Assembly: GCF_000622365.1 (NCBI RefSeq)
Contig: NZ_JASC01000014.1
Span: 620,001 to 684,000 of the forward strand
Direction of reading: 5' to 3'
DNA: 64,000 nucleotides
Origin: Sulfitobacter noctilucae
Lineage (GTDB): Bacteria; Pseudomonadota; Alphaproteobacteria; Rhodobacterales; Rhodobacteraceae
The notes beneath the pieces are model-generated. The model was not told the DNA's origin, searched no databases, and saw nothing but the letters and a program-made list of their open reading frames with translations. Position numbers and translations under genes: made by a program. Positions within the stretch are counted from its first letter, which is position 1. Each line of letters begins with the position of its first letter. Positions 1 to 64,000 of this stretch are shown piece by piece.

Positions 1-699
1 ACCCCAGCCCAGAACGGCCATGCCGTTGACCATCGTGGTGTGGCTGTCTGTACCAACCAGCGTATCGGGGTATGCGACTTCTTCGCCGTTCTGGTCCGTG
101 TCGGTCCATACTGTCTGCGCGAGATATTCAAGGTTCACCTGGTGGCAGATGCCGGTGCCGGGGGGCACAACGCGGAAGTTGTTAAACGCCTTCTGGCCCC
201 ATTTCAAAAAGGTATAACGCTCCATGTTGCGTTCATATTCGCGGTCGACGTTCATTTGGAAGGCACGCGGATTGCCGAATTCGTCGATCATGACGGAGTG
301 GTCGATGACCAGATCTACGGGGTTCAGCGGGTTGATCTTTTCCGCATCGCCGCCCAGCGCCACCAGACCGTCGCGCATCGCGGCAAGGTCGACAACAGCA
401 GGAACTCCGGTGAAGTCCTGCATCAGAACGCGGGCAGGGCGGTACGCGATCTCGCGCGGGTTCACACCACCCTTGGCACCCCATTCGGCGAAGGCCTTGA
501 TGTCATCCACGGTAACTGTTTTGCCATCCTCAAACCGCAGCATGTTTTCCAATACGACTTTCAACGCCGCAGGGAGCTTCGAGAAATCGCCCAAGCCGGC
601 CTCTTGCGCGGCGGGGATCGAATAATAGGCAATTTTCTGGTCGCCTGCTGTGATCGTTTTGCGGGCTTTGGCTGTGTCCTGTCCGACTTGAATCGTCAT
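1..699 (-). CDS. acnA: Aconitate hydratase AcnA, N-terminal part (runs off the window)
   Basis: Translating the minus strand from the ATG at 699 gives about 233 residues without a stop up to the window edge, so only the N-terminal quarter of this roughly 900-residue TCA-cycle enzyme is present. It shows the AcnA/IRP1 pattern: an early segment on decarboxylated-core residues, then VDLVIDHSV, a short stretch around [15 protein letters not shown], and the conserved [18 protein letters not shown] block that lines the active site. The iron-sulfur cysteines lie beyond the window. An AGGGAG-like Shine-Dalgarno sits just upstream. It is transcribed away from the DUF1223 gene, sharing a 234-bp divergent region (700-933) in which I see no clear operator. 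Confidence 0.95.
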
Positions 700-933
700 A
701 AGAAACTCCCTTTCTGGGGCTGGTGGCTATTGGGATGTTACAACTTAGATGCCATTCTCACGGGGCCTAATCAACCGCTATTCGCGGGGTTTTCGCATTT
801 TTGTATACCATGGTGTACAAATTTTCGGGGTATTTCTGTGACACTGACACGGGTTTCAAGAAACCTTGATTGGTTATTTTCTCATGGCGGGGATACACCG
901 AGGGAAACAGGTTTCGACTGTCACTGGATCGTT

Positions 934-1632
934 ATGAAATATCTCACCGCTGCCCTCTTTACCGCTGTCACTGCTTTCGCGGGGGCTGCCACCGCGCAGA
1001 ACACTCCCGTTGTTGTCGAGCTTTATACCTCGCAGGGGTGTTCAAGCTGCCCGGCTGCAGATGCGATCATGCATGAACTGGCCGGGCGCGAGGATGTGAT
1101 CGCCTTGGCGCTGCATGTGGATTACTGGGATTACATCGGCTGGAAAGACGTCTTTGCCGATCCTGCACATGCAGCACGTCAGCGGGCATATGCGGCGTCG
1201 GGCAACCGGCGGTCGATCTATACGCCCGAAATGATCGTGCAAGGCAGCACCGATATCGTCGGCGCAAAACCGATGAAGCTTTCCGAAGCGATTGCAGCAC
1301 ATGCAGGCAAACCGGCCTCTGTAACGGTTGGACTGTCGCGGCAGGGCGATGACCTTCGTATCACGGGCGACGTCGTCGGGACCCCGCCAGGTGTCATGAC
1401 AGTGCATCTTTTGCGTTATGCGCCGAGCCAGACGACAGAAATCAAGCGGGGTGAGAACCGGGGCAAGACATTGCGCTATAATAACATCGTCGAGGGATGG
1501 ACGGAATTGGCAGAGTGGGACGGATCAACGCCGCTGGACCTCACAACGTCAGTCTCAGGGGACAAACCTGTCGTGGTGATCATTCAACAGCAGAACGCCG
1601 GGCCAATCATGGCCGCAGCACGACTGCGCTGA
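934..1632 (+). CDS. DUF1223 secreted thioredoxin-like protein
   Basis: This 232-residue protein begins with a signal peptide (residues 1 to about 21, ending ATAQ). It is followed directly by VVVELYTSQGCSSCPAAD, a thioredoxin-like strand with a CxxC motif at C36 and C39. This is the DUF1223 family, whose members are exported proteins of unknown substrate, probably with a redox-active thiol pair in the periplasm. The reading frame is open much further upstream (to position 40), but that part is antisense to acnA. The ATG at 934 is chosen because it starts the signal peptide. The stop abuts the stop of the convergent acyltransferase gene with no spacer. Confidence 0.85.
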   Translation: MKYLTAALFTAVTAFAGAATAQNTPVVVELYTSQGCSSCPAADAIMHELAGREDVIALALHVDYWDYIGWKDVFADPAHAARQRAYAASGNRRSIYTPEMIVQGSTDIVGAKPMKLSEAIAAHAGKPASVTVGLSRQGDDLRITGDVVGTPPGVMTVHLLRYAPSQTTEIKRGENRGKTLRYNNIVEGWTELAEWDGSTPLDLTTSVSGDKPVVVIIQQQNAGPIMAAARLR

Positions 1633-2541
1633 TCAGACTTCATCGCCGCGCCAGCGGCGGTGCACCCAAAACCATTGTTCCGGCATTTCACGCACCCGCG
1701 CTGCAAGACTGTCGTTCAATGCCTGTGTCATTGTCTCGGCATCGGACGGTTGGATGGGCGCTTCCAATACCGCATCAAAGCTCAACCCGTCAGGTTGCCG
1801 GATGCCGTAAAACGGGATCAGCAGCGCGTCATAGCGCAGGGCAAGCTCTGCGGCCGACAGGGCGGTGCGGGCAGGCAATCCCAGAAAATCAAGCACGGGC
1901 GCGGCATAGACATGCTGATCGAACAGCAAGACAAGCTGCCCGCCGCCTTTAAGGTGCCGCACAAACCCCGCCGTACCTCGCCGCCCTTGTGGAAAGACCG
2001 GCCCGCCGAACGCCTCCATCGTCTTGACGTAGTGGGCGTTGAAATAGGGGTTTTTCATATCGCGGTAGAGCCCGCCGATGTCATAGCCCTGCGCAACCAA
2101 TGCAGCGCGGGTGGCCTCGTAATTTCCGAAATGGCCGGTCACAAGGATCACCGGCCGGCCGTCTGCCACAGCATCCTTCAGAGCCTCCGCACCGGGTCCA
2201 TGGGGGGTGATGTCTGCCATACGGTTCGGAAAATCACGATCAGAGTAATTTTCGATAAAAGTGCGACCCACATTGTTCAGACATCGTGTTGCAATGGCGG
2301 CGCGCTGGTCCTCGGGCATGCTCGGAAATATCAAAGCCAGATTATGCAACGCGCGGCGTCTGTAGCCTGCGACGGGTCCAATCACCCGTTCCACCAGCCA
2401 GCCGACAAAGCGCACCCGCGCCGCATAGGGCAGGGCAAGCGCCAGTTTGATGACCCCTACAATCGCAGCATTTGTCAGAAAGTCGCTGGCACGCCGCAGC
2501 GGGGCATCATGAGGGTCATCCGGGGCAGGCTGTTCTGACAT
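1633..2541 (-). CDS. Lysophospholipid/lipid A lauroyl acyltransferase family protein (LpxL/HtrB-like)
   Basis: This 302-residue protein is of the LpxL/HtrB/MsbB family, inner-membrane enzymes that transfer an acyl chain from acyl-ACP to a lipid A precursor or related acceptor. The catalytic HX4(D/E) box is visible as HFGNYE with H137 and E142, followed by the family's GGLYRDMKNPYFN and LVLLFDQH segments and the C-terminal PEQWFWVHRRW. One hydrophobic N-terminal segment lies at about residues 22-42. Length is normal for the family. The exact acceptor cannot be read from the sequence. It ends tail to tail with the DUF1223 gene. Confidence 0.85.
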   Translation of the reverse strand: MSEQPAPDDPHDAPLRRASDFLTNAAIVGVIKLALALPYAARVRFVGWLVERVIGPVAGYRRRALHNLALIFPSMPEDQRAAIATRCLNNVGRTFIENYSDRDFPNRMADITPHGPGAEALKDAVADGRPVILVTGHFGNYEATRAALVAQGYDIGGLYRDMKNPYFNAHYVKTMEAFGGPVFPQGRRGTAGFVRHLKGGGQLVLLFDQHVYAAPVLDFLGLPARTALSAAELALRYDALLIPFYGIRQPDGLSFDAVLEAPIQPSDAETMTQALNDSLAARVREMPEQWFWVHRRWRGDEV

Positions 2542-2651
2542 AAGGCTCGGTGGTTTGGATCGGGTCCGCCAGACATAGCCCGCTCACCCATAGGCAACAA
2601 GTGTGGTTTGACCCCGGTGCGAAATGCCGCTGCAACGGGATGTGCGGGGCG

Positions 2652-3719
2652 CTAGTCCTCCTCGTCCTCAACGATAAATAGCAGATCGCCCGATTGCTCC
2701 ATCCGGCGGATCACGCTGACCACATCGGACATGCCGTCTTCGGCATCGGCGGCTTTGACCTTACCGGCGGCCTCTATTTCTTCGCGCAGCTGATCGGCCA
2801 TCCGCGCTGATATGTTCTCAAGGATAAAGTCGCGGGCCGTGGCATAGCCCGCAGCTTCTGCGCCGGCGAGGGCCACGACCAGCTTGGCCTGATCGACATC
2901 GCGCAGAACGCGGGGAATATCGCGCGGGGCAATGCGACTGGCGATATTTCCAAAGGTAAAGATGGCTTTGCGCACTGCATTGGCAAAGCCCTGATCGGTC
3001 TCGTCCAAGCCGGTCAGAACCTCATCACGGGTGAGAGAGGTGGAGGAATTAAGGATCGCACCCACCCGCGCAACAGGACCATCCGCAAAGGCACGCTCAG
3101 GCTGAGAATCGAGTTGGGCCGCCAATGACAGGCCGATCCGGTCCACCGCGTCGGGGGTCACGGCGCTGGTCAGGGAGACGGCATAGGTTATCTTTCGGGC
3201 TTTCGCGCCTGGGATGCGGCCCAAAAGCTCTGCCGCCATAGCCACTGGCAGCTTTGACAACATCACGGCGGCCACTTCGATACTTTCATTCTCCAGCACC
3301 GGCACCAAAGCATCCACGCCTAATTCGCGCAGTCGGGCCCAAGGGTCGCCAAATTGCCGCACTCCCGCTTCCTTGCGGAGTCTTGCCGCTGTCTGGGGGC
3401 TGATCTTGCCATCCAGTGCATCGAGTGCACCCGCAATACCGGAAGGGAAGGAGAGGCCGATGCGATCAAGTTCTTCCGAGAATTCCGAGACCACAGCGTT
3501 GAGCGTATCACGGTCCACCACGCGCATGGCCCCCATTTGCTGTGTCAGCGCGATCTGCAGGTCCTCTGGCAGTTCATCAAGAGGCACATCCGCACCCTCG
3601 TTCAGAAGCAGCCGTACCACAACCGCAGCCTTGGCCTTGCGGCTGAGAGAATGGGAAAAGCCGCCGCCCACGTGCTCAGGCAGCGGCGCAAAGCTATTCA
3701 TTGGCACAATATCGTTCAT
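2652..3719 (-). CDS. fliG: Flagellar motor switch protein FliG
   Basis: This 355-residue protein aligns by pattern with FliG, the rotor protein that couples ion flow through the stator to rotation at the C-ring. The N-terminal domain has the KAAVVVRLLL start, the middle domain carries armadillo-like helices (VLENESIEVAAVMLSKLPVA), and the C-terminal part has FTFGNIASRIAPRDIPRVLRDVD followed by the VALAGAEAA torque-helix region. It is acidic at the end (VEDEED). No other flagellar gene lies in the window, so fliG is separated from the main flagellar cluster or that cluster is elsewhere. Upstream is the TPR gene, 58 bp away on the same strand. Confidence 0.85.
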   Translation of the reverse strand: MNDIVPMNSFAPLPEHVGGGFSHSLSRKAKAAVVVRLLLNEGADVPLDELPEDLQIALTQQMGAMRVVDRDTLNAVVSEFSEELDRIGLSFPSGIAGALDALDGKISPQTAARLRKEAGVRQFGDPWARLRELGVDALVPVLENESIEVAAVMLSKLPVAMAAELLGRIPGAKARKITYAVSLTSAVTPDAVDRIGLSLAAQLDSQPERAFADGPVARVGAILNSSTSLTRDEVLTGLDETDQGFANAVRKAIFTFGNIASRIAPRDIPRVLRDVDQAKLVVALAGAEAAGYATARDFILENISARMADQLREEIEAAGKVKAADAEDGMSDVVSVIRRMEQSGDLLFIVEDEED

Positions 3720-3777
3720 TTTTGAGGACCCCCGTTATGGCGTCGGTATGGCCCGCAAAGATGAAGAAAAGCTGAAA

Positions 3778-4305
3778 TCAGTAGCTAAAGGTTTGACCCG
3801 TAGCGATGGCCGTGCGCAAGGATGCTTCCGCCCATGTCCCGGAGCCGCCCTGCGCCCGTATTTCACGCAATTCGGCAAGCGCCTGTGTCATTTTGCCTTG
3901 CTCCACAAAGCCTTGCGCCATGTAGGAGCGTGCCAGATTATTGGCCGGGTTCAGCGCCAGCGCCTGCGCGTAGTATCCCATTGCCGCATCGACATTGCCC
4001 TGCTTTCGCTGGGTGAAGCCCATGTAGGTCAGGCGGCGGTCGTCATCAACCGGCATCTGGGCCATCACCGCTTCGGCGTCCTTATAACGCCCAGCATATG
4101 CCAGTTCGCGCAGATTCTCGTAAAGGCTGTCGACATCGAGATTGCTTTCCTGTGCGTTCACGCAAGACTTTGTTTCTTTGTCATAAACCATACCCGCCTC
4201 GCATTTGGGCTTGGGAGGCGCGGTCTCGTTTCCGCCACCGGCGGCGAACGCGGCGGATACGGACAGCGGCAAGGCGATAGCGGTCGAAAGAATAAAATGT
4301 TTCAT
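3778..4305 (-). CDS. Secreted tetratricopeptide-repeat protein with Cys-bounded N-terminal motif
   Basis: The 175-residue product starts with a signal peptide (residues 1-22, SAAFAAG). The ATG at 4305 has an AGGAG Shine-Dalgarno; the open frame further upstream is not used. After cleavage there is a short Pro/Lys linker and a motif C35-x-A-G-x-x-Y-D-x-x-T-x-x-C48. About residues 55-160 form two to three TPR-type helical repeats (YKDAEAVMAQMP, GNVDAAMGYYAQALALNPANNLARSYMAQGF). It is probably a periplasmic scaffold protein of unknown partner. The same Cys motif, at identical residue numbers, occurs in the small protein encoded just upstream. Confidence 0.75.
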   Translation of the reverse strand: MKHFILSTAIALPLSVSAAFAAGGGNETAPPKPKCEAGMVYDKETKSCVNAQESNLDVDSLYENLRELAYAGRYKDAEAVMAQMPVDDDRRLTYMGFTQRKQGNVDAAMGYYAQALALNPANNLARSYMAQGFVEQGKMTQALAELREIRAQGGSGTWAEASLRTAIATGQTFSY

Positions 4306-4442
4306 GGGACGCTCCTGTTCATGTTCGGCAGAAAGATAGCGTGTTTGCGATCTCGGCCAAGTGTCATGTGATTTTAACACGGAGCTGTGAGCGGAAAAGT
4401 TTCGCGCCGGCAGCATCGCAACAAAGGGGTTCGTTCATAAGA

Positions 4443-4474
4443 GAACGCGGCACCCGATCCCGGATACCGCGTTC
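4443..4474 (-). terminator. Inverted repeat downstream of the small secreted protein gene
   Basis: Eight-base arms GAACGCGG (4443-4450) and CCGCGTTC (4467-4474) enclose a 16-base loop that itself contains a CCCGATCCCGG-type partial repeat. It lies 26 bp past the stop of the 53-residue gene on the minus strand. There is no clear run of T after it, so a transcription terminator or mRNA-stabilising hairpin is likely but not certain. Confidence 0.4.
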
Positions 4475-4499
4475 GAAGTGTTGTCTGAGTGACCTAATG

Positions 4500-4661
4500 T
4501 CAGGTGCTGACGGGCAAACAGGTCTGTGTTGCGCTGTCATAGGATGTGCCAGCAGCACAGGACATCGCCTGCTTTTGCTTGGAGTAATTGCAACCTTCGG
4601 CAAAGGCGAGCGCAGGGGCGGCGGTCAGGGCGATTGCAAGTGCAAGGGTCTTGATCTTCAT
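4500..4661 (-). CDS. Small secreted cysteine-containing protein, 53 residues
   Basis: The minus strand encodes a 53-residue protein from an ATG at 4661 with a good Shine-Dalgarno (AGAAGGAGA). Residues 1-21 form a typical signal peptide (KTLALAIALTAAPALAFA). The mature part is only about 32 residues and contains three cysteines: C24, and the pair C35 and C48 in a C-x-A-G-x-x-Y-D-x-x-T-x-T-C motif. That motif is shared, residue for residue in spacing and position, with the TPR protein 194 bp downstream, hinting at paralogy of the N-terminal segment. The pattern vaguely recalls disulfide-linked carbohydrate-binding motifs but no function can be assigned. It lies between the TPR gene and purB. 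Confidence 0.75.
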   Translation of the reverse strand: MKIKTLALAIALTAAPALAFAEGCNYSKQKQAMSCAAGTSYDSATQTCLPVST

Positions 4662-4773
4662 GGTCCGTCTCCTTCTGGTTAGACCTTAAAGGGTACACCG
4701 ATTGCGGAACAAATCAATTACCTTGCGTCACCCTGCAACACCCTGTGCCTGAGTTTGCCTGTTTTGCAGGCGA

Positions 4774-6078
4774 TCAGCTGCCGAAAACACGGGCAAAAAT
4801 CGTGTCCACGTGTTTGGTGTGGTAACCCAGATCGAATTTCTCTTCGATCTCTTCTGCGCTCAGCGATTTGAGTACGTCAGCATCTGCCAGAAGTTCGGTT
4901 TTGAAATCCTTGCCTTCTTCCCAGACCTTCATCGCATTGCGCTGGACCAGCTTGTAGGAATCCTCGCGGCTGACGCCCGCTTGTGTCAACGCCAGAAGAA
5001 CGCGTTGTGACATCACAAGGCCACGGAATTTGTTCATATTCGCGAGCATGTTGTCAGGATAGATCACCAATTTGTCGATCACACCGGTCAGACGCGACAG
5101 GGCAAAATCTAGCGTGATGGTGGTGTCGGGGCCGATGTTCCGCTCCACGCTTGAGTGCGAGATGTCGCGCTCGTGCCAGAGGGCCACGTTTTCCATTGCG
5201 GGCACCACGGCCATGCGCACCAGACGAGCAAGGCCTGTGAGGTTTTCGGTCAACACCGGGTTGCGCTTGTGCGGCATCGCAGAAGAGCCTTTTTGGCCCG
5301 CAGAAAAGAATTCTTCGGCCTCCAGCACTTCGGTGCGCTGCATGTGGCGGATTTCGGTCGCGATGTTTTCGATGCTGCTGCCGACAACACCAAGAGCGGC
5401 AAAGAAGGCCGCGTGGCGGTCACGGGGGATCACCTGGGTTGAGATCGGCTCGGGCGAAAGGCCCAATTTTTCGCAAACATGTTCCTCGACCCGTGGGTCG
5501 ATGTTGGCGAAAGTGCCCACGGCACCGGAGATGGCACCCGTCGCAATCTCGGCCCGTGCGGTCTTGAGCCGGCGCAGGTTGCGGTCCATTTCGGCGTAGA
5601 ACCGCGCGAATGTCAGACCCATGGTGGTGGGTTCGGCGTGAATGCCGTGGCTGCGCCCGATGCGCACGGTGTTCTTGTGTTCCAGCGCCCGGCGCTTGAG
5701 CGCGGCCAGCAGTGCCTCGACATCCGCGATCAGGATGTCGGCGGCGCGGGTCAGTTGCACGTTGAAACAGGTGTCCAGCACGTCCGAGCTGGTCATGCCC
5801 TGATGCACAAAGCGCGCCTCGTCGCTGCCGATATGTTCGGCCAGATGGGTCAGAAAGGCGATGACGTCATGTTTGGTGACGGCTTCGATTTCGTCGATGC
5901 GGGCCACGTCGAATTCCACGTCTTTGGCCTTCCAGACCGCATCCGCATTGGCACGCGGGATCACGCCGATATCGGCCATGGCATCACAGGCATGGGCTTC
6001 GATTTCGTACCAGATGCGGAATTTAGTGGCGGGAGACCAGATAGAGACCATTTCGGGACGGGAATAGCGGGGGATCAT
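4774..6078 (-). CDS. purB: Adenylosuccinate lyase
   Basis: This 434-residue enzyme of the fumarase/aspartase superfamily catalyses two steps of purine synthesis: SAICAR to AICAR plus fumarate, and adenylosuccinate to AMP plus fumarate. Visible marks are MIPRYSRPEMVSIW at the start, HQGMTSSDVLDTCFN, GRSHGIHAEPTTMG with the catalytic His, and the signature loop GSSAMPHKRNPV with the catalytic Ser. The start at 6078 is chosen because it begins the conserved N-terminus; the frame upstream is not conserved in character. It is monocistronic here, with 113 bp to the small secreted gene. Confidence 0.95.
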   Translation of the reverse strand: MIPRYSRPEMVSIWSPATKFRIWYEIEAHACDAMADIGVIPRANADAVWKAKDVEFDVARIDEIEAVTKHDVIAFLTHLAEHIGSDEARFVHQGMTSSDVLDTCFNVQLTRAADILIADVEALLAALKRRALEHKNTVRIGRSHGIHAEPTTMGLTFARFYAEMDRNLRRLKTARAEIATGAISGAVGTFANIDPRVEEHVCEKLGLSPEPISTQVIPRDRHAAFFAALGVVGSSIENIATEIRHMQRTEVLEAEEFFSAGQKGSSAMPHKRNPVLTENLTGLARLVRMAVVPAMENVALWHERDISHSSVERNIGPDTTITLDFALSRLTGVIDKLVIYPDNMLANMNKFRGLVMSQRVLLALTQAGVSREDSYKLVQRNAMKVWEEGKDFKTELLADADVLKSLSAEEIEEKFDLGYHTKHVDTIFARVFGS

Positions 6079-6274
6079 GGGCAGCGGCCTTTGGGTTGCG
6101 ACAGGTTCAAAACTCCTGCGCGGCATAGCTTGCCAGGGACGCGAGAACAAGATGGATGGCCCCGATTGGATGTTCTGGCGCTGGAGTCTTTAAAAGGGGG
6201 CTCTGCCCCATCGATCAAAGATCGATTCCCCGCGGGATATAAGGCCAAAAAGAGAAAGGGGCCGGGGAGGGGTC

Positions 6275-7489
6275 TTAGTCGATCAGTTTGGTTTTCACAT
6301 TCGAGGACCGCTCGAGCGTGCGGTGAACCGGGCATTTGTCGGCGATTTCCAACAGGCGCTGGCGTTGATCCGCGCTGAGATCGCCCGTGAGTTTGATGCA
6401 GCGGTGCCACAGGTCGATCTTGTCGCCGCCCCCGGTTTCGGCATCCTGGGCGTGGACCTTGTTATGCGAGACATCGACACTGACGTGGGTGAGCGGCCAG
6501 CCTTTGCGGCGCGCATACATCCGGATGGTCATCGAGGTGCAGGCCCCGAGGCCGGCAGAGAGGAACCCGTAAGGTGACATGCCGCGATTTGTACCGCCGT
6601 AGGCCAGTGGCTCATCTGCCAGGGCATGGTGATGGGGACCCGCGTTCACGTCCTGCAGGAAGCCTGCCGGATCGGCCTCGGCCACACGTACGATACCTTC
6701 CGGCGTACCGGGGGGCGGTGCAGGCGGGGTCAGCCCGAGATAGCGGTGCGCCCATGTGGCGATGACGTCTGCGGCATATTCGGCGTCTGAAGCGCGGCTG
6801 ATCAGATGATCCGCATCATCGAGCGTCACAAAGCTTTTGGGGTGTTTGGCGGCACCAAAGATATGGGAGGCATTGTCGATGCCCACCGTCGCATCCAGTG
6901 GCGCATGCATCACCAATAGAGCGGTGTGCAGAGAGGCGATTGCAGGGGCGAGCTGTGCGGCAGAGACATCCTCCACAAAGCTCTTGCCGATCTTGAAAGG
7001 CCTGCCAGCCAGAGACACGTCGGCCACGCCCTTTTCGGCGATTTCGGGCAGGGAGGCCGCGAAATGGTGGGTGACATGCTCGGGATCAAAAGGCGCAGCT
7101 AGGGTCGCCACGGCTTTGATCCCCTCAATCTGGGGCGCTGCGCGCAGGACTGCAGCGCCGCCGAGTGAATGGCCGATCAGCAAGGCCGGGGGCATGTTCT
7201 GCTCTGCCAGGTAATTGGCCGCTGCGACCAGGTCCGCCACGTTGGAGGTGAGGGACGTGTTGGCAAACTCGCCTTCGGAATGGCCGAGCCCTGTGAAATC
7301 AAAACGCAATACCGCAACACCCATGCCCGCCAGCCGCGCTGCAATGCGCCGTGCCGCGGGGATGTCTTTGCCGCAGGTAAAGCAATGCGCAAAGAGGGCC
7401 GTTGCCAGATGTGGCCCTTCTGGCAGGTCAAGACGCGCGGCAAGCTGGCTGCCGTCGTGACCGGGAAAGGTGATCCGTTGGGTTGGCAT
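6275..7489 (-). CDS. Alpha/beta hydrolase-OsmC fusion protein
   Basis: This 404-residue protein has two domains. Residues 1 to about 255 form an alpha/beta hydrolase with the oxyanion segment FAHCFTCGKD and the nucleophile elbow GHSLGG, with the His in DDADHLI near the end. Residues about 265-404 form an OsmC/Ohr-like domain: DVNAGPHHHALADEPLAYGGTNRG, then LGACTSMTIRMYARRKGW with the peroxidatic Cys, and a second Cys in DKCPVHRTLE. OsmC proteins reduce organic hydroperoxides through that Cys pair. The fusion is a known architecture, and its natural substrate is not established from sequence. The start at 7489 has an AGGAGCA Shine-Dalgarno; the longer upstream frame is discarded. Confidence 0.88.
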   Translation of the reverse strand: MPTQRITFPGHDGSQLAARLDLPEGPHLATALFAHCFTCGKDIPAARRIAARLAGMGVAVLRFDFTGLGHSEGEFANTSLTSNVADLVAAANYLAEQNMPPALLIGHSLGGAAVLRAAPQIEGIKAVATLAAPFDPEHVTHHFAASLPEIAEKGVADVSLAGRPFKIGKSFVEDVSAAQLAPAIASLHTALLVMHAPLDATVGIDNASHIFGAAKHPKSFVTLDDADHLISRASDAEYAADVIATWAHRYLGLTPPAPPPGTPEGIVRVAEADPAGFLQDVNAGPHHHALADEPLAYGGTNRGMSPYGFLSAGLGACTSMTIRMYARRKGWPLTHVSVDVSHNKVHAQDAETGGGDKIDLWHRCIKLTGDLSADQRQRLLEIADKCPVHRTLERSSNVKTKLID

Positions 7490-7650
7490 GCGATGCTCCT
7501 GCTGTGATTGGGGTGAGGGTGGGGCAGGCGGCAGGCAGGCGCAAGCCAAAGCCCGCAAGTTCACTTTACCGTGACGCAGGCAATGCGATTGCCTGTAGAA
7601 GATGCGGGGTATAGCAAGGCCGGGCCTGCATTAGAAAAGAGATCACCGCC

Positions 7651-8805
7651 GTGACGCAACCGCCCAAGACGCCCTTACATCCCGCCACGATTGCCGCCCA
7701 CGCGGCAGGGCAAAGTGACCCTGATACCGGCGGTGTGGTGCCCGCTGTGCATATGGCCACGACCTTTGCACGCGCCGAGGACTACAGTCTGCTGAACGCC
7801 GACAATGTCTATTTGCGCTCGCACAGTGAAAACACGCGCATGGCGGAACGGGTCTTGTCCGCGCTCGAAAAGGCGGCGGAAACATTGCTCTTTCCCTCTG
7901 GCATGGCGGCGGTCGCGGCAGTGTTCCGGACGGTGCCGAACGGGGCCAGCGTGGTGGTGCAGAGCCAGATCTACTGGGGCACGACAGCCTGGATCCGCAG
8001 CTTTTGCGAAAGACGCGGTATTGATCTGCACGAGGTCGAAACCGCCGATCCCCAGGCGCTGGAGGCGGCCTGTGCCGCACATAAACCTGCAATTGTCTGG
8101 GTTGAGACGCCTTCGAACCCCTGGCTACGGGTCACTGATATTGCAGGTGCTGCGCGCATGGCCCATGCGGTCGGGGCAAAGTTGGTGGTCGATAGCACCG
8201 CAGCCTCACCCGTGCTTAGCCAGCCTTTAGCGCATGGCGCGGATATGGTGATGCATTCGGCAACCAAGGGAATCAACGGTCATTCAGATGTGCTGGCTGG
8301 GTCGCTTTCGGTAAATGATACGGAGGCGCCCATCTGGCAGATGATCCGCGCGGACCGTGATACCGCAGGTGCTGTCCTTGGCCCGATGGAGGCGTGGCTG
8401 CTGTTGCGGGGCATGCGTACCTTGCCGCTGCGGATGCGGGAAATGTCGCGCAATGCGATGGCGCTTGCTGAATATTTGTCGGACCACCCTCAAGTCGAAA
8501 GCGTGCTGTATCCCGGTTTGCCGGTTCACCCCGGCCATGCGACTGCAAAGGCACAGATGTCCGGCGGGTTTGGCGGTTTGCTGTCTTTTGTGGTCAGGGG
8601 CGGTGCCGCCCCTGCGTTGCGGGCTGTTGGCCGCATGCAGGTGTTCCAGCGGGCCACGTCATTGGGCGGTGTCGAAAGCCTTGTCGAGCATCGTCATACA
8701 ATCGAGCCCCATACCGGTATTCCCGAAGGCCTGCTGCGTCTGTCCGTTGGGATCGAGGATGTGGACGATTTGATCCGCGATCTGGCTCAAGCGCTCGGCC
8801 AGTAG
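7651..8805 (+). CDS. metC: Cystathionine beta-lyase / trans-sulfuration PLP enzyme
   Basis: This 384-residue PLP enzyme of the Cys/Met metabolism family probably cleaves cystathionine to homocysteine, pyruvate and ammonia. The cofactor lysine is K206 in SATKGINGHSDVL. Other family marks are FPSGMAAVAAVF, VETPSNPWLRVTDI, VVDSTAASPVLSQPLAHGADMV and the C-terminal SLGGVESLVEHR and GLLRLSVGIEDVDDLI. The start is GTG at 7651, after a weak AGAAAAGAGA. The N-terminal YLRSHSENT differs from the commoner Y-x-R-x-x-NPT, so specificity within the family (beta-lyase versus gamma-synthase-like) is an inference. Confidence 0.8.
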   Translation: MTQPPKTPLHPATIAAHAAGQSDPDTGGVVPAVHMATTFARAEDYSLLNADNVYLRSHSENTRMAERVLSALEKAAETLLFPSGMAAVAAVFRTVPNGASVVVQSQIYWGTTAWIRSFCERRGIDLHEVETADPQALEAACAAHKPAIVWVETPSNPWLRVTDIAGAARMAHAVGAKLVVDSTAASPVLSQPLAHGADMVMHSATKGINGHSDVLAGSLSVNDTEAPIWQMIRADRDTAGAVLGPMEAWLLLRGMRTLPLRMREMSRNAMALAEYLSDHPQVESVLYPGLPVHPGHATAKAQMSGGFGGLLSFVVRGGAAPALRAVGRMQVFQRATSLGGVESLVEHRHTIEPHTGIPEGLLRLSVGIEDVDDLIRDLAQALGQ

Positions 8806-8822
8806 ACGTGAGGCGAGGCACC

Positions 8823-8839
8823 GGCGGTATGTGACCGCC
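8823..8839. terminator. Hairpin between convergent metC and LysM genes
   Basis: Arms GGCGGT and ACCGCC enclose a 5-base loop in the 46-bp gap between the two convergent stops. Its position fits a bidirectional terminator, but there is no T run. Confidence 0.4.
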
Positions 8840-8851
8840 AGTGACGCAAAT

Positions 8852-9850
8852 TCACGCGCTCGGGATCAGAAGGCGCTGGCCCACACGGATGCGATCCGGT
8901 GTTCTAAGCTTGCTGCGGTTGGCCTGAAAGATCAGCTCGTACGCATCGACCTTGCCGTAGAATTGCAGCGCGATATAGGCGAGGGAGTCACCAGCTTCGA
9001 CGGTGTAATACCGCTCTCCTGTCACGGCAGAGGCGGTTTCTGACCCGACCGTCTTGTCCTTGGCCAGCATCGCTATCGCAGCTTTGCGCATCTTTTCACC
9101 GGCATGCTGTTCTTCCAGCGTGCCATTTTGCAGCGCACGTTCCACCAGATCGAACAGCAGGATATGGCCGTTTACCTTGCCATCGGCATCCACCACCGAA
9201 TTGCTGTGGGCTACGATGCCAGCCTCGGCAGCATTGGCCAGAAATCGTTCCAGCTCGGTTTGGTCCTCTTCATGCCCGACAAAGGCAAAATGGATCCGGC
9301 CAGAGAATGTCTCGTCCTCATAGTCGGTGTGGATGTCATAGTTCCCCGCAACAACAGCACCGACAAGCTCCTGAACACCTGCCTGAATGATCGCTAGTGT
9401 TTCAAGGCGTCTGGCATCCGCAATGACTTTATCGTCCAAGGCGGGGACAGGCGGCGTGGCGACAAGCTGGCGCAGTTTTTCGGCTGTGCTTGGCCCGCTG
9501 GGCGCATCTGGCTGAACAAAAGCCACGGCGGCCGTTGCTTGCGGCGCAGCATTCGACGCGCTGTTGAGGGTCAACAGATCAATAGGCGCGTTGCGCGTGA
9601 CCTGTTCTGCCGGGACCTGTGGGTGCGGTAAGACCGCAACCGGCTGGGGCGCGAGGGCCGTCTGCGGCTGGCTCAACTGGTCGACCATCTGGGTCATCAG
9701 GGCCAGTTGCTGTTTTTGCGCATTCCATTGGGCATAGCCAAAAGCCAGCAAGGCCCCCACCATAAAGGCACCACCGCCGACAGCGATGTGCAGAAGCGGG
9801 AATGATTTCTCGTTTTTGTCATAAGGCGCTTTGGCCTGATAGCTTTTCAT
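8852..9850 (-). CDS. Membrane-anchored LysM-domain protein
   Basis: This 332-residue protein has a cytoplasmic N-terminus of about 20 residues and a single membrane segment at about 21-42 (LLHIAVGGGAFMVGALLAFGYA). A Pro/Ala/Gln-rich linker follows to about 130, then an uncharacterised alpha-beta region (about 140-265). The C-terminal LysM domain at about 280-332 (YYTVEAGDSLAYIALQFYG, then IRVGQRLLIPSA) binds peptidoglycan-type glycans, so the bulk of the protein is expected in the periplasm. No catalytic domain is recognisable. It is convergent with metC. Confidence 0.8.
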   Translation of the reverse strand: MKSYQAKAPYDKNEKSFPLLHIAVGGGAFMVGALLAFGYAQWNAQKQQLALMTQMVDQLSQPQTALAPQPVAVLPHPQVPAEQVTRNAPIDLLTLNSASNAAPQATAAVAFVQPDAPSGPSTAEKLRQLVATPPVPALDDKVIADARRLETLAIIQAGVQELVGAVVAGNYDIHTDYEDETFSGRIHFAFVGHEEDQTELERFLANAAEAGIVAHSNSVVDADGKVNGHILLFDLVERALQNGTLEEQHAGEKMRKAAIAMLAKDKTVGSETASAVTGERYYTVEAGDSLAYIALQFYGKVDAYELIFQANRSKLRTPDRIRVGQRLLIPSA

Positions 9851-10241
9851 AATGATTGCCTTTTATTCAATAGTGCGTCGACAGAGCGGAAAAATCGCGA
9901 AACTGGAAATATGGAGAACGAAACATCCCGACCGTGAAAGCGCACGCTGGCATGAGGTAGGGGAGTGCTGTGATTCTGTGGTGCCGAACGGCAGGAGGTC
10001 TGTTGTTTTTGCGCCTTTAGGTTGCATCAAGTAAGCGGCCTAAGGCGTGCAAGCCAATGGCTTTAATTCCTTTGTACCCCCTCGAATCGGACCCAATATG
10101 TAGGTTGGTGGAACGCCCAGCCTGCTGCCTATAGAGTTGTGGGGGTTATATCGGGTGGCTCAAGGAGCGGTCAAAACAAAACCACAGATGAGATTACATT
10201 CAATCTCAGGTAGCAATCGGTTTATCAGCTGATCTAGATGC
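9851..10241. other. Intergenic region of 391 bp upstream of the LysM gene
   Basis: No gene with a credible start and composition is visible. It contains the probable dddP terminator (10189-10208) and a small inverted repeat AAGCC-AAT-GGCTT near 10,050. The remainder should include the promoter of the minus-strand LysM gene, but no unambiguous -35/-10 pair stands out. Confidence 0.4.
10189..10208 (-). terminator. Probable terminator of dddP
   Basis: Seven-base arms TGAGATT and AATCTCA around a 6-base loop lie 34 bp past the dddP stop. On the minus strand they are followed by a T-rich stretch (GGTTTTGTTTTG). The stem is AT-rich and therefore weak. Confidence 0.45.
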
Positions 10242-11582
10242 TTATGCGCCCATCAGGCGCGGATCGAAGGGGTAGGTCGTCAGATTCTCGAACCCGTCTT
10301 CCGTGACCAGCACCTGATCTTCGAGCTTGATTGCGAAATCGCCGCCCTCAGGCTGCACCAACACCTCGACGCACAGCACCATCCCCGCCTCAAGCGGGTA
10401 ATCATAGGCCCCCGCAACTACGTGATCGGGGTAGGCCACCAGCGGCCATTCATCACAAAGCCCTACGCCATGCATCAGGCAGCCGTATTTGCCCGCCTGA
10501 AACTGCGCGTCCAGCACATGGGTGCCGGCCGACAACTCGGGGATCATCACGCCGGGGCGCAGCATCTGCATGTTGGTCTGGATATGCTCGACCCCGTGCT
10601 GCATCGCATAGATCATATCCGCACGGGGCTTCTGGTCTCCGACCCACCATGTGCGCGAGATGTCGACGCAAATGCCATAGCTGCCCACCAGATCGGTATC
10701 GAAGGCCACGATTTCATTGTTCTGCACGATCCGGGGGCCACATTCCTGAAACCACGGGTTGGTACGTGGGCCGGAGGTGAGTAGGCGTGTCTCGATCCAT
10801 TCGCCGCCGCGCTTGATATTTTCCGCGTGCAGCACGGCCCAGATGTCATCTTCTGAAGTGGCACCCATAGGCACTTCGGTGCGGGCAAAATACTCCATCC
10901 GGCGCACGGCGGTTTCGCAGGCATGACTGGCACAGCGCATCGCCAGAATTTCGTCCGGTCCCTTGATCGAACGGCTCTTTTCCGTGACCTCTTCCCCGTC
11001 CATGATCTCGAAGCCCTGCGCCTCCAGTGCGCGCAGCCCGTGCAGCATGATCTTGTCCACTGCCAGCCGCATATTGCCGCCGCCGTGGGCTGCGATCAGG
11101 TCGCGCACCTCGTTGCTGAACACATCTGCGGCCACATCCACCTTGTCGCCGCGATCAAAATAGAACAGGTCCGCGCCCGAGCGTTGCTCCCGGACCAAGG
11201 GGTTGAATTCGCTGAGGAAAGGCGAGTTCTTGTAATCCCAGATCACCATATAGCCATCCGCGCACAGCAGGACGGCCCGAAACGGGTTATGCGTGTTCCA
11301 CAACTGCATATTGGTGCTGTCGGTGGCGTAACGGATGTTCAGGGGATCGAACATCAACAGCCCGCCGTACCCGCGCTCTACAACATGGCGCGTCAACCGC
11401 TCCCAGCGATAGCGGCGCATCCTCTTCAGGTCAGGCAGGATAAGCCCCGCAGTTTCCCATTCGCGAAAGGCGAGCAGGGTCGGACCGATCTCCACCCGGT
11501 CTGCATCATTGGGCGAGCCATCAGGCAGATGGCTGCCTTTGCCAGGATCAATTTTGCGGGTCTCTAGGAAATGGGTGTTCAT
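10242..11582 (-). CDS. dddP: Dimethylsulfoniopropionate (DMSP) lyase DddP
   Basis: This 446-residue member of the M24 metallopeptidase fold cleaves DMSP to dimethyl sulfide and acrylate in the cytoplasm. Counting from the ATG at 11582, the metal-binding residues fall at D295, D297, D307, H371, E406 and E421, with Y366 and D377 in the active site. These are the same numbers reported for the crystallised Roseobacter enzyme, so this is DddP rather than a generic M24 peptidase. The N-terminal domain carries the family blocks FDPLNIRYATDSTNMQLWN and VIWDYKN. The upstream in-frame extension to 11678 is not used. It is divergent from the DUF3445 gene across 125 bp and has its own downstream hairpin, so it is probably monocistronic. 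Confidence 0.95.
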   Translation of the reverse strand: MNTHFLETRKIDPGKGSHLPDGSPNDADRVEIGPTLLAFREWETAGLILPDLKRMRRYRWERLTRHVVERGYGGLLMFDPLNIRYATDSTNMQLWNTHNPFRAVLLCADGYMVIWDYKNSPFLSEFNPLVREQRSGADLFYFDRGDKVDVAADVFSNEVRDLIAAHGGGNMRLAVDKIMLHGLRALEAQGFEIMDGEEVTEKSRSIKGPDEILAMRCASHACETAVRRMEYFARTEVPMGATSEDDIWAVLHAENIKRGGEWIETRLLTSGPRTNPWFQECGPRIVQNNEIVAFDTDLVGSYGICVDISRTWWVGDQKPRADMIYAMQHGVEHIQTNMQMLRPGVMIPELSAGTHVLDAQFQAGKYGCLMHGVGLCDEWPLVAYPDHVVAGAYDYPLEAGMVLCVEVLVQPEGGDFAIKLEDQVLVTEDGFENLTTYPFDPRLMGA

Positions 11583-11707
11583 GGCGGGCCGTCCTTCGGG
11601 CTTTGACCCAGCTTGGCGCATATTGTGCAGGCGTCTTGGCCGGAACCGACGCGCGGGAATGTCGTTTTTGCAAGACACCGACGGCGGCGACAGATACGCA
11701 AAAGGGC

Positions 11708-12427
11708 ATGACCGTGATCCTGCAATCCACCTTGCCGCCCGAAATGGAAGTGCTCAAAGCGTTACCCGGCGTGGCCCCCTGCGCCGCGCAGGACTGGCTA
11801 CGGGTGGATGAGGCCTATCCCGCTCAGATGGCCTACCGCAGAGAGTTACTGCGCACGCGCAGCGACAAAGTGTTGTGGACCGACCCTGCGGCACAGCCTG
11901 CAGCGCAAGAGCTTTTGCGGGAGGTTCTCGCCCTTCTGCCGGATTTGGGTTTTGCGGTGCACGACGGTCATGTGATCTGTCCGGATGGTATCAGCGTGCC
12001 GCTAACGGACGATGACCCGCTGCTGACGCTGGGCCATCTGGTGCAGCAAGACCTGTGTATTCTGGAAAGGCGCGGAGAAGAGCATGTGCTGACAGGCGCG
12101 GTCCTTTGCTTTCCAGCAAACTGGCGGCTGGCCGATAAGGTGGGGCGCGGGCTTCTCGCCATTCACGATCCTGTCGATGAGTATGATAATCAGCTGGCGC
12201 GGCGGGTGCAGCGCCTGTTCGACGGGGTGCAGGTGGGGCGCCCCTTGTGGCGGTTCAACCGGCTCGATTACCTTGATGCAGATCTGCACCAACCCTATCG
12301 CAAAGCGAGCGGAGCAGGCGGCTTCATCCGTTCCGAACGGCAATGCATCCTGCGTTTGCCACAGACCAAGGCTGTGGTCTTTGCCATTCATACATTCGTG
12401 GTGGCACAAAAAAGGGCCGAAGCGTGA
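11708..12427 (+). CDS. DUF3445 family protein (heme-dependent oxidative N-demethylase-like)
   Basis: The 239-residue product from the ATG at 11708 fits DUF3445, the family that includes the alpha subunit of heme-dependent oxidative N-demethylase. Recognisable stretches are VDEAYPAQMAYRRELL, then LGHLVQQDLCILER, GAVLCFPANWRLADKVGRGLLAIHDPVDEYD and a C-terminal FIRSERQCILRLPQTKAVVFAIHT. Family members act on small methylamines or related N-methyl compounds, so a link to osmolyte catabolism is plausible but inferred. The head-to-head arrangement with dddP suggests shared control. The C-terminus is shorter than in roughly 300-residue relatives. Confidence 0.75.
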   Translation: MTVILQSTLPPEMEVLKALPGVAPCAAQDWLRVDEAYPAQMAYRRELLRTRSDKVLWTDPAAQPAAQELLREVLALLPDLGFAVHDGHVICPDGISVPLTDDDPLLTLGHLVQQDLCILERRGEEHVLTGAVLCFPANWRLADKVGRGLLAIHDPVDEYDNQLARRVQRLFDGVQVGRPLWRFNRLDYLDADLHQPYRKASGAGGFIRSERQCILRLPQTKAVVFAIHTFVVAQKRAEA

Positions 12428-12451
12428 GAAACAAGCTCCGGCCTCCAAGCC

Positions 12452-12889
12452 TCAAGCCATATCAAGTACCATATGCGGTTGCCCGTCAGAGGTCTTTTGC
12501 GGCGAGACACCTTTGGGCGTCACCGTCGCACTCACCTGTCTGCGCATCGAACTGAACAGCGGTGAGGTCACGACATCGATTGCCGTGTCAAAGCGCAGGG
12601 TCAGCGACCAGAAGCCGTTTGCCGATTGACGCGCGGCCTTGACCTCGCCCTGAAACGGATGGCCCAGATAGCGTCCGGTCACCCGCTGGCCGGGGGCAAA
12701 GCCGCCGGGATGCTGGGTAGAGGCACGGGCGCTTAACGTATTCCAATCGCGGGCACCCCATTGGTGCGCAATGGTTTCCAATGCCTGCGCGTGGCTGATC
12801 ACCTGGCCGCGTGCGGTCAAATCGGCACGCAACCGCTTGGCCTGCGCCTTGAGCATATCGCGGGACGGAAGGGTTTTGGTGGTATTCAT
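12452..12889 (-). CDS. Small glyoxalase-superfamily-related domain protein
   Basis: This is a 145-residue protein. Its first 55 residues (LPSRDMLKAQAKRLRADL, then SHAQALETIAHQWGARDWNTLSA) match the short helical domain often annotated as glyoxalase-superfamily-related, found alone or fused to other domains. The rest (about 60-145) is beta-rich and contains GQRVTGRYLGHPFQGEVKAA, perhaps a small SH3-like fold. No catalytic residues are visible and no function is claimed. It is convergent with the DUF3445 gene, 24 bp away. Confidence 0.6.
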   Translation of the reverse strand: MNTTKTLPSRDMLKAQAKRLRADLTARGQVISHAQALETIAHQWGARDWNTLSARASTQHPGGFAPGQRVTGRYLGHPFQGEVKAARQSANGFWSLTLRFDTAIDVVTSPLFSSMRRQVSATVTPKGVSPQKTSDGQPHMVLDMA

Positions 12890-13042
12890 ATCAAACTTTC
12901 CTTCTCGCAGGGGATCAGGGGGTCCGCGTTGCCCATCAATCAGCGAGATTGAAGGTTTGGTCTCTACTACAGGACTTCACCGGAATGCGGACGGCAGGGG
13001 CCTGACCCTTGCACCGCATATAGGAAGGTCATGCAAAACGCA

Positions 13043-13075
13043 CAAGGCCCGCCGTGTTGGAACGGGCGGGCCTTG
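13043..13075 (-). terminator. Strong rho-independent terminator downstream of the lytic transglycosylase gene
   Basis: Perfect 11-bp arms (CAAGGCCCGCC / GGCGGGCCTTG) with an 11-base loop lie 23 bp past the stop of the minus-strand transglycosylase gene. On that strand they are followed by TGCGTTTTGC. Confidence 0.75.
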
Positions 13076-13098
13076 CAGAAACTGTGGCTCAAATGCCC

Positions 13099-13902
13099 TT
13101 ATCCGTCGATCCGCGCCGCCATGATTGCAATGGCCTGCTGATAGACGGTTGCCGCATTCCACTGTTTGATCACATTGAAATTTGGCTGGCCTTCCTGATA
13201 GCCTTGGCCCGGTTTCCACCCCTTCTTGCGCAGGAAGTTCGCGGTAGAGGCCAGCGCATCGGTCTGGTTATAGAAATCCACCCGCCCGTTACCGTCGGCA
13301 TCCACGCCGTATTTCAGCGCATTGCCGGGCAGGAATTGCGTGTGACCCAGCTCGCCGTGTTTGGCACCTTTGGTGGCGTTGGTGATCGCCCCCTGATCGA
13401 CAAGTTTCAGCGCGCCGATCGCGTGAGGCACAAAGAACGCAGAGCGGCGGCAATCATAGGCCAGTGTGGTGATGGCCGAAACCACCTCGCTCTTGCCCAT
13501 GAACCCGCCAAAGCCGGTTTCCATCCCGTGGATGGCCAGAATAACACCCGCAGGCACGCCGTAGCGTTGCTCAAGCGACTGGTAGAACCCCGCGCTACGT
13601 GCCTTGCGCTTACGGCCCTGGCTGACGATCGTGTCAGCCCCGCGCACCTGCATAAACTTCGACAGGGAATATTTGAAAGACTTCTGATTGCGGTCGGCCT
13701 GGATCGTGCCGGTAGCATAGCGTGCATTCGCCAAGGCCTGCAGCCCGCGCTGGCCCACACCTGCCGCTTGCGCTTCGCCGGCAAAAGCGGCTTTCCACTG
13801 GTTGAACCCGCCGGCATTGTTGCCGCATTGAGCAGCCAAAGCAGGCACGGTCAGGGCCATAGAAGCCGCAGCCGCATATAGAATTGTCCGGATATTACGC
13901 AT
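13099..13902 (-). CDS. Lytic murein transglycosylase, MltB type
   Basis: The 267-residue product begins with a signal peptide (1 to about 24, VPALAAQ). The catalytic glutamate is E128 in LAIHGMETGFGGFMG, and the family motifs GELGHTQFLPGNALKYGVDADGNGRVDFYNQTDALAS and the C-terminal FLRKKGWKPGQGY follow. Such enzymes cut the glycan strands of peptidoglycan to give 1,6-anhydro-muropeptides. No lipobox is visible, so it is predicted to be a soluble periplasmic member, shorter than E. coli MltB and lacking a C-terminal peptidoglycan-binding domain. It is monocistronic with a strong terminator. Confidence 0.88.
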   Translation of the reverse strand: MRNIRTILYAAAASMALTVPALAAQCGNNAGGFNQWKAAFAGEAQAAGVGQRGLQALANARYATGTIQADRNQKSFKYSLSKFMQVRGADTIVSQGRKRKARSAGFYQSLEQRYGVPAGVILAIHGMETGFGGFMGKSEVVSAITTLAYDCRRSAFFVPHAIGALKLVDQGAITNATKGAKHGELGHTQFLPGNALKYGVDADGNGRVDFYNQTDALASTANFLRKKGWKPGQGYQEGQPNFNVIKQWNAATVYQQAIAIMAARIDG

Positions 13903-13992
13903 GGGAGTACCTCATCAAAACTGTTGCGCACAGCTTAGCGAGGTTTGCTCAAGGTTCAACTTAGAACGTTGTGGAGATCAGGAATGCTATGC

Positions 13993-14220
13993 TCAGCCTG
14001 CCAGTGCCATAACCCACTGCATTTCTGGCTGCACGGAAGCAAATGCATAGGCTGCACCACCGGTAAGGATGCCGACACCGACGAGGCATGGGAAGGTCAA
14101 CATCCGGGCGCGAAAGCTGCGGCGGTTTTTCGTGCGTCCGACCTTTGCGGCAGCATCGACAGTCTGGCCATTGTTGATACGCGAAAGGCGCTCTTCAAAT
14201 GTTGTGGTAGATACGGCCAT
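13993..14220 (-). CDS. Small single-pass membrane protein, unknown function
   Basis: The 75-residue protein starts at 14220 with a GAGGAGA Shine-Dalgarno; the open frame continues upstream but is not used. Residues 1-35 are polar and basic (VGRTKNRRSFRARM) and residues about 38-60 form one hydrophobic segment (LTFPCLVGVGILTGGAAYAFA). The protein looks like a small inner-membrane protein with its basic N-terminus inside. I do not recognise a family. Confidence 0.6.
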   Translation of the reverse strand: MAVSTTTFEERLSRINNGQTVDAAAKVGRTKNRRSFRARMLTFPCLVGVGILTGGAAYAFASVQPEMQWVMALAG

Positions 14221-14333
14221 GACAGTCTCCTCGTTTCCTTGTGTTAGCGTATGCTTAGGATTCTGGGCGGAAATGGGGCAGGGAACGGGCATAGTCTGGG
14301 AAAGGTTGAGATGACCTCGAAATGGGTGCAACG

Positions 14334-14361
14334 AAAAAGGGCGCCCCCGAAAGGACGCCCT
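14334..14361 (-). terminator. Rho-independent terminator of glnA
   Basis: On the minus strand an AGGGCGTCC arm pairs, with one G-U, to a GGGGCGCCCT arm and is followed directly by TTTTT. It lies about 20 bp after the glnA stop. Confidence 0.8.
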
Positions 14362-14382
14362 CCCTCATGAAAGTCGTGCCGA

Positions 14383-15789
14383 TTAGCAGCTGTAGTACAT
14401 GCCGAATTCGACGGGGTGAGGCGTGTGCTCGTAGTTGTGCACCTCTTCCATCTTCAGCTCGATATAGCCTTCGACCTGGTCACGGGTGAACACATCACCG
14501 GCCAGCAGGAAGTCCATGTCGGCCTGCAACTCTTCCAGCGCTTCGCGCAGGGAGCCACACACTGTTGGGATATCCGCCAGCTCTTCTGCAGGCAGGTCAT
14601 AAAGGTTCTTGTCCATCGCCTCGCCGGGATCGATCTTGTTCTTGATACCGTCAAGACCAGCCATCAGCAGCGCTGCAAAGCACAGGTAAGGGTTTGCCGC
14701 CGGATCGGGGAAACGGGCCTCGACGCGCTTGGCTTTGGGGCTTTCTGTCCACGGAATACGCACACAGCCCGACCGGTTCCGCGCGGAATAGGCGCGCAGC
14801 ACGGGTGCTTCAAAGCCCGGGATCAGGCGTTTGTAGCTGTTTGTCGCCGGGTTGGTGAACGCGTTCAGCGCCTTGGCGTGGGACAAAACACCACCGATGA
14901 AGTACAGCGCTTCTTGGGACAGATCGGCATATTTGTCGCCCGCAAAGAGCGGCTTGCCGTCTTTCCAGATCGACATGTTCACGTGCATGCCGGAGCCGTT
15001 GTCGCCGTAGATAGGCTTGGGCATGAAGGTGGCCGATTTGCCATAGGCGTGCGCCACGTTGTGGATCACATATTTGTACTTCTGCAGCTCGTCCGCCTGT
15101 TCGGTCAATGAGCCAAAGATCAGACCCAGCTCGTGCTGGCAGGACGCCACCTCGTGGTGGTGCTTGTCGACCTTCATGCCCAGACGCTTCATCGTGGAGA
15201 GCATCTCAGCGCGCAGGTCATGTGCTTCGTCCGTCGGGTTCACAGGGAAGTAGCCGCCCTTGAGGCCCGGACGGTGGCCCATGTTGCCCATTTCATACTC
15301 GGTATCGGTATTCCAGGATGCGTCTGTCGCATCAACTTCGTAGGATACTTTGTTGATAGAGTTGGAGAAACGCACATCGTCGAACAGGAAGAATTCCGCT
15401 TCGGGACCGAAATAAGAGATGTCACCGATGCCGGAAGACTTCAGATAGGCCTCGGCCTTTTGCGCTGTGCCGCGTGGATCGCGGTCATAGGCTTCGCCGG
15501 TGTCAGGCTCGACAATAGAGCAGTGCACACAGATTGTTTTTTCCGCATAGAACGGGTCGATGTAGGCGCTGTTCACATCTGGCATCAGCTTCATGTCGGA
15601 GGCTTCGATGGACTTCCAACCCGCGATGGAGGAGCCGTCAAACATGAACCCTTCTTCAAGGAAGTCTTCGTCCACCAGATCGGACACGACTGTGACGTGC
15701 TGCAGCTTGCCACGTGGGTCGGTGAAACGGATATCGACGTACTCGATGTCCTCGTCTTTAATTTGCTTCAGAAAATCAGAATTGCTCAT
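14383..15789 (-). CDS. glnA: Glutamine synthetase type I
   Basis: This 468-residue enzyme makes glutamine from glutamate, ammonia and ATP and acts as a dodecamer. Family marks are [25 protein letters not shown], the metal/ATP region [28 protein letters not shown], and NRSGCVRIP. The adenylylation tyrosine is Y397 in the segment NLYDLP, so activity can be switched off by GlnE-type adenylyltransferase. It sits 42 bp downstream of glnB on the same strand, the usual alphaproteobacterial glnBA operon, and is followed by a strong terminator. Confidence 0.98.
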
Positions 15790-15831
15790 CAGGGAGTGTC
15801 CTTTTCCTTGAGATAGTGAGTGGGTATTTGT

Positions 15832-16212
<381 letters not shown>

Positions 16213-16342
16213 TCATTTCGCATAGGGGGAATCCATAAAGGTCAGGCGACTCGGAGGGGGTAGTGCTGGGAAACCGGCATCGCTGACGTAAAAAGTGGCG
16301 GCGTGCCTAAATAATGTGCGGAATGAAAACTTGGGGGCTTTA

Positions 16343-18001
16343 ATGACCGAATTGCTGACATCCGAGCAGATGCGTACCTTTGAAAAAGCCGAGATAGACA
16401 GGGGTGCGGTCACCGGCCTGACCTTGATGGAACGTGCAGGCCAGGGCGTGGTGGATGCGATATTGGCGCAATGGCCCGAGTTGGCAAAGGACGAGCGCCG
16501 TGCTGTTGTGCTTTGCGGACCGGGTAACAACGGCGGCGACGGGTTTGTCATTGCCCGACTGTTGCGGGCCAAGGGGTGGCAGGTGCGCGTGCATCTGTTC
16601 GGCGATCCGGGCCGGATGTCCGCGGATGCCAAGACAAACTACGATTTGTGGAGCGCGGATGGGCCGGTGCATGCGCTGGACAGCGAGACAGTGTTCGCAG
16701 GGCCGCGTCCGGATGTCTGGATCGATGCGGTATTTGGCATCGGATTGTCGCGCCCGGTACCGGATGTCGTGGCAGAAGTGCTCGACGCAGGCGCGATGAA
16801 AGCGTGGAAGCAGCCCCATCAGATCAAGCGCGTAGCGGTCGACGGCCCATCAGGGCTTGATCTCGACACCGGTATGGTTGTCATTGACACGGCTGCAGTT
16901 GAGGCGGGAGACAGTAACTGGCCCCAAACCAAGAACAAGGTCGACCTGACTGTCACTTTTCATAGTCCCAAGCCGGGCCACTATCTCGGAACGGGTCCGA
17001 TCTTGTGTGGAAGGGTTCATACTGTTGATATTGGTCTACAGGGTGCGGCGCAGGAACAGCGGGCTCTTATGCAAGACCCTAATCCGGAGCGCATCCGGCT
17101 GGTCGAGCCGGTCTTTACCGGACGGGCCATACCCCCGCGCGTGTGGTTAAAATCCGTCATGGGGAAGCCCGGGATCAACGGCCACAAGTATGATTCTGGT
17201 CATGTGGCAGTGTTTGCGGGTGGTGTGGGGCAGGGCGGTGCCGCACGGCTGGCTGCCCGTGCCGCGCTGCGCTCGGGCGCGGGTCTGGTGACGGTGCTTT
17301 GTCCGCCTGCTGCGCTGATCGAAAACGCCTGCCAGTTGACTGCGATCATGCTGCGCGCCTTGAAGAAAGACGCCCCGCTTGAAGATGTCGCCGATGCGCG
17401 GGTGTCTGGCTTTTGCATGGGGCCGGGTATGGGGGTTACGCCTCGCACCCGTTCTTTGGTGCTTGAGGTGCTGGCCCGCCGCGCTGGCCCACGCTTAGAT
17501 CGCAATCCGGCGGTTGTGCTGGATGCCGATGCGCTAAGCTGTTTTGCCGATGATCCCGAAGCGCTCTTTGCCCAGACCCATGCCCGCACCATCCTGACGC
17601 CCCACGAGGGCGAGCTCGAACGGCTGTTCCCCGATCTGGCCCGCTCGGAACGGCAGGGAAAGTCGAAAGTCGATGTGGTGCGCGAAGCGGCAGCTCGCGC
17701 AGGCTGCATCATCTTGCTGAAAGGCGTTGATACGGTCATCGCCAGCCCGCAAGGGGCCGCGTCGGTTCACGTTGCGGCCTACGGGCGCGAGGCACCGTGG
17801 CTCGCAACGGCGGGCGCAGGCGATGTTCTGGCGGGGTTGATCGCAGGATTGGCAGCACCGCACACCAGCGCAGCGCTTTTTCAGATCGCCGAACTCGCGG
17901 CCTATCTGCATGTCGAATGTGCGAGAGGTTTCGGCCCCGGCCTGATCGCAGAGGATCTGCCGGAGCAGCTACCGAAAGTTTTTGAAGACCTGGGCCTTTA
18001 A
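16343..18001 (+). CDS. nnr: Bifunctional NAD(P)H-hydrate epimerase / ADP-dependent NAD(P)HX dehydratase
   Basis: This 552-residue two-domain repair enzyme converts damaged, hydrated NAD(P)H back to NAD(P)H. The N-terminal YjeF_N epimerase domain (about 1-215) has CGPGNNGGDGFVIARLL at about 58-73 and VAVDGPSGLDLDTG. The C-terminal ribokinase-like dehydratase domain (about 260-552) has GPGMGVTPRTR, VVLDADALSCF, LTPHEGELERLFPDL and the catalytic GAGDVLAGLIAG near residue 491, with the general base Asp in GAGD. The start ATG follows a GGGGGC stretch. The gene overlaps the convergent Hint-like gene by 4 bp. Confidence 0.93.
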   Translation: MTELLTSEQMRTFEKAEIDRGAVTGLTLMERAGQGVVDAILAQWPELAKDERRAVVLCGPGNNGGDGFVIARLLRAKGWQVRVHLFGDPGRMSADAKTNYDLWSADGPVHALDSETVFAGPRPDVWIDAVFGIGLSRPVPDVVAEVLDAGAMKAWKQPHQIKRVAVDGPSGLDLDTGMVVIDTAAVEAGDSNWPQTKNKVDLTVTFHSPKPGHYLGTGPILCGRVHTVDIGLQGAAQEQRALMQDPNPERIRLVEPVFTGRAIPPRVWLKSVMGKPGINGHKYDSGHVAVFAGGVGQGGAARLAARAALRSGAGLVTVLCPPAALIENACQLTAIMLRALKKDAPLEDVADARVSGFCMGPGMGVTPRTRSLVLEVLARRAGPRLDRNPAVVLDADALSCFADDPEALFAQTHARTILTPHEGELERLFPDLARSERQGKSKVDVVREAAARAGCIILLKGVDTVIASPQGAASVHVAAYGREAPWLATAGAGDVLAGLIAGLAAPHTSAALFQIAELAAYLHVECARGFGPGLIAEDLPEQLPKVFEDLGL

Positions 18002-18519
18002 GCGGCGTGCAAGACAGCACCGCGGGCGCGCGCGCCATCAGCGGTGCTCAGCTCAAGCCCATCGCAATACAGGATATGCGGGCCGTCACAGAATATCTGG
18101 TACAGCGTGGTTTCCTGCGTGCCCAGATCGGTAATGAATTCACCATCCAGCAATGCCCGCGCCGAAACAAGCGCCACTTCTGTGTTAAAGAGCGCCCGTG
18201 CGCGCCAATCACGGATCAGCACCATCTGTTCAGCTGCCAGAACCGCATCACGTTCGGGGCGGGTATGCCCCAGTGATCCTGCGGACAGGGCAATCTGATG
18301 CACCTCGCGAGTGGTGCGCTGGATATGCGTGATTTTGGAAATGCCTGTATCGCGGGTGATAAGCTTGTCACCGACCGACACAAATTCGACCGGCATTTCA
18401 CCGTCGAGGGTTAGCAGCATAGCGCCTTGGATCAGCCCCGTATCAACGGTGACATAAGGCGAAAATTGGCCCGCATGACGATCATTGCCGTCTACGCGCC
18501 CGACCGTGTTCGGTTTCAT
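17998..18519 (-). CDS. Hint-domain-like protein
   Basis: This 173-residue protein has a Hint (hedgehog/intein) core of the kind common in Rhodobacterales: MLLTLDGEMPVEFVSVGDKLITRD, then HQIALSAGSLGHTRPERDAVLAAEQMVLIRDWRA, and a C-terminal FCDGPHILYCDGLELST. The Cys nucleophile that normally precedes the first block is replaced (GLIQGAMLLT), so self-cleavage is doubtful. Orthologous single-domain proteins of this type have no known role. It lies between nnr and the tRNA-Leu gene and is not part of the integrated element. Confidence 0.7.
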   Translation of the reverse strand: MKPNTVGRVDGNDRHAGQFSPYVTVDTGLIQGAMLLTLDGEMPVEFVSVGDKLITRDTGISKITHIQRTTREVHQIALSAGSLGHTRPERDAVLAAEQMVLIRDWRARALFNTEVALVSARALLDGEFITDLGTQETTLYQIFCDGPHILYCDGLELSTADGARARGAVLHAA

Positions 18520-18653
18520 GGGCGTCTCTTTCTTATTAACCTGCTCTGGTTATCAAAACTATATGCCAAAAAGATGTTAATGTCTTGCTCTTTTTTGGTC
18601 TCGCAAATCGCCGCAGTCTTTGCTAGTCACCACAAATCGCTTCGGCGATTGTT

Positions 18654-18737
18654 GCGGGTGTGGCGGAATTGGTAGACGCACCAGATTTAGGTTCTGGCGC
18701 CTATGGCGTGGGGGTTCGAGTCCCTTCACCCGCACCA
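18654..18737 (+). tRNA. tRNA-Leu (UAG anticodon)
   Basis: Acceptor arms GCGGGTG and CACCCGC pair fully, followed by A and an encoded CCA at 18735-18737. The D-loop GGCGGAATTGGTAGACGC is leucine type. The anticodon arm CCAGA-TTTAGGT-TCTGG gives UAG, and a short class II variable arm and the GGTTCGAGTCC T-arm follow. The gene is intact although an integrated element starts at its 3' end, because the element supplies the same 26 bp. Confidence 0.97.
18712..18737 (+). repeat. attL: left copy of the 26-bp attachment core
   Basis: The last 26 bases of tRNA-Leu, from the T-arm GGGTTCGAG through the CCA end. Identity to the right copy stops exactly at both ends (CTC versus AAC after it). Confidence 0.9.
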
Positions 18738-18795
18738 CTCTAACTCCTTGAAAGTAAACAATGCCCTTGCAAACAAGGGGCAAAGTCCGTTTGAT

Positions 18796-18814
18796 GGTTA
18801 CAACTTTGGTTACA
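18796..18814. repeat. Tandem GGTTACA pair near attL
   Basis: Two copies of GGTTACA start at 18796 and 18808, about 60 bp inside attL and just upstream of the integrase start. A similar pair lies inside attR. They are candidate arm-type integrase binding sites. Confidence 0.4.
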
Positions 18815-18827
18815 AACGGGCCGTGAT

Positions 18828-20399
18828 GTGACAGGCAAAATCAAGAATTTGGTGAACCGTCGTGGACGCTACCATGCACGGTTAGTGGTCCCGAAAGACC
18901 TGCGAAAATTTGTTGGCAAAACGGAACTTCGAACTCCGTTGGGCGGTGACTATCGGCAGGCGGTGAAGTTGCTGCCCGGTGCGGTGGCTCAACTTCAACA
19001 CAAAATTGCTCTCGCTGAGCGTGAGGCAGGGATCGGCGACGGCACTCCGGCACGTTACCCACTTGCGACGGATCAGTTGGCTTATAACCATTATTCCTTG
19101 CGCTTGATGTTCGATGAGCGGCGACGGAATCACTTTCCAATAGGTCAAATCGGCATCAACGATCTGCTTGTAGACCAGTTGCGTGCAGCTGTTGGGGGGC
19201 ATGCAACTAACGAAGAGCTGAAGGTGCTGGTCGGGCCGCACATCGAACGGTATCGGACCCTTGGCAATACAGATGTTCTAGAGGGCAGTCCGGCTTGGCG
19301 GGAACTAGCCAGAGCGCTTTGCATGGCCGATCTGGAAGCACTCGAACGTATTGTCGAACGGGATGAAGGCAACTTTTCTGGCGAAACTAATTTGCCGCTC
19401 CTCAAGGATGCAGAGCCACCAAAGAACCCTGACAAGCCCGTGAATCTCACGCAGCTTTGGACCGACTACGTCAATAGTCGCGTTCAGGCCGGTTTCATGC
19501 GGGACAAGGGCAAGCGTCAGTTGCCGGTTATCGAAAGCCTGCGAAAATTCGTTAAGCACAATGACGCGAGACGCATCACCAAGAGGGACTTGCTCGAATG
19601 GCGCGATCAGGTGCTGGAAGACCGGTGTGCAAAGACCGTGAACGACGTCTATCTTTCGGCAATTCGTTCACTGTTTTCTTGGGCGTTTGAGAACGAGCGC
19701 CTAACCGAAAATGTAGCAGCATCCGTGAAGCAGCCGAAGGCGAGGAAGGTTTACAGCCGCGAACGCGGTTACACAGATGCAGAAGCGCTGAAGGTTCTGA
19801 AGGCGTCCCGATCTTATCAGTCAAAAGTTGATGAGTTCGGGAACGTGCGTGAATCAGTCCAAATCGCAAATGTGAAGCGTTGGGTGCCGATGATCTGCGC
19901 TTTTTCAGGTGCACGGGTTTCAGAGATTATCCAGCTGCGCAAACAGGACGTCACGAAGGTGGAAGGGCGGTGGGTGATCAGGATTACTCCGGATGCTGGC
20001 ACAGTGAAGTCTGGCGGATATCGCGATATCCCATTGCACGACCAGATCATTGCCGAAGGTTTCCCTGAGTTCGTGCTGGCGGCAAAAGACGGCCCGCTTT
20101 TCCATAACGCGAAAGACCCTGAGAAATTCCAACGTGCAGCGGTCATAGTATCTAACAAGCTTTCAGAATGGCTCCGCACTACAGGCTTGCGGCCTGACGG
20201 GTTGCAGCCAAACCATGCTTGGCGGCACAGGTTCAAGACCCAATGCCGTGAGCTGGGCATCTCTGATCGTGTTGTAGATGCAATCCAAGGACATGCGGCC
20301 AAAACTTCGTCAGACAACTATGGCGATGTAACCTTGAAGACGAAAACGAACGCGATAGAGCAGCTCCCGAACTACGATCTGAACTGCATGACGGCATAA
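18828..20399 (+). CDS. Tyrosine-type site-specific integrase
   Basis: This 523-residue recombinase begins with a DUF6538-like arm-binding region (YHARLVVPKDLRKFVGKTEL, about 11-30). It has a core-binding SAM-like domain at about 205-310 and a catalytic domain from about 320. The active-site residues can be placed: R363 in FSGARVSEI, H463 and R466 in NHAWRHRF, H489 in IQGHAAK and the nucleophile Y498 in SSDNYGD. The start is GTG at 18828, 90 bp from the attachment core. It presumably drove insertion into tRNA-Leu. No excisionase gene is recognised nearby. Confidence 0.93.
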   Translation: MTGKIKNLVNRRGRYHARLVVPKDLRKFVGKTELRTPLGGDYRQAVKLLPGAVAQLQHKIALAEREAGIGDGTPARYPLATDQLAYNHYSLRLMFDERRRNHFPIGQIGINDLLVDQLRAAVGGHATNEELKVLVGPHIERYRTLGNTDVLEGSPAWRELARALCMADLEALERIVERDEGNFSGETNLPLLKDAEPPKNPDKPVNLTQLWTDYVNSRVQAGFMRDKGKRQLPVIESLRKFVKHNDARRITKRDLLEWRDQVLEDRCAKTVNDVYLSAIRSLFSWAFENERLTENVAASVKQPKARKVYSRERGYTDAEALKVLKASRSYQSKVDEFGNVRESVQIANVKRWVPMICAFSGARVSEIIQLRKQDVTKVEGRWVIRITPDAGTVKSGGYRDIPLHDQIIAEGFPEFVLAAKDGPLFHNAKDPEKFQRAAVIVSNKLSEWLRTTGLRPDGLQPNHAWRHRFKTQCRELGISDRVVDAIQGHAAKTSSDNYGDVTLKTKTNAIEQLPNYDLNCMTA

Positions 20400-20471
20400 A
20401 ATAACTTTGCTCTTTCCCTCGGATTCTTACTGTGGTATTTATGCAACACTCAATTTGTTACATAGGTTCAC

Positions 20472-21671
20472 ATGGCCCTTACTCGCCTAAAGCAAGCTCT
20501 TGGCTTCACTACCGAACAGAAAGCCATCACGCTCACTGATCCGGAAGCATGGGCGCTGTTCGGATCAATGCCTACTGCGTCGGGTATCAGTGTTGGTCCA
20601 TCAAGCGCCATGCGCGTTCCTGCCGTTGCATGTGCAGTATCGCTAATCAGCGAAACTATTGGTGCTATGCCGGTCAAACTGTTCGACCGGGACACGAAGG
20701 ATTAGCTCACTACTCACGCTGCCTATCGCTTGATCCATGATGAGGCGAACCCTTGGACAAGTGCATCTGAGCTGCGCGAACAGCTGACCACAGATGCTTT
20801 GTTGCACGGGGCAGGACACGCACAGGTTATCCGGTTTCCGGATGGCACACCGTTCGAGTTGCATCGCATCGAACCGGGTAAGGTGCAGCGCCAGCTAGAA
20901 CAAGACGGCGAACCTTTCTACCTTGTTAGCACGGTCTCCGGCCAAGCACGCATACCTTACAGCGACATACTACGCGTTGAGGCTTTCGGCGGGATATCTC
21001 CGGTCACTTTGGGTCGCGAAGCAATCGCATTGGCCCTCAGCTTCGAACACCATATCGGCGGCGTGTTTGCGAATGGTGGCCGTCCGTCAGGAGTGATCAA
21101 GGCACAGAAGTCCCTCGACGCAGAAGCCAAAAAGAAGCTGGCTGCATCGTGGTTCACGACCCACGGCGGCAAGAATGCAGGCGGCACTGCCTTGCTCGAT
21201 GAAGGCATGGACTATCAACAACTGTCTATGACCCTTGCGGATACTCAATTTGCGGAAAACCGTCTTGAGCAGATCCGTGAAATTGCCCGTGTGTTTCGAG
21301 TGCCCCCTACGATGCTTTTCGAGCTGAGCCGTGGCACTTGGTCCAATACCGAACAGATGATGCGCCAGTTCCTCACGCTTACCCTGCGGCCTTGGCTGAC
21401 CAACTGGCAGGCTGCGTATGCACGTTGCCTGCTGACCCCAGAGGAACGCGCCGAAGCCTACATCGAATTCATCACCGATGATCTGTTGTCTACGGATCAT
21501 GCCACCCGTGCAACTGCTTACGGGCAATATCGGTCTATGGGTGTGATGACCGGCAACGAAGTCCGCAGAGGCTTAAACATGGCGGATCACCCGGAAGGCA
21601 ACAAGCTCGACAATCCCCACATCACTACGACTACCGATATGCAGCCTGATCAACCGGAGGTCACAGAATGA
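20472..21671 (+). pseudogene. HK97-family phage portal protein interrupted by an in-frame TAG stop
   Basis: The frame from 20472 encodes residues 1-77 of a portal protein (RVPAVACAVSLISETIGAMPVKLFDRD) and then meets TAG at 20703-20705. Reading in the same frame continues without shift: THAAYRLIHDEANPWTSASELREQ, LHGAGHAQVIRFPDG, PFYLVSTVSGQARIPYSDILRV, FRVPPTMLFELSRGTWSNTEQ, to the stop at 21671. The full frame is 400 codons, the normal portal size. The portal forms the dodecameric DNA gate of the capsid, and neither half should work alone. The break is a single point change, so it may be a recent inactivation, an assembly error or a suppressed amber codon. The 3' end overlaps the next gene as ATGA. 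Confidence 0.85.
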
Positions 21672-21991
21672 TCACCTTTACTGGGTTCTTCGGCACCGCA
21701 GATCACACCTTCACCCTGACCGATGCCATGATCGCCGAACTGGAACGCGTCTGCGATTGCGGCATTGGCACGCTTTATCAGCGCACGGTGGCGATGGCCT
21801 TCAGGTCTGCTGATCTGACAGAAATCATCCGACTTGGCCTGATCGGCGGTGGCATGACGCCTCAAGAGGCGATGCAGCTGACAGACACCTACGCACGCAA
21901 TCGTCCCATGGGCGAAGTGTTTCCACTGGCCTTGGATATTTTGGACGCCCGCTGGAACGGCACTGAACCCGATAAGGAGGCCGGAGCGTGA
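21668..21991 (+). CDS. GTA gp10-like phage tail assembly protein
   Basis: This 107-residue protein resembles the gene transfer agent gp10 / Phage_TAC family: a short beta start (TADHTFTLTDAMIAELERVC), a middle helix pair (LTEIIRLGLIGGGMTPQEAMQLTDTYA) and a polar C-terminal tail. In GTA and related siphophages this protein is thought to act in tail assembly. It overlaps the portal frame by 4 bp (ATGA) and has a GGAGGT Shine-Dalgarno. Lying between portal and capsid is unusual, because in GTAs gp10 follows the major tail protein. Confidence 0.7.
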   Translation: MITFTGFFGTADHTFTLTDAMIAELERVCDCGIGTLYQRTVAMAFRSADLTEIIRLGLIGGGMTPQEAMQLTDTYARNRPMGEVFPLALDILDARWNGTEPDKEAGA

Positions 21992-23529
21992 CCAATTACA
22001 TCGAAGTTAAGGCAGCTCTGTCCGTCACAGACGCAGGCGAGATCACCGGTATTGCATGGCCGTTCGGTAGTGCAGACCGCGTTGGCGATGTGATCGAAAA
22101 GGGTGCCATAACAGCACCGGCAACCTTGCCCATGCTGTTCGCTCACGACCAAGGCCAAGTCGTCGGCGTTTGGGATCACATCGCAGAGACGGACCAAGGG
22201 CTGACCGTAAAAGGCCGCTTGCTAGTAGACGGCGTAGAACGCGCCCGTGAAGTGCGTGCGATGATCCAGAGTAAGGCCGTCACCGGCCTGTCGATCGGCT
22301 TTGTCACCAAGCAAGCCAAGCGGCACGCCAAAGGCCGCACGATCACAGCTGCGCACCTTCACGAAATTTCAGTTGTCGCGGTCCCGTGTCATCCGGGCGC
22401 ACAGATCACTTCCATCAAATCCGATGACACCACCATGACAATTCAGGAGAGAACCCACATGGAAAAAGAAGAAATCGCAGGCGATCAAATCGACCCAAAA
22501 GTCCCTGCGAACGATGCCCCGCAGATCGACACCAAGGCTTTCGAAGAAATGAAGGTCCGGCTTGATCGCATGGAAGCAAAAGCAAATCGGCCTCGGATCA
22601 GCCATGACCAGAACCCGGTCATGCAAGGTGACGAAACCAAAGCATTTGCGGCCTACCTGCGCACAGGCGATCGAACAGAGATCAAATCGCTTGCCTATAG
22701 TTCTGGCACAGGTGGCATTCTCGCGCCTGAGACAGTCAGCACATCAATCCTCGAAAAGATCGCTGAATTCTCGCCCGTGCGCAGCGTCGCGCAAACCATT
22801 CAGATGAACGGCCCACTGCTACAGCTGCCCCGGCTTCAGCAAGAGGTCGATCCGGCAGAAGTTGCTGAGGGCGCGGAAAAAGACGTGGACGAACCAACAT
22901 TCGACCAAATCGATCTTAAGCCTTTCGAAATGGGCGTTGTGGTTCCCGTTACCAAGATCCTTTTGGAAGACGCTCACATCGATCTTTCGGCATATTTGGG
23001 AAACCACATTGCCCGCCGGTTTGGTCAAAAAGAAGCGACTTGGTTCGTAAACGGCAATGGCACATCGCAGGCCGAAGGCGTGATGGTTTCAGCCGATATT
23101 CTGGACAACGAAGTCGCTTCCATCGACGCCGATGCTCTGATCGATCACTATTACGGTATCAAGACCGGTTACGCCTCAAATGGCGTCTGGCTGATGAACC
23201 GCAAGACGATGGCATTGGTCCGGAAGCTGAAGGATGCCGATGGTCAGTATATCTGGCAGGCGGGTCTACAGTCCGGCCAACCAGCAAACTTGTTGGGCCG
23301 TCCGGTCTATGAAGCTGTCGATATGCCTGACCCCACTGCTGGCAATTCGCCGATTGTCTTCGGTGACTTTGCCGAAGGATATGCCATCGCCGATCGCACA
23401 GGCTTTGAAATCATCCGGGATGAACTGACCGGTGCAGCGTCTGGCATGGTCAAGTTGATTGCACGGCGCCGTGTAGGTGGCCGCGTGGTCATGGGTGAAG
23501 CTCTGGCAAAACTGTCGCTGGCTGCCTAA
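21988..23529 (+). CDS. Prohead protease-major capsid fusion (HK97 type)
   Basis: This 513-residue protein joins two normally separate head proteins. Residues 1 to about 150 form a serine protease of the HK97 prohead protease family with the catalytic His in LFAHDQG and the Ser in TGLSIGFV. Residues about 155-230 are a charged linker with a coiled-coil delta-domain-like stretch (FEEMKVRLDRMEAK). Residues about 240-513 are an HK97-fold capsid protein (GGILAPETVSTSILEKI, ATWFVNGNGTSQAEGVM, GVWLMNRKTMALVRKL). In such fusions the protease is expected to free itself during maturation. The 3' end has the family's RRVGGRVVMGEALAKL. Confidence 0.9.
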   Translation: MTNYIEVKAALSVTDAGEITGIAWPFGSADRVGDVIEKGAITAPATLPMLFAHDQGQVVGVWDHIAETDQGLTVKGRLLVDGVERAREVRAMIQSKAVTGLSIGFVTKQAKRHAKGRTITAAHLHEISVVAVPCHPGAQITSIKSDDTTMTIQERTHMEKEEIAGDQIDPKVPANDAPQIDTKAFEEMKVRLDRMEAKANRPRISHDQNPVMQGDETKAFAAYLRTGDRTEIKSLAYSSGTGGILAPETVSTSILEKIAEFSPVRSVAQTIQMNGPLLQLPRLQQEVDPAEVAEGAEKDVDEPTFDQIDLKPFEMGVVVPVTKILLEDAHIDLSAYLGNHIARRFGQKEATWFVNGNGTSQAEGVMVSADILDNEVASIDADALIDHYYGIKTGYASNGVWLMNRKTMALVRKLKDADGQYIWQAGLQSGQPANLLGRPVYEAVDMPDPTAGNSPIVFGDFAEGYAIADRTGFEIIRDELTGAASGMVKLIARRRVGGRVVMGEALAKLSLAA

Positions 23530-23532
23530 GCA

Positions 23533-24159
23533 ATGACAAAGCAGCACGCATTTCGGGCGATCGCTTTGGAATACGGTGGCAACACCGTTTTCCTGCTACC
23601 CTCGTTGCGTGCTGCATTCTTTCTCGAACAGCTGCATGGCGGCTTTCCGGGCTTGCTCAGAAAGCTGGCAGAATTTGACACCGCAACGGTCTGGCATGTG
23701 ATCAAGGAAGCTGCTGGCAAAGACGCCAGTGACACGCTGCTTGCGTATGCAGCAACACGACCTCTTACGGCATTCTCACATGCCGCTACAGGCCCATTGT
23801 TTGCATTGGTGGCGGCACTGCTGCCGATCGCACCAAAGGCTACGACAACTGATAGCGATGGTGCTTCAGTCCCTTGGGCAGATGCCTTCACTGAACTCTT
23901 CAAGATCGCAACCGGCTGGCTTGGCTGGACACCGGAAACGGCATGGAATGCCACGCCGCAAGAGATCACAGACGCCTTTGATGCACATCTGAACAAGCTG
24001 AAGGCGCTGCACGGTGCGGCGGATGATGAACCTGACAGCACGAACGCAAATCAAAGAGCGCAGAATATCGCATTGGGCCTTGATCCTGAGTTCGACAGGG
24101 CCGGTCTGCACGCGCTGAAGGTTAAAAGCAAAGCGCGTGAAGGGCAGGTGGATCTATGA
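23533..24159 (+). CDS. Phage tail assembly chaperone-like protein (gp10/gp10.1-like halves)
   Basis: This is a 208-residue protein. The N-terminal part (FLLPSLRAAFFLEQLHGGFPGLLRKLAEFD) has the pattern of GTA gp10-type proteins. The segment about 118-160 (LFKIATGWLGWTPETAWNATPQEITDAFDAH) matches the short rcc01693/gp10.1-type chaperone (G-x-x-G-W-x-P-x-x-x-W-x-x-T-P-x-E). In GTAs these are two small frames, so a merged form is suggested. The call is by pattern, not by search. It starts 3 bp after the capsid stop and overlaps the HNH gene. Confidence 0.6.
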   Translation: MTKQHAFRAIALEYGGNTVFLLPSLRAAFFLEQLHGGFPGLLRKLAEFDTATVWHVIKEAAGKDASDTLLAYAATRPLTAFSHAATGPLFALVAALLPIAPKATTTDSDGASVPWADAFTELFKIATGWLGWTPETAWNATPQEITDAFDAHLNKLKALHGAADDEPDSTNANQRAQNIALGLDPEFDRAGLHALKVKSKAREGQVDL

Positions 24160-24506
24160 GTAGACCACCAAGGCTCTGCACATGCGGCAAAACAGTCGCG
24201 CACGGTCAAAGATGTCCCTGTCAGATTATTCGCAATCGCGCACGCAATCAGCGCCACGATCGCAACCGCCCTACAGCCTCGCAGCGCGGTTACGGCAGCG
24301 CATGGCGAACGGCCCGTGCAGCATTCCTAAAGATAAATGATCGTTGCGCATGGCCCCGTTGCGGTGCTGTGGCGACAGTTGTGGACCACATCATTGCGCA
24401 TCGCGGCAACCAAGACCGGTTCTGGGACCGAAGCAATTGGCAACCGCTTTGCAAACCTTGCCATGATCGCCGCAAGCAACGGCAGGAGCGTAGCGATGGC
24501 AGATAA
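24156..24506 (+). CDS. Phage HNH endonuclease
   Basis: This 116-residue protein carries a zinc-binding HNH module: CAWPRCGAVATVVDHIIAHRGNQDRFWDRSNWQPLCKPCHDRRK, with CxxxxC and CxxC pairs and the catalytic DHIIAH. A further cysteine cluster (CTCGKTVAHGQRCPC) lies at the N-terminus. Such HNH proteins partner with the terminase to cut phage DNA at packaging. It is in the head-gene string, overlapping its neighbours by 4 and 11 bp, though about 2.7 kb from the terminase small subunit. Confidence 0.88.
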   Translation: MSRPPRLCTCGKTVAHGQRCPCQIIRNRARNQRHDRNRPTASQRGYGSAWRTARAAFLKINDRCAWPRCGAVATVVDHIIAHRGNQDRFWDRSNWQPLCKPCHDRRKQRQERSDGR

Positions 24507-25050
24507 CCAACATCAGAAGCTCTGGCTTGAAGTGTTATCCAAAGCCATCACCGATGCTCTGGAAGGTGCACCCAGCTGGTCTAGCGATCGGGTAGAAGAA
24601 ACCCACAAGGCACGCAGCTATTTCACAGAGACCAACAAAGACTTCACGACTGTCTGCAATCTGGCTGGCGTTGATCCGGAAGCCGTCCGCGAGCGGATGA
24701 TCAAGCTGATCGAAGCAGCAGCTACGCCGGAACTGCTGTTTGGAATGCCACATGCAGAAAGACGCGGCCAAAAGCTTCATTCAAAGCCAGCGCACAGGCG
24801 CAAGCTGTTCCTCACCTACAAAGGTGAGCGCCGCAGAATGACAGAATGGGCGAAGTGCTTTGGCATCAATTACCGCGTCTTGCACAACCGTATCAAGAAT
24901 GGCTGGCCAGTCGAACGCGCCCTGACTGAAGCGGTTGGACCCTCGTTCAAAGGTATGGGGGGTGGTCTAGCTTTTCGGACCGCTCAGGGGACCGGCGGGG
25001 GGAGTGCCGCACAGGACAGCTCGAAAATAGATTTTCCAAAGAGAATTTAA
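24496..25050 (+). CDS. Phage-associated putative DNA-binding protein
   Basis: The 184-residue product starts at 24496 inside the end of the HNH gene, preceded by an AGGAGCG Shine-Dalgarno. Residues about 30-80 are helical. Residues about 105-140 (YKGERRRMTEWAKCFGINYRVLHNRIKNGWPVERALTEAV) have the form of a short helix-turn-helix module, seen in many phage and homing-endonuclease-associated proteins, that binds DNA. The C-terminal 35 residues are Gly-rich and low in complexity. No enzyme motif is visible. Confidence 0.6.
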   Translation: MADNQHQKLWLEVLSKAITDALEGAPSWSSDRVEETHKARSYFTETNKDFTTVCNLAGVDPEAVRERMIKLIEAAATPELLFGMPHAERRGQKLHSKPAHRRKLFLTYKGERRRMTEWAKCFGINYRVLHNRIKNGWPVERALTEAVGPSFKGMGGGLAFRTAQGTGGGSAAQDSSKIDFPKRI

Positions 25051-25053
25051 GCT

Positions 25054-25566
25054 TTACTCGCCGGGGGCTTTTTCAACACCTATTCTCATCCACGACTGAA
25101 TTGAGGTCTTGATACTGTCGAACATGGCTTCGTTGAGCGTATCGCTGTTATAAATTGTCGTGTGCAGGTCGAGCCCGATCTGTCCGATGATAATTTTTCT
25201 CTGATTGTATTTTGGTGAAACAGCTGCCCAAAATGAAGTATTAATTGAGCCGTGACAAAGGCCGGTTTCCGCACGAGTTGCATCCACTTGAATCTTGAAT
25301 TCTGCGATATTCTCTCTCAGAACTGGATGAGGAAGGCCGTTGTCTCGTTCGGGCATTTCAATCACGTTAAACCCAACGAGTTCTAATTGGTCTTGTGCAT
25401 AATTGCGGGTCTCGCGAATGTTGGTCCAACAGCCACCGTCGGCGTGATCACGGATCGTAACATAGACGCCATCAAACACTTTAGGTTCCCACAACGGCTG
25501 TGCCGACAATGACTGTGAAAGCAGCCCAAGGTAAACAAGCGGTGCTGCAATAAATCTCTTTGTCAT
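25054..25566 (-). CDS. Secreted protein of unknown function on the opposite strand of the phage module
   Basis: The 170-residue protein has a signal peptide (about 1-23, FIAAPLVYLGLLSQSLSAQ). The ATG at 25566 is preferred because the GGAGGG Shine-Dalgarno lies just upstream of it and inside the longer frame starting at 25581. The mature part has two cysteines about 60 residues apart (GGCWTNIRETRNYAQ and LCHGSINTSFW) and a YNQRKIIIGQIGLDLHTTIYNSD segment, with no recognised family. It sits alone on the minus strand between head genes, with its own promoter region, which is typical of a cargo (moron) gene. Confidence 0.65.
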   Translation of the reverse strand: MTKRFIAAPLVYLGLLSQSLSAQPLWEPKVFDGVYVTIRDHADGGCWTNIRETRNYAQDQLELVGFNVIEMPERDNGLPHPVLRENIAEFKIQVDATRAETGLCHGSINTSFWAAVSPKYNQRKIIIGQIGLDLHTTIYNSDTLNEAMFDSIKTSIQSWMRIGVEKAPGE

Positions 25567-25642
25567 ACGATCGCCCTCCAATGTGGGAATTGTATTGCTT
25601 TGAGCTGCAAAATTACAACCAGACTTCCAAACACGATTACGA

Positions 25643-25656
25643 TATGTTATAACATA
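25643..25656. promoter_or_regulatory. Perfect 14-bp palindrome in a divergent promoter region
   Basis: TATGTTATAACATA is its own reverse complement. It lies in the AT-rich 120-bp gap between the minus-strand secreted gene and the plus-strand connector gene, about 77 bp before the first and 30 bp before the second start. A dimeric repressor operator is the simplest reading. Confidence 0.5.
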
Positions 25657-25686
25657 CCATACAATACTGCGCTGGATAATTGAGAA

Positions 25687-25986
25687 ATGACTTCAACCAC
25701 ACCCGTCACCCTACTGAAATTGCAACTCAATCTTGAGCATGATCTTGATGACGAACTGCTACAGCACAAGCTGGACGCAGCCGAACTCTGGATCACAAAC
25801 TACACCGGCAGTGCTTTCGCAGAAGGCAACGCGGCGTTGACTGAGGCTGCATTACAGCTTGCCTCTTACTGGTATGAACAGCGTGAAGCAGTGGGCTTTG
25901 ACGTCGCCCTGAAGCCAGCACCTTTCGGCGTGCGGGAGCTTCTGGATTCCTACAAGACTCAGGTGACCGGCCATGTCTCTGAGTAA
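25687..25986 (+). CDS. Phage head-tail connector protein (gp6-like)
   Basis: This 99-residue protein is all-helical and fits the gp6-like connector family that docks under the portal: VTLLKLQLNLEHDLDDELLQHKLDAAELWITNYTG, then ALTEAALQLASYWYEQREAV and FGVRELLDSYK near the end. Length is typical. Its start is 30 bp after the palindrome, with a weak Shine-Dalgarno (TTGAGAA). It overlaps the next gene by 14 bp. Confidence 0.85.
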   Translation: MTSTTPVTLLKLQLNLEHDLDDELLQHKLDAAELWITNYTGSAFAEGNAALTEAALQLASYWYEQREAVGFDVALKPAPFGVRELLDSYKTQVTGHVSE

Positions 25987-26395
25987 GCAATCCCAAAAGC
26001 TTTCCAAGCGCTTGGCAGCCATCCCTGAAGCGGTGCTTGAAGGCGTTCGCCCTGCCTTGATCAAAGGTGCCGAAGAGATTGCAGCGACCATGGAACTGCT
26101 GGTTCCTGTTGATGATGGCGACCTGAAAGCCTCTATCACGGTGACCAAGCCGGGGCAGACAACACCTGCCTACGCTGAAGGTGGTGGCAAGCGGACAGCA
26201 GGCCCAAATCAGGCGCTGGTGACCGTCGGTAATGAGAACGTCCGGCACGGTCACTTGCAGGAATTCGGCACAGTCAAGCAGGAAGCGCAGCCCTTCCTGC
26301 GACCTGCCGAACGGCTTGCCGGACCAAAGGCCAAGCGCAGGATCATCCGTGCGATCGGTCAGTCCATCAAGAGGGCAGCGGGAGGTAAGGCATGA
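25973..26395 (+). CDS. HK97 gp10-family phage tail-component protein
   Basis: This 140-residue protein matches the HK97 gp10 family (head-tail joining or tail terminator type): an N-terminal helical part ending in AATMELLVPVDDGDLKASI, then a strand with the conserved HGHLQEFGTVKQEAQPFLRPA. Its role is structural at the neck or tail end. It overlaps the previous and next genes by 14 and 4 bp, so it is translationally coupled in the neck-gene string. Confidence 0.85.
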   Translation: MSLSKQSQKLSKRLAAIPEAVLEGVRPALIKGAEEIAATMELLVPVDDGDLKASITVTKPGQTTPAYAEGGGKRTAGPNQALVTVGNENVRHGHLQEFGTVKQEAQPFLRPAERLAGPKAKRRIIRAIGQSIKRAAGGKA

Positions 26396-26811
26396 TTGAT
26401 CCTAGCATCACATTCCAAACGGCTGTTCGGGCGGCTCTGGTGGCCAGCCCAAGGGTCACGTATCTAGTAGAAGCGGATCACATTCGCGCCGGATCAACTC
26501 GCCCTGAAAAGCTGCCGACAATCATCTTGGCGAATCCTCAGACGATCCATCTGGGCAAGGCAAGTTGTGGATCGTTTCTGACCCGTGTTTTCATCGATGT
26601 GCACATCTGGGCGATTGAGGACGGTGCTGATGTGGCACGCCAAATCGGAGCGGCAATCTCGGTTGCCCTATGGGATACGCCATGCTCGACCGAAAACGAT
26701 ATCGATGCCTACAGCCGCCCCAGCTTTCGCTACATGCGTGACCCTGATCCGAGCCGCGCATATTGTCACGGCGTCGGCACTGTCGAAGGGGTAGTTCGAT
26801 GGGCGCTCTGA
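26392..26811 (+). CDS. DUF3168 phage tail-completion protein
   Basis: This 139-residue protein of the DUF3168 family (GTA gp8-like) caps the tail tube at the head end. Features are ITFQTAVRAALVASPRV, then FLTRVFIDVHIWAIEDGADVARQIGAAISVAL and a C-terminal HGVGTVEGVVRWAL strand. The presence of a tail-completion gene implies that this element descends from a tailed, non-contractile phage. It overlaps the head-closure gene by 13 bp. Confidence 0.8.
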   Translation: MIDPSITFQTAVRAALVASPRVTYLVEADHIRAGSTRPEKLPTIILANPQTIHLGKASCGSFLTRVFIDVHIWAIEDGADVARQIGAAISVALWDTPCSTENDIDAYSRPSFRYMRDPDPSRAYCHGVGTVEGVVRWAL

Positions 26812-27212
26812 AAGTGCAAAGGGCCGGGAAACTGGATCAGCAGATCACGATCATTCGGGAGTTTGAAACCGTTGCTACCAGCGGGGCTGTCAATGTGCAG
26901 TGGGGGCAGCTTGGCGTTCTGCGTGCAGAATTGGTGGTGAACCAAATCGCCGAAGAGACCCGTGGTTTTGGTGACGCCGAAGCTGGTCCCGTAGTTTTCC
27001 GCATCCGATATCGTCCGGGGATCATGACCGCAGACCGAATCATCTATGGGCTAGGGGTCTACGAGATCGAAGCGATGGAAGAGATCGGTCGCAAGCGTGT
27101 TATCGAGCTGAGCACCAACATGATCAGCCGGGACACGCCGCCTCATCTGACAGACCTGCCGATTATCGATCCGGACGATCCGGGAAACATACTCTCTTCG
27201 GCGAACTGGTAA
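26799..27212 (+). CDS. Phage head closure / head-tail adaptor protein
   Basis: The 137-residue product (start at 26799; a 12-codon longer frame is less likely) fits the SPP1 gp16/HK97 gp7 closure family: AGKLDQQITIIREFE, a WGQLGVLRAELVV core, FRIRYRPGIMTADRIIYGLGVYEI and an IGRKRVIELST strand. The protein plugs the connector after DNA packaging. It ends with an ATGA-type overlap (A shared) with the small terminase gene. Confidence 0.8.
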   Translation: MGALKVQRAGKLDQQITIIREFETVATSGAVNVQWGQLGVLRAELVVNQIAEETRGFGDAEAGPVVFRIRYRPGIMTADRIIYGLGVYEIEAMEEIGRKRVIELSTNMISRDTPPHLTDLPIIDPDDPGNILSSANW

Positions 27213-27604
27213 TGACGCACCTACGCGGAGTAAAGCCGCCCCTCAGTTCAGACACAGAAGCGCTCAGCAAGGCACCGCCCGTGCCGAAGTATCTTGCACC
27301 GCACGCAAAAGCGGAATGGAAGCGGATCATGCCGCAGCTGATCAGCCGCCAGATTATCACGCGGGCTGACCTTGCCGGGGTAGAAAATTACTGCGCGATG
27401 ATCGGCACGATCCGGCAGATCGAAGAGGAACGTGCGGCGGCTGGCGGCGCGATCGATATAAAACTGTTCGGCGTTCTGAACCGTGCGACGCAAACAGCAC
27501 GCCAGCTTGCCGCAGAATACGGCCTGACGCCGACAAGCCGCGCACGCATTGGTGCTGCTAACACTGACACCGATGACGATGACAATCCGCTTGCGGTGCG
27601 GTAA
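27212..27604 (+). CDS. Phage terminase small subunit, P27 family
   Basis: This 130-residue protein matches the P27-type small terminase: PPVPKYLAPHAKAEWKRIMPQLISR, then ADLAGVENYCAMIGTIRQIEEE, and an NRATQTARQLAAEYGLTPTSRARI helix. It recognises phage DNA and loads the large subunit. In most HK97-type phages and in GTAs it precedes the portal; here it lies after the neck genes, so the module order is permuted. Start and stop overlap its neighbours by one base. Confidence 0.9.
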   Translation: MTHLRGVKPPLSSDTEALSKAPPVPKYLAPHAKAEWKRIMPQLISRQIITRADLAGVENYCAMIGTIRQIEEERAAAGGAIDIKLFGVLNRATQTARQLAAEYGLTPTSRARIGAANTDTDDDDNPLAVR

Positions 27605-29238
27605 TGCCTGCCACGGCGTATCCAGAGTGGATTTATGATGGGTCGGACATTCCTGATCCTTTGGGCTACGGCGAAAGGGCAGTCACGTTCCTGAAGCGCT
27701 TGCGCCACCCGAACGCATTCAACCCACAGGCTGCTAACGCAAACAGTCATCCGCGTGCTTTTCAAATCGCACCCTTTCAGGAACGTATCGTGCGGCGCAT
27801 CTATGGGCCACGGGACGGCAATGGGCATCGCGTCGTGCAGAACGTCTTTCTGCTGGTGCCAAGGGGCAACCGAAAGACCAGCTTAGCCGCGGCTTTGGCC
27901 TTGCTGCACACGATCGGTCCTGAGCGCGTTCCGGCAGGGCAAGTGATCTTTGCCGCAGCCGATCGTGAACAGGCAGGCATCGGCTTTCGGGAAGCCGCAA
28001 ATATCGTGCGGGAAGACAAGCGGCTGGTTGCGGCAACGAAAATCTACGACGCCTTCAACAGTGCGAAGCAAATCGTGATGAACGCCGACAAGGTGACCCT
28101 GCGTGCAATCAGCAGCGATGGCAGTGCTGCGCACGGCATGACGCCGACCTTCACCCTGATCGATGAAATCCATGCTTGGAAGGGGCGCGATCTATGGGAA
28201 GCGCTGCGCTCTGGAGCAGCCAAGGTTGATGACAGCTTGACTGTCATTGCGACGACCGCCGGTCGCGGTTCAGAGACCCTAGCCGCAGAGCAGTTCGCCT
28301 ATGCTACGGCTGTTGCCAAAGGCGACGTGATCAATCCCGCGTATCTCCCCATTCTGTTCCACGCTGGACCAGATGATGACTGGCACGACGAAGCAGTCTG
28401 GCACAAAGCGAACCCCGGCTTGCAGCATGGTTTTCCATCATTGGCAGGCATGCGGACGTTGGCGAAAGAAGCTGAGCACCGGCCCTCAGATCGGGCGGCG
28501 TTCCTTCAGTTCAACCTGAATGTCTGGCAAGCCAACAGCCGTGATCCACTGTTCGAGATGGCAACGTATGACGCACGCCGGTTTGATGATGATGAGGCGG
28601 ACTTAGAAGAGCTGCCTTGCTGGCTAGGCGTCGATATGGCCGTGAACGGCGACACTGCCTGTGTTGCAGCGGCATGGCTGCACGATGATGGGCAGATCAC
28701 CTTGAAGCCATGGTTCTTTGTGCCAGGGGATGATCTAGAGGGCAGGGCCGACCGCGACGGCGTGCCATACGTGCAGTGGCGTGACGCTGCTCTGGTGACC
28801 GCTACACCGGGGCCAATTATCGATCCTTTCATCGTGGAGGATCACATACGCGAACTGAGCGCACGCCATGACGTGCAAGAGATCGCTTTCGATCCACATC
28901 TTGCCCGGGTGATGATGCAGCGCCTTTATGATGATGGTCTGTCGGTGGTCGAACTGCGGCAAGCGCCGCTCACAATGGGCGTTGCTGCTGGCGATCTAGA
29001 GCGGACCGTGAACGGTCATTTGATCCGCCATGACGGTCACGCAGTTCTACGCAATCACTTCGAAAATGTGGTGGTGTCGCGGAATGACACCACGGGCCTG
29101 ATCCGCATGCACAAAGGCAAAAAGACCGATCGCATCGACGGCGCGATCGCAGCCGCGATGGCGGTGCACAGGGCTATCGCTGGTGAGACCAACAAATCCA
29201 AATACACCGGCGCTGACGCCGAAATTTTTACTTTCTGA
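27604..29238 (+). CDS. Phage terminase large subunit (HK97-type TerL)
   Basis: This 544-residue packaging motor has an N-terminal ATPase with a Walker A variant PRGNRKTS at residues 86-93 and Walker B TLIDE at 185-189, followed by the coupling motif region TTAGRGSETL. The C-terminal RNase H-like nuclease has the acidic residues in CWLGVDMAVNGD, VEDHIRELSARHDVQEIAFD and the final KTDRIDGAIAAAMAV. No truncation is seen, so this subunit looks functional. It follows terS with a one-base overlap. Confidence 0.95.
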   Translation: MPATAYPEWIYDGSDIPDPLGYGERAVTFLKRLRHPNAFNPQAANANSHPRAFQIAPFQERIVRRIYGPRDGNGHRVVQNVFLLVPRGNRKTSLAAALALLHTIGPERVPAGQVIFAAADREQAGIGFREAANIVREDKRLVAATKIYDAFNSAKQIVMNADKVTLRAISSDGSAAHGMTPTFTLIDEIHAWKGRDLWEALRSGAAKVDDSLTVIATTAGRGSETLAAEQFAYATAVAKGDVINPAYLPILFHAGPDDDWHDEAVWHKANPGLQHGFPSLAGMRTLAKEAEHRPSDRAAFLQFNLNVWQANSRDPLFEMATYDARRFDDDEADLEELPCWLGVDMAVNGDTACVAAAWLHDDGQITLKPWFFVPGDDLEGRADRDGVPYVQWRDAALVTATPGPIIDPFIVEDHIRELSARHDVQEIAFDPHLARVMMQRLYDDGLSVVELRQAPLTMGVAAGDLERTVNGHLIRHDGHAVLRNHFENVVVSRNDTTGLIRMHKGKKTDRIDGAIAAAMAVHRAIAGETNKSKYTGADAEIFTF

Positions 29239-29249
29239 GGAATAGAAAC

Positions 29250-31604
29250 ATGACAGAACTTCCCGGCCTAATCGTTCCATTAGAAGCACGCGTCGACAAG
29301 CTCGAAAGAGGGCTGCAACGGGCCAACCGCATGCAGCAGCGTTCGTCCGGCCAAATGGAACGGCGTGCAGAGGTTTCCGCAAAAAGGATGCAAGCCAGCT
29401 ACGGGAAAGCAGGCAGTGCGATCGCTGCGAGCTTCAGCAAAATCGGTCCGGCACTTGTCGGTGGTTTGGCCGTTGGAGGGTTCGCGGCTTTGACCAGTAG
29501 CCTTGGCCGGATCGTGACAGAGACAGCTCAGATCGGAGATGAGGCAAAACGCGCCGGTGTTTCAGTTCGTGCGCTGCAAGAGTGGACCTATGTCGGTAAG
29601 CAAAACCGCATTGGCACAGATGCCATCGTGGATGGTCTGAAAGAGATGAATTTGCGTGCGGATGAATTCATTCTCACGTCGAAGGGGCCAGCGGCAGAAG
29701 CCTTCACCCGGTTGGGCTACGGCGCGAGTGAACTGAAAACCAAACTGAAAGACCCGTCCGAACTACTGTTGGAAATCATCGGCAGAATGGAAGCCTTGGA
29801 CGATGCAGCGCGTATTCGCATCGCCGATGAACTTTTCGGCGGCAGTGCTGGCGAGCGCTTTGCCGAACTTGTTGCGGGTGGTGAGCAAGCGCTGCGCAGC
29901 ACGATCAAGGCGGCAAATGACACTGGTGCCGTTCTGGACCGCGAGGTTATCGAAAAAGCAGCTGAGCTGGATCGTAAATTTGCAGCCCTGACCACCCGTG
30001 TAGATACATTTGTGAAGACAGTCGTGGTCGGCATTGCGTCTGCCGGCCCCAAACTTGAACGCGTCGGTTCATATCTCGACAACCTTTTCGATAATCCACG
30101 GCAGACGGGTTCCATCCTTGGCAGCGGTATCACCTCTGAGCTTTACGGAAATGCACGCGCTGTCGAAGAACACAGGCAGACGATCGAAGCACTGGCCAGC
30201 AGTTATGATGAGACAGCCTACATCGCAGATCGCACAGCAACACGGTTGGCGAATGTCGCACAGCAACTGCGTGCTATGGGCCAGACTGACGCAGCAAACG
30301 AGCTGGATCGTGCCGCAGCTGAAATGAGAAAGCTGACCGAAGAGTTCGACAACGGCGTAATTGGAGCGACAGAGTTTGAGGAACGCCTGACCGATGCCAC
30401 AGGTGCGGCGCAAGACACCCTTGCAGAAGTGGCTGCGATCAATGGCAGTAAGTTCGACTATGTGATCAGTGGGCTTGGCCGTCTGGTCACCGCACTGGCG
30501 TCAGCGGCAACGAAAGCCCGTGAGCTGCGCAGCGCATTGCCGGGGGCCATGCCCGGTGGCGAAACCGAAACACTTGCCCCAATGGATCCCGGTCCAAGAA
30601 CGCGCAACGGCCATAGAGCAGCGACACCGGGGCTGGCTACGGCTACATCTGCTCGCCCGACCCTGCCGAGCGTAGACGCCAGCTTTGGCACCCCAGAACC
30701 TAGTTCCGGTGGTGGTGGCAAGAGCGGTGCCAGTCGTCAAAATGACTTTGAACGCGAGCTGCAATCAATCGCTGAAGAAACAGCAGCCCTGAAGTTGGAA
30801 GCTGAAGCGCTGGCGCAGGTTACCGGTGCTCAATTGCGAAACGTGGATGCGATGGAACTGGCGCGAACCAAAGCTGAGCTGTTGGCAGCTGCGCGACGGT
30901 CTGGCCTTGCCGATACACCAGTTCTACGCGCTCAGATCGATACGATGGCCGATGCCTATATCGAAGCCAGCAGAGGTGCAGAGCTTGCGGCGGAAAAGAT
31001 CAGCGAAGTGCAGGAGGCAAGTCGGAAAGGTGCGAGCTCCGTCGCAAGTGTTTTTGAGCAGATGGCAACTGGCGCACTCTCCGCAAAAGAAGCAGTCGGC
31101 AAATTGATAGTGGAAATGCTCAAGATGGAAATGCAAAAGCGGTTCATGGACATGGCCGCTGGCGCTTCCGGCAGTTGGCTTGGAACTATGCTGACCGTTT
31201 TAGGCGGCGGTTTTGCCGAAGGTGGATACACAGGGGCAGGTGGAAAGTTCCAGCCAGCCGGGGTGGTCCACAAGGGTGAATACGTCATGCCGCAGACCGT
31301 AGTGCAACGATTAGGGGTTGATCGACTCGCAGCGCTCCATAGCGCGGCCCTGAAAGGCTATTCTGGGGGCGGGCTGGTAGGAGGGCAGGCAGGCCTCCAG
31401 GGTGGCGCTCAGGGGCATTCTGAGGCGATGCCTTCTTTGGTGGTCAATGCGCCGGTAACGGTCAACGGTTCTGCCGGGACACCGGTCCAGAATGATGATC
31501 TGGCGCTGAAGATGGCGCGTAAACTAGAAGCGACTATGCGTGGCGTCGCTGTCGACGAAATGCGTCGTCAGATGCGCCCCGGCAATTTGCTCGGAAAGCA
31601 GTGA
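29250..31604 (+). CDS. Phage tail tape-measure protein
   Basis: This 784-residue protein begins with amphipathic helices (RVDKLERGLQRANRMQQRSS) and has a hydrophobic segment (about 60-85, IGPALVGGLAVGGFAALTS). Then comes the tape-measure pattern: AKRAGVSVRALQEWTYVGKQNRIGTDAI, LKDPSELLLEIIGRM and ADELFGGSAGERFAELV. A Pro/Thr/Gly-rich linker follows at about 420-500, and coiled helices to 640. The C-terminal FAEGGYTGAGGKFQPAGVVHKGEYVMPQ block is typical of tape-measure proteins. At the usual spacing it would set a tail of about 0.1 micrometre. No tail tip genes follow it. Confidence 0.9.
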   Translation: MTELPGLIVPLEARVDKLERGLQRANRMQQRSSGQMERRAEVSAKRMQASYGKAGSAIAASFSKIGPALVGGLAVGGFAALTSSLGRIVTETAQIGDEAKRAGVSVRALQEWTYVGKQNRIGTDAIVDGLKEMNLRADEFILTSKGPAAEAFTRLGYGASELKTKLKDPSELLLEIIGRMEALDDAARIRIADELFGGSAGERFAELVAGGEQALRSTIKAANDTGAVLDREVIEKAAELDRKFAALTTRVDTFVKTVVVGIASAGPKLERVGSYLDNLFDNPRQTGSILGSGITSELYGNARAVEEHRQTIEALASSYDETAYIADRTATRLANVAQQLRAMGQTDAANELDRAAAEMRKLTEEFDNGVIGATEFEERLTDATGAAQDTLAEVAAINGSKFDYVISGLGRLVTALASAATKARELRSALPGAMPGGETETLAPMDPGPRTRNGHRAATPGLATATSARPTLPSVDASFGTPEPSSGGGGKSGASRQNDFERELQSIAEETAALKLEAEALAQVTGAQLRNVDAMELARTKAELLAAARRSGLADTPVLRAQIDTMADAYIEASRGAELAAEKISEVQEASRKGASSVASVFEQMATGALSAKEAVGKLIVEMLKMEMQKRFMDMAAGASGSWLGTMLTVLGGGFAEGGYTGAGGKFQPAGVVHKGEYVMPQTVVQRLGVDRLAALHSAALKGYSGGGLVGGQAGLQGGAQGHSEAMPSLVVNAPVTVNGSAGTPVQNDDLALKMARKLEATMRGVAVDEMRRQMRPGNLLGKQ

Positions 31605-31755
31605 CCAATCCTGCTTTTTGCTGGCCAGTGTTGCAATAATTCAAGTCTGTCGTATGGCGCAAAATTACGAAAGTAGGGCTGCTGCACTTGACCCATACGA
31701 CTTCCGGTTGCAATATCAAAGAGTAATTAAAGCATTTTATTTGGGAGACGAGAAT

Positions 31756-32286
31756 ATGTGTATTCGCGTGCTTAGTATATTTGCGTTAGTTTTTAATGTG
31801 TTAGCTCTTTCGGCAAGCAAATCGATTGCTCATGATCTTAGCGCGTTCAGAGAGATAATCAGCGTAGAAGTGGACGGACGTGTCCAAGAAGTAACGGTTT
31901 CAGCGCAACCAATCGGACAAGGAATGCTTCGACTAGAGGCGAGATCAAGGTCGGGAAAAGTCGTCGTCGAAGTTCCTGAAAGCGATATAACTACTCAGCC
32001 ATTTATCGTTGGCTTTATGGGCAGATACTGGAAGCAAGCTGTCTCGTTGGCGGGCAGTTTAGCAAAAATGTGTGGACTTGGCGGTGATGCCGGAGGCGCG
32101 ACCGGCGACAACGGTGGCGACAGTAATGACAACAACAACACTAATAACAGTGACAGCGATAGCAGTAGTAGTAGCTCCAGCACTAGCGACGGACAAAGCG
32201 GAAATGGCAACGGAAGCTTTGATGGCAACAACTTTGATAGCGGTGGCGGCGACATAAACGTTAACTTGAATTTTAATTGTCAGTAA
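31756..32286 (+). CDS. Secreted protein with Ser/Asn/Asp-rich tail, unknown function
   Basis: The 176-residue product starts at 31756 with GGGAGACGAG upstream; the longer frame from 31540 overlaps the tape-measure gene and is rejected. It has a signal peptide (1 to about 25, ALVFNVLALSASKSIAHD) and a globular region of about 75 residues with VEVDGRVQEVTVSAQPIGQGMLRLEARS. The final 75 residues are a low-complexity tail rich in Gly, Asn, Ser and Asp, including a run of seven serines. AT content rises here. No family is recognised. It is the first gene of the accessory right arm and could be a surface or cargo protein. Confidence 0.6.
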   Translation: MCIRVLSIFALVFNVLALSASKSIAHDLSAFREIISVEVDGRVQEVTVSAQPIGQGMLRLEARSRSGKVVVEVPESDITTQPFIVGFMGRYWKQAVSLAGSLAKMCGLGGDAGGATGDNGGDSNDNNNTNNSDSDSSSSSSSTSDGQSGNGNGSFDGNNFDSGGGDINVNLNFNCQ

Positions 32287-32379
32287 TATTCAGGCTTTCT
32301 ATTTCTCTTGGGCGACTTAGACTACTCGCGGCTTGTCCTGCTTCAGTTCAATGGTTGCGCAAAATAAAGCTACAATGGA

Positions 32380-32574
32380 ATGAGAATATTTGGTGAGAAG
32401 AGAAGTGTCATCCTATTAGCTGCGATTTTGTTGGTATGTTTTCCCAATATACTTACGGACTATCGAGAGTTCGATACTGGTGCGGATTTTGGCTCTTTGA
32501 CGTTCAAAAAGACCGGGATAAGTCACCTTCCTGTTGTAGATCTTGCGCATTACGGGTATAACCAGTATAGCTGA
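32380..32574 (+). CDS. Possible small membrane-anchored protein
   Basis: A 64-codon frame with one hydrophobic segment near its N-terminus (VILLAAILLVCFPNIL, about 10-25) followed by a polar tail. The Shine-Dalgarno is weak and no family is recognised. It is kept because of its membrane segment and the gap it fills between two better-supported genes. Confidence 0.35.
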   Translation: MRIFGEKRSVILLAAILLVCFPNILTDYREFDTGADFGSLTFKKTGISHLPVVDLAHYGYNQYS

Positions 32575-32592
32575 TTAAAAGCAGGAGGCAAC

Positions 32593-33021
32593 ATGCCAGA
32601 ATTAGTAAAACTTCCAAGTCAGCGCGTCGAACAATTGCGCCAGCTTTCTTCCAAGCTACAAATGCCGATCTCGGACTGCATCGGTCAGTTTATCGCTGAG
32701 CAGATAGAAAAAGGGAACCTTGATCCAGATGTGCCCGGTGTTCAGGTGTCTAAGTCAGCAAAAGAAGTTCGTTTTAAAACGCCTGATGTTGATCTTCGGT
32801 CGTCCAGAATACAATTTCTGGAAGACGCAGCGGCTTCAATTCGTGCTATAACGCGACCTTCTAAAAACAACCCTTTGATGCCGTTACCAGAAAACTTCGG
32901 TGTTACGCGGCGAGGAACGTCTGTCAAAATCCGAGATACTGAAACTGGATCAGAAACCACACTCGCTTTGAGCGTTGCCCTAGACGTAGCGGCTCAGTTG
33001 GAGCGCGCTTCAAAAAGTTGA
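32593..33021 (+). CDS. Hypothetical protein, possible ribbon-helix-helix N-terminus
   Basis: This 142-residue protein is preceded by a strong GCAGGAGGC Shine-Dalgarno. The first 45 residues (LVKLPSQRVEQLRQLSSKLQMPISDCIGQFIAEQIEKG) have the strand-helix-helix form of a small ribbon-helix-helix DNA-binding domain, which would make it a candidate regulator. The rest is polar, with a C-terminal TETGSETTLALSVALDVAAQLERA helix. It is directly upstream of the HUH-type gene, whose longest frame overlaps its stop, so the two are probably co-expressed. No database family is claimed. Confidence 0.6.
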   Translation: MPELVKLPSQRVEQLRQLSSKLQMPISDCIGQFIAEQIEKGNLDPDVPGVQVSKSAKEVRFKTPDVDLRSSRIQFLEDAAASIRAITRPSKNNPLMPLPENFGVTRRGTSVKIRDTETGSETTLALSVALDVAAQLERASKS

Positions 33022-33086
33022 ATTCCAATCGGCCCGCCGCAGCAACGATGGGCCGATCTGATCTGAGGATTGGTGGTGGTGGTGTG

Positions 33087-33983
33087 ATGAAGCGATACCA
33101 AAATACTGGAAAGCGACTAAGAAGTTGTCATGTGTCAGCCGATGCGTGCATTAAGGTCAATCATCCCGCATCGGATGCAAACACAGCCGGGCAAGATCCA
33201 TTGGATTCAGTTGGAAAAGTTGCGGAGAGCAAAAGAGCGGAAGCCCAGCATTTCCGCTATGAAGCAAAGGCCCCACGGGCAACTTCTGAAAACGGTTGTC
33301 TAGTTGATACACCAACCAACCCCTCCATCGTCAACACCTCAACCCCTCCAACAACTCAATCCACACGCCTCACCACCCTCCTTCAGTCACCAGAAGTCCA
33401 AGCCTTCATCGCAAAGGCCAAAGCGCAGAACAAGCGTGAAGAAACCAGAGCCGCCAACCTGATTAGCCGCAAGTCCATCCCGACGACCAAATGGAAACGA
33501 GCTACGCCTGATGAAAAGTTCCGCTATGCCGGTCATTGGGCCGAACGTGCCGAAGGTAAAGCATTCAGCTTGAACCTATCGCCCACCACACAAGACAAGC
33601 TCCGTATCCATGACGACCCGCTAAGGGCCTTCTCAGACATTCTGAACCGCCAACTGAAAGCGTATGGACTGTTCGGCATTTCCTACGCTCTGACACTTGA
33701 AGACAGCAAGGCAGACAAGTTGCACGTTCATGGTTTCCTTGTCGCGCCACCAGACACAGACAAGGCCGTCAGGGCCGCTCTGAGGGCCGCTGGTGGTCAT
33801 ATCTCCGGCAGGGCAGGCAGTAGGCAGCTCACACTTAGGAACCTGTCTGACGGCGGTGGTTGGGCTTTCTATTGCGGCAAAGACAAAGAACGCACCAATG
33901 AAGAGCTGAAGGGCGTAGCGCGACCTTTCCTAAACAGATCGATGGTGCAGGCGGCGCGTGAGTTTTCCCTTTCGACAGACTGA
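33087..33983 (+). CDS. Putative HUH-type replication initiator (Rep) protein
   Basis: This 298-residue protein (ATG at 33087; a TTG at 33018 overlapping the previous stop is the alternative) has the three sequence marks of single-tyrosine HUH endonucleases in order. These are a hydrophobic strand ISYALTLE (about 198-205), the metal-binding H-V-H in KLHVHGFLVAP (213-215) and a Y-x-x-K motif in GWAFYCGKDKE (Y262, K265). Such proteins nick an origin and start rolling-circle replication or transfer. The first 90 residues are polar and probably disordered. I assign it from motifs only. It is the only replication candidate in the element. Confidence 0.6.
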   Translation: MKRYQNTGKRLRSCHVSADACIKVNHPASDANTAGQDPLDSVGKVAESKRAEAQHFRYEAKAPRATSENGCLVDTPTNPSIVNTSTPPTTQSTRLTTLLQSPEVQAFIAKAKAQNKREETRAANLISRKSIPTTKWKRATPDEKFRYAGHWAERAEGKAFSLNLSPTTQDKLRIHDDPLRAFSDILNRQLKAYGLFGISYALTLEDSKADKLHVHGFLVAPPDTDKAVRAALRAAGGHISGRAGSRQLTLRNLSDGGGWAFYCGKDKERTNEELKGVARPFLNRSMVQAAREFSLSTD

Positions 33984-34053
33984 GCGTCAAAGGCACTTCT
34001 TAAGCTGGACCATGTTCGGCGTTGTGAGAATGGCCTTGATGCTTTGGTAATTT

Positions 34054-34071
34054 TGTTGCATATATACAACA
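34054..34071. promoter_or_regulatory. Imperfect 18-bp palindrome, possible operator
   Basis: TGTTGCATATATACAACA differs from its reverse complement at one symmetric pair. It lies in the 263-bp gap between the Rep-like gene and the next operon, a fitting place for a repressor site. Confidence 0.35.
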
Positions 34072-34246
34072 CTCAGGCAGAGTGACGGCTCCGGGCGGGA
34101 TCACCTTAGTAAGTTCAAAGTTCGGGGCCGTATCTCGTAAGTAAGTTCTGACTTATTTATATAAAACAATGACTTAAGTAGAATTCGAACTTGCTTGAAT
34201 GAGCAGGCTAGGGCTAACTGCATCGTGCACCAAAGGGGGAACGCGC

Positions 34247-34432
34247 ATGGCACTTGGCCAAGACAAATCAATTTACCTGCCTGACCATACCTACAATCAG
34301 CTCAAGGAGAGGCTGGTCCACCTCATTGGGGATCAGTCTGAGGGTTGCGGCACAGACGCTGCAACAGAGGTTGTGGCTGCCCTAGGTGAGATCGCCGATA
34401 TCTGGCCTGAATTGATCCGTAGTGAGAATTAG
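34247..34432 (+). CDS. Small hypothetical protein, 61 residues
   Basis: The start at 34247 follows AAGGGGGAACG. The protein is acidic and helical (SIYLPDHTYNQLKERLVHLIGD, then TDAATEVVAALGEIADIWPELIRSEN), with no signal peptide and no recognised family. It heads a short plus-strand series in the right arm. Confidence 0.55.
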   Translation: MALGQDKSIYLPDHTYNQLKERLVHLIGDQSEGCGTDAATEVVAALGEIADIWPELIRSEN

Positions 34433-34440
34433 CTTGCAAA

Positions 34441-34473
34441 CCGTCATCGTCAATGTTACGTTGACGATGACGG
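34441..34473. promoter_or_regulatory. Perfect hairpin with 13-bp arms and 7-base loop
   Basis: Left arm 34441-34453 (CCGTCATCGTCAA), loop TGTTACG (34454-34460), right arm 34461-34473. It starts 8 bp after one stop and its right arm runs into the GGGAGG Shine-Dalgarno (34472-34477) of the next gene. It could be a nicking origin for the Rep-like protein, an RBS-sequestering hairpin or a repressor site. Confidence 0.6.
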
Positions 34474-34484
34474 GAGGGCTGCAA

Positions 34485-34991
34485 ATGGCTAAGACTTCAA
34501 CTGAAAGAATGCAGGCTAAGAAAGAACGCGAAGAAGCTGCACGCAGGGCAGCTGAAGACTCAACCTATCCATACTTAAAGGAGACGTTCTCGGAATTTCT
34601 CAAACATGAAGGTAACTATTCCAGCGTCGAGATTGCGCTCGGTCTAGCCGGTATAGAAGCCCCCTTAATAGAAGATGAGATGGGGCCGGAGAACTTTGCT
34701 TTGGAGGACGTCATCGCTGGCGTTGATGATCCGTTTCCCGGCGCAAAAGGTGCCATCGGAAGAGCGGAAATCATGATCGATTGTTTCATAGATGCAGCGA
34801 TGGAACTCGCCAATGTCGTTCAAAATTACAAGCGACAAGAGATCGAAGCCCGCCTTGCCGAACTTGAAAATTCCGAAAAAGCTGACCGAGCTACTGCTAT
34901 GAAGGAAGCAGTGAAGCTCACCAAGATATTAGACCAGCTGGACAAGCAGGTCAGACGATCTTTCCCACAGTGGAAGGTAACGGGCATCTAA
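34485..34991 (+). CDS. Hypothetical helical phage protein, 168 residues
   Basis: The start at 34485 is set by the GGGAGG Shine-Dalgarno that touches the upstream hairpin. The N-terminus is highly charged (KTSTERMQAKKEREEAARRAAEDS), the centre is acidic (EAPLIEDEMGPENFALEDVIAGVDDP), and the C-terminal half is predicted coiled coil (YKRQEIEARLAELENSEKAD, then LTKILDQLDKQVRR). There is no signal peptide and no known motif. Expression may be controlled through the hairpin. Confidence 0.6.
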   Translation: MAKTSTERMQAKKEREEAARRAAEDSTYPYLKETFSEFLKHEGNYSSVEIALGLAGIEAPLIEDEMGPENFALEDVIAGVDDPFPGAKGAIGRAEIMIDCFIDAAMELANVVQNYKRQEIEARLAELENSEKADRATAMKEAVKLTKILDQLDKQVRRSFPQWKVTGI

Positions 34992-35081
34992 GCCCAAAGT
35001 GCGGCTGATCTGGTGATCAAATTCTGACACTCGACACCGGATCAAGCCGCTTTAGCAACGTCTCAAAAGAGGAGAGACATT

Positions 35082-35633
35082 ATGATTAAGAATATCACCA
35101 ATGACAGAAGTGATGCAAGATTTTTGGATGAAAACATGACACTTGCCGCATTTAAGTCGTATGTGTGTGCTACCAGTATGACCGAAAAGGTTCGCCCATC
35201 ACTCGTGCTGCATGCGCCATATACGACGGTTGAGTATTTCAACTCTCCATTCGGTTTGATTGTGTTTGCTCATCATGACACGTTTGAAGGGCAGGTGGAT
35301 GGGATTCATCCGGCAGCGCTCAGCGAAAACATCGTAAGTCCTCGAAACATCGTTAAACCGCTTACAGGAAACGCGGCAAACAAGATGGCGTATAATGTTC
35401 ATTACATGACGCGCCGCTCTCAGGGAGCACTAGTGCTGAAGGCATTCGGACGGATGGTCCACAGCGGTGACGATGAGGCACCTAGCTTTGGCACTAGCAA
35501 ATCTTTTCTGCTCGAAGTCTACAATTTGGAGATGGGGCCGATCATAGGTGCCATCGAAAGCGAAGAGCGGGTTTGCGTCATTCGACCTGAGGATTTGCAG
35601 CGAAAAAACCTGCGGCACGAGGTGGCAGCATGA
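35082..35633 (+). CDS. Hypothetical protein, 183 residues
   Basis: A strong AGAGGAGAG Shine-Dalgarno precedes the ATG at 35082. The protein is a mixed alpha-beta globular sequence (MTLAAFKSYVCATSMTEK, VEYFNSPFGLIVFAHHD, MAYNVHYMTRRSQGALVLK, FLLEVYNLEMGPIIGAIE) with no signal peptide, membrane segment or catalytic motif that I can name. It is coupled by an ATGA overlap to the next small gene, suggesting the two products act together. Confidence 0.6.
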   Translation: MIKNITNDRSDARFLDENMTLAAFKSYVCATSMTEKVRPSLVLHAPYTTVEYFNSPFGLIVFAHHDTFEGQVDGIHPAALSENIVSPRNIVKPLTGNAANKMAYNVHYMTRRSQGALVLKAFGRMVHSGDDEAPSFGTSKSFLLEVYNLEMGPIIGAIESEERVCVIRPEDLQRKNLRHEVAA

Positions 35634-35806
35634 AACAGGTATCCATCACCCGCGGCGGCACGACCTACAGCGGCACATACATAGTCAAAGGAAAGATGCT
35701 CTATGTGACCTATGCGGGGCAGACAAAGGCTACTCAAGTCGGCGGCATGAAAGGCAATGAGTCTGTGCTGGCCAGGACTATCCTTGCAGAGATGATCGGC
35801 TCATAG
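35630..35806 (+). CDS. Small hypothetical protein, 58 residues, coupled to the gene above
   Basis: The ATG at 35630 overlaps the preceding stop (ATGA). The 58 residues are beta-rich and Gly/Thr-rich at first (VSITRGGTTYSGTYIVKGKMLYVTYAG) and end with a helix (SVLARTILAEMIGS). The frame is short but tightly coupled and followed by a strong terminator, which supports it as a real gene. I do not recognise the family. Confidence 0.55.
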   Translation: MKQVSITRGGTTYSGTYIVKGKMLYVTYAGQTKATQVGGMKGNESVLARTILAEMIGS

Positions 35807-35840
35807 CGAGCAAACGGCGCGTTGAATGACAATGAGCTGA

Positions 35841-35870
35841 GCCCGCCGGATAACTTCCGGCGGGCTTCCT
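35841..35870. terminator. Strong hairpin terminator between convergent element genes
   Basis: Perfect 10-bp GC-rich arms GCCCGCCGGA (35841-35850) and TCCGGCGGGC (35856-35865) with a 5-base loop, then TTCCT. It closes the plus-strand operon and overlaps the 3' edge of the opposing minus-strand gene. Confidence 0.8.
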
Positions 35871-36168
35871 ACGCCGACCGTGGAAACTCTGGTCCAAGCG
35901 CACGCTCAATACGCCAGCTAAGATTACCCTCGGCCCCACACCGCTTACACTTCATATCAGCCTGAACATGTATCAGCTTTCTCATCTCGTGATACCGGGC
36001 GAACAAGACGTGAGGCGCTACGTTGCTGATCCAGTGGCAGGCGGGGCAGGTGACTATGAGAACGTCACGAGCGGTCAGGTCAGCAATCCTGACTTCGAAC
36101 TTTAGACCAAGGATAACAGGTTGGTAGGGCATACACCTGTCATTGCATATGTTCACTCTTCGTTCCAT
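35869..36168 (-). CDS. Putative zinc-ribbon protein
   Basis: This 99-residue protein has two CxxC pairs, LIVTCPACHWI (about residues 41-44) and MKCKRCGAEGN (about 74-77), separated by 29 residues. This is the spacing of a small zinc ribbon. The helical stretch between them (VLFARYHEMRKLIHVQADM) is polar. It could be a regulator or a phage-type zinc protein; no family is named. It is the last gene before attR and points inward. An internal Met at 36132 is an alternative start. Confidence 0.55.
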   Translation of the reverse strand: MERRVNICNDRCMPYQPVILGLKFEVRIADLTARDVLIVTCPACHWISNVAPHVLFARYHEMRKLIHVQADMKCKRCGAEGNLSWRIERALGPEFPRSA

Positions 36169-36514
36169 CGCTTCATCGCGTGGTTGAGGTAGAACTTGCG
36201 TCTTTCTGTCATCAAGGTTTCGCCCACTTGTCGCCCAATATCGCGTGCATGCTCAAATCGCTCGCCGAAACCTGCCACTGAGAAACAGAATGAGAAAATT
36301 GCGACCAACAAAACTTCGTTCGCCCGATCGATTGTAAAGTGCCTGTCGGGCTACCTTCTATAAGGGCGAAGACCCAAACCCGATTCCGGAGTGCTTTTGT
36401 CTGCATAGTCATCGCCATAATCGTATACAGTTTGGCCTAGAAACGGTCCATTCTAAAGTCGGTTACATGGTTACAAAATGACCCGTAACCCATTGATATA
36501 TAATATCGCGATTA
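36169..36514. other. Element right-end non-coding region (346 bp)
   Basis: Short open frames here lack Shine-Dalgarno sequences and protein-like composition. The last 60 bp hold two GGTTACA repeats and an inverted GTAACC, and an AT-rich stretch (TATATAATATC) directly before attR. Confidence 0.5.
36461..36490. repeat. GGTTACA repeats near attR
   Basis: GGTTACA starts at 36461 and at 36469, and the reverse complement GTAACC lies at 36485-36490, 25-55 bp inside attR. They mirror the pair at the left end (18796, 18808). Confidence 0.4.
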
Positions 36515-36540
36515 GGGTTCGAGTCCCTTCACCCGCACCA
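36515..36540 (+). repeat. attR: right copy of the 26-bp attachment core
   Basis: An exact copy of the tRNA-Leu 3' end from the T-arm through CCA, without the rest of the tRNA. Beyond it the host sequence resumes with a GC-rich stretch (CCCTTCCCGAACGGGCGGG) that could be the tRNA gene's original terminator. Confidence 0.9.
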
Positions 36541-36825
36541 AACACCCTTCCCGAACGGGCGGGTGGTCTTTGACAAGCACAGACAAGCGCGGTTTGTGTT
36601 GCTGTGCACGGGCATCGGCTCCGTTAGATCGAGGCTTCTGCGCTGGCCACTGGCCGCTTTATCGCGCCACAACGGCCCTTTGACAATTTAGCTTGAATTG
36701 AAGCGTTCCGCGGTGGGATCGCCATGCAGAAAATGCATGACAACTATGCTAAACTGTAGGTTCTAAATGCCACCCGACAGGCCTATCTGCCGATTATAGA
36801 AACGCTAGTTCGAAGGAGCAGCACA

Positions 36826-36921
36826 ATGTCAAAGTTCTCTAAAGACGTCTTCGGGATCGCATCTTTCGTCGCGATCACTGCTGTTCTTATTGGCCTGCAT
36901 TCATGGATGTTTGTCCTGTAA
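36826..36921 (+). CDS. Possible 31-residue small membrane protein
   Basis: A 31-codon frame with an AAGGAGCAG Shine-Dalgarno 6-7 bases before the ATG. After a polar start (SKFSKDVFG) the rest is hydrophobic (IASFVAITAVLIGLHSWMFVL), one membrane helix. A shared bidirectional terminator follows 77 bp later. It is short, so it may be fortuitous. Confidence 0.45.
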   Translation: MSKFSKDVFGIASFVAITAVLIGLHSWMFVL

Positions 36922-36997
36922 TTAACAGCGCCTGGCGTAGGCAGACTTGCTTTTGCGTCCCCTGCGCCAGATCAATGTCACGAAACCTCTAAACGTC

Positions 36998-37027
36998 AAA
37001 GGGCACCCTCATCGAAGGGTGCCCTTT
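36998..37027. terminator. Bidirectional terminator before the TRAP operon 3' end
   Basis: Perfect 12-bp arms (AAAGGGCACCCT / AGGGTGCCCTTT) with a 6-base loop lie 20 bp past the dctM stop. The A and T tracts on the two sides serve both strands. Confidence 0.85.
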
Positions 37028-37046
37028 GCGTTTGGAGCCTTCGAGC

Positions 37047-38339
37047 TTATCTGCCCAACAGCAACTCAGGCAGCCACATCGAAAGTTCTGGAATGAAAGT
37101 GGTCAGCATCAATGTGGGCAACCATGCAAAGATGATGAACACCAGTGTAGGCCACAGCATCCGCGAAACCGGCACGTCGCAAATCTGTGCGCCCAGATAG
37201 AGCAGGGGCGCGGTGGGCGGCGTGATGTTTGCCATCCCCAGATTGACACCGATCACGGCGGCAAAGTGGATTGGATCCATCCCTGTGCTCTGCGCGATGG
37301 GCAGCAAGATCGGCGTCGCGAGCAGCAGACCCGAAATGTCATCCATCAACATCCCGATCAGGATCATCACAACATTGACCATTAACAAGATTATAATCGG
37401 GTTCTCTGACACCGAATAGACCATCTGTTTGGCCAATTGCGGCGCACCCTGCGCGATCAGGTTGTCGGAAACGATCAGCACCATAAAGATCATCACCAGA
37501 ACCACGCCGATGGTCACACCCGACGATCCGATGGTCTGGGCCAGTGTTTTCCATGTCAGCCCTTTGTAGAAGTAGATCGCGATCGGAATAGCATAGACCA
37601 CGGCGATCCCCGCGGCTTCGGTGGGGGTCATGATGCCGCCATAGATGCCGCCCAGAATGATCAGGGGCATCATCAGGGCAGGGCCCGCCAGCCGTCCCTG
37701 GTGGGCAATGGCAGGTAGGAAGGGCGAGGGGCGTTCCTTGAGCTGGATGTCGGTCACCTTGCGCAGCTGGAACTGGTTTACGATGATTAAAAGTGTGATC
37801 AGGATGATCGCAGGGACCACAGTGGACAAAAAGCATTTCAACACGTTTTGCTGTGCGACCCAGCCATAGAGAATGTGCGACGCAGAGGGGGGGATCAGCA
37901 GGCCCAGCGGGCTGGCTGACACGATCAATGCCGCCGACAGGCCCGTAGGGTAATTGGCCCGCTTGAGGTGCGGCATCATGATGCCACCGATACAGGTCAG
38001 CGTGGCATTGGCACTGCCCGAGATCGAGCCGAAGATACCACAGGCCAGCACACCGGCGGCACTTAGGCCCCCTTTGATGTGCCCGATGAACATCTCGGCC
38101 AAAGCGACGAGGGGGGCAGCGATCCGGCCCTTCTCCATGATGCCACCGGCGATCATGAACAAAGGCACCGCCAGCAGCACCAGCGAACGGATGCCGGTGG
38201 CCCCTGTCGGCAGATAGCCCGAGATCGACTGATCCCCGACCAAAGCGATAAAGATCAGAACCGATCCGAACGCCACATAGACGCTGACGCCCAGTAGCAG
38301 CATCACACATACGATAAGAAGACTTCCGGTAATGATCAT
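37047..38339 (-). CDS. TRAP transporter large permease subunit (DctM family)
   Basis: This 430-residue protein is almost wholly hydrophobic with about 12 membrane segments. It shows family blocks such as GHIKGGLSAAGVLACGIFGSISGSANATLTCIGGIMMPHLKRANY and GGIMTPTEAAGIAVVYAI, and ends LILIGMLMDDISGLLLATPILLPIAQSTGMDPIHFAAVIGVN. It is the ion-coupled transport channel of a tripartite periplasmic transporter. Its start overlaps the small-permease stop (ATGA). The substrate cannot be read from sequence; carboxylates are usual for this family. Confidence 0.92.
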   Translation of the reverse strand: MIITGSLLIVCVMLLLGVSVYVAFGSVLIFIALVGDQSISGYLPTGATGIRSLVLLAVPLFMIAGGIMEKGRIAAPLVALAEMFIGHIKGGLSAAGVLACGIFGSISGSANATLTCIGGIMMPHLKRANYPTGLSAALIVSASPLGLLIPPSASHILYGWVAQQNVLKCFLSTVVPAIILITLLIIVNQFQLRKVTDIQLKERPSPFLPAIAHQGRLAGPALMMPLIILGGIYGGIMTPTEAAGIAVVYAIPIAIYFYKGLTWKTLAQTIGSSGVTIGVVLVMIFMVLIVSDNLIAQGAPQLAKQMVYSVSENPIIILLMVNVVMILIGMLMDDISGLLLATPILLPIAQSTGMDPIHFAAVIGVNLGMANITPPTAPLLYLGAQICDVPVSRMLWPTLVFIIFAWLPTLMLTTFIPELSMWLPELLLGR

Positions 38340-38950
38340 TGCGCTGCACCTTTCGCGGTCTCGGACTTAAGCGGATATCCCAGCCCCCGGCGGATGTGGA
38401 CGTACATGTAGGCTGCGGTGAACATGGCCATCAGGCCAAAGGCCACCATGATCGCGATGCGCCAGGATACGAAGGGAATGCGCAGCACTGTTGTGGCGCG
38501 CAGGCGTGGAAAGGAGAAGTCATCCAGCAGGGAAACATAGCAGGCGTAGACCAAAAACAATGTCACGAATACTTCGACAGCAAGGACCACAAAGGTGCGC
38601 CACCAGATCAGACGGGGGTTTTCAATCATCATGCCAAGGATATCGGCGCTGATGTGCAACTGGCGCTCAGAGGCCAGCACAGCACCGGCGAAAAAGCCGA
38701 CGATGCTGATGGCAAGCAGCCATTCCTCATACGCGAACAGATCGCCACCAAAGCCATAGCGGATCACAACGACAGCGCCAAAAGTGAAAGCCATCAGAAA
38801 CCCGGAAAAGATCACGATGCCCTGCATCACGATCAAAATGGCCTTCATCGGCAGGCCGATAAAGACCGGCAATTCGTCTGTTATTCTGATCCTGTGGCCA
38901 TCAATTTCGCCACCGGCACCCGTTGGCAATTCGTCAATTGTGTTCGACAT
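38336..38950 (-). CDS. TRAP transporter small permease subunit (DctQ family)
   Basis: This 204-residue protein has four membrane segments (about 34-60, 78-98, 117-140 and 162-185) in the DctQ pattern, with VRYGFGGDLFAYEEWLLAISIVGFFAGAVLASERQLHISADIL. A polar N-terminus of about 30 residues is longer than usual. It pairs with the large permease in the membrane and is translationally coupled to it by a 4-bp overlap. A hairpin terminator separates it from the upstream binding-protein gene. Confidence 0.88.
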   Translation of the reverse strand: MSNTIDELPTGAGGEIDGHRIRITDELPVFIGLPMKAILIVMQGIVIFSGFLMAFTFGAVVVIRYGFGGDLFAYEEWLLAISIVGFFAGAVLASERQLHISADILGMMIENPRLIWWRTFVVLAVEVFVTLFLVYACYVSLLDDFSFPRLRATTVLRIPFVSWRIAIMVAFGLMAMFTAAYMYVHIRRGLGYPLKSETAKGAAQ

Positions 38951-38994
38951 GCCGTTCGCCCCCTGTTGGTCTTGTTTTTAACGCATACTAAAAA

Positions 38995-39016
38995 GGGCCG
39001 GCATTTCTGCCGGCCC
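38995..39016 (-). terminator. Intra-operon terminator/attenuator between dctP and dctQ
   Basis: Perfect 9-bp GC-rich arms GGGCCGGCA and TGCCGGCCC around a 4-base loop, followed on the minus strand by TTTTTAG. It lies 16 bp past the dctP stop and before dctQ, so read-through is needed for the permeases. Confidence 0.85.
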
Positions 39017-39031
39017 TCGGGTTGTGGTGGT

Positions 39032-40036
39032 TTAGTTCATCGCGCCCTTCAGGCGGTCGATGATGTCCTGGCCTACGCTGTCAGCCATCATTGGCCAAAT
39101 CTCTTCGCGCACCTTTGACGCCATCGCGGCCTGATCTTCTTCGTTCAGGCTGAGGATGGTATAGCCGCTGTCCAGGAGACGCTGCGCGTAGGCATCATCG
39201 TTCTCGCGGTTGTAGGCAAAGAAATCATCGGAAGCTTTTGTCATCGCGGCCTGCAAGACTTCGACCTGCTCGTCGGTCAGCTTGTCCAGGGTGCGCTGGG
39301 AGGCGTAAAAGCTCGTCAGTTCGGAAATCGCGTTATACTCGACAAAGTGCGTGCCCACGTCGGACTGCGCAAAGATTGTGTAAGTCGCGGTCTTTGTGCA
39401 GCAGATCGCGCCGTCAACAATGCCGGACTGGATCGCCGGGAAGATATCGCCCCATGCCATTGTAGTGGCCTTGAAACCAATCATTTCCATCATGGACTTC
39501 ACGATTGTTGAAGACCACACACGGATGTTCATGCTTTTGTCGTCAAAAGTATTCCAGTTTGTCGGCTCTTTCGTGGCAACAACACCTACGAACCCTTCGG
39601 GGTTCTGCGCCATGACGCGCACGCCATACTCGTCGGTGATTTCCTGAAGGATCGTGTTATATTCGGACCCCATGTCACGCATGATGGTGTTCATGTCGTC
39701 CCATCCGCTGACAAGGAAAGGCATGGACAGGAATTCAAGACGGGGATCGGTGTCGGCATAGATGAACGCCGCCGCCAGATCGATGTTGCCGCGCGCGACA
39801 TCTTCAAACAGCGCTTCGCCCGAGCCGAGCTGGTTGGCAGGGAAGAGTTCGATCGTTAGACCAACGTCTGCCGCGGCGACCTCATCGGCGACCTGCTGCA
39901 TGGTGATGGTGCCCTGATGGTCAATCGGGAAAACCCCGGCAAAGCGCAACGTCGTCTCTTGCGCAAAAGCGGCAGTCGACATAAGTGCACTGACGGCGCT
40001 GACGGATAGAATTTTTGTAATTTTAGCGAAACTCAT
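39032..40036 (-). CDS. TRAP transporter solute-binding protein (DctP family)
   Basis: The 334-residue product has a signal peptide (1-25, cleavage after STAAFA) and a DctP fold: TLRFAGVFPIDHQGTITMQQVADEVA, LFPANQLGSGEALFEDVARGNIDLA, then DKSMNIRVWSSTIVKSMMEMIGFKATTMAWGDIFPAIQSGIVDGA. The Arg in NIRVWSS is the usual carboxylate-binding residue, so an organic acid ligand is likely. It is the first gene of the operon, preceded by a GGGAG-type Shine-Dalgarno and a 381-bp non-coding region. Confidence 0.9.
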   Translation of the reverse strand: MSFAKITKILSVSAVSALMSTAAFAQETTLRFAGVFPIDHQGTITMQQVADEVAAADVGLTIELFPANQLGSGEALFEDVARGNIDLAAAFIYADTDPRLEFLSMPFLVSGWDDMNTIMRDMGSEYNTILQEITDEYGVRVMAQNPEGFVGVVATKEPTNWNTFDDKSMNIRVWSSTIVKSMMEMIGFKATTMAWGDIFPAIQSGIVDGAICCTKTATYTIFAQSDVGTHFVEYNAISELTSFYASQRTLDKLTDEQVEVLQAAMTKASDDFFAYNRENDDAYAQRLLDSGYTILSLNEEDQAAMASKVREEIWPMMADSVGQDIIDRLKGAMN

Positions 40037-40417
40037 TGAGTTTTCTCCCTGTTATAAGGTGTCGGCTAGCTATGGATGTACGCTGACAGCCAGCATCATC
40101 CGAGGCATCCCAAAAGGCTAGGCAATTAACCTGGTCATAGCAAATTGATTTAAAGACATTGCATTGAAATAAGGGTTTTCACCTTAAATACCGTGTTTGA
40201 CTGACAGATATTCCCGCAACGAAGCCCTTTGTCGGAGAATATGCAGAGGGCCCGCCTTTTTCAGCAGTGGAAAGCCTTACTCGTCACAGGTTTGTTTCAA
40301 GTGCATCGTTCTCAACGATTCCTTGCCGGATTTATCCTGTGCAGCACGCTGAACGCGCCAGAACTCTCGCTTGACCAACCGATGCGAATTGCCCGCGGCT
40401 CTCTTTGACGCCGCGCG
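40037..40417. other. Non-coding region between dctP and the aminotransferase gene (381 bp)
   Basis: It must carry the dctP promoter, in the part near 40,100-40,200 where AT content is high. No coding frame with a start is seen. After the aminotransferase stop the same frame stays open for about 45 codons but has no good start, so I do not call a gene. Confidence 0.4.
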
Positions 40418-41752
40418 TTAATGCGCCAGTCCCACTTTCGCGGCAAAGGCCGCAAGGGAGGTATCGAGGATGCCCAGTATCTCGCCAATCTGTTCCTCGG
40501 TCACGATCATCGGCGGGCAGATCAAGAAGTGGTCCCCCTCAATCCCTCCTCGGGTGCGGCGCGAATAGGTGATCAGGTTGTTGTCATAACAGATGTCCAC
40601 AAACCGCTCGTAGGCGTTCATGGATTTGGGAAGGGGTGCCATCGTCTCGCGGTCCGTGACCATCTCGAACGCGGTCAGCAACCCTTTGCCGCGCACATCC
40701 CCGATGAAGGCATAACGCGCCATCAGGTCGGTCAGTCCCTGCATCAACACTTCGCCCATCGCGGCGGCGTTTGCCATTAAATCAAGGCGGTCAATCTCTT
40801 GCAGCACCGCAAGCCCGGCGGCACAGGCCAGTGGATTGCCGGCATAGGTGTGACCATGGGCAAAGCCCCCGGCATCCAGCACCGTGTCGACCATCCCGTC
40901 ATCCGCGATCATCGCGCCCAGCGGCGCATAGCCCGCGCCGAAGCCCTTGGACAGCGCTACCAAATCGGGCCGCACGCCCCAGTGATCGCTGGCGAGGAAC
41001 GCCCCCGTGCGCCCCACGCCCGACATAACTTCATCCATAATCAATAAGACGCCGAATTCATCACATATCTCCCGGACGCGGGTGTAATAGCTATCGGGGG
41101 CCACCAGAGCCCCGGTCGAGGCGCCACCCACCGGCTCCATCGCGAAGGCCAGCACGCTTTCGGGTCCTTGCGCGATGATCTCGTCGCGCAGTATCTCGGC
41201 GTATTTCAGGCCGCGGTCGTGGTCAGACAGGTTATCGCAATCCAGATAGCAGGTCGGCGCGGGTATCTTGGGCATCTCGGTCAGCAGCGGCGTGAATGCA
41301 TCTGTCAGCGGCCCGTAGCCGGTGATGGCCAGCGCCCCCAATGTTGACCCGTGATAGGAGGGAAAACGCGAGATCACCTTCCACCGGCTGGCCTGGCCTG
41401 CGGCGACCGCCCATTGCCGGGCAAACTTTACACAAGACTCCACCGCCTCTGACCCACCCGAAACAAAGAATACGCGGTTCAGGCCGTCGGGCATCCGGTC
41501 CGCGATCGCGCTGGCCAGATCTTCGGCAGCGGCGTTTTCAAAGTGCAGGCGGTAGGCGAATGTCGCGCTGTCCATCTGGCGCTTCATCGCGGCAAGCACG
41601 TTCCGGTTGGAATGTCCGATATTGCTGACCATCGCACCAGAGGAGCCGTCGATATAACGGTCTCCGGTGTTCGCCCAGATATAGATGCCCTCGGCCCGGT
41701 CGACTTCGGGGCGGCGTTGACGGCTTTGGTAGAAGAGGTTGGACTTTTTCAC
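40418..41752 (-). CDS. Class III PLP-dependent aminotransferase
   Basis: This 444-residue fold-type I aminotransferase of the class III group (omega-amino acid or diamine type) has SGGSEAVESCVKFARQW at about 98-114, EPVGGASTGALVAP, LLIMDEVMSGVGRTG with D240, and the cofactor lysine K269 in LVALSKGFGAGYAPLGA. The start is a GTG at 41752, chosen because homologous sequence begins with SNLFYQSRQRRP; the longer frame to 41908 adds an unrelated hydrophobic leader. Substrate is unknown. It is divergent from the FAD monooxygenase, a pairing that suggests a shared catabolic pathway. Confidence 0.85.
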   Translation of the reverse strand: MKKSNLFYQSRQRRPEVDRAEGIYIWANTGDRYIDGSSGAMVSNIGHSNRNVLAAMKRQMDSATFAYRLHFENAAAEDLASAIADRMPDGLNRVFFVSGGSEAVESCVKFARQWAVAAGQASRWKVISRFPSYHGSTLGALAITGYGPLTDAFTPLLTEMPKIPAPTCYLDCDNLSDHDRGLKYAEILRDEIIAQGPESVLAFAMEPVGGASTGALVAPDSYYTRVREICDEFGVLLIMDEVMSGVGRTGAFLASDHWGVRPDLVALSKGFGAGYAPLGAMIADDGMVDTVLDAGGFAHGHTYAGNPLACAAGLAVLQEIDRLDLMANAAAMGEVLMQGLTDLMARYAFIGDVRGKGLLTAFEMVTDRETMAPLPKSMNAYERFVDICYDNNLITYSRRTRGGIEGDHFLICPPMIVTEEQIGEILGILDTSLAAFAAKVGLAH

Positions 41753-41946
41753 AAAGGGCTTTCTGCAAAGAGACACGTCAATGACACAGCGATGCGAGAG
41801 GAAAAGCAACCCTGCACCCAAGAAAATTCCCACGCCCTTGCGCAAATAACCGCAAGACTTGCCTGCCAGCATCTGCACCATCAGCGCAGTTGACATGGCA
41901 ACCGGCAAAGGGTTCTTTGCGCCCGTTACGGCAGGGGAGAACAGCG

Positions 41947-43218
41947 ATGACAGTCTTGATCAACGGCGGCGGTATTGCGGGGCTGGCACTGGCGTTGACC
42001 TGCCACCAGATCGGGGTGCCGTTCAAAGTGTTCGAGGCGACGCCCGAGATCAAGCCGATGGGCGTTGGCATCAACGTGCAACCCACCGCTGTGCGTGAGT
42101 TGTTCGATCTGGGGCTAGAAGACAAACTGTCGGCCATCGGCGTGCGCACCCGTGAATACGGACTTTATTCCAAACACGGGCTGCACATCTGGACCGAAGC
42201 GCGCGGCACCGATGCAGGCTATGACTGGCCGCAGTTCTCGGTCCATCGCGGCAAGCTGCTGATCATGCTGTATGAGACATTGCTGGAACGCGCAGGCCCC
42301 GATTGCATTGAGACAGGCTGGCGGGCCACTGGGTTCAGCAATGTAGAGGGTGGTGCGGTGCTGCACTTGCAAGGGCAGGACGGCGAGACCCGCGAAGAAG
42401 CCGGCAGCGTGATCATTGCTGCAGATGGCATCCATTCCGCCATTCGCGCGCAGATGGCCCCGGATGAAGGGCCAGCAAAATGGGGTGGCAACATCCTGTG
42501 GCGCGGTACTGCGCTGGGCAAGCCCTACAAAAGTGGCGCCTCGATGGTGCTGATCGGCTATACCGGTTTGCGCTTTGTGTCCTATCCCATTTCCGAAGCG
42601 GACCCAGAAACGGGGCTGGCAACGATCAACTGGATCGCCAATCTGAAATTTGCCGATGGGGCCGACTTCAGCAAGGAAGACTGGAACCGGCAGGCCAACC
42701 TGGATGATTTCCTGCCGCAGTTCGAACATTTCAACCTCGACTGGATCGACATTCCGGGCCTGATCGAAGCATCGGACGAAGTGCTTGAATATCCAATGGT
42801 AGACCGCGATCCACTGCCGCGCTGGACCGACGGGCGTGTTACGCTGATGGGCGACGCGGCGCATCCGGCCTATCCCGTTGGATCGAACGGGGCAGGCTCC
42901 GCTATTCTTGATGCACGGCGTCTGGGGGCAGCGTTTCTCAGCCACGGGCTGACGCAGGTCGCACTTGAAGCTTATGAGGCGGATATGCGCCCCGTGACAA
43001 ATGCGGTCACGCTGATGAACCGCGTGGCCGGGCCGGATACAATTCTGGACGTGGTCGAGGCGCGCAGCGGCGGCAAGTTCGAACACATCAACGATGTGAT
43101 CCCGCAGGCCGAACTGGCCGCTCATGCGGACAAGTACAAATCCACCGCAGGCACCAGCGTTGCAGACACCAACGCACGGCCCCGCACAATTCCCGAAGGC
43201 GCGCGTTTCGCAGGCTAG
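41947..43218 (+). CDS. FAD-dependent monooxygenase (PHBH/PhzS-like)
   Basis: This 423-residue flavoprotein has an N-terminal Rossmann motif (LINGGGIAGLALALTCHQIG) at residues 4-23. The middle DG motif is VIIAADGIHSAIRAQM and the C-terminal FAD motif is VTLMGDAAHPAYPVGSNGAGSAILDA. These mark NAD(P)H-dependent aromatic or heteroaromatic hydroxylases. The ATG at 41947 follows AGGGGAGAA; an extra 19 codons upstream are rejected. The substrate is not evident. It is convergent with the AEC permease, sharing 4 bp. Confidence 0.87.
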   Translation: MTVLINGGGIAGLALALTCHQIGVPFKVFEATPEIKPMGVGINVQPTAVRELFDLGLEDKLSAIGVRTREYGLYSKHGLHIWTEARGTDAGYDWPQFSVHRGKLLIMLYETLLERAGPDCIETGWRATGFSNVEGGAVLHLQGQDGETREEAGSVIIAADGIHSAIRAQMAPDEGPAKWGGNILWRGTALGKPYKSGASMVLIGYTGLRFVSYPISEADPETGLATINWIANLKFADGADFSKEDWNRQANLDDFLPQFEHFNLDWIDIPGLIEASDEVLEYPMVDRDPLPRWTDGRVTLMGDAAHPAYPVGSNGAGSAILDARRLGAAFLSHGLTQVALEAYEADMRPVTNAVTLMNRVAGPDTILDVVEARSGGKFEHINDVIPQAELAAHADKYKSTAGTSVADTNARPRTIPEGARFAG

Positions 43219-44144
43219 CCCAGCACCGCGAGCCAGAACCAGACTGTCAGGATCGACGAGGCCGTGGCGATCAACACGACCGAGGCCGCGACGCGTTTGG
43301 CGCGGCCGTACATATTGGCGAAGATATAGGCGTTGAAACCCGGTGCCATCGCCGCCGTCAACACGCCCGCGCGGAACAGGTCCTGCTCAAGATTGAATGC
43401 GGTGCCAAGGCTCCATGTGATGGCCGGGTGCAACAACAGGACGATGAGACAGACCATGGCGATGGTTTTCATGTCCCCTTCGGGCCGGTATTGAAACAAA
43501 ACGCCCCCAAGAGCGAAGAGCGCGGCGGGCAAGGCCGCCCGCACAATGAGCGACACCGCATCATCCACGACGCCGGGCAAGGCGACGCCGGACAAGTTCA
43601 CTGCGAACCCCGCGAGAATGCCCAGCACCAATGCGTTGCGGAACATGGCTTGACCCACGGAGCGGATCAGCGTCAGCCCCGACTGGCCGCGATTGCGCAC
43701 AAACTCCATGGTGGTGATGCCCAGCCCGTAGCAAAAGGGTGAGTGGAACGCGATGATCGCATAATTGCCGGTGAGCGAATCCGCCCCATAGGCCCGCTCC
43801 GCGATGGGCAGGCCGAGCAGGACCGAGTTGGAAAAGAGACAGCAGAAACCGATGGCGACGCAATCCTCCCAGTCTCGTTTGAAAATCACCCGCGCTCCGA
43901 CGATCCCCAGCGCAAAACAGGTCGCGGCACCTGCGTAAAAGCTGATCAGCAGACGCGGGTTGAAGGACGCGCCGATGTCGATATGGGCGATGGCCTGAAA
44001 CAGCAGGCAGGGCACGGCAAAGTTCTGGGCAAAGCGCAGCACCCCGTCGATGCCCGCCACTGGAAAAAACCCGCGCCAGACCGCGACATAACCAAAGCCG
44101 ATAACCAAAAAGACGGGCAGGATGACGTCCAGAAGAGTTTGCAA
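43215..44144 (-). CDS. AEC family permease (auxin efflux carrier-type)
   Basis: This 309-residue membrane protein has about nine or ten hydrophobic segments and the AEC pattern: VILPVFLVIGFGYVAVW at the start, CFALGIVGARVIF, FSNSVLLGLPIAERAYG, FHSPFCYGLGITTMEF, RNALVLGILAGFAVNL and the last helix ILTVWFWLAVLG. Members export or import organic acids such as malate. A role in the nearby catabolic cluster is only an inference from position. Confidence 0.88.
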   Translation of the reverse strand: MQTLLDVILPVFLVIGFGYVAVWRGFFPVAGIDGVLRFAQNFAVPCLLFQAIAHIDIGASFNPRLLISFYAGAATCFALGIVGARVIFKRDWEDCVAIGFCCLFSNSVLLGLPIAERAYGADSLTGNYAIIAFHSPFCYGLGITTMEFVRNRGQSGLTLIRSVGQAMFRNALVLGILAGFAVNLSGVALPGVVDDAVSLIVRAALPAALFALGGVLFQYRPEGDMKTIAMVCLIVLLLHPAITWSLGTAFNLEQDLFRAGVLTAAMAPGFNAYIFANMYGRAKRVAASVVLIATASSILTVWFWLAVLG

Positions 44145-44203
44145 TTGCTGGCCTCGCGTCTGGGCCGGTCGGACGGCTCTTTGGTATTTCTAAAAGGGTG
44201 AAT

Positions 44204-45004
44204 TCAGGGCAGATCGAACCGCAGTACCATACCGTCAAAGGCGGGTTTGATATGATCAGGTGTCTCTGCGGCGACGGTAGCGTAGTCCAGATCATTGTGC
44301 ATGTTGGTCAGCACTGCTGTCTCGGGTGCCATGTCGGCAATCCAGTCGAGGGTCTGGGCCAGATGGCTGTGGGTGGGATGCGGATCGCGGCGCAGCGCGT
44401 CGACAATCCAGCAGCGCAGGCCGCGCAGATGTACCCAGATGTTATCCGGTATCGTCACCACATCGGGCAGATAGGCCACGTCGTTGACGCGGAATCCCAA
44501 CGCGTCCATGCCGCCGTGCTTTACCAGAAAGGGTGTGAAGGTCAGGGTGCCGCCGGGGCCGTCGATTTCAACGTCGCCGTCGATATCGTTCAGATCCAGG
44601 ATGGGCGGATACATGGAGCCTTTGGGTTGGATGAAGGCGTAGCCGAACCGTTCCAGCAGCGCTTCCTTGGTAGGGGCATCGGCCCATACGGGCAGGCGGG
44701 CGCGCATGTTGATTACGATCATGCGCAGATCGTCGATCCCGTGCACATGATCGGCATGGGAATGGGTATAGAGTACCGCATCCAACCGTCCGACATCTGC
44801 ATCCAACAACTGGCTGCGCATGTCGGGCGAGGTGTCAATCAGGACAGAGGTGGTGCCTTCGTCCGTCACCCGTTCCACCAGCGCTGAACAGCGGCGGCGG
44901 CGGTTCTTTGGCTCGGTCGGATCGCAGGCCCCCCAATGGCCCCCCAATCGCGGCACACCGCCGGAAGAGCCGCAGCCCAATATTGTGATGCGCATTTCGG
45001 CCAT
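44204..45004 (-). CDS. MBL-fold metal-dependent hydrolase (PhnP-like)
   Basis: The 266-residue protein from the ATG at 45004 shows the metallo-beta-lactamase fold: ITILGCGSSGGVPRLGGHWGACDP, the metal-binding THSHADHVHGIDD, and further histidines in PTHSHLAQTLDW and LTNMHNDLDY. This set is typical of the PhnP-like phosphodiesterase branch. The start shares a base with the tatD stop (TGATG), so translation is coupled. It is the last gene of a six-gene operon. The long upstream frame is inside tatD and is not used. Confidence 0.88.
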   Translation of the reverse strand: MAEMRITILGCGSSGGVPRLGGHWGACDPTEPKNRRRRCSALVERVTDEGTTSVLIDTSPDMRSQLLDADVGRLDAVLYTHSHADHVHGIDDLRMIVINMRARLPVWADAPTKEALLERFGYAFIQPKGSMYPPILDLNDIDGDVEIDGPGGTLTFTPFLVKHGGMDALGFRVNDVAYLPDVVTIPDNIWVHLRGLRCWIVDALRRDPHPTHSHLAQTLDWIADMAPETAVLTNMHNDLDYATVAAETPDHIKPAFDGMVLRFDLP

Positions 45005-45810
45005 CACGCAGCGGCCTTGTACTGAGCAGCCTTGGTAAAGAGCCGGTCGAAATTTGCCTGTGTCTGGGCTGCGAAATCGGCGTAGTCCAAGCCAAAGGTT
45101 TCCGCTGCACGCCCTGCTGTATGGGCCACATAAGCAGGCTCGTTGCGTTTGCCGCGGTAGGGCGGGGGTGCCAGATAGGGCGCGTCGGTCTCGACCAGAA
45201 TACGGTCCAGCGGGGCCGCGGCGAAGATATCGCGTAACTCCTGTGATTTTGGGAATGCGGTGATGCCCGACATGCTGAGATAAAAACCCAGATCGAGAGC
45301 AGCGTGTGCCAGTGCAGGCGAGGAGGAAAAGCAATGCATGACGCAGGAATAGGCCCCGTTGCGGTATTCTTCGGTCAGAATGCGCGCCATGTCATCATCT
45401 GCGTCGCGGGCATGGATGATCAGCGGCAGTCCGGTTTCCCGCGCGGCTGCGATATGGATGCGCAAGGAGGTTTGCTGCACCTCTGCGCTTTCGGCGGTAT
45501 AGTGATAGTCCAGCCCGGTCTCGCCAATGCCGACCATCTTGGGGTGGTTTGTCACCGCTACCAGTTCGTCCACAGTCACCATCGGCTCTGACGCCACGGA
45601 CATCGGGTGGGTGCCTGCGGCGAAAAACACCGGCGCATGGGCTTCGGCAATGGCTTGCACGTCCGGCAGGCTTTTCAGCTTGGTGCAGATCGTGACCATG
45701 CGCGTCACCCCCGCATCGACGGCACGTGCGACGACTTCGGGAAGGTAATCCGCGAAATCGGGGAAATCGAGGTGGCAGTGGCTATCGGTGATCTGGATTG
45801 TCTCGGTCAT
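45004..45810 (-). CDS. tatD: TatD family hydrolase (3'-5' DNA exonuclease type)
   Basis: This 268-residue TIM-barrel metal enzyme has DSHCHLDFPDF at the N-terminus with the HxH metal pair, GIGETGLDYHY with the bridging Glu, PLIIHARDADDD, VMHCFSSSPALA, and LVETDAPYLAPPPYRGKRNEP near the end. TatD-type proteins remove 3'-terminal nucleotides in DNA repair. It lies between holB and the MBL hydrolase in an operon order common in alphaproteobacteria (tmk-holB-tatD-MBL). Confidence 0.92.
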   Translation of the reverse strand: MTETIQITDSHCHLDFPDFADYLPEVVARAVDAGVTRMVTICTKLKSLPDVQAIAEAHAPVFFAAGTHPMSVASEPMVTVDELVAVTNHPKMVGIGETGLDYHYTAESAEVQQTSLRIHIAAARETGLPLIIHARDADDDMARILTEEYRNGAYSCVMHCFSSSPALAHAALDLGFYLSMSGITAFPKSQELRDIFAAAPLDRILVETDAPYLAPPPYRGKRNEPAYVAHTAGRAAETFGLDYADFAAQTQANFDRLFTKAAQYKAAA

Positions 45811-45838
45811 GCCTGCCTGCGTTTGATCATGGGGCGCT

Positions 45839-46951
45839 CTATCTCGGAGCGCAGTTACCTATCTTTTGCAGGGTATCTAGGACCAGTGCGGCAGGGTCAA
45901 GGTTGACCGCCATCCCGTGTTGCGCGCGTACAGATACCTCTTGCGCCAATGCTGCCCAGCTCCGGCCCTGTGCGGCATCGGGCGACAGGCGGGTCATCAG
46001 GGCAGCTTCACCCTCTGCCGCCTCGATTTCCGGCGGGGAGCCGGTGGCCCCTGTACGGGCAAGGCGGCTTAGCAGCAGATCAATCAGCGTGAACAGCAGG
46101 ATGAGCTTTTCCTCGGCCCCGCGCTGGGCGGCGGCTTCGGCCAGTTTGAGGGTGCGGGCGCGGTCCATGCGCGGCAGGCCCGACATGAGGCCGATCAATT
46201 CGGCATAGATCTGCAAACCGCCCATCAGCGATAGCCGCAAGGCACCCCCGACCGATCCCCCCGAAAGCGCCGCAAGGGCAGCAGGATTACCGTCGAAGGC
46301 GACGCCGGAAGCGCCGAGTGCTTCGGCCATCAGATCAGGTGGCAGCGGGTGCAGCCGGAGCGTCCGGCACCGCGAGCGGATCGTGGGCAGCAGGCTGGAG
46401 GGTTGGTGACTGAGCAGCAACAGCGTGGCCCGCGCGGGTGGCTCTTCGAGCATCTTCAGCAAAGCATTGGCGGCATTGGGGTTCATCTCGTCCGCATCGT
46501 CGATGATGACCACACGTCGTCCGCCATCCGCAGATGACATCTGGAAAAAGCCGTTCAACGCGCGAATGTCATCCACCACGATTTGCTTACGCATCCGCTT
46601 GGTGTCGGGATTGACCGAACGCGTCACGGATTTCAGCGCCCCTTCACCACCCGAGGCAATGCGCCGGGCGACAGGATGGTCGGGCGCAATATCCAGTGTA
46701 TCCGGCGCGGGTGCGGCAAACATTCCGCCGTCATTCTCGGGCGTGGCCAGCAGAAACTTTGCGATCCGCCAGGCCAGGGTGGCTTTGCCTACACCACGCG
46801 GCCCGGTCAGCAGCCAAGCGTGATGCAGTTTGCCAGCGTTGAAGGCGTCCAGAAAGGCCGCTTCCGCCATGCCTTGACCGATCAGCCGGGGCGTGTCGCG
46901 GGGATGCTGGGCACCATCAAGTCGGTCTGGCTGGGGGGCGTCATCGCTCAT
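45839..46951 (-). CDS. holB: DNA polymerase III subunit delta' (HolB)
   Basis: This 370-residue clamp-loader subunit has a P-loop GPRGVGKAT at 50-58, the DEAD-like VVIIDDADEMNPNAANALLKMLEEPPARATLLLLSHQPSSLLPTIRSRC block with the sensor Ser/Arg region, and a C-terminal helical collar. It is typical for alphaproteobacteria, where delta' often retains a P-loop. It is downstream of tmk by 40 bp and upstream of tatD by 28 bp on the same strand. Confidence 0.93.
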   Translation of the reverse strand: MSDDAPQPDRLDGAQHPRDTPRLIGQGMAEAAFLDAFNAGKLHHAWLLTGPRGVGKATLAWRIAKFLLATPENDGGMFAAPAPDTLDIAPDHPVARRIASGGEGALKSVTRSVNPDTKRMRKQIVVDDIRALNGFFQMSSADGGRRVVIIDDADEMNPNAANALLKMLEEPPARATLLLLSHQPSSLLPTIRSRCRTLRLHPLPPDLMAEALGASGVAFDGNPAALAALSGGSVGGALRLSLMGGLQIYAELIGLMSGLPRMDRARTLKLAEAAAQRGAEEKLILLFTLIDLLLSRLARTGATGSPPEIEAAEGEAALMTRLSPDAAQGRSWAALAQEVSVRAQHGMAVNLDPAALVLDTLQKIGNCAPR

Positions 46952-46991
46952 GGGCGGGGTTTAACATGTTTGGGGGAGGAAGGAAGGTCGC

Positions 46992-47618
46992 TTAGGCCGG
47001 CAGACGGGCGGCAACGCTGGCCTGCACATCTGTGGCGACAGTCTCAATCGGGCGGGTACCGTCAATCACGGTGATACGGGTCGGGAATTCCCGCGCCAAA
47101 GTGAGGAACCCGTCCCGCATCGCGCGTTGCAGGTCTTCGCCAAAATCCTCGAACCGCTCTTCGGCAGTCTGACGGGACAAAGCGCGCGAAAGCCCCTGTT
47201 GTGGGTCCATGTCGATAAGCAGTGTCAGATCGGGTTCCACCCCGATCATCAGCGCATGCAGATCATCCACAACACCACGCAGATCACCGCGGGACAGCCC
47301 TTGGTACATGCGCGTGGAGTCGGCAAAACGATCGCAGATAACTACTTTTCCCGCTTCTAGCGCCGGACGGATTGTGCGCTCCAAATGGTCGCGCCTGGCA
47401 GCGGTGAAAAGCAGGATTTCCGTCTCGGCAGACCAGCGGTCTGGATCGCCTTGCAAGACCAGAGCGCGGATTTCCTCGGCACCGGGGGAGCCGCCGGGCT
47501 CGCGGGTCAGCACGACATCATGGCCTTTGGACGTCAGGTGTTCCGCCAGCAACCGCGCTTGCGTTGATTTGCCTGATCCGTCGATGCCTTCAAAGCTGAT
47601 GAACAACCCTGTACTCAT
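46992..47618 (-). CDS. tmk: Thymidylate kinase
   Basis: This 208-residue kinase phosphorylates dTMP to dTDP. It has the P-loop FEGIDGSGKSTQ at about 9-20, LTREPGGSPGAEEIRALVL, the DR-type motif VICDRFADSTRMYQG, and a LID region with LSRQTAEERFE. The start at 47618 is chosen because it begins the conserved N-terminus (LFISFEGIDG). It is 16 bp after the D-Ala carboxypeptidase stop and in one operon with holB. Confidence 0.95.
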   Translation of the reverse strand: MSTGLFISFEGIDGSGKSTQARLLAEHLTSKGHDVVLTREPGGSPGAEEIRALVLQGDPDRWSAETEILLFTAARRDHLERTIRPALEAGKVVICDRFADSTRMYQGLSRGDLRGVVDDLHALMIGVEPDLTLLIDMDPQQGLSRALSRQTAEERFEDFGEDLQRAMRDGFLTLAREFPTRITVIDGTRPIETVATDVQASVAARLPA

Positions 47619-47634
47619 GACCGCGGACAGGCGC

Positions 47635-48786
47635 TCACGAGGCCTCCTGTGGCCCTGCATTCAAGCGGGCAAACAGGTGTTTGGCGGCTGCTGCAAGTTT
47701 AACCATGAACCCGCCGGGCTGCACGCTGTCACTGGCCACCAGTGGCACGCGTACCTCGGGCAAGCCATCGCGGGTCAAGATCAGTTCGGCCATTTCATCG
47801 CCCTTTGTGATGGGCGCGCGAAACGGGCCATTGTACACAATTTCGCCCTCAAGCCCGCCACTGGCGCTGATCGGGGCAAGCACCGACAGGTCTTCGGCCA
47901 ACTCCAACCCCACGCTGATCGCACTGCCCATGGCCACCGGTGCCTCGGCCAGTTGCGTGCCTGCACTTCCAAGAGACTGCTGGCTGAATTGGCGGAAGGC
48001 CCAGTTCACGATCGATTCAGATTCCAACGCCCGTGCCGAGGTGCTGTCGAGACCGGAGATCACAAAAATGACCCGGCGGTCGCCCTGTTTGGCACTGCCG
48101 ACCAACCCATATCCCGCCTCTTGCGTGTGGCCGGTCTTGAGCCCATCCGCGCCAATGTCGAGAGTCAGGAGCGGGTTGCGGTTGAACCGGTTCGCGCTTT
48201 CGTTCTCGTCAAAAAGAAACTCGCGTTCGGCGAACATCGGATAGAACTGCGGGAAGTCGGTGATCAGCAAATTGGCCAGAAGCCCGAGATCGCGCATCGA
48301 CATGCGGTGGCCGGGTTTGGGCCAGCCGTTTGAGTTCATGAAGGTCGAATTGGTCATGCCCAACTGTTGGGCGCGCATCGTCATGTCGCGGGCAAAGCGG
48401 CCCTCGGTACCCGAAAGCGCCTCTGCGATCACCACGCAGGCGTCATTGCCCGAGAGCACGATGATGCCGCGAATGAGATCTTCGACAGATACCCGTTCGC
48501 CTTCTTGCAGGAACATGGTCGAGCCGCCGTAGCGTGCGGCCTCAGCTGAGACAGGCAACTCCTGATCCAGCTCCAACCGTCCCTTCGCCACAGCCTCGAA
48601 CGCCATATAAAGCGTCATCAGCTTGGACATGGAGGCGGGTGGCAAGGGCTCGTCCGCATTCTTGGCCAACAGCACGGTCCCGGTGGTCTGGTCCATGACA
48701 TAAGCAGCAGTCGCCTTGGATTCAAAGGCGGCAGCGGGCAGGGTGGTAAGGATCAGCGCCAGACTGGCAGCAAAATGGCGGATCAT
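47635..48786 (-). CDS. D-alanyl-D-alanine carboxypeptidase (PBP5/6 type)
   Basis: This 383-residue penicillin-binding protein trims the terminal D-Ala from peptidoglycan stem peptides. It has a signal peptide (1-20, LPAAAFES) and the three active-site motifs: SMSK with S52 and K55, SGN at 112-114, and KTG at 217-219 in DGLKTGHTQEAG. A C-terminal beta-rich domain ends in an amphipathic helix (VKLAAAAKHLFARLN) that should anchor it to the periplasmic face of the inner membrane. It lies 20 bp after the SPOR gene. Confidence 0.93.
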   Translation of the reverse strand: MIRHFAASLALILTTLPAAAFESKATAAYVMDQTTGTVLLAKNADEPLPPASMSKLMTLYMAFEAVAKGRLELDQELPVSAEAARYGGSTMFLQEGERVSVEDLIRGIIVLSGNDACVVIAEALSGTEGRFARDMTMRAQQLGMTNSTFMNSNGWPKPGHRMSMRDLGLLANLLITDFPQFYPMFAEREFLFDENESANRFNRNPLLTLDIGADGLKTGHTQEAGYGLVGSAKQGDRRVIFVISGLDSTSARALESESIVNWAFRQFSQQSLGSAGTQLAEAPVAMGSAISVGLELAEDLSVLAPISASGGLEGEIVYNGPFRAPITKGDEMAELILTRDGLPEVRVPLVASDSVQPGGFMVKLAAAAKHLFARLNAGPQEAS

Positions 48787-48806
48787 ATAAGAGGCTCCGT
48801 TCAGGG

Positions 48807-49685
48807 TCAGTTGGTCACGGCGTAGGCGTCAGAGAAACCCTCGGCCTTGATGGCTTTGATCAAGCTGTTCAACTCGGACTTGTTGGTGGCCGGGCCGACG
48901 ACGACGCGCCAGAAGGCTTTGCCGTTGATTTCGGATTGTTTGACTGTGGGCACCATGCCGGCACTGCGCATCTGTTTGGCAACACGTTCGGCGTTGGCTT
49001 CGATGCTGAAGATGCCTAGTTGCACATAGGGCTTGGCCAGGTTCGATGCAGGCCGTGCAGGGGTAGGCTGCGGCGCGGCGGCCACAGGCGTGGCAGGGGC
49101 GGTCTCGATCGCGGCACCGGCGGCGGCGATGGGGTCAAGCGATGTTTCGGTCACATCCGCAGGTGCCGCAATGGTTTCGCCCGGGTCGGTTGTTTCTTCC
49201 GCTGGCTCCGGCGCTTCTTCCCGGCGCAGAGCGGTGACGTTCAGCGGGGCAGGGGCACCGGCAAGAATTTCGAGGGCCGCAGCCGCATCCGATGAGATCT
49301 GCAGCTTTGGCCCGGGCAGGTCACGTTCCTTGCGGAACAGCGCACCGATTACGAACTTACCATTGGCCTCGTTGCGGATGATCACCCGCTCGGGGTCGCT
49401 GACATCCGGATGCGCAACCCAGACACCGCCCAGGGAAGGGCGACCGTCCCATAGGCCCTGATCGGTTGCAGAAAACACTTCGGGTGCTTCAACATCGCGC
49501 TCGACCAGCCGGGTCGATTTGGTGCTGCCCGCTGTGGATGCGACCGACTTTGCACCGGGCATCTGCAAATTGAATTTGCTGTTCTCATCACAGGCTGCAA
49601 GCAGACCAAAGGCCAAAGCCCCAACTGCGACAAGCCGCAGGCGCGGCAAAACATGGCGGTTTCTGTCCGAGGGCCTGCGTGTCAT
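48807..49685 (-). CDS. SPOR-domain lipoprotein
   Basis: The 292-residue product from the ATG at 49685 has a basic N-terminus and a lipobox-like FGLLAACDENSK, so the Cys at about residue 31 may be lipidated. A conserved region WDGRPSLGGVWVAHPDVSDPERVIIRN follows, then an Ala/Pro-rich linker (about 180-210). The C-terminal SPOR domain (YVQLGIFSIEANAERVAKQMRSAGM, RVVVGPATNKSEL) binds denuded septal peptidoglycan. The frame runs upstream through the tRNA-Ser gene and is not used there. It leads the six-gene operon, suggesting a division link with the carboxypeptidase. Confidence 0.85.
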   Translation of the reverse strand: MTRRPSDRNRHVLPRLRLVAVGALAFGLLAACDENSKFNLQMPGAKSVASTAGSTKSTRLVERDVEAPEVFSATDQGLWDGRPSLGGVWVAHPDVSDPERVIIRNEANGKFVIGALFRKERDLPGPKLQISSDAAAALEILAGAPAPLNVTALRREEAPEPAEETTDPGETIAAPADVTETSLDPIAAAGAAIETAPATPVAAAPQPTPARPASNLAKPYVQLGIFSIEANAERVAKQMRSAGMVPTVKQSEINGKAFWRVVVGPATNKSELNSLIKAIKAEGFSDAYAVTN

Positions 49686-49912
49686 TGCGTCGTCCTTGCC
49701 TGTGGGCCTGTTCGGCCTCATTTCGCCGTGGATCACGGCATACTTACGGACCCCTTGCCGGGGTTCTTGTGCGCACAGTAACCTGCATCTGCCTACCTGA
49801 AAAGACCGCTGGCACAAGATCGGCAAAATTCCACCCTGATCCCCGTGCGTTGCCATAGGTGATTTCGGGGTTTGCCGAATCAATAACAGCCCATTAGGAG
49901 GGTCCGTGCTGC

Positions 49913-50002
49913 GGAGGTTTGGCAGAGTGGTCGAATGCACCGGTCTTGAAAACCGGCGGGCGTGAGAGCGTCCCCAGGGTTCGAATCCCTGAGCCTCCGC
50001 CA
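49913..50002 (+). tRNA. tRNA-Ser (UGA anticodon)
   Basis: Acceptor arms GGAGGTT and AGCCTCC (one G-U pair), discriminator G and encoded CCA at 50000-50002. The anticodon arm CCGGT-CTTGAAA-ACCGG gives UGA, followed by a long class II variable arm (CGGGCGTGAGAGCGTCCCC) and a GGTTCGAATCC T-arm. It is divergent from the SPOR operon. Confidence 0.97.
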
Positions 50003-50420
50003 GCATACCTGTAAATTGTTGTATCAGTCCGTAACCGGCGTGCTTTCCTGAGGTAGCAGCCGGTTGTTTGGCTGGCGTTTAGGTTCACCTCTATCCCAAA
50101 TTCGCAGCGGATAACCGGTGGTTGCATTGAGCCTGCCATTTCTTAAGACACGAACCGCAAATGTCCCTTCTGTACGAAAACAGATGCAAAGCGCCGAGCG
50201 TTGGCAAGGCAACCTCAGGCATTTACGACTTTGAGCAGGCTTCAAGGCGCTAGAGATCAACTCCAACCAACCGGCCGAGCCTCCCGTGCGACTGACAAGC
50301 TCCTCCATCACATGCACAATTAAAATTGTTGCGTGAATCGAGGTCTTCCGCTTACTTTGTTCTCATTATTTTTGAATTTTCTGCATTTTGCATCCGAACA
50401 ATTTTCCGGGGGATTGACCT
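50003..50420. other. Non-coding region after tRNA-Ser (418 bp)
   Basis: An antisense frame of about 97 codons (50024-50317) lacks a Shine-Dalgarno and protein-like composition and is not called. The last 80 bp are AT-rich (TTTGTTCTCATTATTTTTG) and should hold the promoter of the large coiled-coil gene. No copy of the tRNA-Ser 3' end was found further on in the window. Confidence 0.4.
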
Positions 50421-53400
50421 ATGTCAACGATCAGCCCAGCTCAGGCTTCTGAACTCCAGCCGCGCCTTGACGCTCTGAAATCGCTACGAGACGAATTCTA
50501 TCAAGACTTCATTGCCGACCAGATCATCGAACCGGATGAGCAGGCAATACTGGACAGGATTGATGGAAAGCTGACAAACCTTGAAGCCTTGCTGAAAGAC
50601 GCAGGCAAGGTTGGCAAGACCATTTCAGGGTCTGTGGGCAAGGGGGCCGACAATGGCCCCGACGATGTCACTGTCGTTCAAAGTCTGCTTAACAACAACG
50701 GTGCCAGCCTGTCGGTCGACGGCATCATCGGCCCCAAGACACGCGCGGCAATCACGGCGTTTCAGGAAAAAGCATTGGGCTTTGGCGACTGTTATGTCGA
50801 GCCGGGTGGCAAGACGATGAAGGCGCTGAACGGCGGTGCTGTGGATGCGGGCGAGGGTATGTCCGAGGCAGGCGGCGGCGTTTCTGAAACTGGTGGCGGC
50901 CAGTCTGTCGGAGGGGACGGCGGTACGGCGCCGGAACAGGGCGGTGGTGGTGCCTCTGGTGACGATCAGCCGCTGGAAGCCAAGCCGGTCAAGGAAGCGA
51001 TCGCAGAGGCGGTGAAATGCGGTGATCCTTCGCAGCCGATCGTCATTGATCAAGATCCCACTGACCCCAAAGTTGCCGAAGAGATCGTCAAAGAAACAAA
51101 CAAATACCTGCCGGATCAAAAGATCACGGTCAAACAGCCCACTGGCCCGGACGGCGAAGAACTTATCCTGGAGACCCTTCAAGGGATCGGTTTCAAAGGC
51201 GGCGAGATTTCCGTGGGCATGAGTGTCGGGCCTTACAGCGGCACGCTGAAGCTCAAGCTGACCGACAAAGGACAGGTTCAGGCCGCCGTGGAGATTGACA
51301 ACATCCCGGGCGTAAGGATCGGCACAGGTGCATACGGCATCTTTGTCAGTGGCGAATTCAAACCTCTGTCGACCGAATTTTCTTTCACAACCAGAGGCGA
51401 CGAATTTATCACCATCTGCGAAATCTCAACGAGTGGTTCGGCCATTGCGGGTATCGGTGCTGCGGCGGGGGAGAATTGGGGTGGATTGGGCAAACAGCTT
51501 GAATTCAAGGTTGCCCAAAGCCAGGAGCTTACCGCCTCCCTCTCAATAGAGACGCTCAAGCAACTGATCATGGACGGGATCAATGTCGTCTCTCAAAACA
51601 TGGTGTTCAATGTTCCCCAAACCATCGTGTTCAAAGGCGAAGAGAGTGTGGTCTTGGGCGGAGGCGGAGGTAAGGAGGGTGGCGCAAGCGCCAGCATCGC
51701 TGCCAAGCTCACTTTGCAGGCATGGGATCCGATTATTGGCCTCAAGATTTCGGCTAGCGGGGTTGAACCTGTCTACGATGATTTGCAGGCGTTTCTTGAG
51801 CATCAATTCCTGAAGAACGTCCCAATTCTGAGTACCTTTATGGAGCATTACGAGAGAATGCTGGAAATCCGCAAGTTTCTCGAAGATCCGGCAGCTTATG
51901 CGCAAGAGCAGCGCAGACAGGCGCTGGAGTACATCGAGTTTATTCGCGCCGTGCCGGATGTCGCCAAGGAAATCTTTGACCGCGAAGGGCAAGAGCTTCA
52001 GGCGGTGATTGATAAGCTGGAAGCGGATTACGAGGAATCCAAACGGCAAGTGCAAGAAGCAATGGACGGTGTGCGGCAGGAAGCCGAAGCATTCTTGGCA
52101 GAACTTGAAGCGGCTGGCGAAGACATCGGAGAGCTGGCTGGCGGTGCCTACGAAGACCTGATGAAAGAGATCGACGACGCGGCTGATACCGCAGGCGAAG
52201 CGATCGATGATGCTGCTGACGAGATCGAAAAAGGGCGTCAGGAAGCCGAACGGATGCTTCAGGAAATACGCGATAAGGTCAAAGAGGCCAAAGAGGCTGC
52301 GAATGATCTGCTCCAGCAGGCTGGAGAGGCCTTGGAAGAAGGCCGCGAACTGGCGGAAGAGTTGGTCGAGGACGTCGAAACTGCTGTTGATGAGTTGAAA
52401 GACATGGCCGCTGAGGAGCTGGCCGATGCGGCAGATGACGTTCTGGAATTTGCGGATCAGGTTGGCGAGGTTGTGGGTGGCATTGGCAAAGACCTGATGA
52501 AGCAGATCAACGAAGGCCGCAAAGCCGCGGAAGAGGCCAAGAAAAGGGCCATCGAAGAACTGCGCGAGACCGGCGAAGAGATCATGGACGCCGTCACCGA
52601 CTTTGGTGAAGAGGCCGCCGAAAAAGCCAAAGAGGCGCTGGAATTTGCCGATGACGCCCGCGAGCAGGTTGAAGAGGCTGTGGACGACGTCTGGGACTTA
52701 GTGAAGGACGCGACCAAAGCGGCGGAACAAACTGCCAAAGGGGTCCGCGACGGCATGGAGGAGATGGCAGGCGAGGCCATCGACGGGCTTTGGGATATTG
52801 GCAACGACATCTGGGACTTTGGCGAGGATGTGTCAGCCGAGGTGCAGGACAAGATCAAGTCGGTCGCCGAGGGTGCCAGAGAAGCCGCCGAAGCCGCGCG
52901 AAACGAGCTTGAAGAAGCCTATAACGGCGTAGAAGAGCAGGTCGGCGAATTTGCCGAAGATGTTCAGGAAGGCGCCGAAGAAGCCATCGAGTTCCTCGAC
53001 GAGACCCGACAGGGGGTTGTCGATACCGTTGACCGTATGGCGGAGGCTGCCAAAAAGAAAGCCGAAGCCGTCAAGAAACAGCTTGAAGACGCGGCAGGCG
53101 AGGCGGGCGACTTTGTCTCTGACGCGCAGGACGCTGCAGAAGACGCGGTGGGCGGTGTCATGGACCTGTTCGACACGGCCTTTAACGAGGCCACGGACAA
53201 TGCCGAAGACTTTGCTAAAGAAGCGATGAAGAAAGCCGAGGAAGCCAAAAAGCTTGCAGAGCAGAAGGCCAGGGAAGCGCAAGAAGAGCTTGAGGCAGCA
53301 GCCGAACGCGCCTTGGAGGAAGCCCGAAAGGCGAAAGAGGAACTAGAGAAAAAAGCCCAGGCGCTGGCCGACAAAGCCGGAGACGTCGTGGACGATGTCA

Positions 53401-53468
53401 AAGACGCCGGCGGGAAAGCCGCCGAAGCGGCAGGCAATTTGTGGAACGGGATCAAAAGTCTCTGGTGA
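50421..53468 (+). CDS. Large peptidoglycan-binding/amphipathic-helix protein (1015 residues), unknown role
   Basis: The ATG follows GGGGGATTG. Residues 1-75 are helical and charged. Residues 78-120 form a PG_binding_1-type domain (VTVVQSLLNNNGASLSVDGIIGPKTRAAITAFQ). Residues about 140-185 are a Gly/Ser-rich linker, and 245-450 a beta-rich, weakly repetitive region (GEISVGMSVGPYSGTLKLKL). From about 455 to 1015 the chain is unbroken charged amphipathic helix rich in Ala, Glu, Lys and Asp, resembling LEA-like or apolipoprotein-like repeats, and it ends NLWNGIKSLW. There is no signal peptide or membrane segment. I cannot assign a function; cell-envelope, stress-protection or secreted-effector roles are all possible. 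It stands alone beside a tRNA gene. Confidence 0.85.
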   Translation: MSTISPAQASELQPRLDALKSLRDEFYQDFIADQIIEPDEQAILDRIDGKLTNLEALLKDAGKVGKTISGSVGKGADNGPDDVTVVQSLLNNNGASLSVDGIIGPKTRAAITAFQEKALGFGDCYVEPGGKTMKALNGGAVDAGEGMSEAGGGVSETGGGQSVGGDGGTAPEQGGGGASGDDQPLEAKPVKEAIAEAVKCGDPSQPIVIDQDPTDPKVAEEIVKETNKYLPDQKITVKQPTGPDGEELILETLQGIGFKGGEISVGMSVGPYSGTLKLKLTDKGQVQAAVEIDNIPGVRIGTGAYGIFVSGEFKPLSTEFSFTTRGDEFITICEISTSGSAIAGIGAAAGENWGGLGKQLEFKVAQSQELTASLSIETLKQLIMDGINVVSQNMVFNVPQTIVFKGEESVVLGGGGGKEGGASASIAAKLTLQAWDPIIGLKISASGVEPVYDDLQAFLEHQFLKNVPILSTFMEHYERMLEIRKFLEDPAAYAQEQRRQALEYIEFIRAVPDVAKEIFDREGQELQAVIDKLEADYEESKRQVQEAMDGVRQEAEAFLAELEAAGEDIGELAGGAYEDLMKEIDDAADTAGEAIDDAADEIEKGRQEAERMLQEIRDKVKEAKEAANDLLQQAGEALEEGRELAEELVEDVETAVDELKDMAAEELADAADDVLEFADQVGEVVGGIGKDLMKQINEGRKAAEEAKKRAIEELRETGEEIMDAVTDFGEEAAEKAKEALEFADDAREQVEEAVDDVWDLVKDATKAAEQTAKGVRDGMEEMAGEAIDGLWDIGNDIWDFGEDVSAEVQDKIKSVAEGAREAAEAARNELEEAYNGVEEQVGEFAEDVQEGAEEAIEFLDETRQGVVDTVDRMAEAAKKKAEAVKKQLEDAAGEAGDFVSDAQDAAEDAVGGVMDLFDTAFNEATDNAEDFAKEAMKKAEEAKKLAEQKAREAQEELEAAAERALEEARKAKEELEKKAQALADKAGDVVDDVKDAGGKAAEAAGNLWNGIKSLW

Positions 53469-53496
53469 TCCGCAACGCGTTTCTTGAACGCGGGAC

Positions 53497-53515
53497 GGTT
53501 GGCATCGCGCCAACC
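53497..53515 (+). terminator. Hairpin downstream of the large helical protein gene
   Basis: Seven-bp arms GGTTGGC and GCCAACC with a 5-base loop lie 29 bp past the stop, followed by TTCAG. The lack of a T run makes it only a likely terminator. Confidence 0.4.
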
Positions 53516-53567
53516 TTCAGCGGGCACCGCGATTTGTACCCGCGTCTCTTAGCAAAGGTCGTGCGGA

Positions 53568-54233
53568 TTAAGGCGCAGAACGAATAGCAGTCTCAAAATC
53601 CTCAAAGGCCTTCTGGGTCAGCGGATCGCTTAGCAAATCACGCGCAACCGCAGGCGCGATGGTAAAGCAGTCATGCCCAAGCCCTGCCAATGTAACCATT
53701 TGCTCCGCCGATCGCAGTGACGCGACGAGCACCCGACACGCCGGGCCACCATTGCGGTTCATCGCGGCCATCGTTGACAGATGCGCTTCACCATCGAGCC
53801 CGGCTTCCATCATCCGGCCAAAGTAGGGGGCGATAAACTCTGCACCCAGTGCTTTGGCGGTAATCATCTGTTTGGCGTCATAGCAGGCGGTCATCAAAAT
53901 ACGCCCCCCCAATTCCTTGATCGCCGGGGTCGCGCGAATGGCATCTTCGACCAACGGGATTTTGACGATGGTTTCGATCCCGGCAGACTTGCCAACCTCA
54001 TAAAGCTGGCCAGCCCAATCGACATACCCCTCAGGGGGGCCGTAGACCTGCGCAAAAAACTCCGTCGCACCCAGATCACGGGCGCGACCCGCCAGATCAC
54101 CCCATGCGATGTTCGGATAATCCAGACCGGCGCGCGCCGCCAGTAGAGGGTTCGTGGTGATTCCCTGAAACAGGCCCAAGGGCATCAGCGCGTCCCAGTC
54201 GGCAGTGTTCGCCGTATCAAGGTAAAGTGTCAT
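53568..54233 (-). CDS. Transaldolase / fructose-6-phosphate aldolase family protein
   Basis: This 221-residue class I aldolase of the short transaldolase group has D6 in LYLDTAN, GITTNPLL, and the Schiff-base lysine K91 in ETIVKIPL. Later blocks are LMTACYDAKQMITAKALGAEFIAPYFGRM and VLVASLRSAEQM. The length matches fructose-6-phosphate aldolase-like enzymes rather than classical 320-residue transaldolases. It overlaps the kinase gene by 4 bp, so it is likely to act on the kinase's product or a related sugar phosphate. Confidence 0.87.
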   Translation of the reverse strand: MTLYLDTANTADWDALMPLGLFQGITTNPLLAARAGLDYPNIAWGDLAGRARDLGATEFFAQVYGPPEGYVDWAGQLYEVGKSAGIETIVKIPLVEDAIRATPAIKELGGRILMTACYDAKQMITAKALGAEFIAPYFGRMMEAGLDGEAHLSTMAAMNRNGGPACRVLVASLRSAEQMVTLAGLGHDCFTIAPAVARDLLSDPLTQKAFEDFETAIRSAP

Positions 54234-55195
54234 ACGCGTTCCGTCGGCAAGCCATCCACAAGCGCGGCCTCGATTGCGGCGCTGCTTGGTGGGTCACAGC
54301 CTTCCTTGAGGCAATTCAGGCAGGCTGCATGGATCGACCAACTCGTAATGTCGCGCAGGTCTTCTTGGGTTAGGTTATCCATCGGTTTGCTGAGTACGCG
54401 TGCAAGCAGACTGGCCATGAATGTATCGCCTGCACCAATCGTATCGACCATTTTGAAAGGGGGCGGGTTCGGCACCGCGCAGTGCACATCGCCTGCCCAT
54501 ATCTCAGCGCCGTCAGGTCCCTTTGTCAGGGCAACGACCTTGGCGGGGGTCGAGGACACCACTTTGGCTATCGCCTGTGTCTGGTCCAGATCAGGAAAGA
54601 GCCAGTGCAAATCTTCATCACTCAGCTTCACAATTGTCGACACCGCCAATAAGCGCGCAATACGTGCGCGGTACGCATCGGGGTCTTCGACCAAAGATGC
54701 CCGCACATTCGGGTCGAGCGAAGTCGAGCATCCCTGACGCTGGGCATCTGTGAATGCGTCCTCCCAAACCTGCGCATCATCGCCGCCTACAAAGGCAAGC
54801 GAGCCTGCGTGGAAATGTGTCATGCCCTTCGGCTGCGACGCCTGAATGCTATTCAGTGTGACATGCCGTTCGGCCGTGTTCTCCCTCAGGAATTCATAGC
54901 TCGGCACGCCATCCTCAAGCGTCACAATAGCCTGTGTCGTCGGCTCGTCCCGACGCTCTCCCGTAACGGCCACGCCATTCTCTACCAGATGCCCGGCGAG
55001 CCTCTGGCCAAAGGCATCGGTCGAGATGGGGGTCAGAAAATGCGTCTGCATTCCCTGCCGCGCAAGGGCTATGGCCACGTTAAAGGGCGATCCACCAAGA
55101 TTATGTGCAGACGTCATGCTGCCATCGTTCAATGGGCTCTGGACCGTATCAATCAGGTTCTCACCGGCCACAGCGATGATGGGTTCAGCGTGCAT
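54230..55195 (-). CDS. PfkB-family carbohydrate kinase (fructokinase-like)
   Basis: This 321-residue ribokinase-fold sugar kinase has an AGENLIDTV start and the substrate-binding segment LGGSPFNVAIALARQGM. It also carries SLDPNVRASLVEDPD and the catalytic GAGDTF at 254-259, with D257 as base. Fructose is a reasonable substrate given the coupled aldolase, but this is not proven by sequence. A C-terminal HAACLNCLKEGCDPP stretch has three cysteines. It is first in a two-gene operon, and no transporter is nearby. Confidence 0.88.
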   Translation of the reverse strand: MHAEPIIAVAGENLIDTVQSPLNDGSMTSAHNLGGSPFNVAIALARQGMQTHFLTPISTDAFGQRLAGHLVENGVAVTGERRDEPTTQAIVTLEDGVPSYEFLRENTAERHVTLNSIQASQPKGMTHFHAGSLAFVGGDDAQVWEDAFTDAQRQGCSTSLDPNVRASLVEDPDAYRARIARLLAVSTIVKLSDEDLHWLFPDLDQTQAIAKVVSSTPAKVVALTKGPDGAEIWAGDVHCAVPNPPPFKMVDTIGAGDTFMASLLARVLSKPMDNLTQEDLRDITSWSIHAACLNCLKEGCDPPSSAAIEAALVDGLPTERV

Positions 55196-55406
55196 TGATT
55201 AAAGCTCCCGCGTTCTGATGTAAGAAGTCTGGACATTCACGCCGCCCAGAAGTGCAACCGCGCCTCAGATCAGGAAGGGTGCCGTGATCTGGTACCCTAA
55301 CATCCCTTCAGGAACAATCGCCGTGACACAGACGGATGATGATTGCGATGACATATCCTCTTTGGCACTTGCCCACCCACCGCCGTCCGTCAGACCCCAG
55401 CAGATC

Positions 55407-57002
55407 TTAGAAACCTGCGGCTCCGCCATCTTTGCGCGGGTCCGACCCGCCTGCATAGCCGCGTGCACCCAACCGGTGGATCAACTGTGCGCCGCCAAAT
55501 CCGAAGGCGTTGTCCGGCGCTTCCAGTGTGATCTGGTGGCCCATGCTGCGCAGGGCGGCAAGGGTGGCGTCGGGCAAGGTGGTCTCACAGGCAACGCCCA
55601 GCCCTTCCGTTACACGCCAGCGTGGCGCATCGGCGGCCATCTGGACGTCTTGGTCCCAAAGTTGCGTGCGCAGCACCATCTGCACATGACCCTGCGCCTG
55701 CATCGGGCCGCCCATGACGCCAAAGCTCATCAGCGGGCCATCTGGCCCCATCAGGAAACCGGGGATGATCGTATGGAACGGGCGCTTGCCCCCCGCCACA
55801 TGGTTCTGATGCGCCGGATCAAGCGAGAACCCGGCACCGCGGTTTTGCAAGGCGATCCCTGTGTCCGGCACCACAACGCCCGACCCGAAGCCTGCATAGT
55901 TTGACTGGATGAAGGACACCATCATGCCGCTTGCGTCGGCGGTGCTCAAATAGACCGTGCCGCCGTCCTTGGGTGCGCCCGCGCCAAAATCACTCGCCCG
56001 AGCGGGATCAATCTCCGCCGCACGTTTCGCCAGATAGCCGTCGTCGAGCAGATGATCGACCGTTACATCGTTCATGTGGCCGGCATCCGCGACATAGCTT
56101 TCAGCATCCCGCAGCGCCAGTTTCATGGCTTCGATCTGAAGGTGCAGGGCAATGGGATCATCGGCATCCAGATCGCGGATTGACGTATGGCTCAGGATGC
56201 CAAGGCCCATCAGCGCAGCAATCCCCTGACCGTTGGGCGGGATCTCGTGCAGGGTCACCTCGTCGAACGCCTTCGAGATCGTGCCGCACCATTCGGGCTG
56301 ATGCATCGCAAGGTCGGAGGCATTCAACGCCGAGCCATGTTCGGCGGCAAAGGCAGCGATTTGCTCGGCCAGATCGCCTTCGTAGAACGCCTTGCCCTTG
56401 GTCTGCGCGATCCGGCGCAGGCTGTGGGCATGGCCCGGACTGGTGAAATACTCGCCCGCTTTCGGTGCCCGCCCACCGGGCATAAAGGTTGCGGCGAAAC
56501 CGGGCTGGTCGCGCAATTCGACGGCAGCCCGCGCCCAAAGGGAGGCAATGACAGGCGAGACGGGAAACCCGTTTTCAGCCAGATGGATCGCCGGGGCAAA
56601 GAGCGTCTCGAACGGCAGTTTGCCAAACCGTTCAGACAGGCTGACCCAGGCCGAGACCGCGCCCGGTACCGTCACGCTCTCCCATCCCCGGTAAGGCACT
56701 GCATCCATCCCGGCGAACCGCGCGGCGTCCCATCCCGCAGGCGCGCGCCCCGAGGCGTTCAACCCGTGCAGCGTGTCACCGTCCCACAAAATGGCAAAGG
56801 CGTCCGAGCCGATGCCGTTGCCTGTGGGTTCCACCACCGTCAGTGCAATGGCCGTGGCCAAGGCTGCGTCCACGGCATTGCCGCCCTGCGCCAGCATCGA
56901 CAGCCCCGCTTGCGCGGCCAAAGGCTGTGACGTGACGACCATATTGTCGGCCAGGACCGCAGAGCGGCGAGACGGGTAGGGGTGGTTGGTCTGCAAATGC
57001 AT
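55407..57002 (-). CDS. ggt: Gamma-glutamyltransferase family protein
   Basis: This 531-residue Ntn hydrolase has an alpha chain beginning RRSAVLADNMVVTSQPLAAQAGLSMLAQGGNAVDAALA. Its maturation and catalytic threonine is T349 in KDGGTVYLSTAD, which becomes the N-terminus of the beta chain, followed by SFIQSNYAGFGSGVV and RAGFSLDP. The family transfers or hydrolyses gamma-glutamyl groups. No signal peptide is seen, so it is predicted cytoplasmic, unlike periplasmic glutathione-degrading members. The start at 57002 leaves a 124-bp divergent region with the formamidase gene. Confidence 0.9.
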   Translation of the reverse strand: MHLQTNHPYPSRRSAVLADNMVVTSQPLAAQAGLSMLAQGGNAVDAALATAIALTVVEPTGNGIGSDAFAILWDGDTLHGLNASGRAPAGWDAARFAGMDAVPYRGWESVTVPGAVSAWVSLSERFGKLPFETLFAPAIHLAENGFPVSPVIASLWARAAVELRDQPGFAATFMPGGRAPKAGEYFTSPGHAHSLRRIAQTKGKAFYEGDLAEQIAAFAAEHGSALNASDLAMHQPEWCGTISKAFDEVTLHEIPPNGQGIAALMGLGILSHTSIRDLDADDPIALHLQIEAMKLALRDAESYVADAGHMNDVTVDHLLDDGYLAKRAAEIDPARASDFGAGAPKDGGTVYLSTADASGMMVSFIQSNYAGFGSGVVVPDTGIALQNRGAGFSLDPAHQNHVAGGKRPFHTIIPGFLMGPDGPLMSFGVMGGPMQAQGHVQMVLRTQLWDQDVQMAADAPRWRVTEGLGVACETTLPDATLAALRSMGHQITLEAPDNAFGFGGAQLIHRLGARGYAGGSDPRKDGGAAGF

Positions 57003-57126
57003 GATGGTGCTTTCGATTTGAATTTGGCCGCAGACTGCGCCTCCCGCCCGCCGGGCGCAAGTGCATGGCCCATTGAAAGCTGCGTCTGCCATGATAGCCT
57101 GCGGTCAACCCAATCAAAGGCATTCC

Positions 57127-58059
57127 ATGATCCAGATCGATGCATCCCCCGACACCTGCCACTGGGGCTTTTTTGACGCCAGCCTGCCAGCCATCGCAGA
57201 AATCGACAGCGGGGCAGAGGTGATGATCAACACCGTCTCTGGCGCGCCTCAGGTGCTGCCGGGGGAAGGGTTTCATGTGCCGCCCGAACTGCTCGAGATT
57301 CATGCCGCAGGGCCACCGCCTTTGCCGGGGCATATCCTGACAGGGCCGGTTGCTGTGAAAGGGGCGATGACTGGCGACGTTTTGCAAGTCGACATCCTGG
57401 ACGTCCAGCTGCGGCAGGACTGGGGGTACAACGTGATCCGGCCCCTGTCTGGCACGCTTCCGCTCGATTTCGATCAGACACACCTGACCATCCTGCCGCT
57501 CGACGCGGACCGCGGGATCGCCACCATGCCGTGGGGATTGGAGTTGCCGCTGGCGCCGTTCTTTGGTGTGATGGGCGTGGCCCCGCCGCCCGGTTGGGGG
57601 CGCATTTCCACCATCGAGCCGCGTGTGCATGGCGGCAATATCGACAACAAGGAACTGGTCGCGGGCACCACCCTGTACCTGCCGGTCCAAACCGAAGGGG
57701 CGCTCTTTTCCTGCGGTGACGGCCACGGCGCGCAGGGCGACGGAGAGGTCTGCGTCACCGCCATTGAAACCGCACTGCAAGGGCGCTTTCGCCTGACCGT
57801 GCGGCGCGATCTGGACATGGCCTATCCGCAGGCGGAAACGCCGACGCATCTTATCACCATGGGCATGAACGCCGATCTGCATCAAGCGGTGGAAGTCGCC
57901 CTGCGCCGGATGATCACCGTGGTCGCGGCGCAGGTGGGCATCACCCGCGCAGAGGCCTATATGCTATGTTCGCTTGCCGCGGACCTGCGGATCACACAGA
58001 CCGTGAACCGTGAAAAAGGTGTGCATATGATGATCGACAAGGCCCTGCTGCGGGGCTAG
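57127..58059 (+). CDS. Acetamidase/formamidase family protein
   Basis: The 310-residue product matches the acetamidase/formamidase family that hydrolyses short amides to acid and ammonia. Key stretches are LTGPVAVKGAMTGDVLQVDILDVQ, RISTIEPRVHGGNIDNKELVAGTTLYLPVQTEGALFSCGDGHGAQGDGEVCVTAIE, and a metal-binding-type HGGN and GDGHGAQGDGE. The start at 57127 begins an ordinary N-terminus; the frame further upstream overlaps ggt and is rejected. It lies 98 bp before the choline transporter but on the same strand. Confidence 0.9.
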   Translation: MIQIDASPDTCHWGFFDASLPAIAEIDSGAEVMINTVSGAPQVLPGEGFHVPPELLEIHAAGPPPLPGHILTGPVAVKGAMTGDVLQVDILDVQLRQDWGYNVIRPLSGTLPLDFDQTHLTILPLDADRGIATMPWGLELPLAPFFGVMGVAPPPGWGRISTIEPRVHGGNIDNKELVAGTTLYLPVQTEGALFSCGDGHGAQGDGEVCVTAIETALQGRFRLTVRRDLDMAYPQAETPTHLITMGMNADLHQAVEVALRRMITVVAAQVGITRAEAYMLCSLAADLRITQTVNREKGVHMMIDKALLRG

Positions 58060-58157
58060 CTCACGTCGCACAGACCGATAAAGCTGGTTGCATTATGCTG
58101 CCGCTTGCCATTTGATTGGGCCATCAGTCAATAAAAACAAAACCGGGAGCCTTTCAC

Positions 58158-59075
58158 ATGAAAAATCTGCTGACCACCACCGCTGTTCTGCTGAGCCTTG
58201 GCACTGTCGCCTCTGCCGAATGCAACAAGGTCACCTTCTCTGACGTGGGTTGGACCGACATCACCGCCACCACTGCCGCCACATCTGTAGTGCTTGAGGC
58301 GCTGGGCTATGAGACAGAGACGAAAATTCTCTCCGTGCCAGTGACTTACACTTCGATGGCCGCAGGCGATATCGACGTCTTTCTTGGCAATTGGATGCCG
58401 ACGATGGAAGCCGACATCGCCCCATACCGTGAGGCTGGCACCGTTGATACGGTCCGCGCCAATCTTGAGGGTGCAAAGTACACGCTGGCTGTAAATAAGG
58501 CCGCTGCGGATATGGGCATCACGTCCTTCGCGGATATTGCAAGCAAAGCCGACGCGCTGGACGCTACGATTTACGGTATTGAACCGGGCAATGACGGCAA
58601 CCGCCTGATCCAGTCGATGATCGACGACAACGCCTTTGATCTGGCCGAGTTCGAGGTCAAGGAATCCTCCGAGCAGGGGATGCTGGCGCAGGTCAAACGC
58701 CTGAGTGACCGGGACGAGCCGATTGTCTTTCTGGGGTGGGAACCGCACCCGATGAACGCCAACTTCGATCTGACGTATCTTGAGGGCGGCGACGATTTCT
58801 TCGGCCCCGATCTGGGCGGTGCGACCGTCTATACCAACACACGCGCCGGCTTTGCCGAGGAATGCCCGAATGTGGGCAAGCTGCTGAACAACCTCGAGTT
58901 CACACTGGCCATGGAGAACGAGATCATGGGTGCCATTCTGGATGAGGGCGAAGACCCTGCCGATGCCGCAGGCGCATGGATCAAGGCAAATTCGGACGTG
59001 CTCGGCGGTTGGCTTGACGGTGTGACCACCGTGGATGGCGGCGATGCGATGGCCGCGGCGGAAAGCCTTAAGTAA
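58158..59075 (+). CDS. choX: Choline ABC transporter substrate-binding protein (ChoX)
   Basis: This 305-residue periplasmic binding protein has a signal peptide (1-20, GTVASAE). The cation-binding aromatic residues expected for ChoX appear in FSDVGWTDITATT, DVFLGNWMPTMEADI, IYGIEPGNDGN and VFLGWEPHPMN. It therefore binds a quaternary ammonium ligand, choline being the best guess from synteny with W and V. The start at 58158 has a GGGAG-type Shine-Dalgarno. A strong hairpin follows the stop. Confidence 0.9.
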   Translation: MKNLLTTTAVLLSLGTVASAECNKVTFSDVGWTDITATTAATSVVLEALGYETETKILSVPVTYTSMAAGDIDVFLGNWMPTMEADIAPYREAGTVDTVRANLEGAKYTLAVNKAAADMGITSFADIASKADALDATIYGIEPGNDGNRLIQSMIDDNAFDLAEFEVKESSEQGMLAQVKRLSDRDEPIVFLGWEPHPMNANFDLTYLEGGDDFFGPDLGGATVYTNTRAGFAEECPNVGKLLNNLEFTLAMENEIMGAILDEGEDPADAAGAWIKANSDVLGGWLDGVTTVDGGDAMAAAESLK

Positions 59076-59096
59076 GCGCGAGATAAGACGCAGATG

Positions 59097-59128
59097 ATGC
59101 CCGCCTTGGCTGAAGTCGGGGCGGGCAT
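59097..59128 (+). terminator. Intercistronic hairpin between choX and choW
   Basis: Perfect 9-bp arms ATGCCCGCC (59097-59105) and GGCGGGCAT (59120-59128) with a 14-base loop, 21 bp after the choX stop and 20 bp before choW. It is followed by TTGCACTTT rather than a clean T run, so it is probably an attenuator or mRNA-stabilising element. Confidence 0.6.
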
Positions 59129-59148
59129 TTGCACTTTGGGGGACGCCG

Positions 59149-59982
59149 ATGAACTGGCTCACGGACAATAAGATACCTGTCGATGACATGGCCGAAGCCG
59201 CGTTTGGCTGGCTGCAGTCCAGTGGGGGCTGGTTTTTTGACGGGTTGGCCGTGGTGATGGAGCATCTGATCGACGCGATCCTCTGGGTGCTGCAAACGCC
59301 TCATCCGATCATCATCATCGCTGCTTTTGCCGGGCTGACCTGGCTCATTCAGCGCAATTGGAAGACTGTGGCCCTGATCGTTGTGGGGTTCCTGTTCATC
59401 GTCAATCAGGACTATTGGGAAGAAACCACCGAGAGCCTGACGCTTGTGCTATCGGCCTGTGTGGTCTGCATGGGCGTGGGTGTGCCCATCGGCATTGCCG
59501 CCGCGCACCGGCCCCGGCTGTACCGCGTGATGGCGCCCGTGCTCGATCTGATGCAAACCCTGCCGACCTTTGTCTATCTCATCCCGGCCATCGTGTTCTT
59601 TGGCATCGGCATGGTGCCGGGCCTGATCGCTACCGTGATTTTTGTGCTGCCCGCGCCGATCCGGCTGACTCAACTTGGCATCTCTTCGACGCCCAAGGCG
59701 CTGCTTGAAGCGGCGCAGGCCTTCGGTGCGAAGCCCAGCCAGACCTTGTGGAAAATCGAACTGCCCTACGCCCTGCCGCAGATCATGACGGGATTGAACC
59801 AGACGATCATGCTGTCGCTGTCGATGGTTGTGATTGCGGCGCTGGTGGGGGCGGACGGATTGGGCGTGCCGGTGGTGCGGGCGTTGAATTCGGTGAACAC
59901 CGGACTGGGGTTTGAATCTGGTCTTATTATTGTGGTCGTGGCCATCATGCTGGACCGGATGTTGCGGGTGGGCAGCAAATGA
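59149..59982 (+). CDS. choW: Choline ABC transporter permease (ChoW)
   Basis: This 277-residue ProW-type permease has six or so membrane segments (TPHPIIIIAAFAGLTWLI, VALIVVGFLFIVNQ, LTLVLSACVVCMGVGVPIGIAAA, LPTFVYLIPAIVFFGIGMVPGLIATVIFVLPAPIRL). The EAA loop is EAAQAFGAKPSQTLWKIELPYALPQIMTGLNQTIMLSLSMVVIAALVG. It forms the channel for quaternary amine import. Its stop overlaps the choV start (ATGA). Confidence 0.93.
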   Translation: MNWLTDNKIPVDDMAEAAFGWLQSSGGWFFDGLAVVMEHLIDAILWVLQTPHPIIIIAAFAGLTWLIQRNWKTVALIVVGFLFIVNQDYWEETTESLTLVLSACVVCMGVGVPIGIAAAHRPRLYRVMAPVLDLMQTLPTFVYLIPAIVFFGIGMVPGLIATVIFVLPAPIRLTQLGISSTPKALLEAAQAFGAKPSQTLWKIELPYALPQIMTGLNQTIMLSLSMVVIAALVGADGLGVPVVRALNSVNTGLGFESGLIIVVVAIMLDRMLRVGSK

Positions 59983-60995
59983 CAACGGCTGTTTCCTTTA
60001 ACAAAGTTTCTATCGTCTTTGGAGAAAAGCCCGAAGACGCCTTGCCGCTGATGGATGCGGGTAAATCGCGGACGGAGGTCGAGGAGGCCACAGGTCAAAT
60101 CCTGGGTGTGCATGATTGCAGCCTTGATGTCGCCGAAGGAGAGATCCTTGTTCTGATGGGCTTGTCGGGGTCCGGCAAATCCACGTTGTTGCGAGCGGTC
60201 AACGGGTTGAACCCGGTGGTGCGCGGCCATGTGACGGTAAACGATGGCGCATGGCAGGCGAACGTGCAGAAATGTGCGATGAGTGACCTGCGCAAGGTGC
60301 GCCGCGAATGTGTGTCGATGGTGTTTCAGCAATTCGGCTTGCTGCCCTGGCGCTCTGTGCGCGAAAACGTGGCTTTGGCGCTGGAACTGGCGGATGTGCC
60401 CAAAAAAGACCGCCTTGCACGGGCCGACAAACAACTGGCTCTGGTGGGGCTGTCCGACTGGGCCGACCGCAAGGTGGGCGACCTCTCGGGCGGGATGCAG
60501 CAGCGTGTGGGCCTGGCCCGCGCCTTTGTGACCGAAGCGCCGATCTTGCTGATGGACGAGCCGTTCTCGGCGCTTGACCCGCTGATCCGCAGCCGCTTGC
60601 AGGAAGAATTGCTGGACCTTCAGCGCGATCTGAAACGCACCATCATATTTGTCAGCCATGACCTGGACGAGGCGTTCAAACTGGGCGGACGTATCGCCAT
60701 CATGGAAGGCGGTCGCATCGTACAGGTGGGCACCCCGCGCGAGATTTTCTCGAAACCTGCGTCTGATTACGTGGCCGACTTTGTGGCCAACATGAACCCG
60801 CTCGGCGTTCTGACCGCGCGCGATGTGATGCAGGCCGAGACAGATGTGACCGGCCCGACGGTTGCTGCAGAAACACCCGTTGCAGAACTAATGCAACAGT
60901 TGAGCGGCGGTGAAACGACGTTGCGGGTGATTGAGGGCGACAGTGTTTTGGGCACCGTCACCGCACAAAGCATCGTGGACCGGCTGAGCGGTTGA
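59979..60995 (+). CDS. choV: Choline ABC transporter ATP-binding protein (ChoV)
   Basis: This 338-residue ATPase of the ProV type has the Walker A MGLSGSGKSTLLRAVNGL (about 52-69), the Q-loop VFQQFGLLPWRSV, the signature LSGGMQQRVGLARAFV and the Walker B ILLMDEPFSALDPLIR. A short C-terminal regulatory part follows (about 280-338) with only one CBS-like segment, shorter than in ProV. It ends just before the convergent DUF2474 gene. Confidence 0.93.
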   Translation: MTTAVSFNKVSIVFGEKPEDALPLMDAGKSRTEVEEATGQILGVHDCSLDVAEGEILVLMGLSGSGKSTLLRAVNGLNPVVRGHVTVNDGAWQANVQKCAMSDLRKVRRECVSMVFQQFGLLPWRSVRENVALALELADVPKKDRLARADKQLALVGLSDWADRKVGDLSGGMQQRVGLARAFVTEAPILLMDEPFSALDPLIRSRLQEELLDLQRDLKRTIIFVSHDLDEAFKLGGRIAIMEGGRIVQVGTPREIFSKPASDYVADFVANMNPLGVLTARDVMQAETDVTGPTVAAETPVAELMQQLSGGETTLRVIEGDSVLGTVTAQSIVDRLSG

Positions 60996-60996
60996 T

Positions 60997-61104
60997 CTAT
61001 CCGTAGATCGCCAAACGGATGATAAAGGCGACCACGCTCAGCAGCCCGACACTCACCAGCCAAAGGGCGACGAACCAGCCGATCTGCCGCCAGCGCGGTG
61101 CCAT
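60997..61104 (-). CDS. DUF2474-type small subunit of cytochrome bd/CIO oxidase (35 residues)
   Basis: The minus strand encodes a 35-residue single-helix membrane protein (APRWRQIGW, then FVALWLVSVGLLSVVAFIIRLAIYG). Its ATG shares a base with the cydB stop (TAATG), so it is translationally coupled. Position, size and composition fit DUF2474, the CydX-like partner of cyanide-insensitive bd-type oxidases. It is too short to be found by most gene callers. It is convergent with choV with one base between the stops. Confidence 0.85.
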   Translation of the reverse strand: MAPRWRQIGWFVALWLVSVGLLSVVAFIIRLAIYG

Positions 61105-62105
61105 TAATGGTAACCCTCATCCGGATCCATTTTGCCGCGGAACACCCAATAGGCATATCCAGTGTAGGCCAGGATCATCGGTATGAGAATGATGGTGCCG
61201 ACCAGCGCAAACCAAAGGCTTTCGTCCGGCGCGGCCGCTTCGACGATTGTCAGGCTGGGCGGGACGATATGAGGGTAAAAGCTGATCCCGATGCCAACAA
61301 AGCACAGCACAAACAGGGTGAGTGAGGCCAGAAACGGCTGCGCATCCTTGCCATCGCGCAATCCTGTGAACAACAACCATGCCGTCAGCAGCATGGCACC
61401 GGGCATGATCACGCTGAAAAAGACACCCGGCATTGCGAACCACCGGTTGAAGTATTCGATGTCCTGGAACGGTGTCAGCAGGCTGACCACACCGATGAAG
61501 CCCAGCGTAGCGATCCCGAGGCTCCTGGCGTGGCGCTGCATCAATGCCTGCAAACCGCCTTCGGTCTTGAAGATGATCCAGGTCGCCCCGAGCAGGGCAT
61601 AGCCGACCACAACCGCACATCCGGTGAGGATAGAAAACAGGCTCAGCCAATCCCACCAGCCGCCCGCATAGGCGCGGTTTTCAATCTCGATACCCTGTAC
61701 GAGGGCACCCAAAGCAATCCCCTGCATCATTGCGGCAACGATAGAGCCGCCGAAAAACGCCTTGTCCCATACATGCTTCCAGCGTTCCGTCCGCCAGCGG
61801 TATTCAAACGCCACTCCGCGAAAGATAAGCGCCAGCAACATCAGAATGATCGGCATATAGAGCGCAGGCATGACAGTGGCATAGGCCAGAGGAAACACCG
61901 CGAAAAGCCCGCCGCCGCCCAGAACCAGCCAAGTCTCGTTGCCGTCCCAGATCGGCGCGATTGAGTTCATCATCACAGCTTTTTCGCGTTCGCTTTCGGC
62001 CAGCGGGAACAGAATACCAACCCCCAGATCAAAGCCGTCAAGAATGACATAGGTCAGCACAGCAAATGCGATGATCCCGGCCCAGATGAATGACAGTTCA
62101 AACAT
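61104..62105 (-). CDS. cydB: Cytochrome bd/CIO quinol oxidase subunit II (CydB)
   Basis: This 333-residue membrane protein has about eight or nine hydrophobic segments. Its family marks are YVILDGFDLGVGILFPLAESEREKAVMMNSIAPIWDGNETWLVLGGGGLFAVFPLAYA, followed by LMLLALIFRGVAFEYRWR and near the end FYPHIVPPSLTIVEAAAPDESLWF. With subunit I it forms the terminal oxidase that oxidises quinol and reduces oxygen without pumping protons. It lies 11 bp after cydA. Confidence 0.95.
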   Translation of the reverse strand: MFELSFIWAGIIAFAVLTYVILDGFDLGVGILFPLAESEREKAVMMNSIAPIWDGNETWLVLGGGGLFAVFPLAYATVMPALYMPIILMLLALIFRGVAFEYRWRTERWKHVWDKAFFGGSIVAAMMQGIALGALVQGIEIENRAYAGGWWDWLSLFSILTGCAVVVGYALLGATWIIFKTEGGLQALMQRHARSLGIATLGFIGVVSLLTPFQDIEYFNRWFAMPGVFFSVIMPGAMLLTAWLLFTGLRDGKDAQPFLASLTLFVLCFVGIGISFYPHIVPPSLTIVEAAAPDESLWFALVGTIILIPMILAYTGYAYWVFRGKMDPDEGYH

Positions 62106-62116
62106 GATCGTATTCC

Positions 62117-63526
62117 TTATTTACCGGGAACAGAGCCGTGTGGCGGCTGCATCGCCGGCGTCGTGCCGGCGGTGCGGATCGGCCCGTCGCGCAGACCCAG
62201 TTTCAACGTGCCGGGCGACTTGTTCATCATGCGCAGCAGATAATAGGTGCCCGCACCAAAGACAAAGAAGTACACGACGATAAAGGCAACCAGCGACGCA
62301 GCGACTGCGGGTGCCGCAACAGGGGCCAAACTGTCAGAGGTGCGCAGTATGCCGTAGACGGTGAACGGCTGGCGGCCCACCTCGGTCGTGATCCAGCCTG
62401 CCAGAACCGCGACAAACCCCATTGGTCCCATCAAAAGCGAGGCCCGGTGTAGCCAGACATCCTGATAGAGCTTCCCGCGAAAACGCTGCAGCACGCTCCA
62501 AAGCCCGAGACCCAGCATGGCAAAGCCCAGCATGATCATCACGCGAAAGGACCAGAACACGATGGCGACGGGTGGTTCCTCATCGTCAGGGATTGTGTCC
62601 AACCCATCCAACGGCGCGTTCAGATCGTGTTTCAGGATCAGGCTCGACAACTTTGGTATCTCGACCGCGTAGTCGATGCGCTTTTCCTCGGGATTGGGGA
62701 TACCGAACAGAATCAGCGGCGCACCCTCGGGATGGCTGTCGTAATGACCTTCCATCGCCATCACCTTGGCAGGCTGATGCTCCAGCGTATTCAACCCGTG
62801 AAAGTCACCCGCCAAGATTTGCAGCGGCGCCACGGTGATCAGCATCCACATCGCCATAGAGAACATCCGCTTTGCACCGGCGTCCGACCGGTCACGCAAC
62901 AGATGCAGCGCACCTGCGCCCCCAACAACCAGCGCCGTTGTCAGATAGGCGGCAAGCACCATATGCACCAGACGGTAGGGGAAGGAGGGGTTGAAGACGA
63001 TCTGCCACCAGTCTTCGGGCACAAACTGGCCCACCTCGTTCATGCCGTAGCCTGCGGGCGTCTGCATCCACGAGTTGACGGACAAGATCCAGGTCGCCGA
63101 CATCAGCGTACCAAATGCCACCATGCCGGTCGCAAACATATGCAGCTTTTCACCGACACGCTCGCGTCCGAACAACATGATGCCCAGAAAACCCGCTTCG
63201 AGGAAGAAGGCAGAAAGAACCTCGTATGCCATCAACGGCCCGAGGATGGGCCCGGTCTTGTCCGAAAAGACCGCCCAGTTGGTGCCGAATTGATAGGACA
63301 TCACAATGCCCGACACGACCCCCATGCCAAATGCGACAGCAAAGATCTTTTTCCAGTAGTTGAACAGCGTGAGATATGTCTCATCCCGCGAGGTCATCCA
63401 CAACCCGTTCAGCACCGCAAGGTACGAGGCAAGCCCGATCGAAAATGCCGGGAAGATAATGTGGAAAGACACGGTGAATGCAAATTGGACGCGTGCAAGA
63501 GTCTCTGCCGTGAAGCCGTCTAACAT
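62117..63526 (-). CDS. cydA: Cytochrome bd/CIO quinol oxidase subunit I (CydA)
   Basis: This 469-residue subunit carries the hemes. The start is set at 63526 by a GGAGTACG Shine-Dalgarno and the family N-terminus ARVQFAFTVSFHIIFPAFSIGLA, with H22 as the heme b595-type ligand. Further marks are FGMGVVSGIVMSYQFGTNWAVF, a QIxxGDxHGxxxxxxQPAK quinol loop (LQILAGDFHGLNTLEHQPAK) and a GWITTEVGRQPF segment. The quinol loop is short, as in the cyanide-insensitive branch. cydA-cydB-DUF2474 is a tight operon. Confidence 0.95.
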   Translation of the reverse strand: MLDGFTAETLARVQFAFTVSFHIIFPAFSIGLASYLAVLNGLWMTSRDETYLTLFNYWKKIFAVAFGMGVVSGIVMSYQFGTNWAVFSDKTGPILGPLMAYEVLSAFFLEAGFLGIMLFGRERVGEKLHMFATGMVAFGTLMSATWILSVNSWMQTPAGYGMNEVGQFVPEDWWQIVFNPSFPYRLVHMVLAAYLTTALVVGGAGALHLLRDRSDAGAKRMFSMAMWMLITVAPLQILAGDFHGLNTLEHQPAKVMAMEGHYDSHPEGAPLILFGIPNPEEKRIDYAVEIPKLSSLILKHDLNAPLDGLDTIPDDEEPPVAIVFWSFRVMIMLGFAMLGLGLWSVLQRFRGKLYQDVWLHRASLLMGPMGFVAVLAGWITTEVGRQPFTVYGILRTSDSLAPVAAPAVAASLVAFIVVYFFVFGAGTYYLLRMMNKSPGTLKLGLRDGPIRTAGTTPAMQPPHGSVPGK

Positions 63527-63905
63527 ATCGTACTCCGTCAGGTCTTCTGGGAGGGCCGGTTCGAGCACGACCCGTTCCTATTGATGACAGTGATATATGA
63601 TAAGACAGCCTCAATACTATCGAAACCCGCATGTTGGATTAAGACCGAGCATCATGGGGTCGTTCCTGTAAGTTTTTGTTACTAATATGTAAATTAAGAA
63701 TTAATGATGCTATGCGCGCACTGCGGCATGATGTTGCACCCGCTGCGTAAGGCTGTTCTTCAGGCGGAAGGTCCGCACGATGCGGTTCCCGTGATTTAAG
63801 CAAAGCCGTGAATGAAACGCCTGACGAGCGGGCGCTGTGTTGCCGGATTGCACAAGGAACGCCTGTGCCCGCACGGATGAAGGTGTATTCAGATACGAAG
63901 AAGAA
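63527..63905. other. Region upstream of cydA (379 bp)
   Basis: It must hold the cydA promoter; TATCATATAT-type AT-rich sequence lies near 63,590-63,605 on the minus strand. No convincing FNR site is present. A minus-strand frame of 92 codons begins inside the tRNA fragment and is not accepted as a gene. Confidence 0.4.
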
Positions 63906-63950
63906 TGGTGCCCCCACACGGACTCGAACCGCGGACCTACTGATTACAAA
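63906..63950 (-). other. 3' half of a tRNA-Thr(UGU) gene, probable attachment-site remnant
   Basis: On the minus strand the sequence from the anticodon loop TTTGTAA through the T-arm (GGTTCGAGTCC) and acceptor strand to CCA (63908-63906) is present, 45 nt. The 5' half is missing: the bases before the loop (AATGC) cannot pair with TCAGT and there is no D-arm. Such half tRNAs mark the far end of elements that integrated at an anticodon loop. The partner site and integrase would lie outside the window. Confidence 0.7.
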
Positions 63951-64000
63951 GCATTTTACGGTACTTTACCATCGTTTACCGATGCGTTGCCATCTTATTG

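Follow-up and report, generated by a model that had tools for sequence, protein, structure and literature searches.

Within the window, the 64,000-nt stretch of the Sulfitobacter noctilucae contig NZ_JASC01000014.1 that was analysed, a 17.8-kb element is bounded by exact 26-bp direct repeats, one of which is the 3′-end of a tRNA-Leu gene. This repeat, which a preceding sequence-only reading had pointed out, has no exact copy in the 3.9-Mb genome beyond these two. Within the genus, 39 of 40 genomes (the element's own included) carry a match to the left flank or the tRNA, and the right flank is not conserved. Pfam and PHROGs searches bore out the integrase, the HK97-type capsid module with terminase small (TerS) and large (TerL) subunits and a tape measure, and the placement of the terminase downstream of the neck genes, all of which that reading had claimed; two tail assembly chaperones, absent from its gene list, were identified as well. 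The features are as follows.

18654..18737, +, tRNA-Leu (anticodon TAG), the integration target (ARAGORN)
18712..18737, +, attL, 26-bp direct repeat at the tRNA 3′-end (exact repeat)
18828..20399, +, tyrosine integrase with N-terminal domain DUF6538 (Pfam Phage_integrase 4e-8, DUF6538 1e-7)
20472..21671, +, portal gene with an in-frame TAG at 20703-20705, frames 20472-20705 and 20730-21671 (Phage_portal 2e-81 on the second part)
21668..21991, +, tail assembly chaperone 1, TAC_11, GTA g10 family (Pfam 1.9e-26)
21988..23529, +, fused prohead protease (S78) and HK97-type major capsid protein (Pfam 5.6e-19 and 8.5e-69)
23533..24159, +, tail assembly chaperone 2, TAC_6-like (Pfam 1.5e-4, 22.6 bits against a cut-off of 23.4; phrog_7493 6e-25)
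24156..24506, +, HNH endonuclease (Pfam 1.5e-6)
24496..25050, +, conserved family orf237, start chosen by eye (phrog_3377 2e-10, weak match to HNH-associated proteins)
25054..25581, -, accessory gene in a variable cargo slot, probable secreted protein judged by eye (no Pfam or PHROG match)
25687..25986, +, gp6-like head-tail connector (Pfam 2.5e-10)
25973..26395, +, HK97-gp10-like neck protein (Pfam 2e-9)
26392..26811, +, gp17/DUF3168-type tail terminator (Pfam 2.7e-11)
26763..27212, +, head closure/completion protein (Pfam 4.9e-11)
27212..27604, +, terminase small subunit, P27/Terminase_4 (Pfam 9e-20)
27604..29238, +, terminase large subunit (Pfam 6e-33 and 7e-19; phrog_9 6e-122)
29250..31604, +, tape measure protein, 784 aa (phrog_10574 2e-126)
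32593..33021, +, R142, small alpha/beta protein (AlphaFold pLDDT 89)
33018..33983, +, probable HUH-type replication initiator, Rep (LHxHG motif and Tyr285, Foldseek)
34199..34432, +, R77, small right-arm protein (cluster in 7 of 8 repeat-bounded elements; no Pfam match)
34422..34991, +, R189, right-arm protein (in 12 of the 63 elements described below)
35082..35633, +, right-arm gene (homologue in none of the other 7 repeat-bounded elements)
36515..36540, +, attR, 26-bp direct repeat (exact repeat)

In relatives, for example G192 (395 aa), the portal is a single open frame, and because its frame is interrupted here the window copy may be inactive. Protease and capsid protein form a single 513-aa gene, and homologues of the minus-strand accessory gene were found in L116 and L161. 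No match to tube, tip, lysis or repressor families was obtained in the 20 window frames (Pfam, PHROGs) or in the small frames, in agreement with the gap that the sequence-only reading had described; a PHROG labelled 'endolysin' matches just 54 C-terminal residues of the tape measure. TAC_11, which Pfam and PHROGs name 'tail tube protein', was considered as a hidden tube and rejected, since g10 is tail chaperone 1 in the relevant passage of PMC11409702, the RcGTA tube is g9 in that of PMC7296036, and the tube-bearing relative pMPOP02 carries both genes. A separate replicase had also been proposed for the right arm; a replication gene is indeed present there, and its type is corrected to what is most likely an HUH-type Rep. 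LHxHG and Tyr285 are invariant in 13 aligned Rep sequences, PF23343 is weakly matched in relatives, and the best Foldseek matches were parvovirus NS1 nucleases (E ~0.02), amid many PII signalling proteins of similar fold. For R142, Foldseek returned weak matches only, none at E ≤ 0.001; this protein is possibly a nucleic-acid binder, and its candidacy as a hidden tube was rejected on a predicted fold that is not recognisably that of a tail tube.

Related elements were pooled into 115 records. Thirty-nine with at least one of seven marker genes missing, many where the contig or stretch ends, were dropped, and the 76 complete records with all seven yielded 63 non-redundant elements, the window element included; the distant relatives L055, L056, G096, G003, G168 and G187 stand outside all counts. 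Eleven genes occur in the same order and strand in all 63 elements, and therefore the arrangement in the window is not a private deletion; the presence of the tape measure in every one of them follows from selection. Named members belong to Rhodobacterales and Hyphomicrobiales. Exact att repeats of 17-43 bp were found in 8 of the 11 elements that were read on both sides, with spans of 16.5-20.2 kb, and the repeat-bounded sites are tRNA-Leu, Val, Pro and Gln plus one site without a tRNA; in G024 and G149, where the integrase was not recognised, the repeat search probably stopped short of the left end. The integrase HMM matched 48 of the 63 elements (some records being truncated), orf237 is present in 49 and R142 in 32. 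One relative, from Paracoccus marcusii, is a complete circular plasmid of 17,494 bp, and no contig exceeds 27 kb among the 80 top-ranking of 497 IMG/VR relatives.

The 76 complete records were scanned with HMMs for the tube and for M, L, K, I and J. The results indicated that the lambda-type tip proteins L, K and J are detected in none (0/76), whereas M is found in 12 records (10/63 non-redundant) and I in 9 (5/63). The tube HMM matched a single record, that of pMPOP02, a relative added on purpose and part of the training set, and left the tube undetected in 62 of the 63 non-redundant elements. Lysis genes were searched with Pfam only, on the window and on 104 variable proteins of relatives; the 20 Pfam families matched by the latter include no tube, J or lysis family, in a scan that overlooked one real tube in the set (L128). 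Four relatives encode their own tube; their scatter in the capsid tree (4 changes, in a quick search with long branches) means that one cannot argue for the tube having been lost just once.

The sequence-only reading, which had a satellite among its options, stated in advance that this option would gain from finding several intact copies with the same genes missing; the recurrence of the tube and tip gap, with the gene order kept in 63/63 and exact repeats in 8/11, supports that option. As in satellites generally, the element is a discrete mobile unit in the satellite size range that has an integrase and att sites, and particle genes are missing consistently across relatives (tube 1/76, L/K/J 0/76); the tube, tip and lysis genes of a complete temperate phage were not found together. 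We therefore regard the family as very probably one of capsid-encoding phage satellites of Alphaproteobacteria, of which the window element would be one copy.

A comparison with described systems was made by gene content. Capsid-forming PICIs (cf-PICIs) are described in a section of PMC10690885 as carrying capsid, protease, portal, connectors, TerS, TerL and HNH and as needing another phage for tails. The window family, known here from its genes, has the same head and packaging set, but differs in its own tape measure, two tail chaperones and terminator, so that it departs from the cf-PICI rule of having no tail genes while tube and tip go undetected. The alpA and Pri-Rep genes listed among cf-PICI signatures in part of PMC10448857 were not recovered: Pfam searches of the window frames gave no hit to AlpA, and in place of Pri-Rep the element has the putative HUH Rep. 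The family is further marked by the protease-capsid fusion and by portal, capsid and neck genes that precede the terminase. Putative E. coli satellites outlined in PMC10448857 have capsid genes, a putative tape measure and att sites and lack most tail genes; in that outline they are also without terminase, protease and head-tail adapter genes and carry RepA_N, whereas the window family, compared by description only, has terminase, protease and adapter, and RepA_N was not found in it. The Streptomyces satellites MulchRoom and MiniFlayer share a capsid and packaging set with it, in a different host phylum; the passage on them in PMC10690885 gives direct terminal repeats, a helper-derived tail for MulchRoom and no reported tail genes for the siphovirus-like one. 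RcGTA-type clusters have distant relatives of the portal, capsid, protease, gp6, g7 (very weak), g8 and g10 proteins, but the window family is mobile (integrase, att, Rep), its tape-measure C-terminus is unrelated by profile, and tube, baseplate and megatron are missing from it.

The retained tail genes suggest what such a satellite may do with them: it probably sets its own ruler on the tube and tip of a helper. On an active helper phage, the element would leave its tRNA site, replicate (here via the HUH Rep), build its own small protease-fused HK97 head and package about 17.5 kb by its own TerS, TerL and HNH. It would also supply the parts that determine tail length and fit, namely tape measure, chaperones and terminator, with M or I in some members. 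The tape-measure C-terminus would dock on the lambda-type tip of the helper, whose tube protein would polymerise along the tape measure to the satellite length (784 aa here versus ~1,550 aa in the candidate helper) and be capped by the satellite terminator, and host recognition and lysis would come from the helper, for which 110-120-kb phage-plasmids of the RHEph10/pLM21S1 type are candidates. To this whole explanation, a satellite family that makes tails of its own length from helper tube and tip with an RHEph10-type candidate helper, we assign a probability of about 0.6.

The candidate helper was suggested by the tip side of the tail. The last ~60 tape-measure residues are common to the window element and RHEph10-type phages (satellite against RHEph10-type C-terminal profile, E 2e-39), and had no match to a three-sequence GTA profile or to the single RcapNL and phi2LM21 sequences. 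The TAC_6-like chaperone resembles the second chaperone of these phages, which precedes their tape measure (profile E 9e-10). Supportively, when one M (L085) and one I (L081) were used as queries, the RHEph10-type lineage took the top ten of 15 listed records, at 94-98 bits for M and 100-116 bits for I, with the next best at most 70 and 67. These phages of ~110-120 kb differ from the satellites in having a tube, an M-L-K-I-J tip (J by size and position) and a ~1,550-aa tape measure, and are proposed as helper, not as relatives of the satellite head. On the neck side, no profile match was obtained between gp17 and their terminator or between TAC_11 and their first chaperone; the weak matches of gp17 and TAC_11 were to GTA-type g8 and g10 (E 6e-5 and 2e-5). 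The 71-76 bits of the window C-terminus against the RHEph10-type are below the scores of the remainder of the protein against phi2LM21 (residues 93-290, 53% identity, 180 bits) and RcapNL (28%, 157 bits). Moreover, with the C-terminal 150 residues of two other members the matches extend widely over lambda-type tape measures (991 and 960 phage records), and the C-terminal signal may therefore mean lambda-type tips in general. The tubes of the four tube-bearing relatives had no match to that of the proposed helper, and in the one genome that contains a satellite together with a helper-like contig, their C-termini show no particular affinity (42nd of 106 entries, in a list with duplicates). No prophage with this tape-measure C-terminus was found in 292 Rhodobacterales genomes, nor any resident helper prophage in the element's own genome with the families tried (PF05100, PF06199, PF13550); PF05100 is found in 0/11 host genomes, and PF13550 in one copy in G000 and six other genomes and in 3-4 copies in G249, G103, G022 and G149. 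Since the neck proteins do not point to RHEph10-type phages, the helper is something we infer, and this assignment is tentative.

Four other origins were weighed. The element could be an ordinary capsid-forming satellite that borrows finished helper tails, with tape measure and chaperones as leftovers, which we consider unlikely. Its head and packaging set is that of the cf-PICIs (PMC10690885, in the section cited above), the tape measure is absent in some relatives (G249), and tape-measure frames span 216-1,096 aa across the 63 elements; but the tape measure lies directly after TerL in most (median gap 4 nt), 39 of 46 lengths cluster at 780-826 or 878-908 aa (duplicates included), the C-terminus is well conserved and both chaperones are retained. 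Very unlikely in our view is a self-sufficient small phage whose divergent tube and tip hide in the right arm, where most genes are without assigned function, or in the TAC_6-gp6 interval, which spans 340-3,767 nt across the 63 elements and always leaves some room. A real tube did escape Pfam (L128), and the scan of relatives left out short proteins such as small holins; yet the recurrent families of these regions are HNH, orf237, R142, Rep, R77 and R189, R142 is unlike a tube, the tube-bearing pMPOP02 retains orf237, and lambda-type L, K and J, ~1,900 aa in all, would not fit within the 4.9-kb right arm of the window element. Decay of a complete siphophage by deletion, another option of the sequence-only reading, would fit the in-frame portal stop, the transposase inside TerL in G103 and the short TerL frame and absent tape measure of G249. 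For the family it is rejected as highly improbable, because gene order and mostly exact repeats are shared by elements lacking a detected tube, and neither the phage and genome results nor the best 80 of 497 IMG/VR contigs revealed a complete prophage that shares the head module. The remaining option, a domesticated GTA-like cluster, is scarcely credible: remote homology to GTA proteins is seen for TAC_11, gp17 and head closure, but the host's own GTA cluster is separate, ~88 kb distant, and integrase, att repeats, varied tRNA sites, replication gene and plasmid form are foreign to a fixed, vertically inherited cluster.

The PF06199 tube gene is present in single copy in each of the 11 host genomes, and in the three whose surroundings were read it lies in the GTA cluster; the satellite terminator and first chaperone have remote relatives among those of GTAs. 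A three-genome particle, with satellite head, ruler, chaperones and terminator, host GTA tube and the tip of a lambda-tip phage, is given a marginal chance; if it were true, the satellite would parasitise gene transfer agents as well as phages.

Under the preferred reading of a satellite with its own ruler, keeping ruler and chaperones and giving up tube and tip may let the satellite control tail length and tail-head fit, with host range and lysis left to the helper. This predicts short satellite tails and long helper tails within one lysate, and, with a helper lineage named, it would offer a natural experiment on the mutual recognition of tape measure, chaperone, tube and tip. It would also place capsid-encoding satellites with anti-phage defence cargo in Rhizobium, Paracoccus, Rhodobacter and relatives, for which our literature search returned no report of such satellites. 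Defence genes are usual in satellites, and the variable genes of the relatives encode TIR, RT-TIR and type IV restriction proteins.

The element at 18712-36540 was found to be bounded by an exact 26-bp repeat present in only two copies in the whole host genome, which upheld the sequence-only reading of a tRNA-Leu-integrated element with flanking repeats:

18654-18737, tRNA-Leu gene, left border
36515-36540, exact 26-bp copy of the tRNA-Leu 3′ end, right border

Pfam and PHROGs assignments gave the main block as integrase, portal, GTA-g10-type chaperone (TAC_11, the first tail chaperone), fused protease-capsid, second (TAC_6-like) chaperone, HNH, an HNH-associated-like small gene and the gp6 connector, followed by HK97-gp10, the gp17 tail terminator, head closure, TerS, TerL and the tape measure, so that the terminase does lie after the neck genes, as had been noticed. 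A single accessory gene, just before gp6, is on the opposite strand. The right arm carries R142, a probable HUH Rep and small genes without assignment, and its G+C (0.46-0.54 per kb at 32001-36000) is below that of most host flanks (about 0.55-0.64). This complement comprises the whole set for a filled head as far as the tail terminator, together with a tape measure and two chaperones, while tail tube, tip, lysis and repressor genes were not found in the scanned frames, the same outcome as in the earlier reading. The portal frame contains an in-frame TAG at 20703-20705 and is a single open frame in relatives such as that of genome G192. The window copy could therefore be inactive; alternatively, the stop may stem from a misassembled base.

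The fused protease-capsid was used as query against 292 genomes of the order, and matched over nearly its whole length in 8 further genomes at ≥50% identity and in 12 at ≥45%. Matches also came from 24 contigs of named genomes (two distant, at 35-36%) and from 497 IMG/VR contigs, the 80 best being examined; none in the phage collection exceeds 60% identity. TerL at E ≤ 1e-100 was detected in 6 of 385 genomes drawn over the class, own genome included, indicating that the family is wide but sparse. Judged by their names and general taxonomy, the named members belong to Rhodobacterales and Hyphomicrobiales; IMG/VR already classes the family contigs as viral, and one IMG/VR copy has a capsid identical to that of the window. 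For counting, 115 records were pooled (10 genomes, the window, 22 named loci, 80 IMG/VR contigs and 2 plasmids), of which 76 have all of portal, TAC_11, capsid, gp6, gp10, TerL and tape measure, reducing to 63 non-redundant elements at 98% TerL identity. The identical gene arrangement recurs across the records whose genes were read, and neither the order nor the strand of the eleven core genes varies among the non-redundant elements (63/63). Both sides were read for 11 elements, and 8 of these are flanked by exact repeats of 17-43 bp spanning 16.5-20.2 kb; the sites are mostly tRNA genes for Leu, Val, Pro or Gln. In G192, of the same genus, the element carries the window element's 26 bases at a tRNA-Leu(TAG). 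One gene order recurs in other genomes, a pattern for which the sequence-only reading had proposed to search, and membership of the window element in a conserved satellite family is well supported.

Missing tail genes were sought in six-frame ORFs of ≥50 aa using a tube HMM trained on nine sequences (GTA, phage and four satellite relatives), and further HMMs for the two tube types and the tip genes of RHEph10-type phages. The tube HMMs matched 1/76 records, the plasmid pMPOP02 that had been added on purpose; among the lambda-type tail-tip proteins, L, K and J were matched in 0/76 each, M in 12/76 and I in 9/76 (10/63 and 5/63 among the non-redundant elements). Beyond the 76 records, tubes occur in genomes G024 and G149 and in one Hansschlegelia element (L051, the same as L128), none with an L, K or J match; the tubes of the four satellite relatives match by construction because they were included in HMM training. 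Pfam was also run on 104 variable proteins of the 80 IMG/VR contigs, all of ≥75 aa and therefore without small holins; no tube, J or lysis protein is among the 20 families returned. This negative is not proof, since the L128 tube was within the scanned set, was overlooked by Pfam and was recognised by PHROGs as a single query; the pooled PHROG results cover 25 of 67 families. In most elements the gaps between adjoining core genes are too small for a tube, except for the interval before gp6, where the recurrent genes are HNH and orf237 (a small recurrent family). Among the 25 listed of 105 variable-gene families are TIR, reverse-transcriptase-TIR and type IV restriction proteins.

Alignment showed that the last ~60 residues of the window tape measure are common to Rhizobium phages of about 115 kb, and the satellite and RHEph10-type C-termini matched by profile at E 2e-39, with no match to the GTA profile or to the single RcapNL and phi2LM21 sequences. 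A joint-alignment scan of IMG/VR, which ranks contigs by likeness to RHEph10, matched 191 contigs; the best 80 included 37 with a tape measure of >1,000 aa, 31 satellites and 13 on 109-121-kb contigs, and in a control scan with satellites alone the best 80 of 198 were all on contigs of ≤30.5 kb. The one satellite M and the one satellite I used as queries scored best against the same 115-122-kb lineage, and the second chaperone matched that of the lineage (E 9e-10, the sole match among 25 profile pairs) and, very weakly, the GTA second chaperone (E 5e-4). Downstream of the RHEph10 tape measure lie M, L, K and I, identified by Pfam, and a 1,439-aa tail protein whose size and position suggest J. 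The lineage's tape-measure end is present on six plasmids of 115-120 kb, and pLM21S1 is a plasmid-like prophage related to RHEph10, according to PMC4447125 and PMC5537653. At the tape-measure-end site, the Sinorhizobium PLSDB matches H132 and H134-H137 are annotated vanY or D-Ala-D-Ala carboxypeptidase, so the tape measure perhaps contains or adjoins a peptidase domain. Of 46 complete tape measures in IMG/VR copies L077-L156 (duplicates included), 39 measure either 780-826 or 878-908 aa, forming two size classes.

Because the tape-measure end, M and I, and the second chaperone point to the RHEph10-type lineage, we infer that the satellite ruler would dock on such a tip, where it would set a shorter tail. 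This own-ruler mechanism is the best reading, and an RHEph10-type phage-plasmid as helper is a lead.

Several results stand against such a helper. The gp17 terminator and first chaperone gave no profile match to the lineage and weakly matched GTA-type proteins, and the tubes of four tube-bearing relatives did not match the lineage's tubes. For the window tape measure, phi2LM21 and RcapNL give higher scores over its earlier parts than RHEph10 gives over its end. For two other members, 991 and 960 phage records contain lambda-type tape measures that match the end. In the 292 Rhodobacterales genomes, none of the nine matches to this tape-measure end could be assigned to a prophage: eight are family elements and the ninth lies in genome G272. 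The mismatch could reflect either a helper outside the sampled set combining a TP901-1-type tube with a lambda-type tip, a diverged interface, or a tube from elsewhere. The host has an RcGTA-type cluster (G000:C14:744000-762000) about 88 kb from the element. Gene sizes suggest that the cluster is intact, and no PF06199 tube was found elsewhere in the host genome. Its portal, capsid, protease and gp6 match those of the window element and its tube matches PF06199, the remaining gene names being putative, from position and size. In genomes G249, G103, G022 and G149, the number of PF13550 (J/megatron-type) loci exceeds one per genome by two or three; these extra loci are candidates for tailed resident prophages that might act as helpers.

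Known capsid-forming PICIs (cf-PICIs) carry their own genes for head and packaging and rely on other phages for tails (PMC10690885, PMC11389934); alpA and Pri-Rep, also among their signatures according to PMC10448857, were not found in the window element. That paper also reports putative satellites of E. coli that have a tape measure and capsid genes and lack terminase, protease and adapters; a tape measure in a satellite is therefore not a wholly new idea. Literature text searches found no description of the family, members of which may be counted in the primary cf-PICI paper or a large satellite survey; passages of PMC4490671, PMC10783043 and PMC12946183 concern other subjects.

Two relatives are plasmid-borne. 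A circular 17,494-bp Paracoccus marcusii plasmid (NZ_CP157016.1, 1-17494), with a Rep_3 initiator, an HUH-like Rep and no annotated integrase, is a satellite-plasmid. The 23.4-kb Methylorubrum populi plasmid pMPOP02 (NC_010721.1, locus 20913-21356), carrying the same block with a tail tube and M and no match for L, K or J, is an intermediate form; it also has a short TerL frame and a Tn3-like transposase gene. In G103 (20677-21687, joined L063/L064), TerL is split by a transposase gene, IS30-like by eye, in an otherwise complete element. In at least nine elements the gene next after R142 encodes a very charged protein, not Rep, of 134-253 aa where complete:

L122:13980-14705, charged protein after R142
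L079:12665-13318, charged protein after R142
G115 25463-26170 (joined L057/L058), charged protein after R142

At loci L055 and L056, portal and fused protease-capsid are only 35-36% identical and the neighbours differ, possibly representing a different satellite type in Rhodobacterales.
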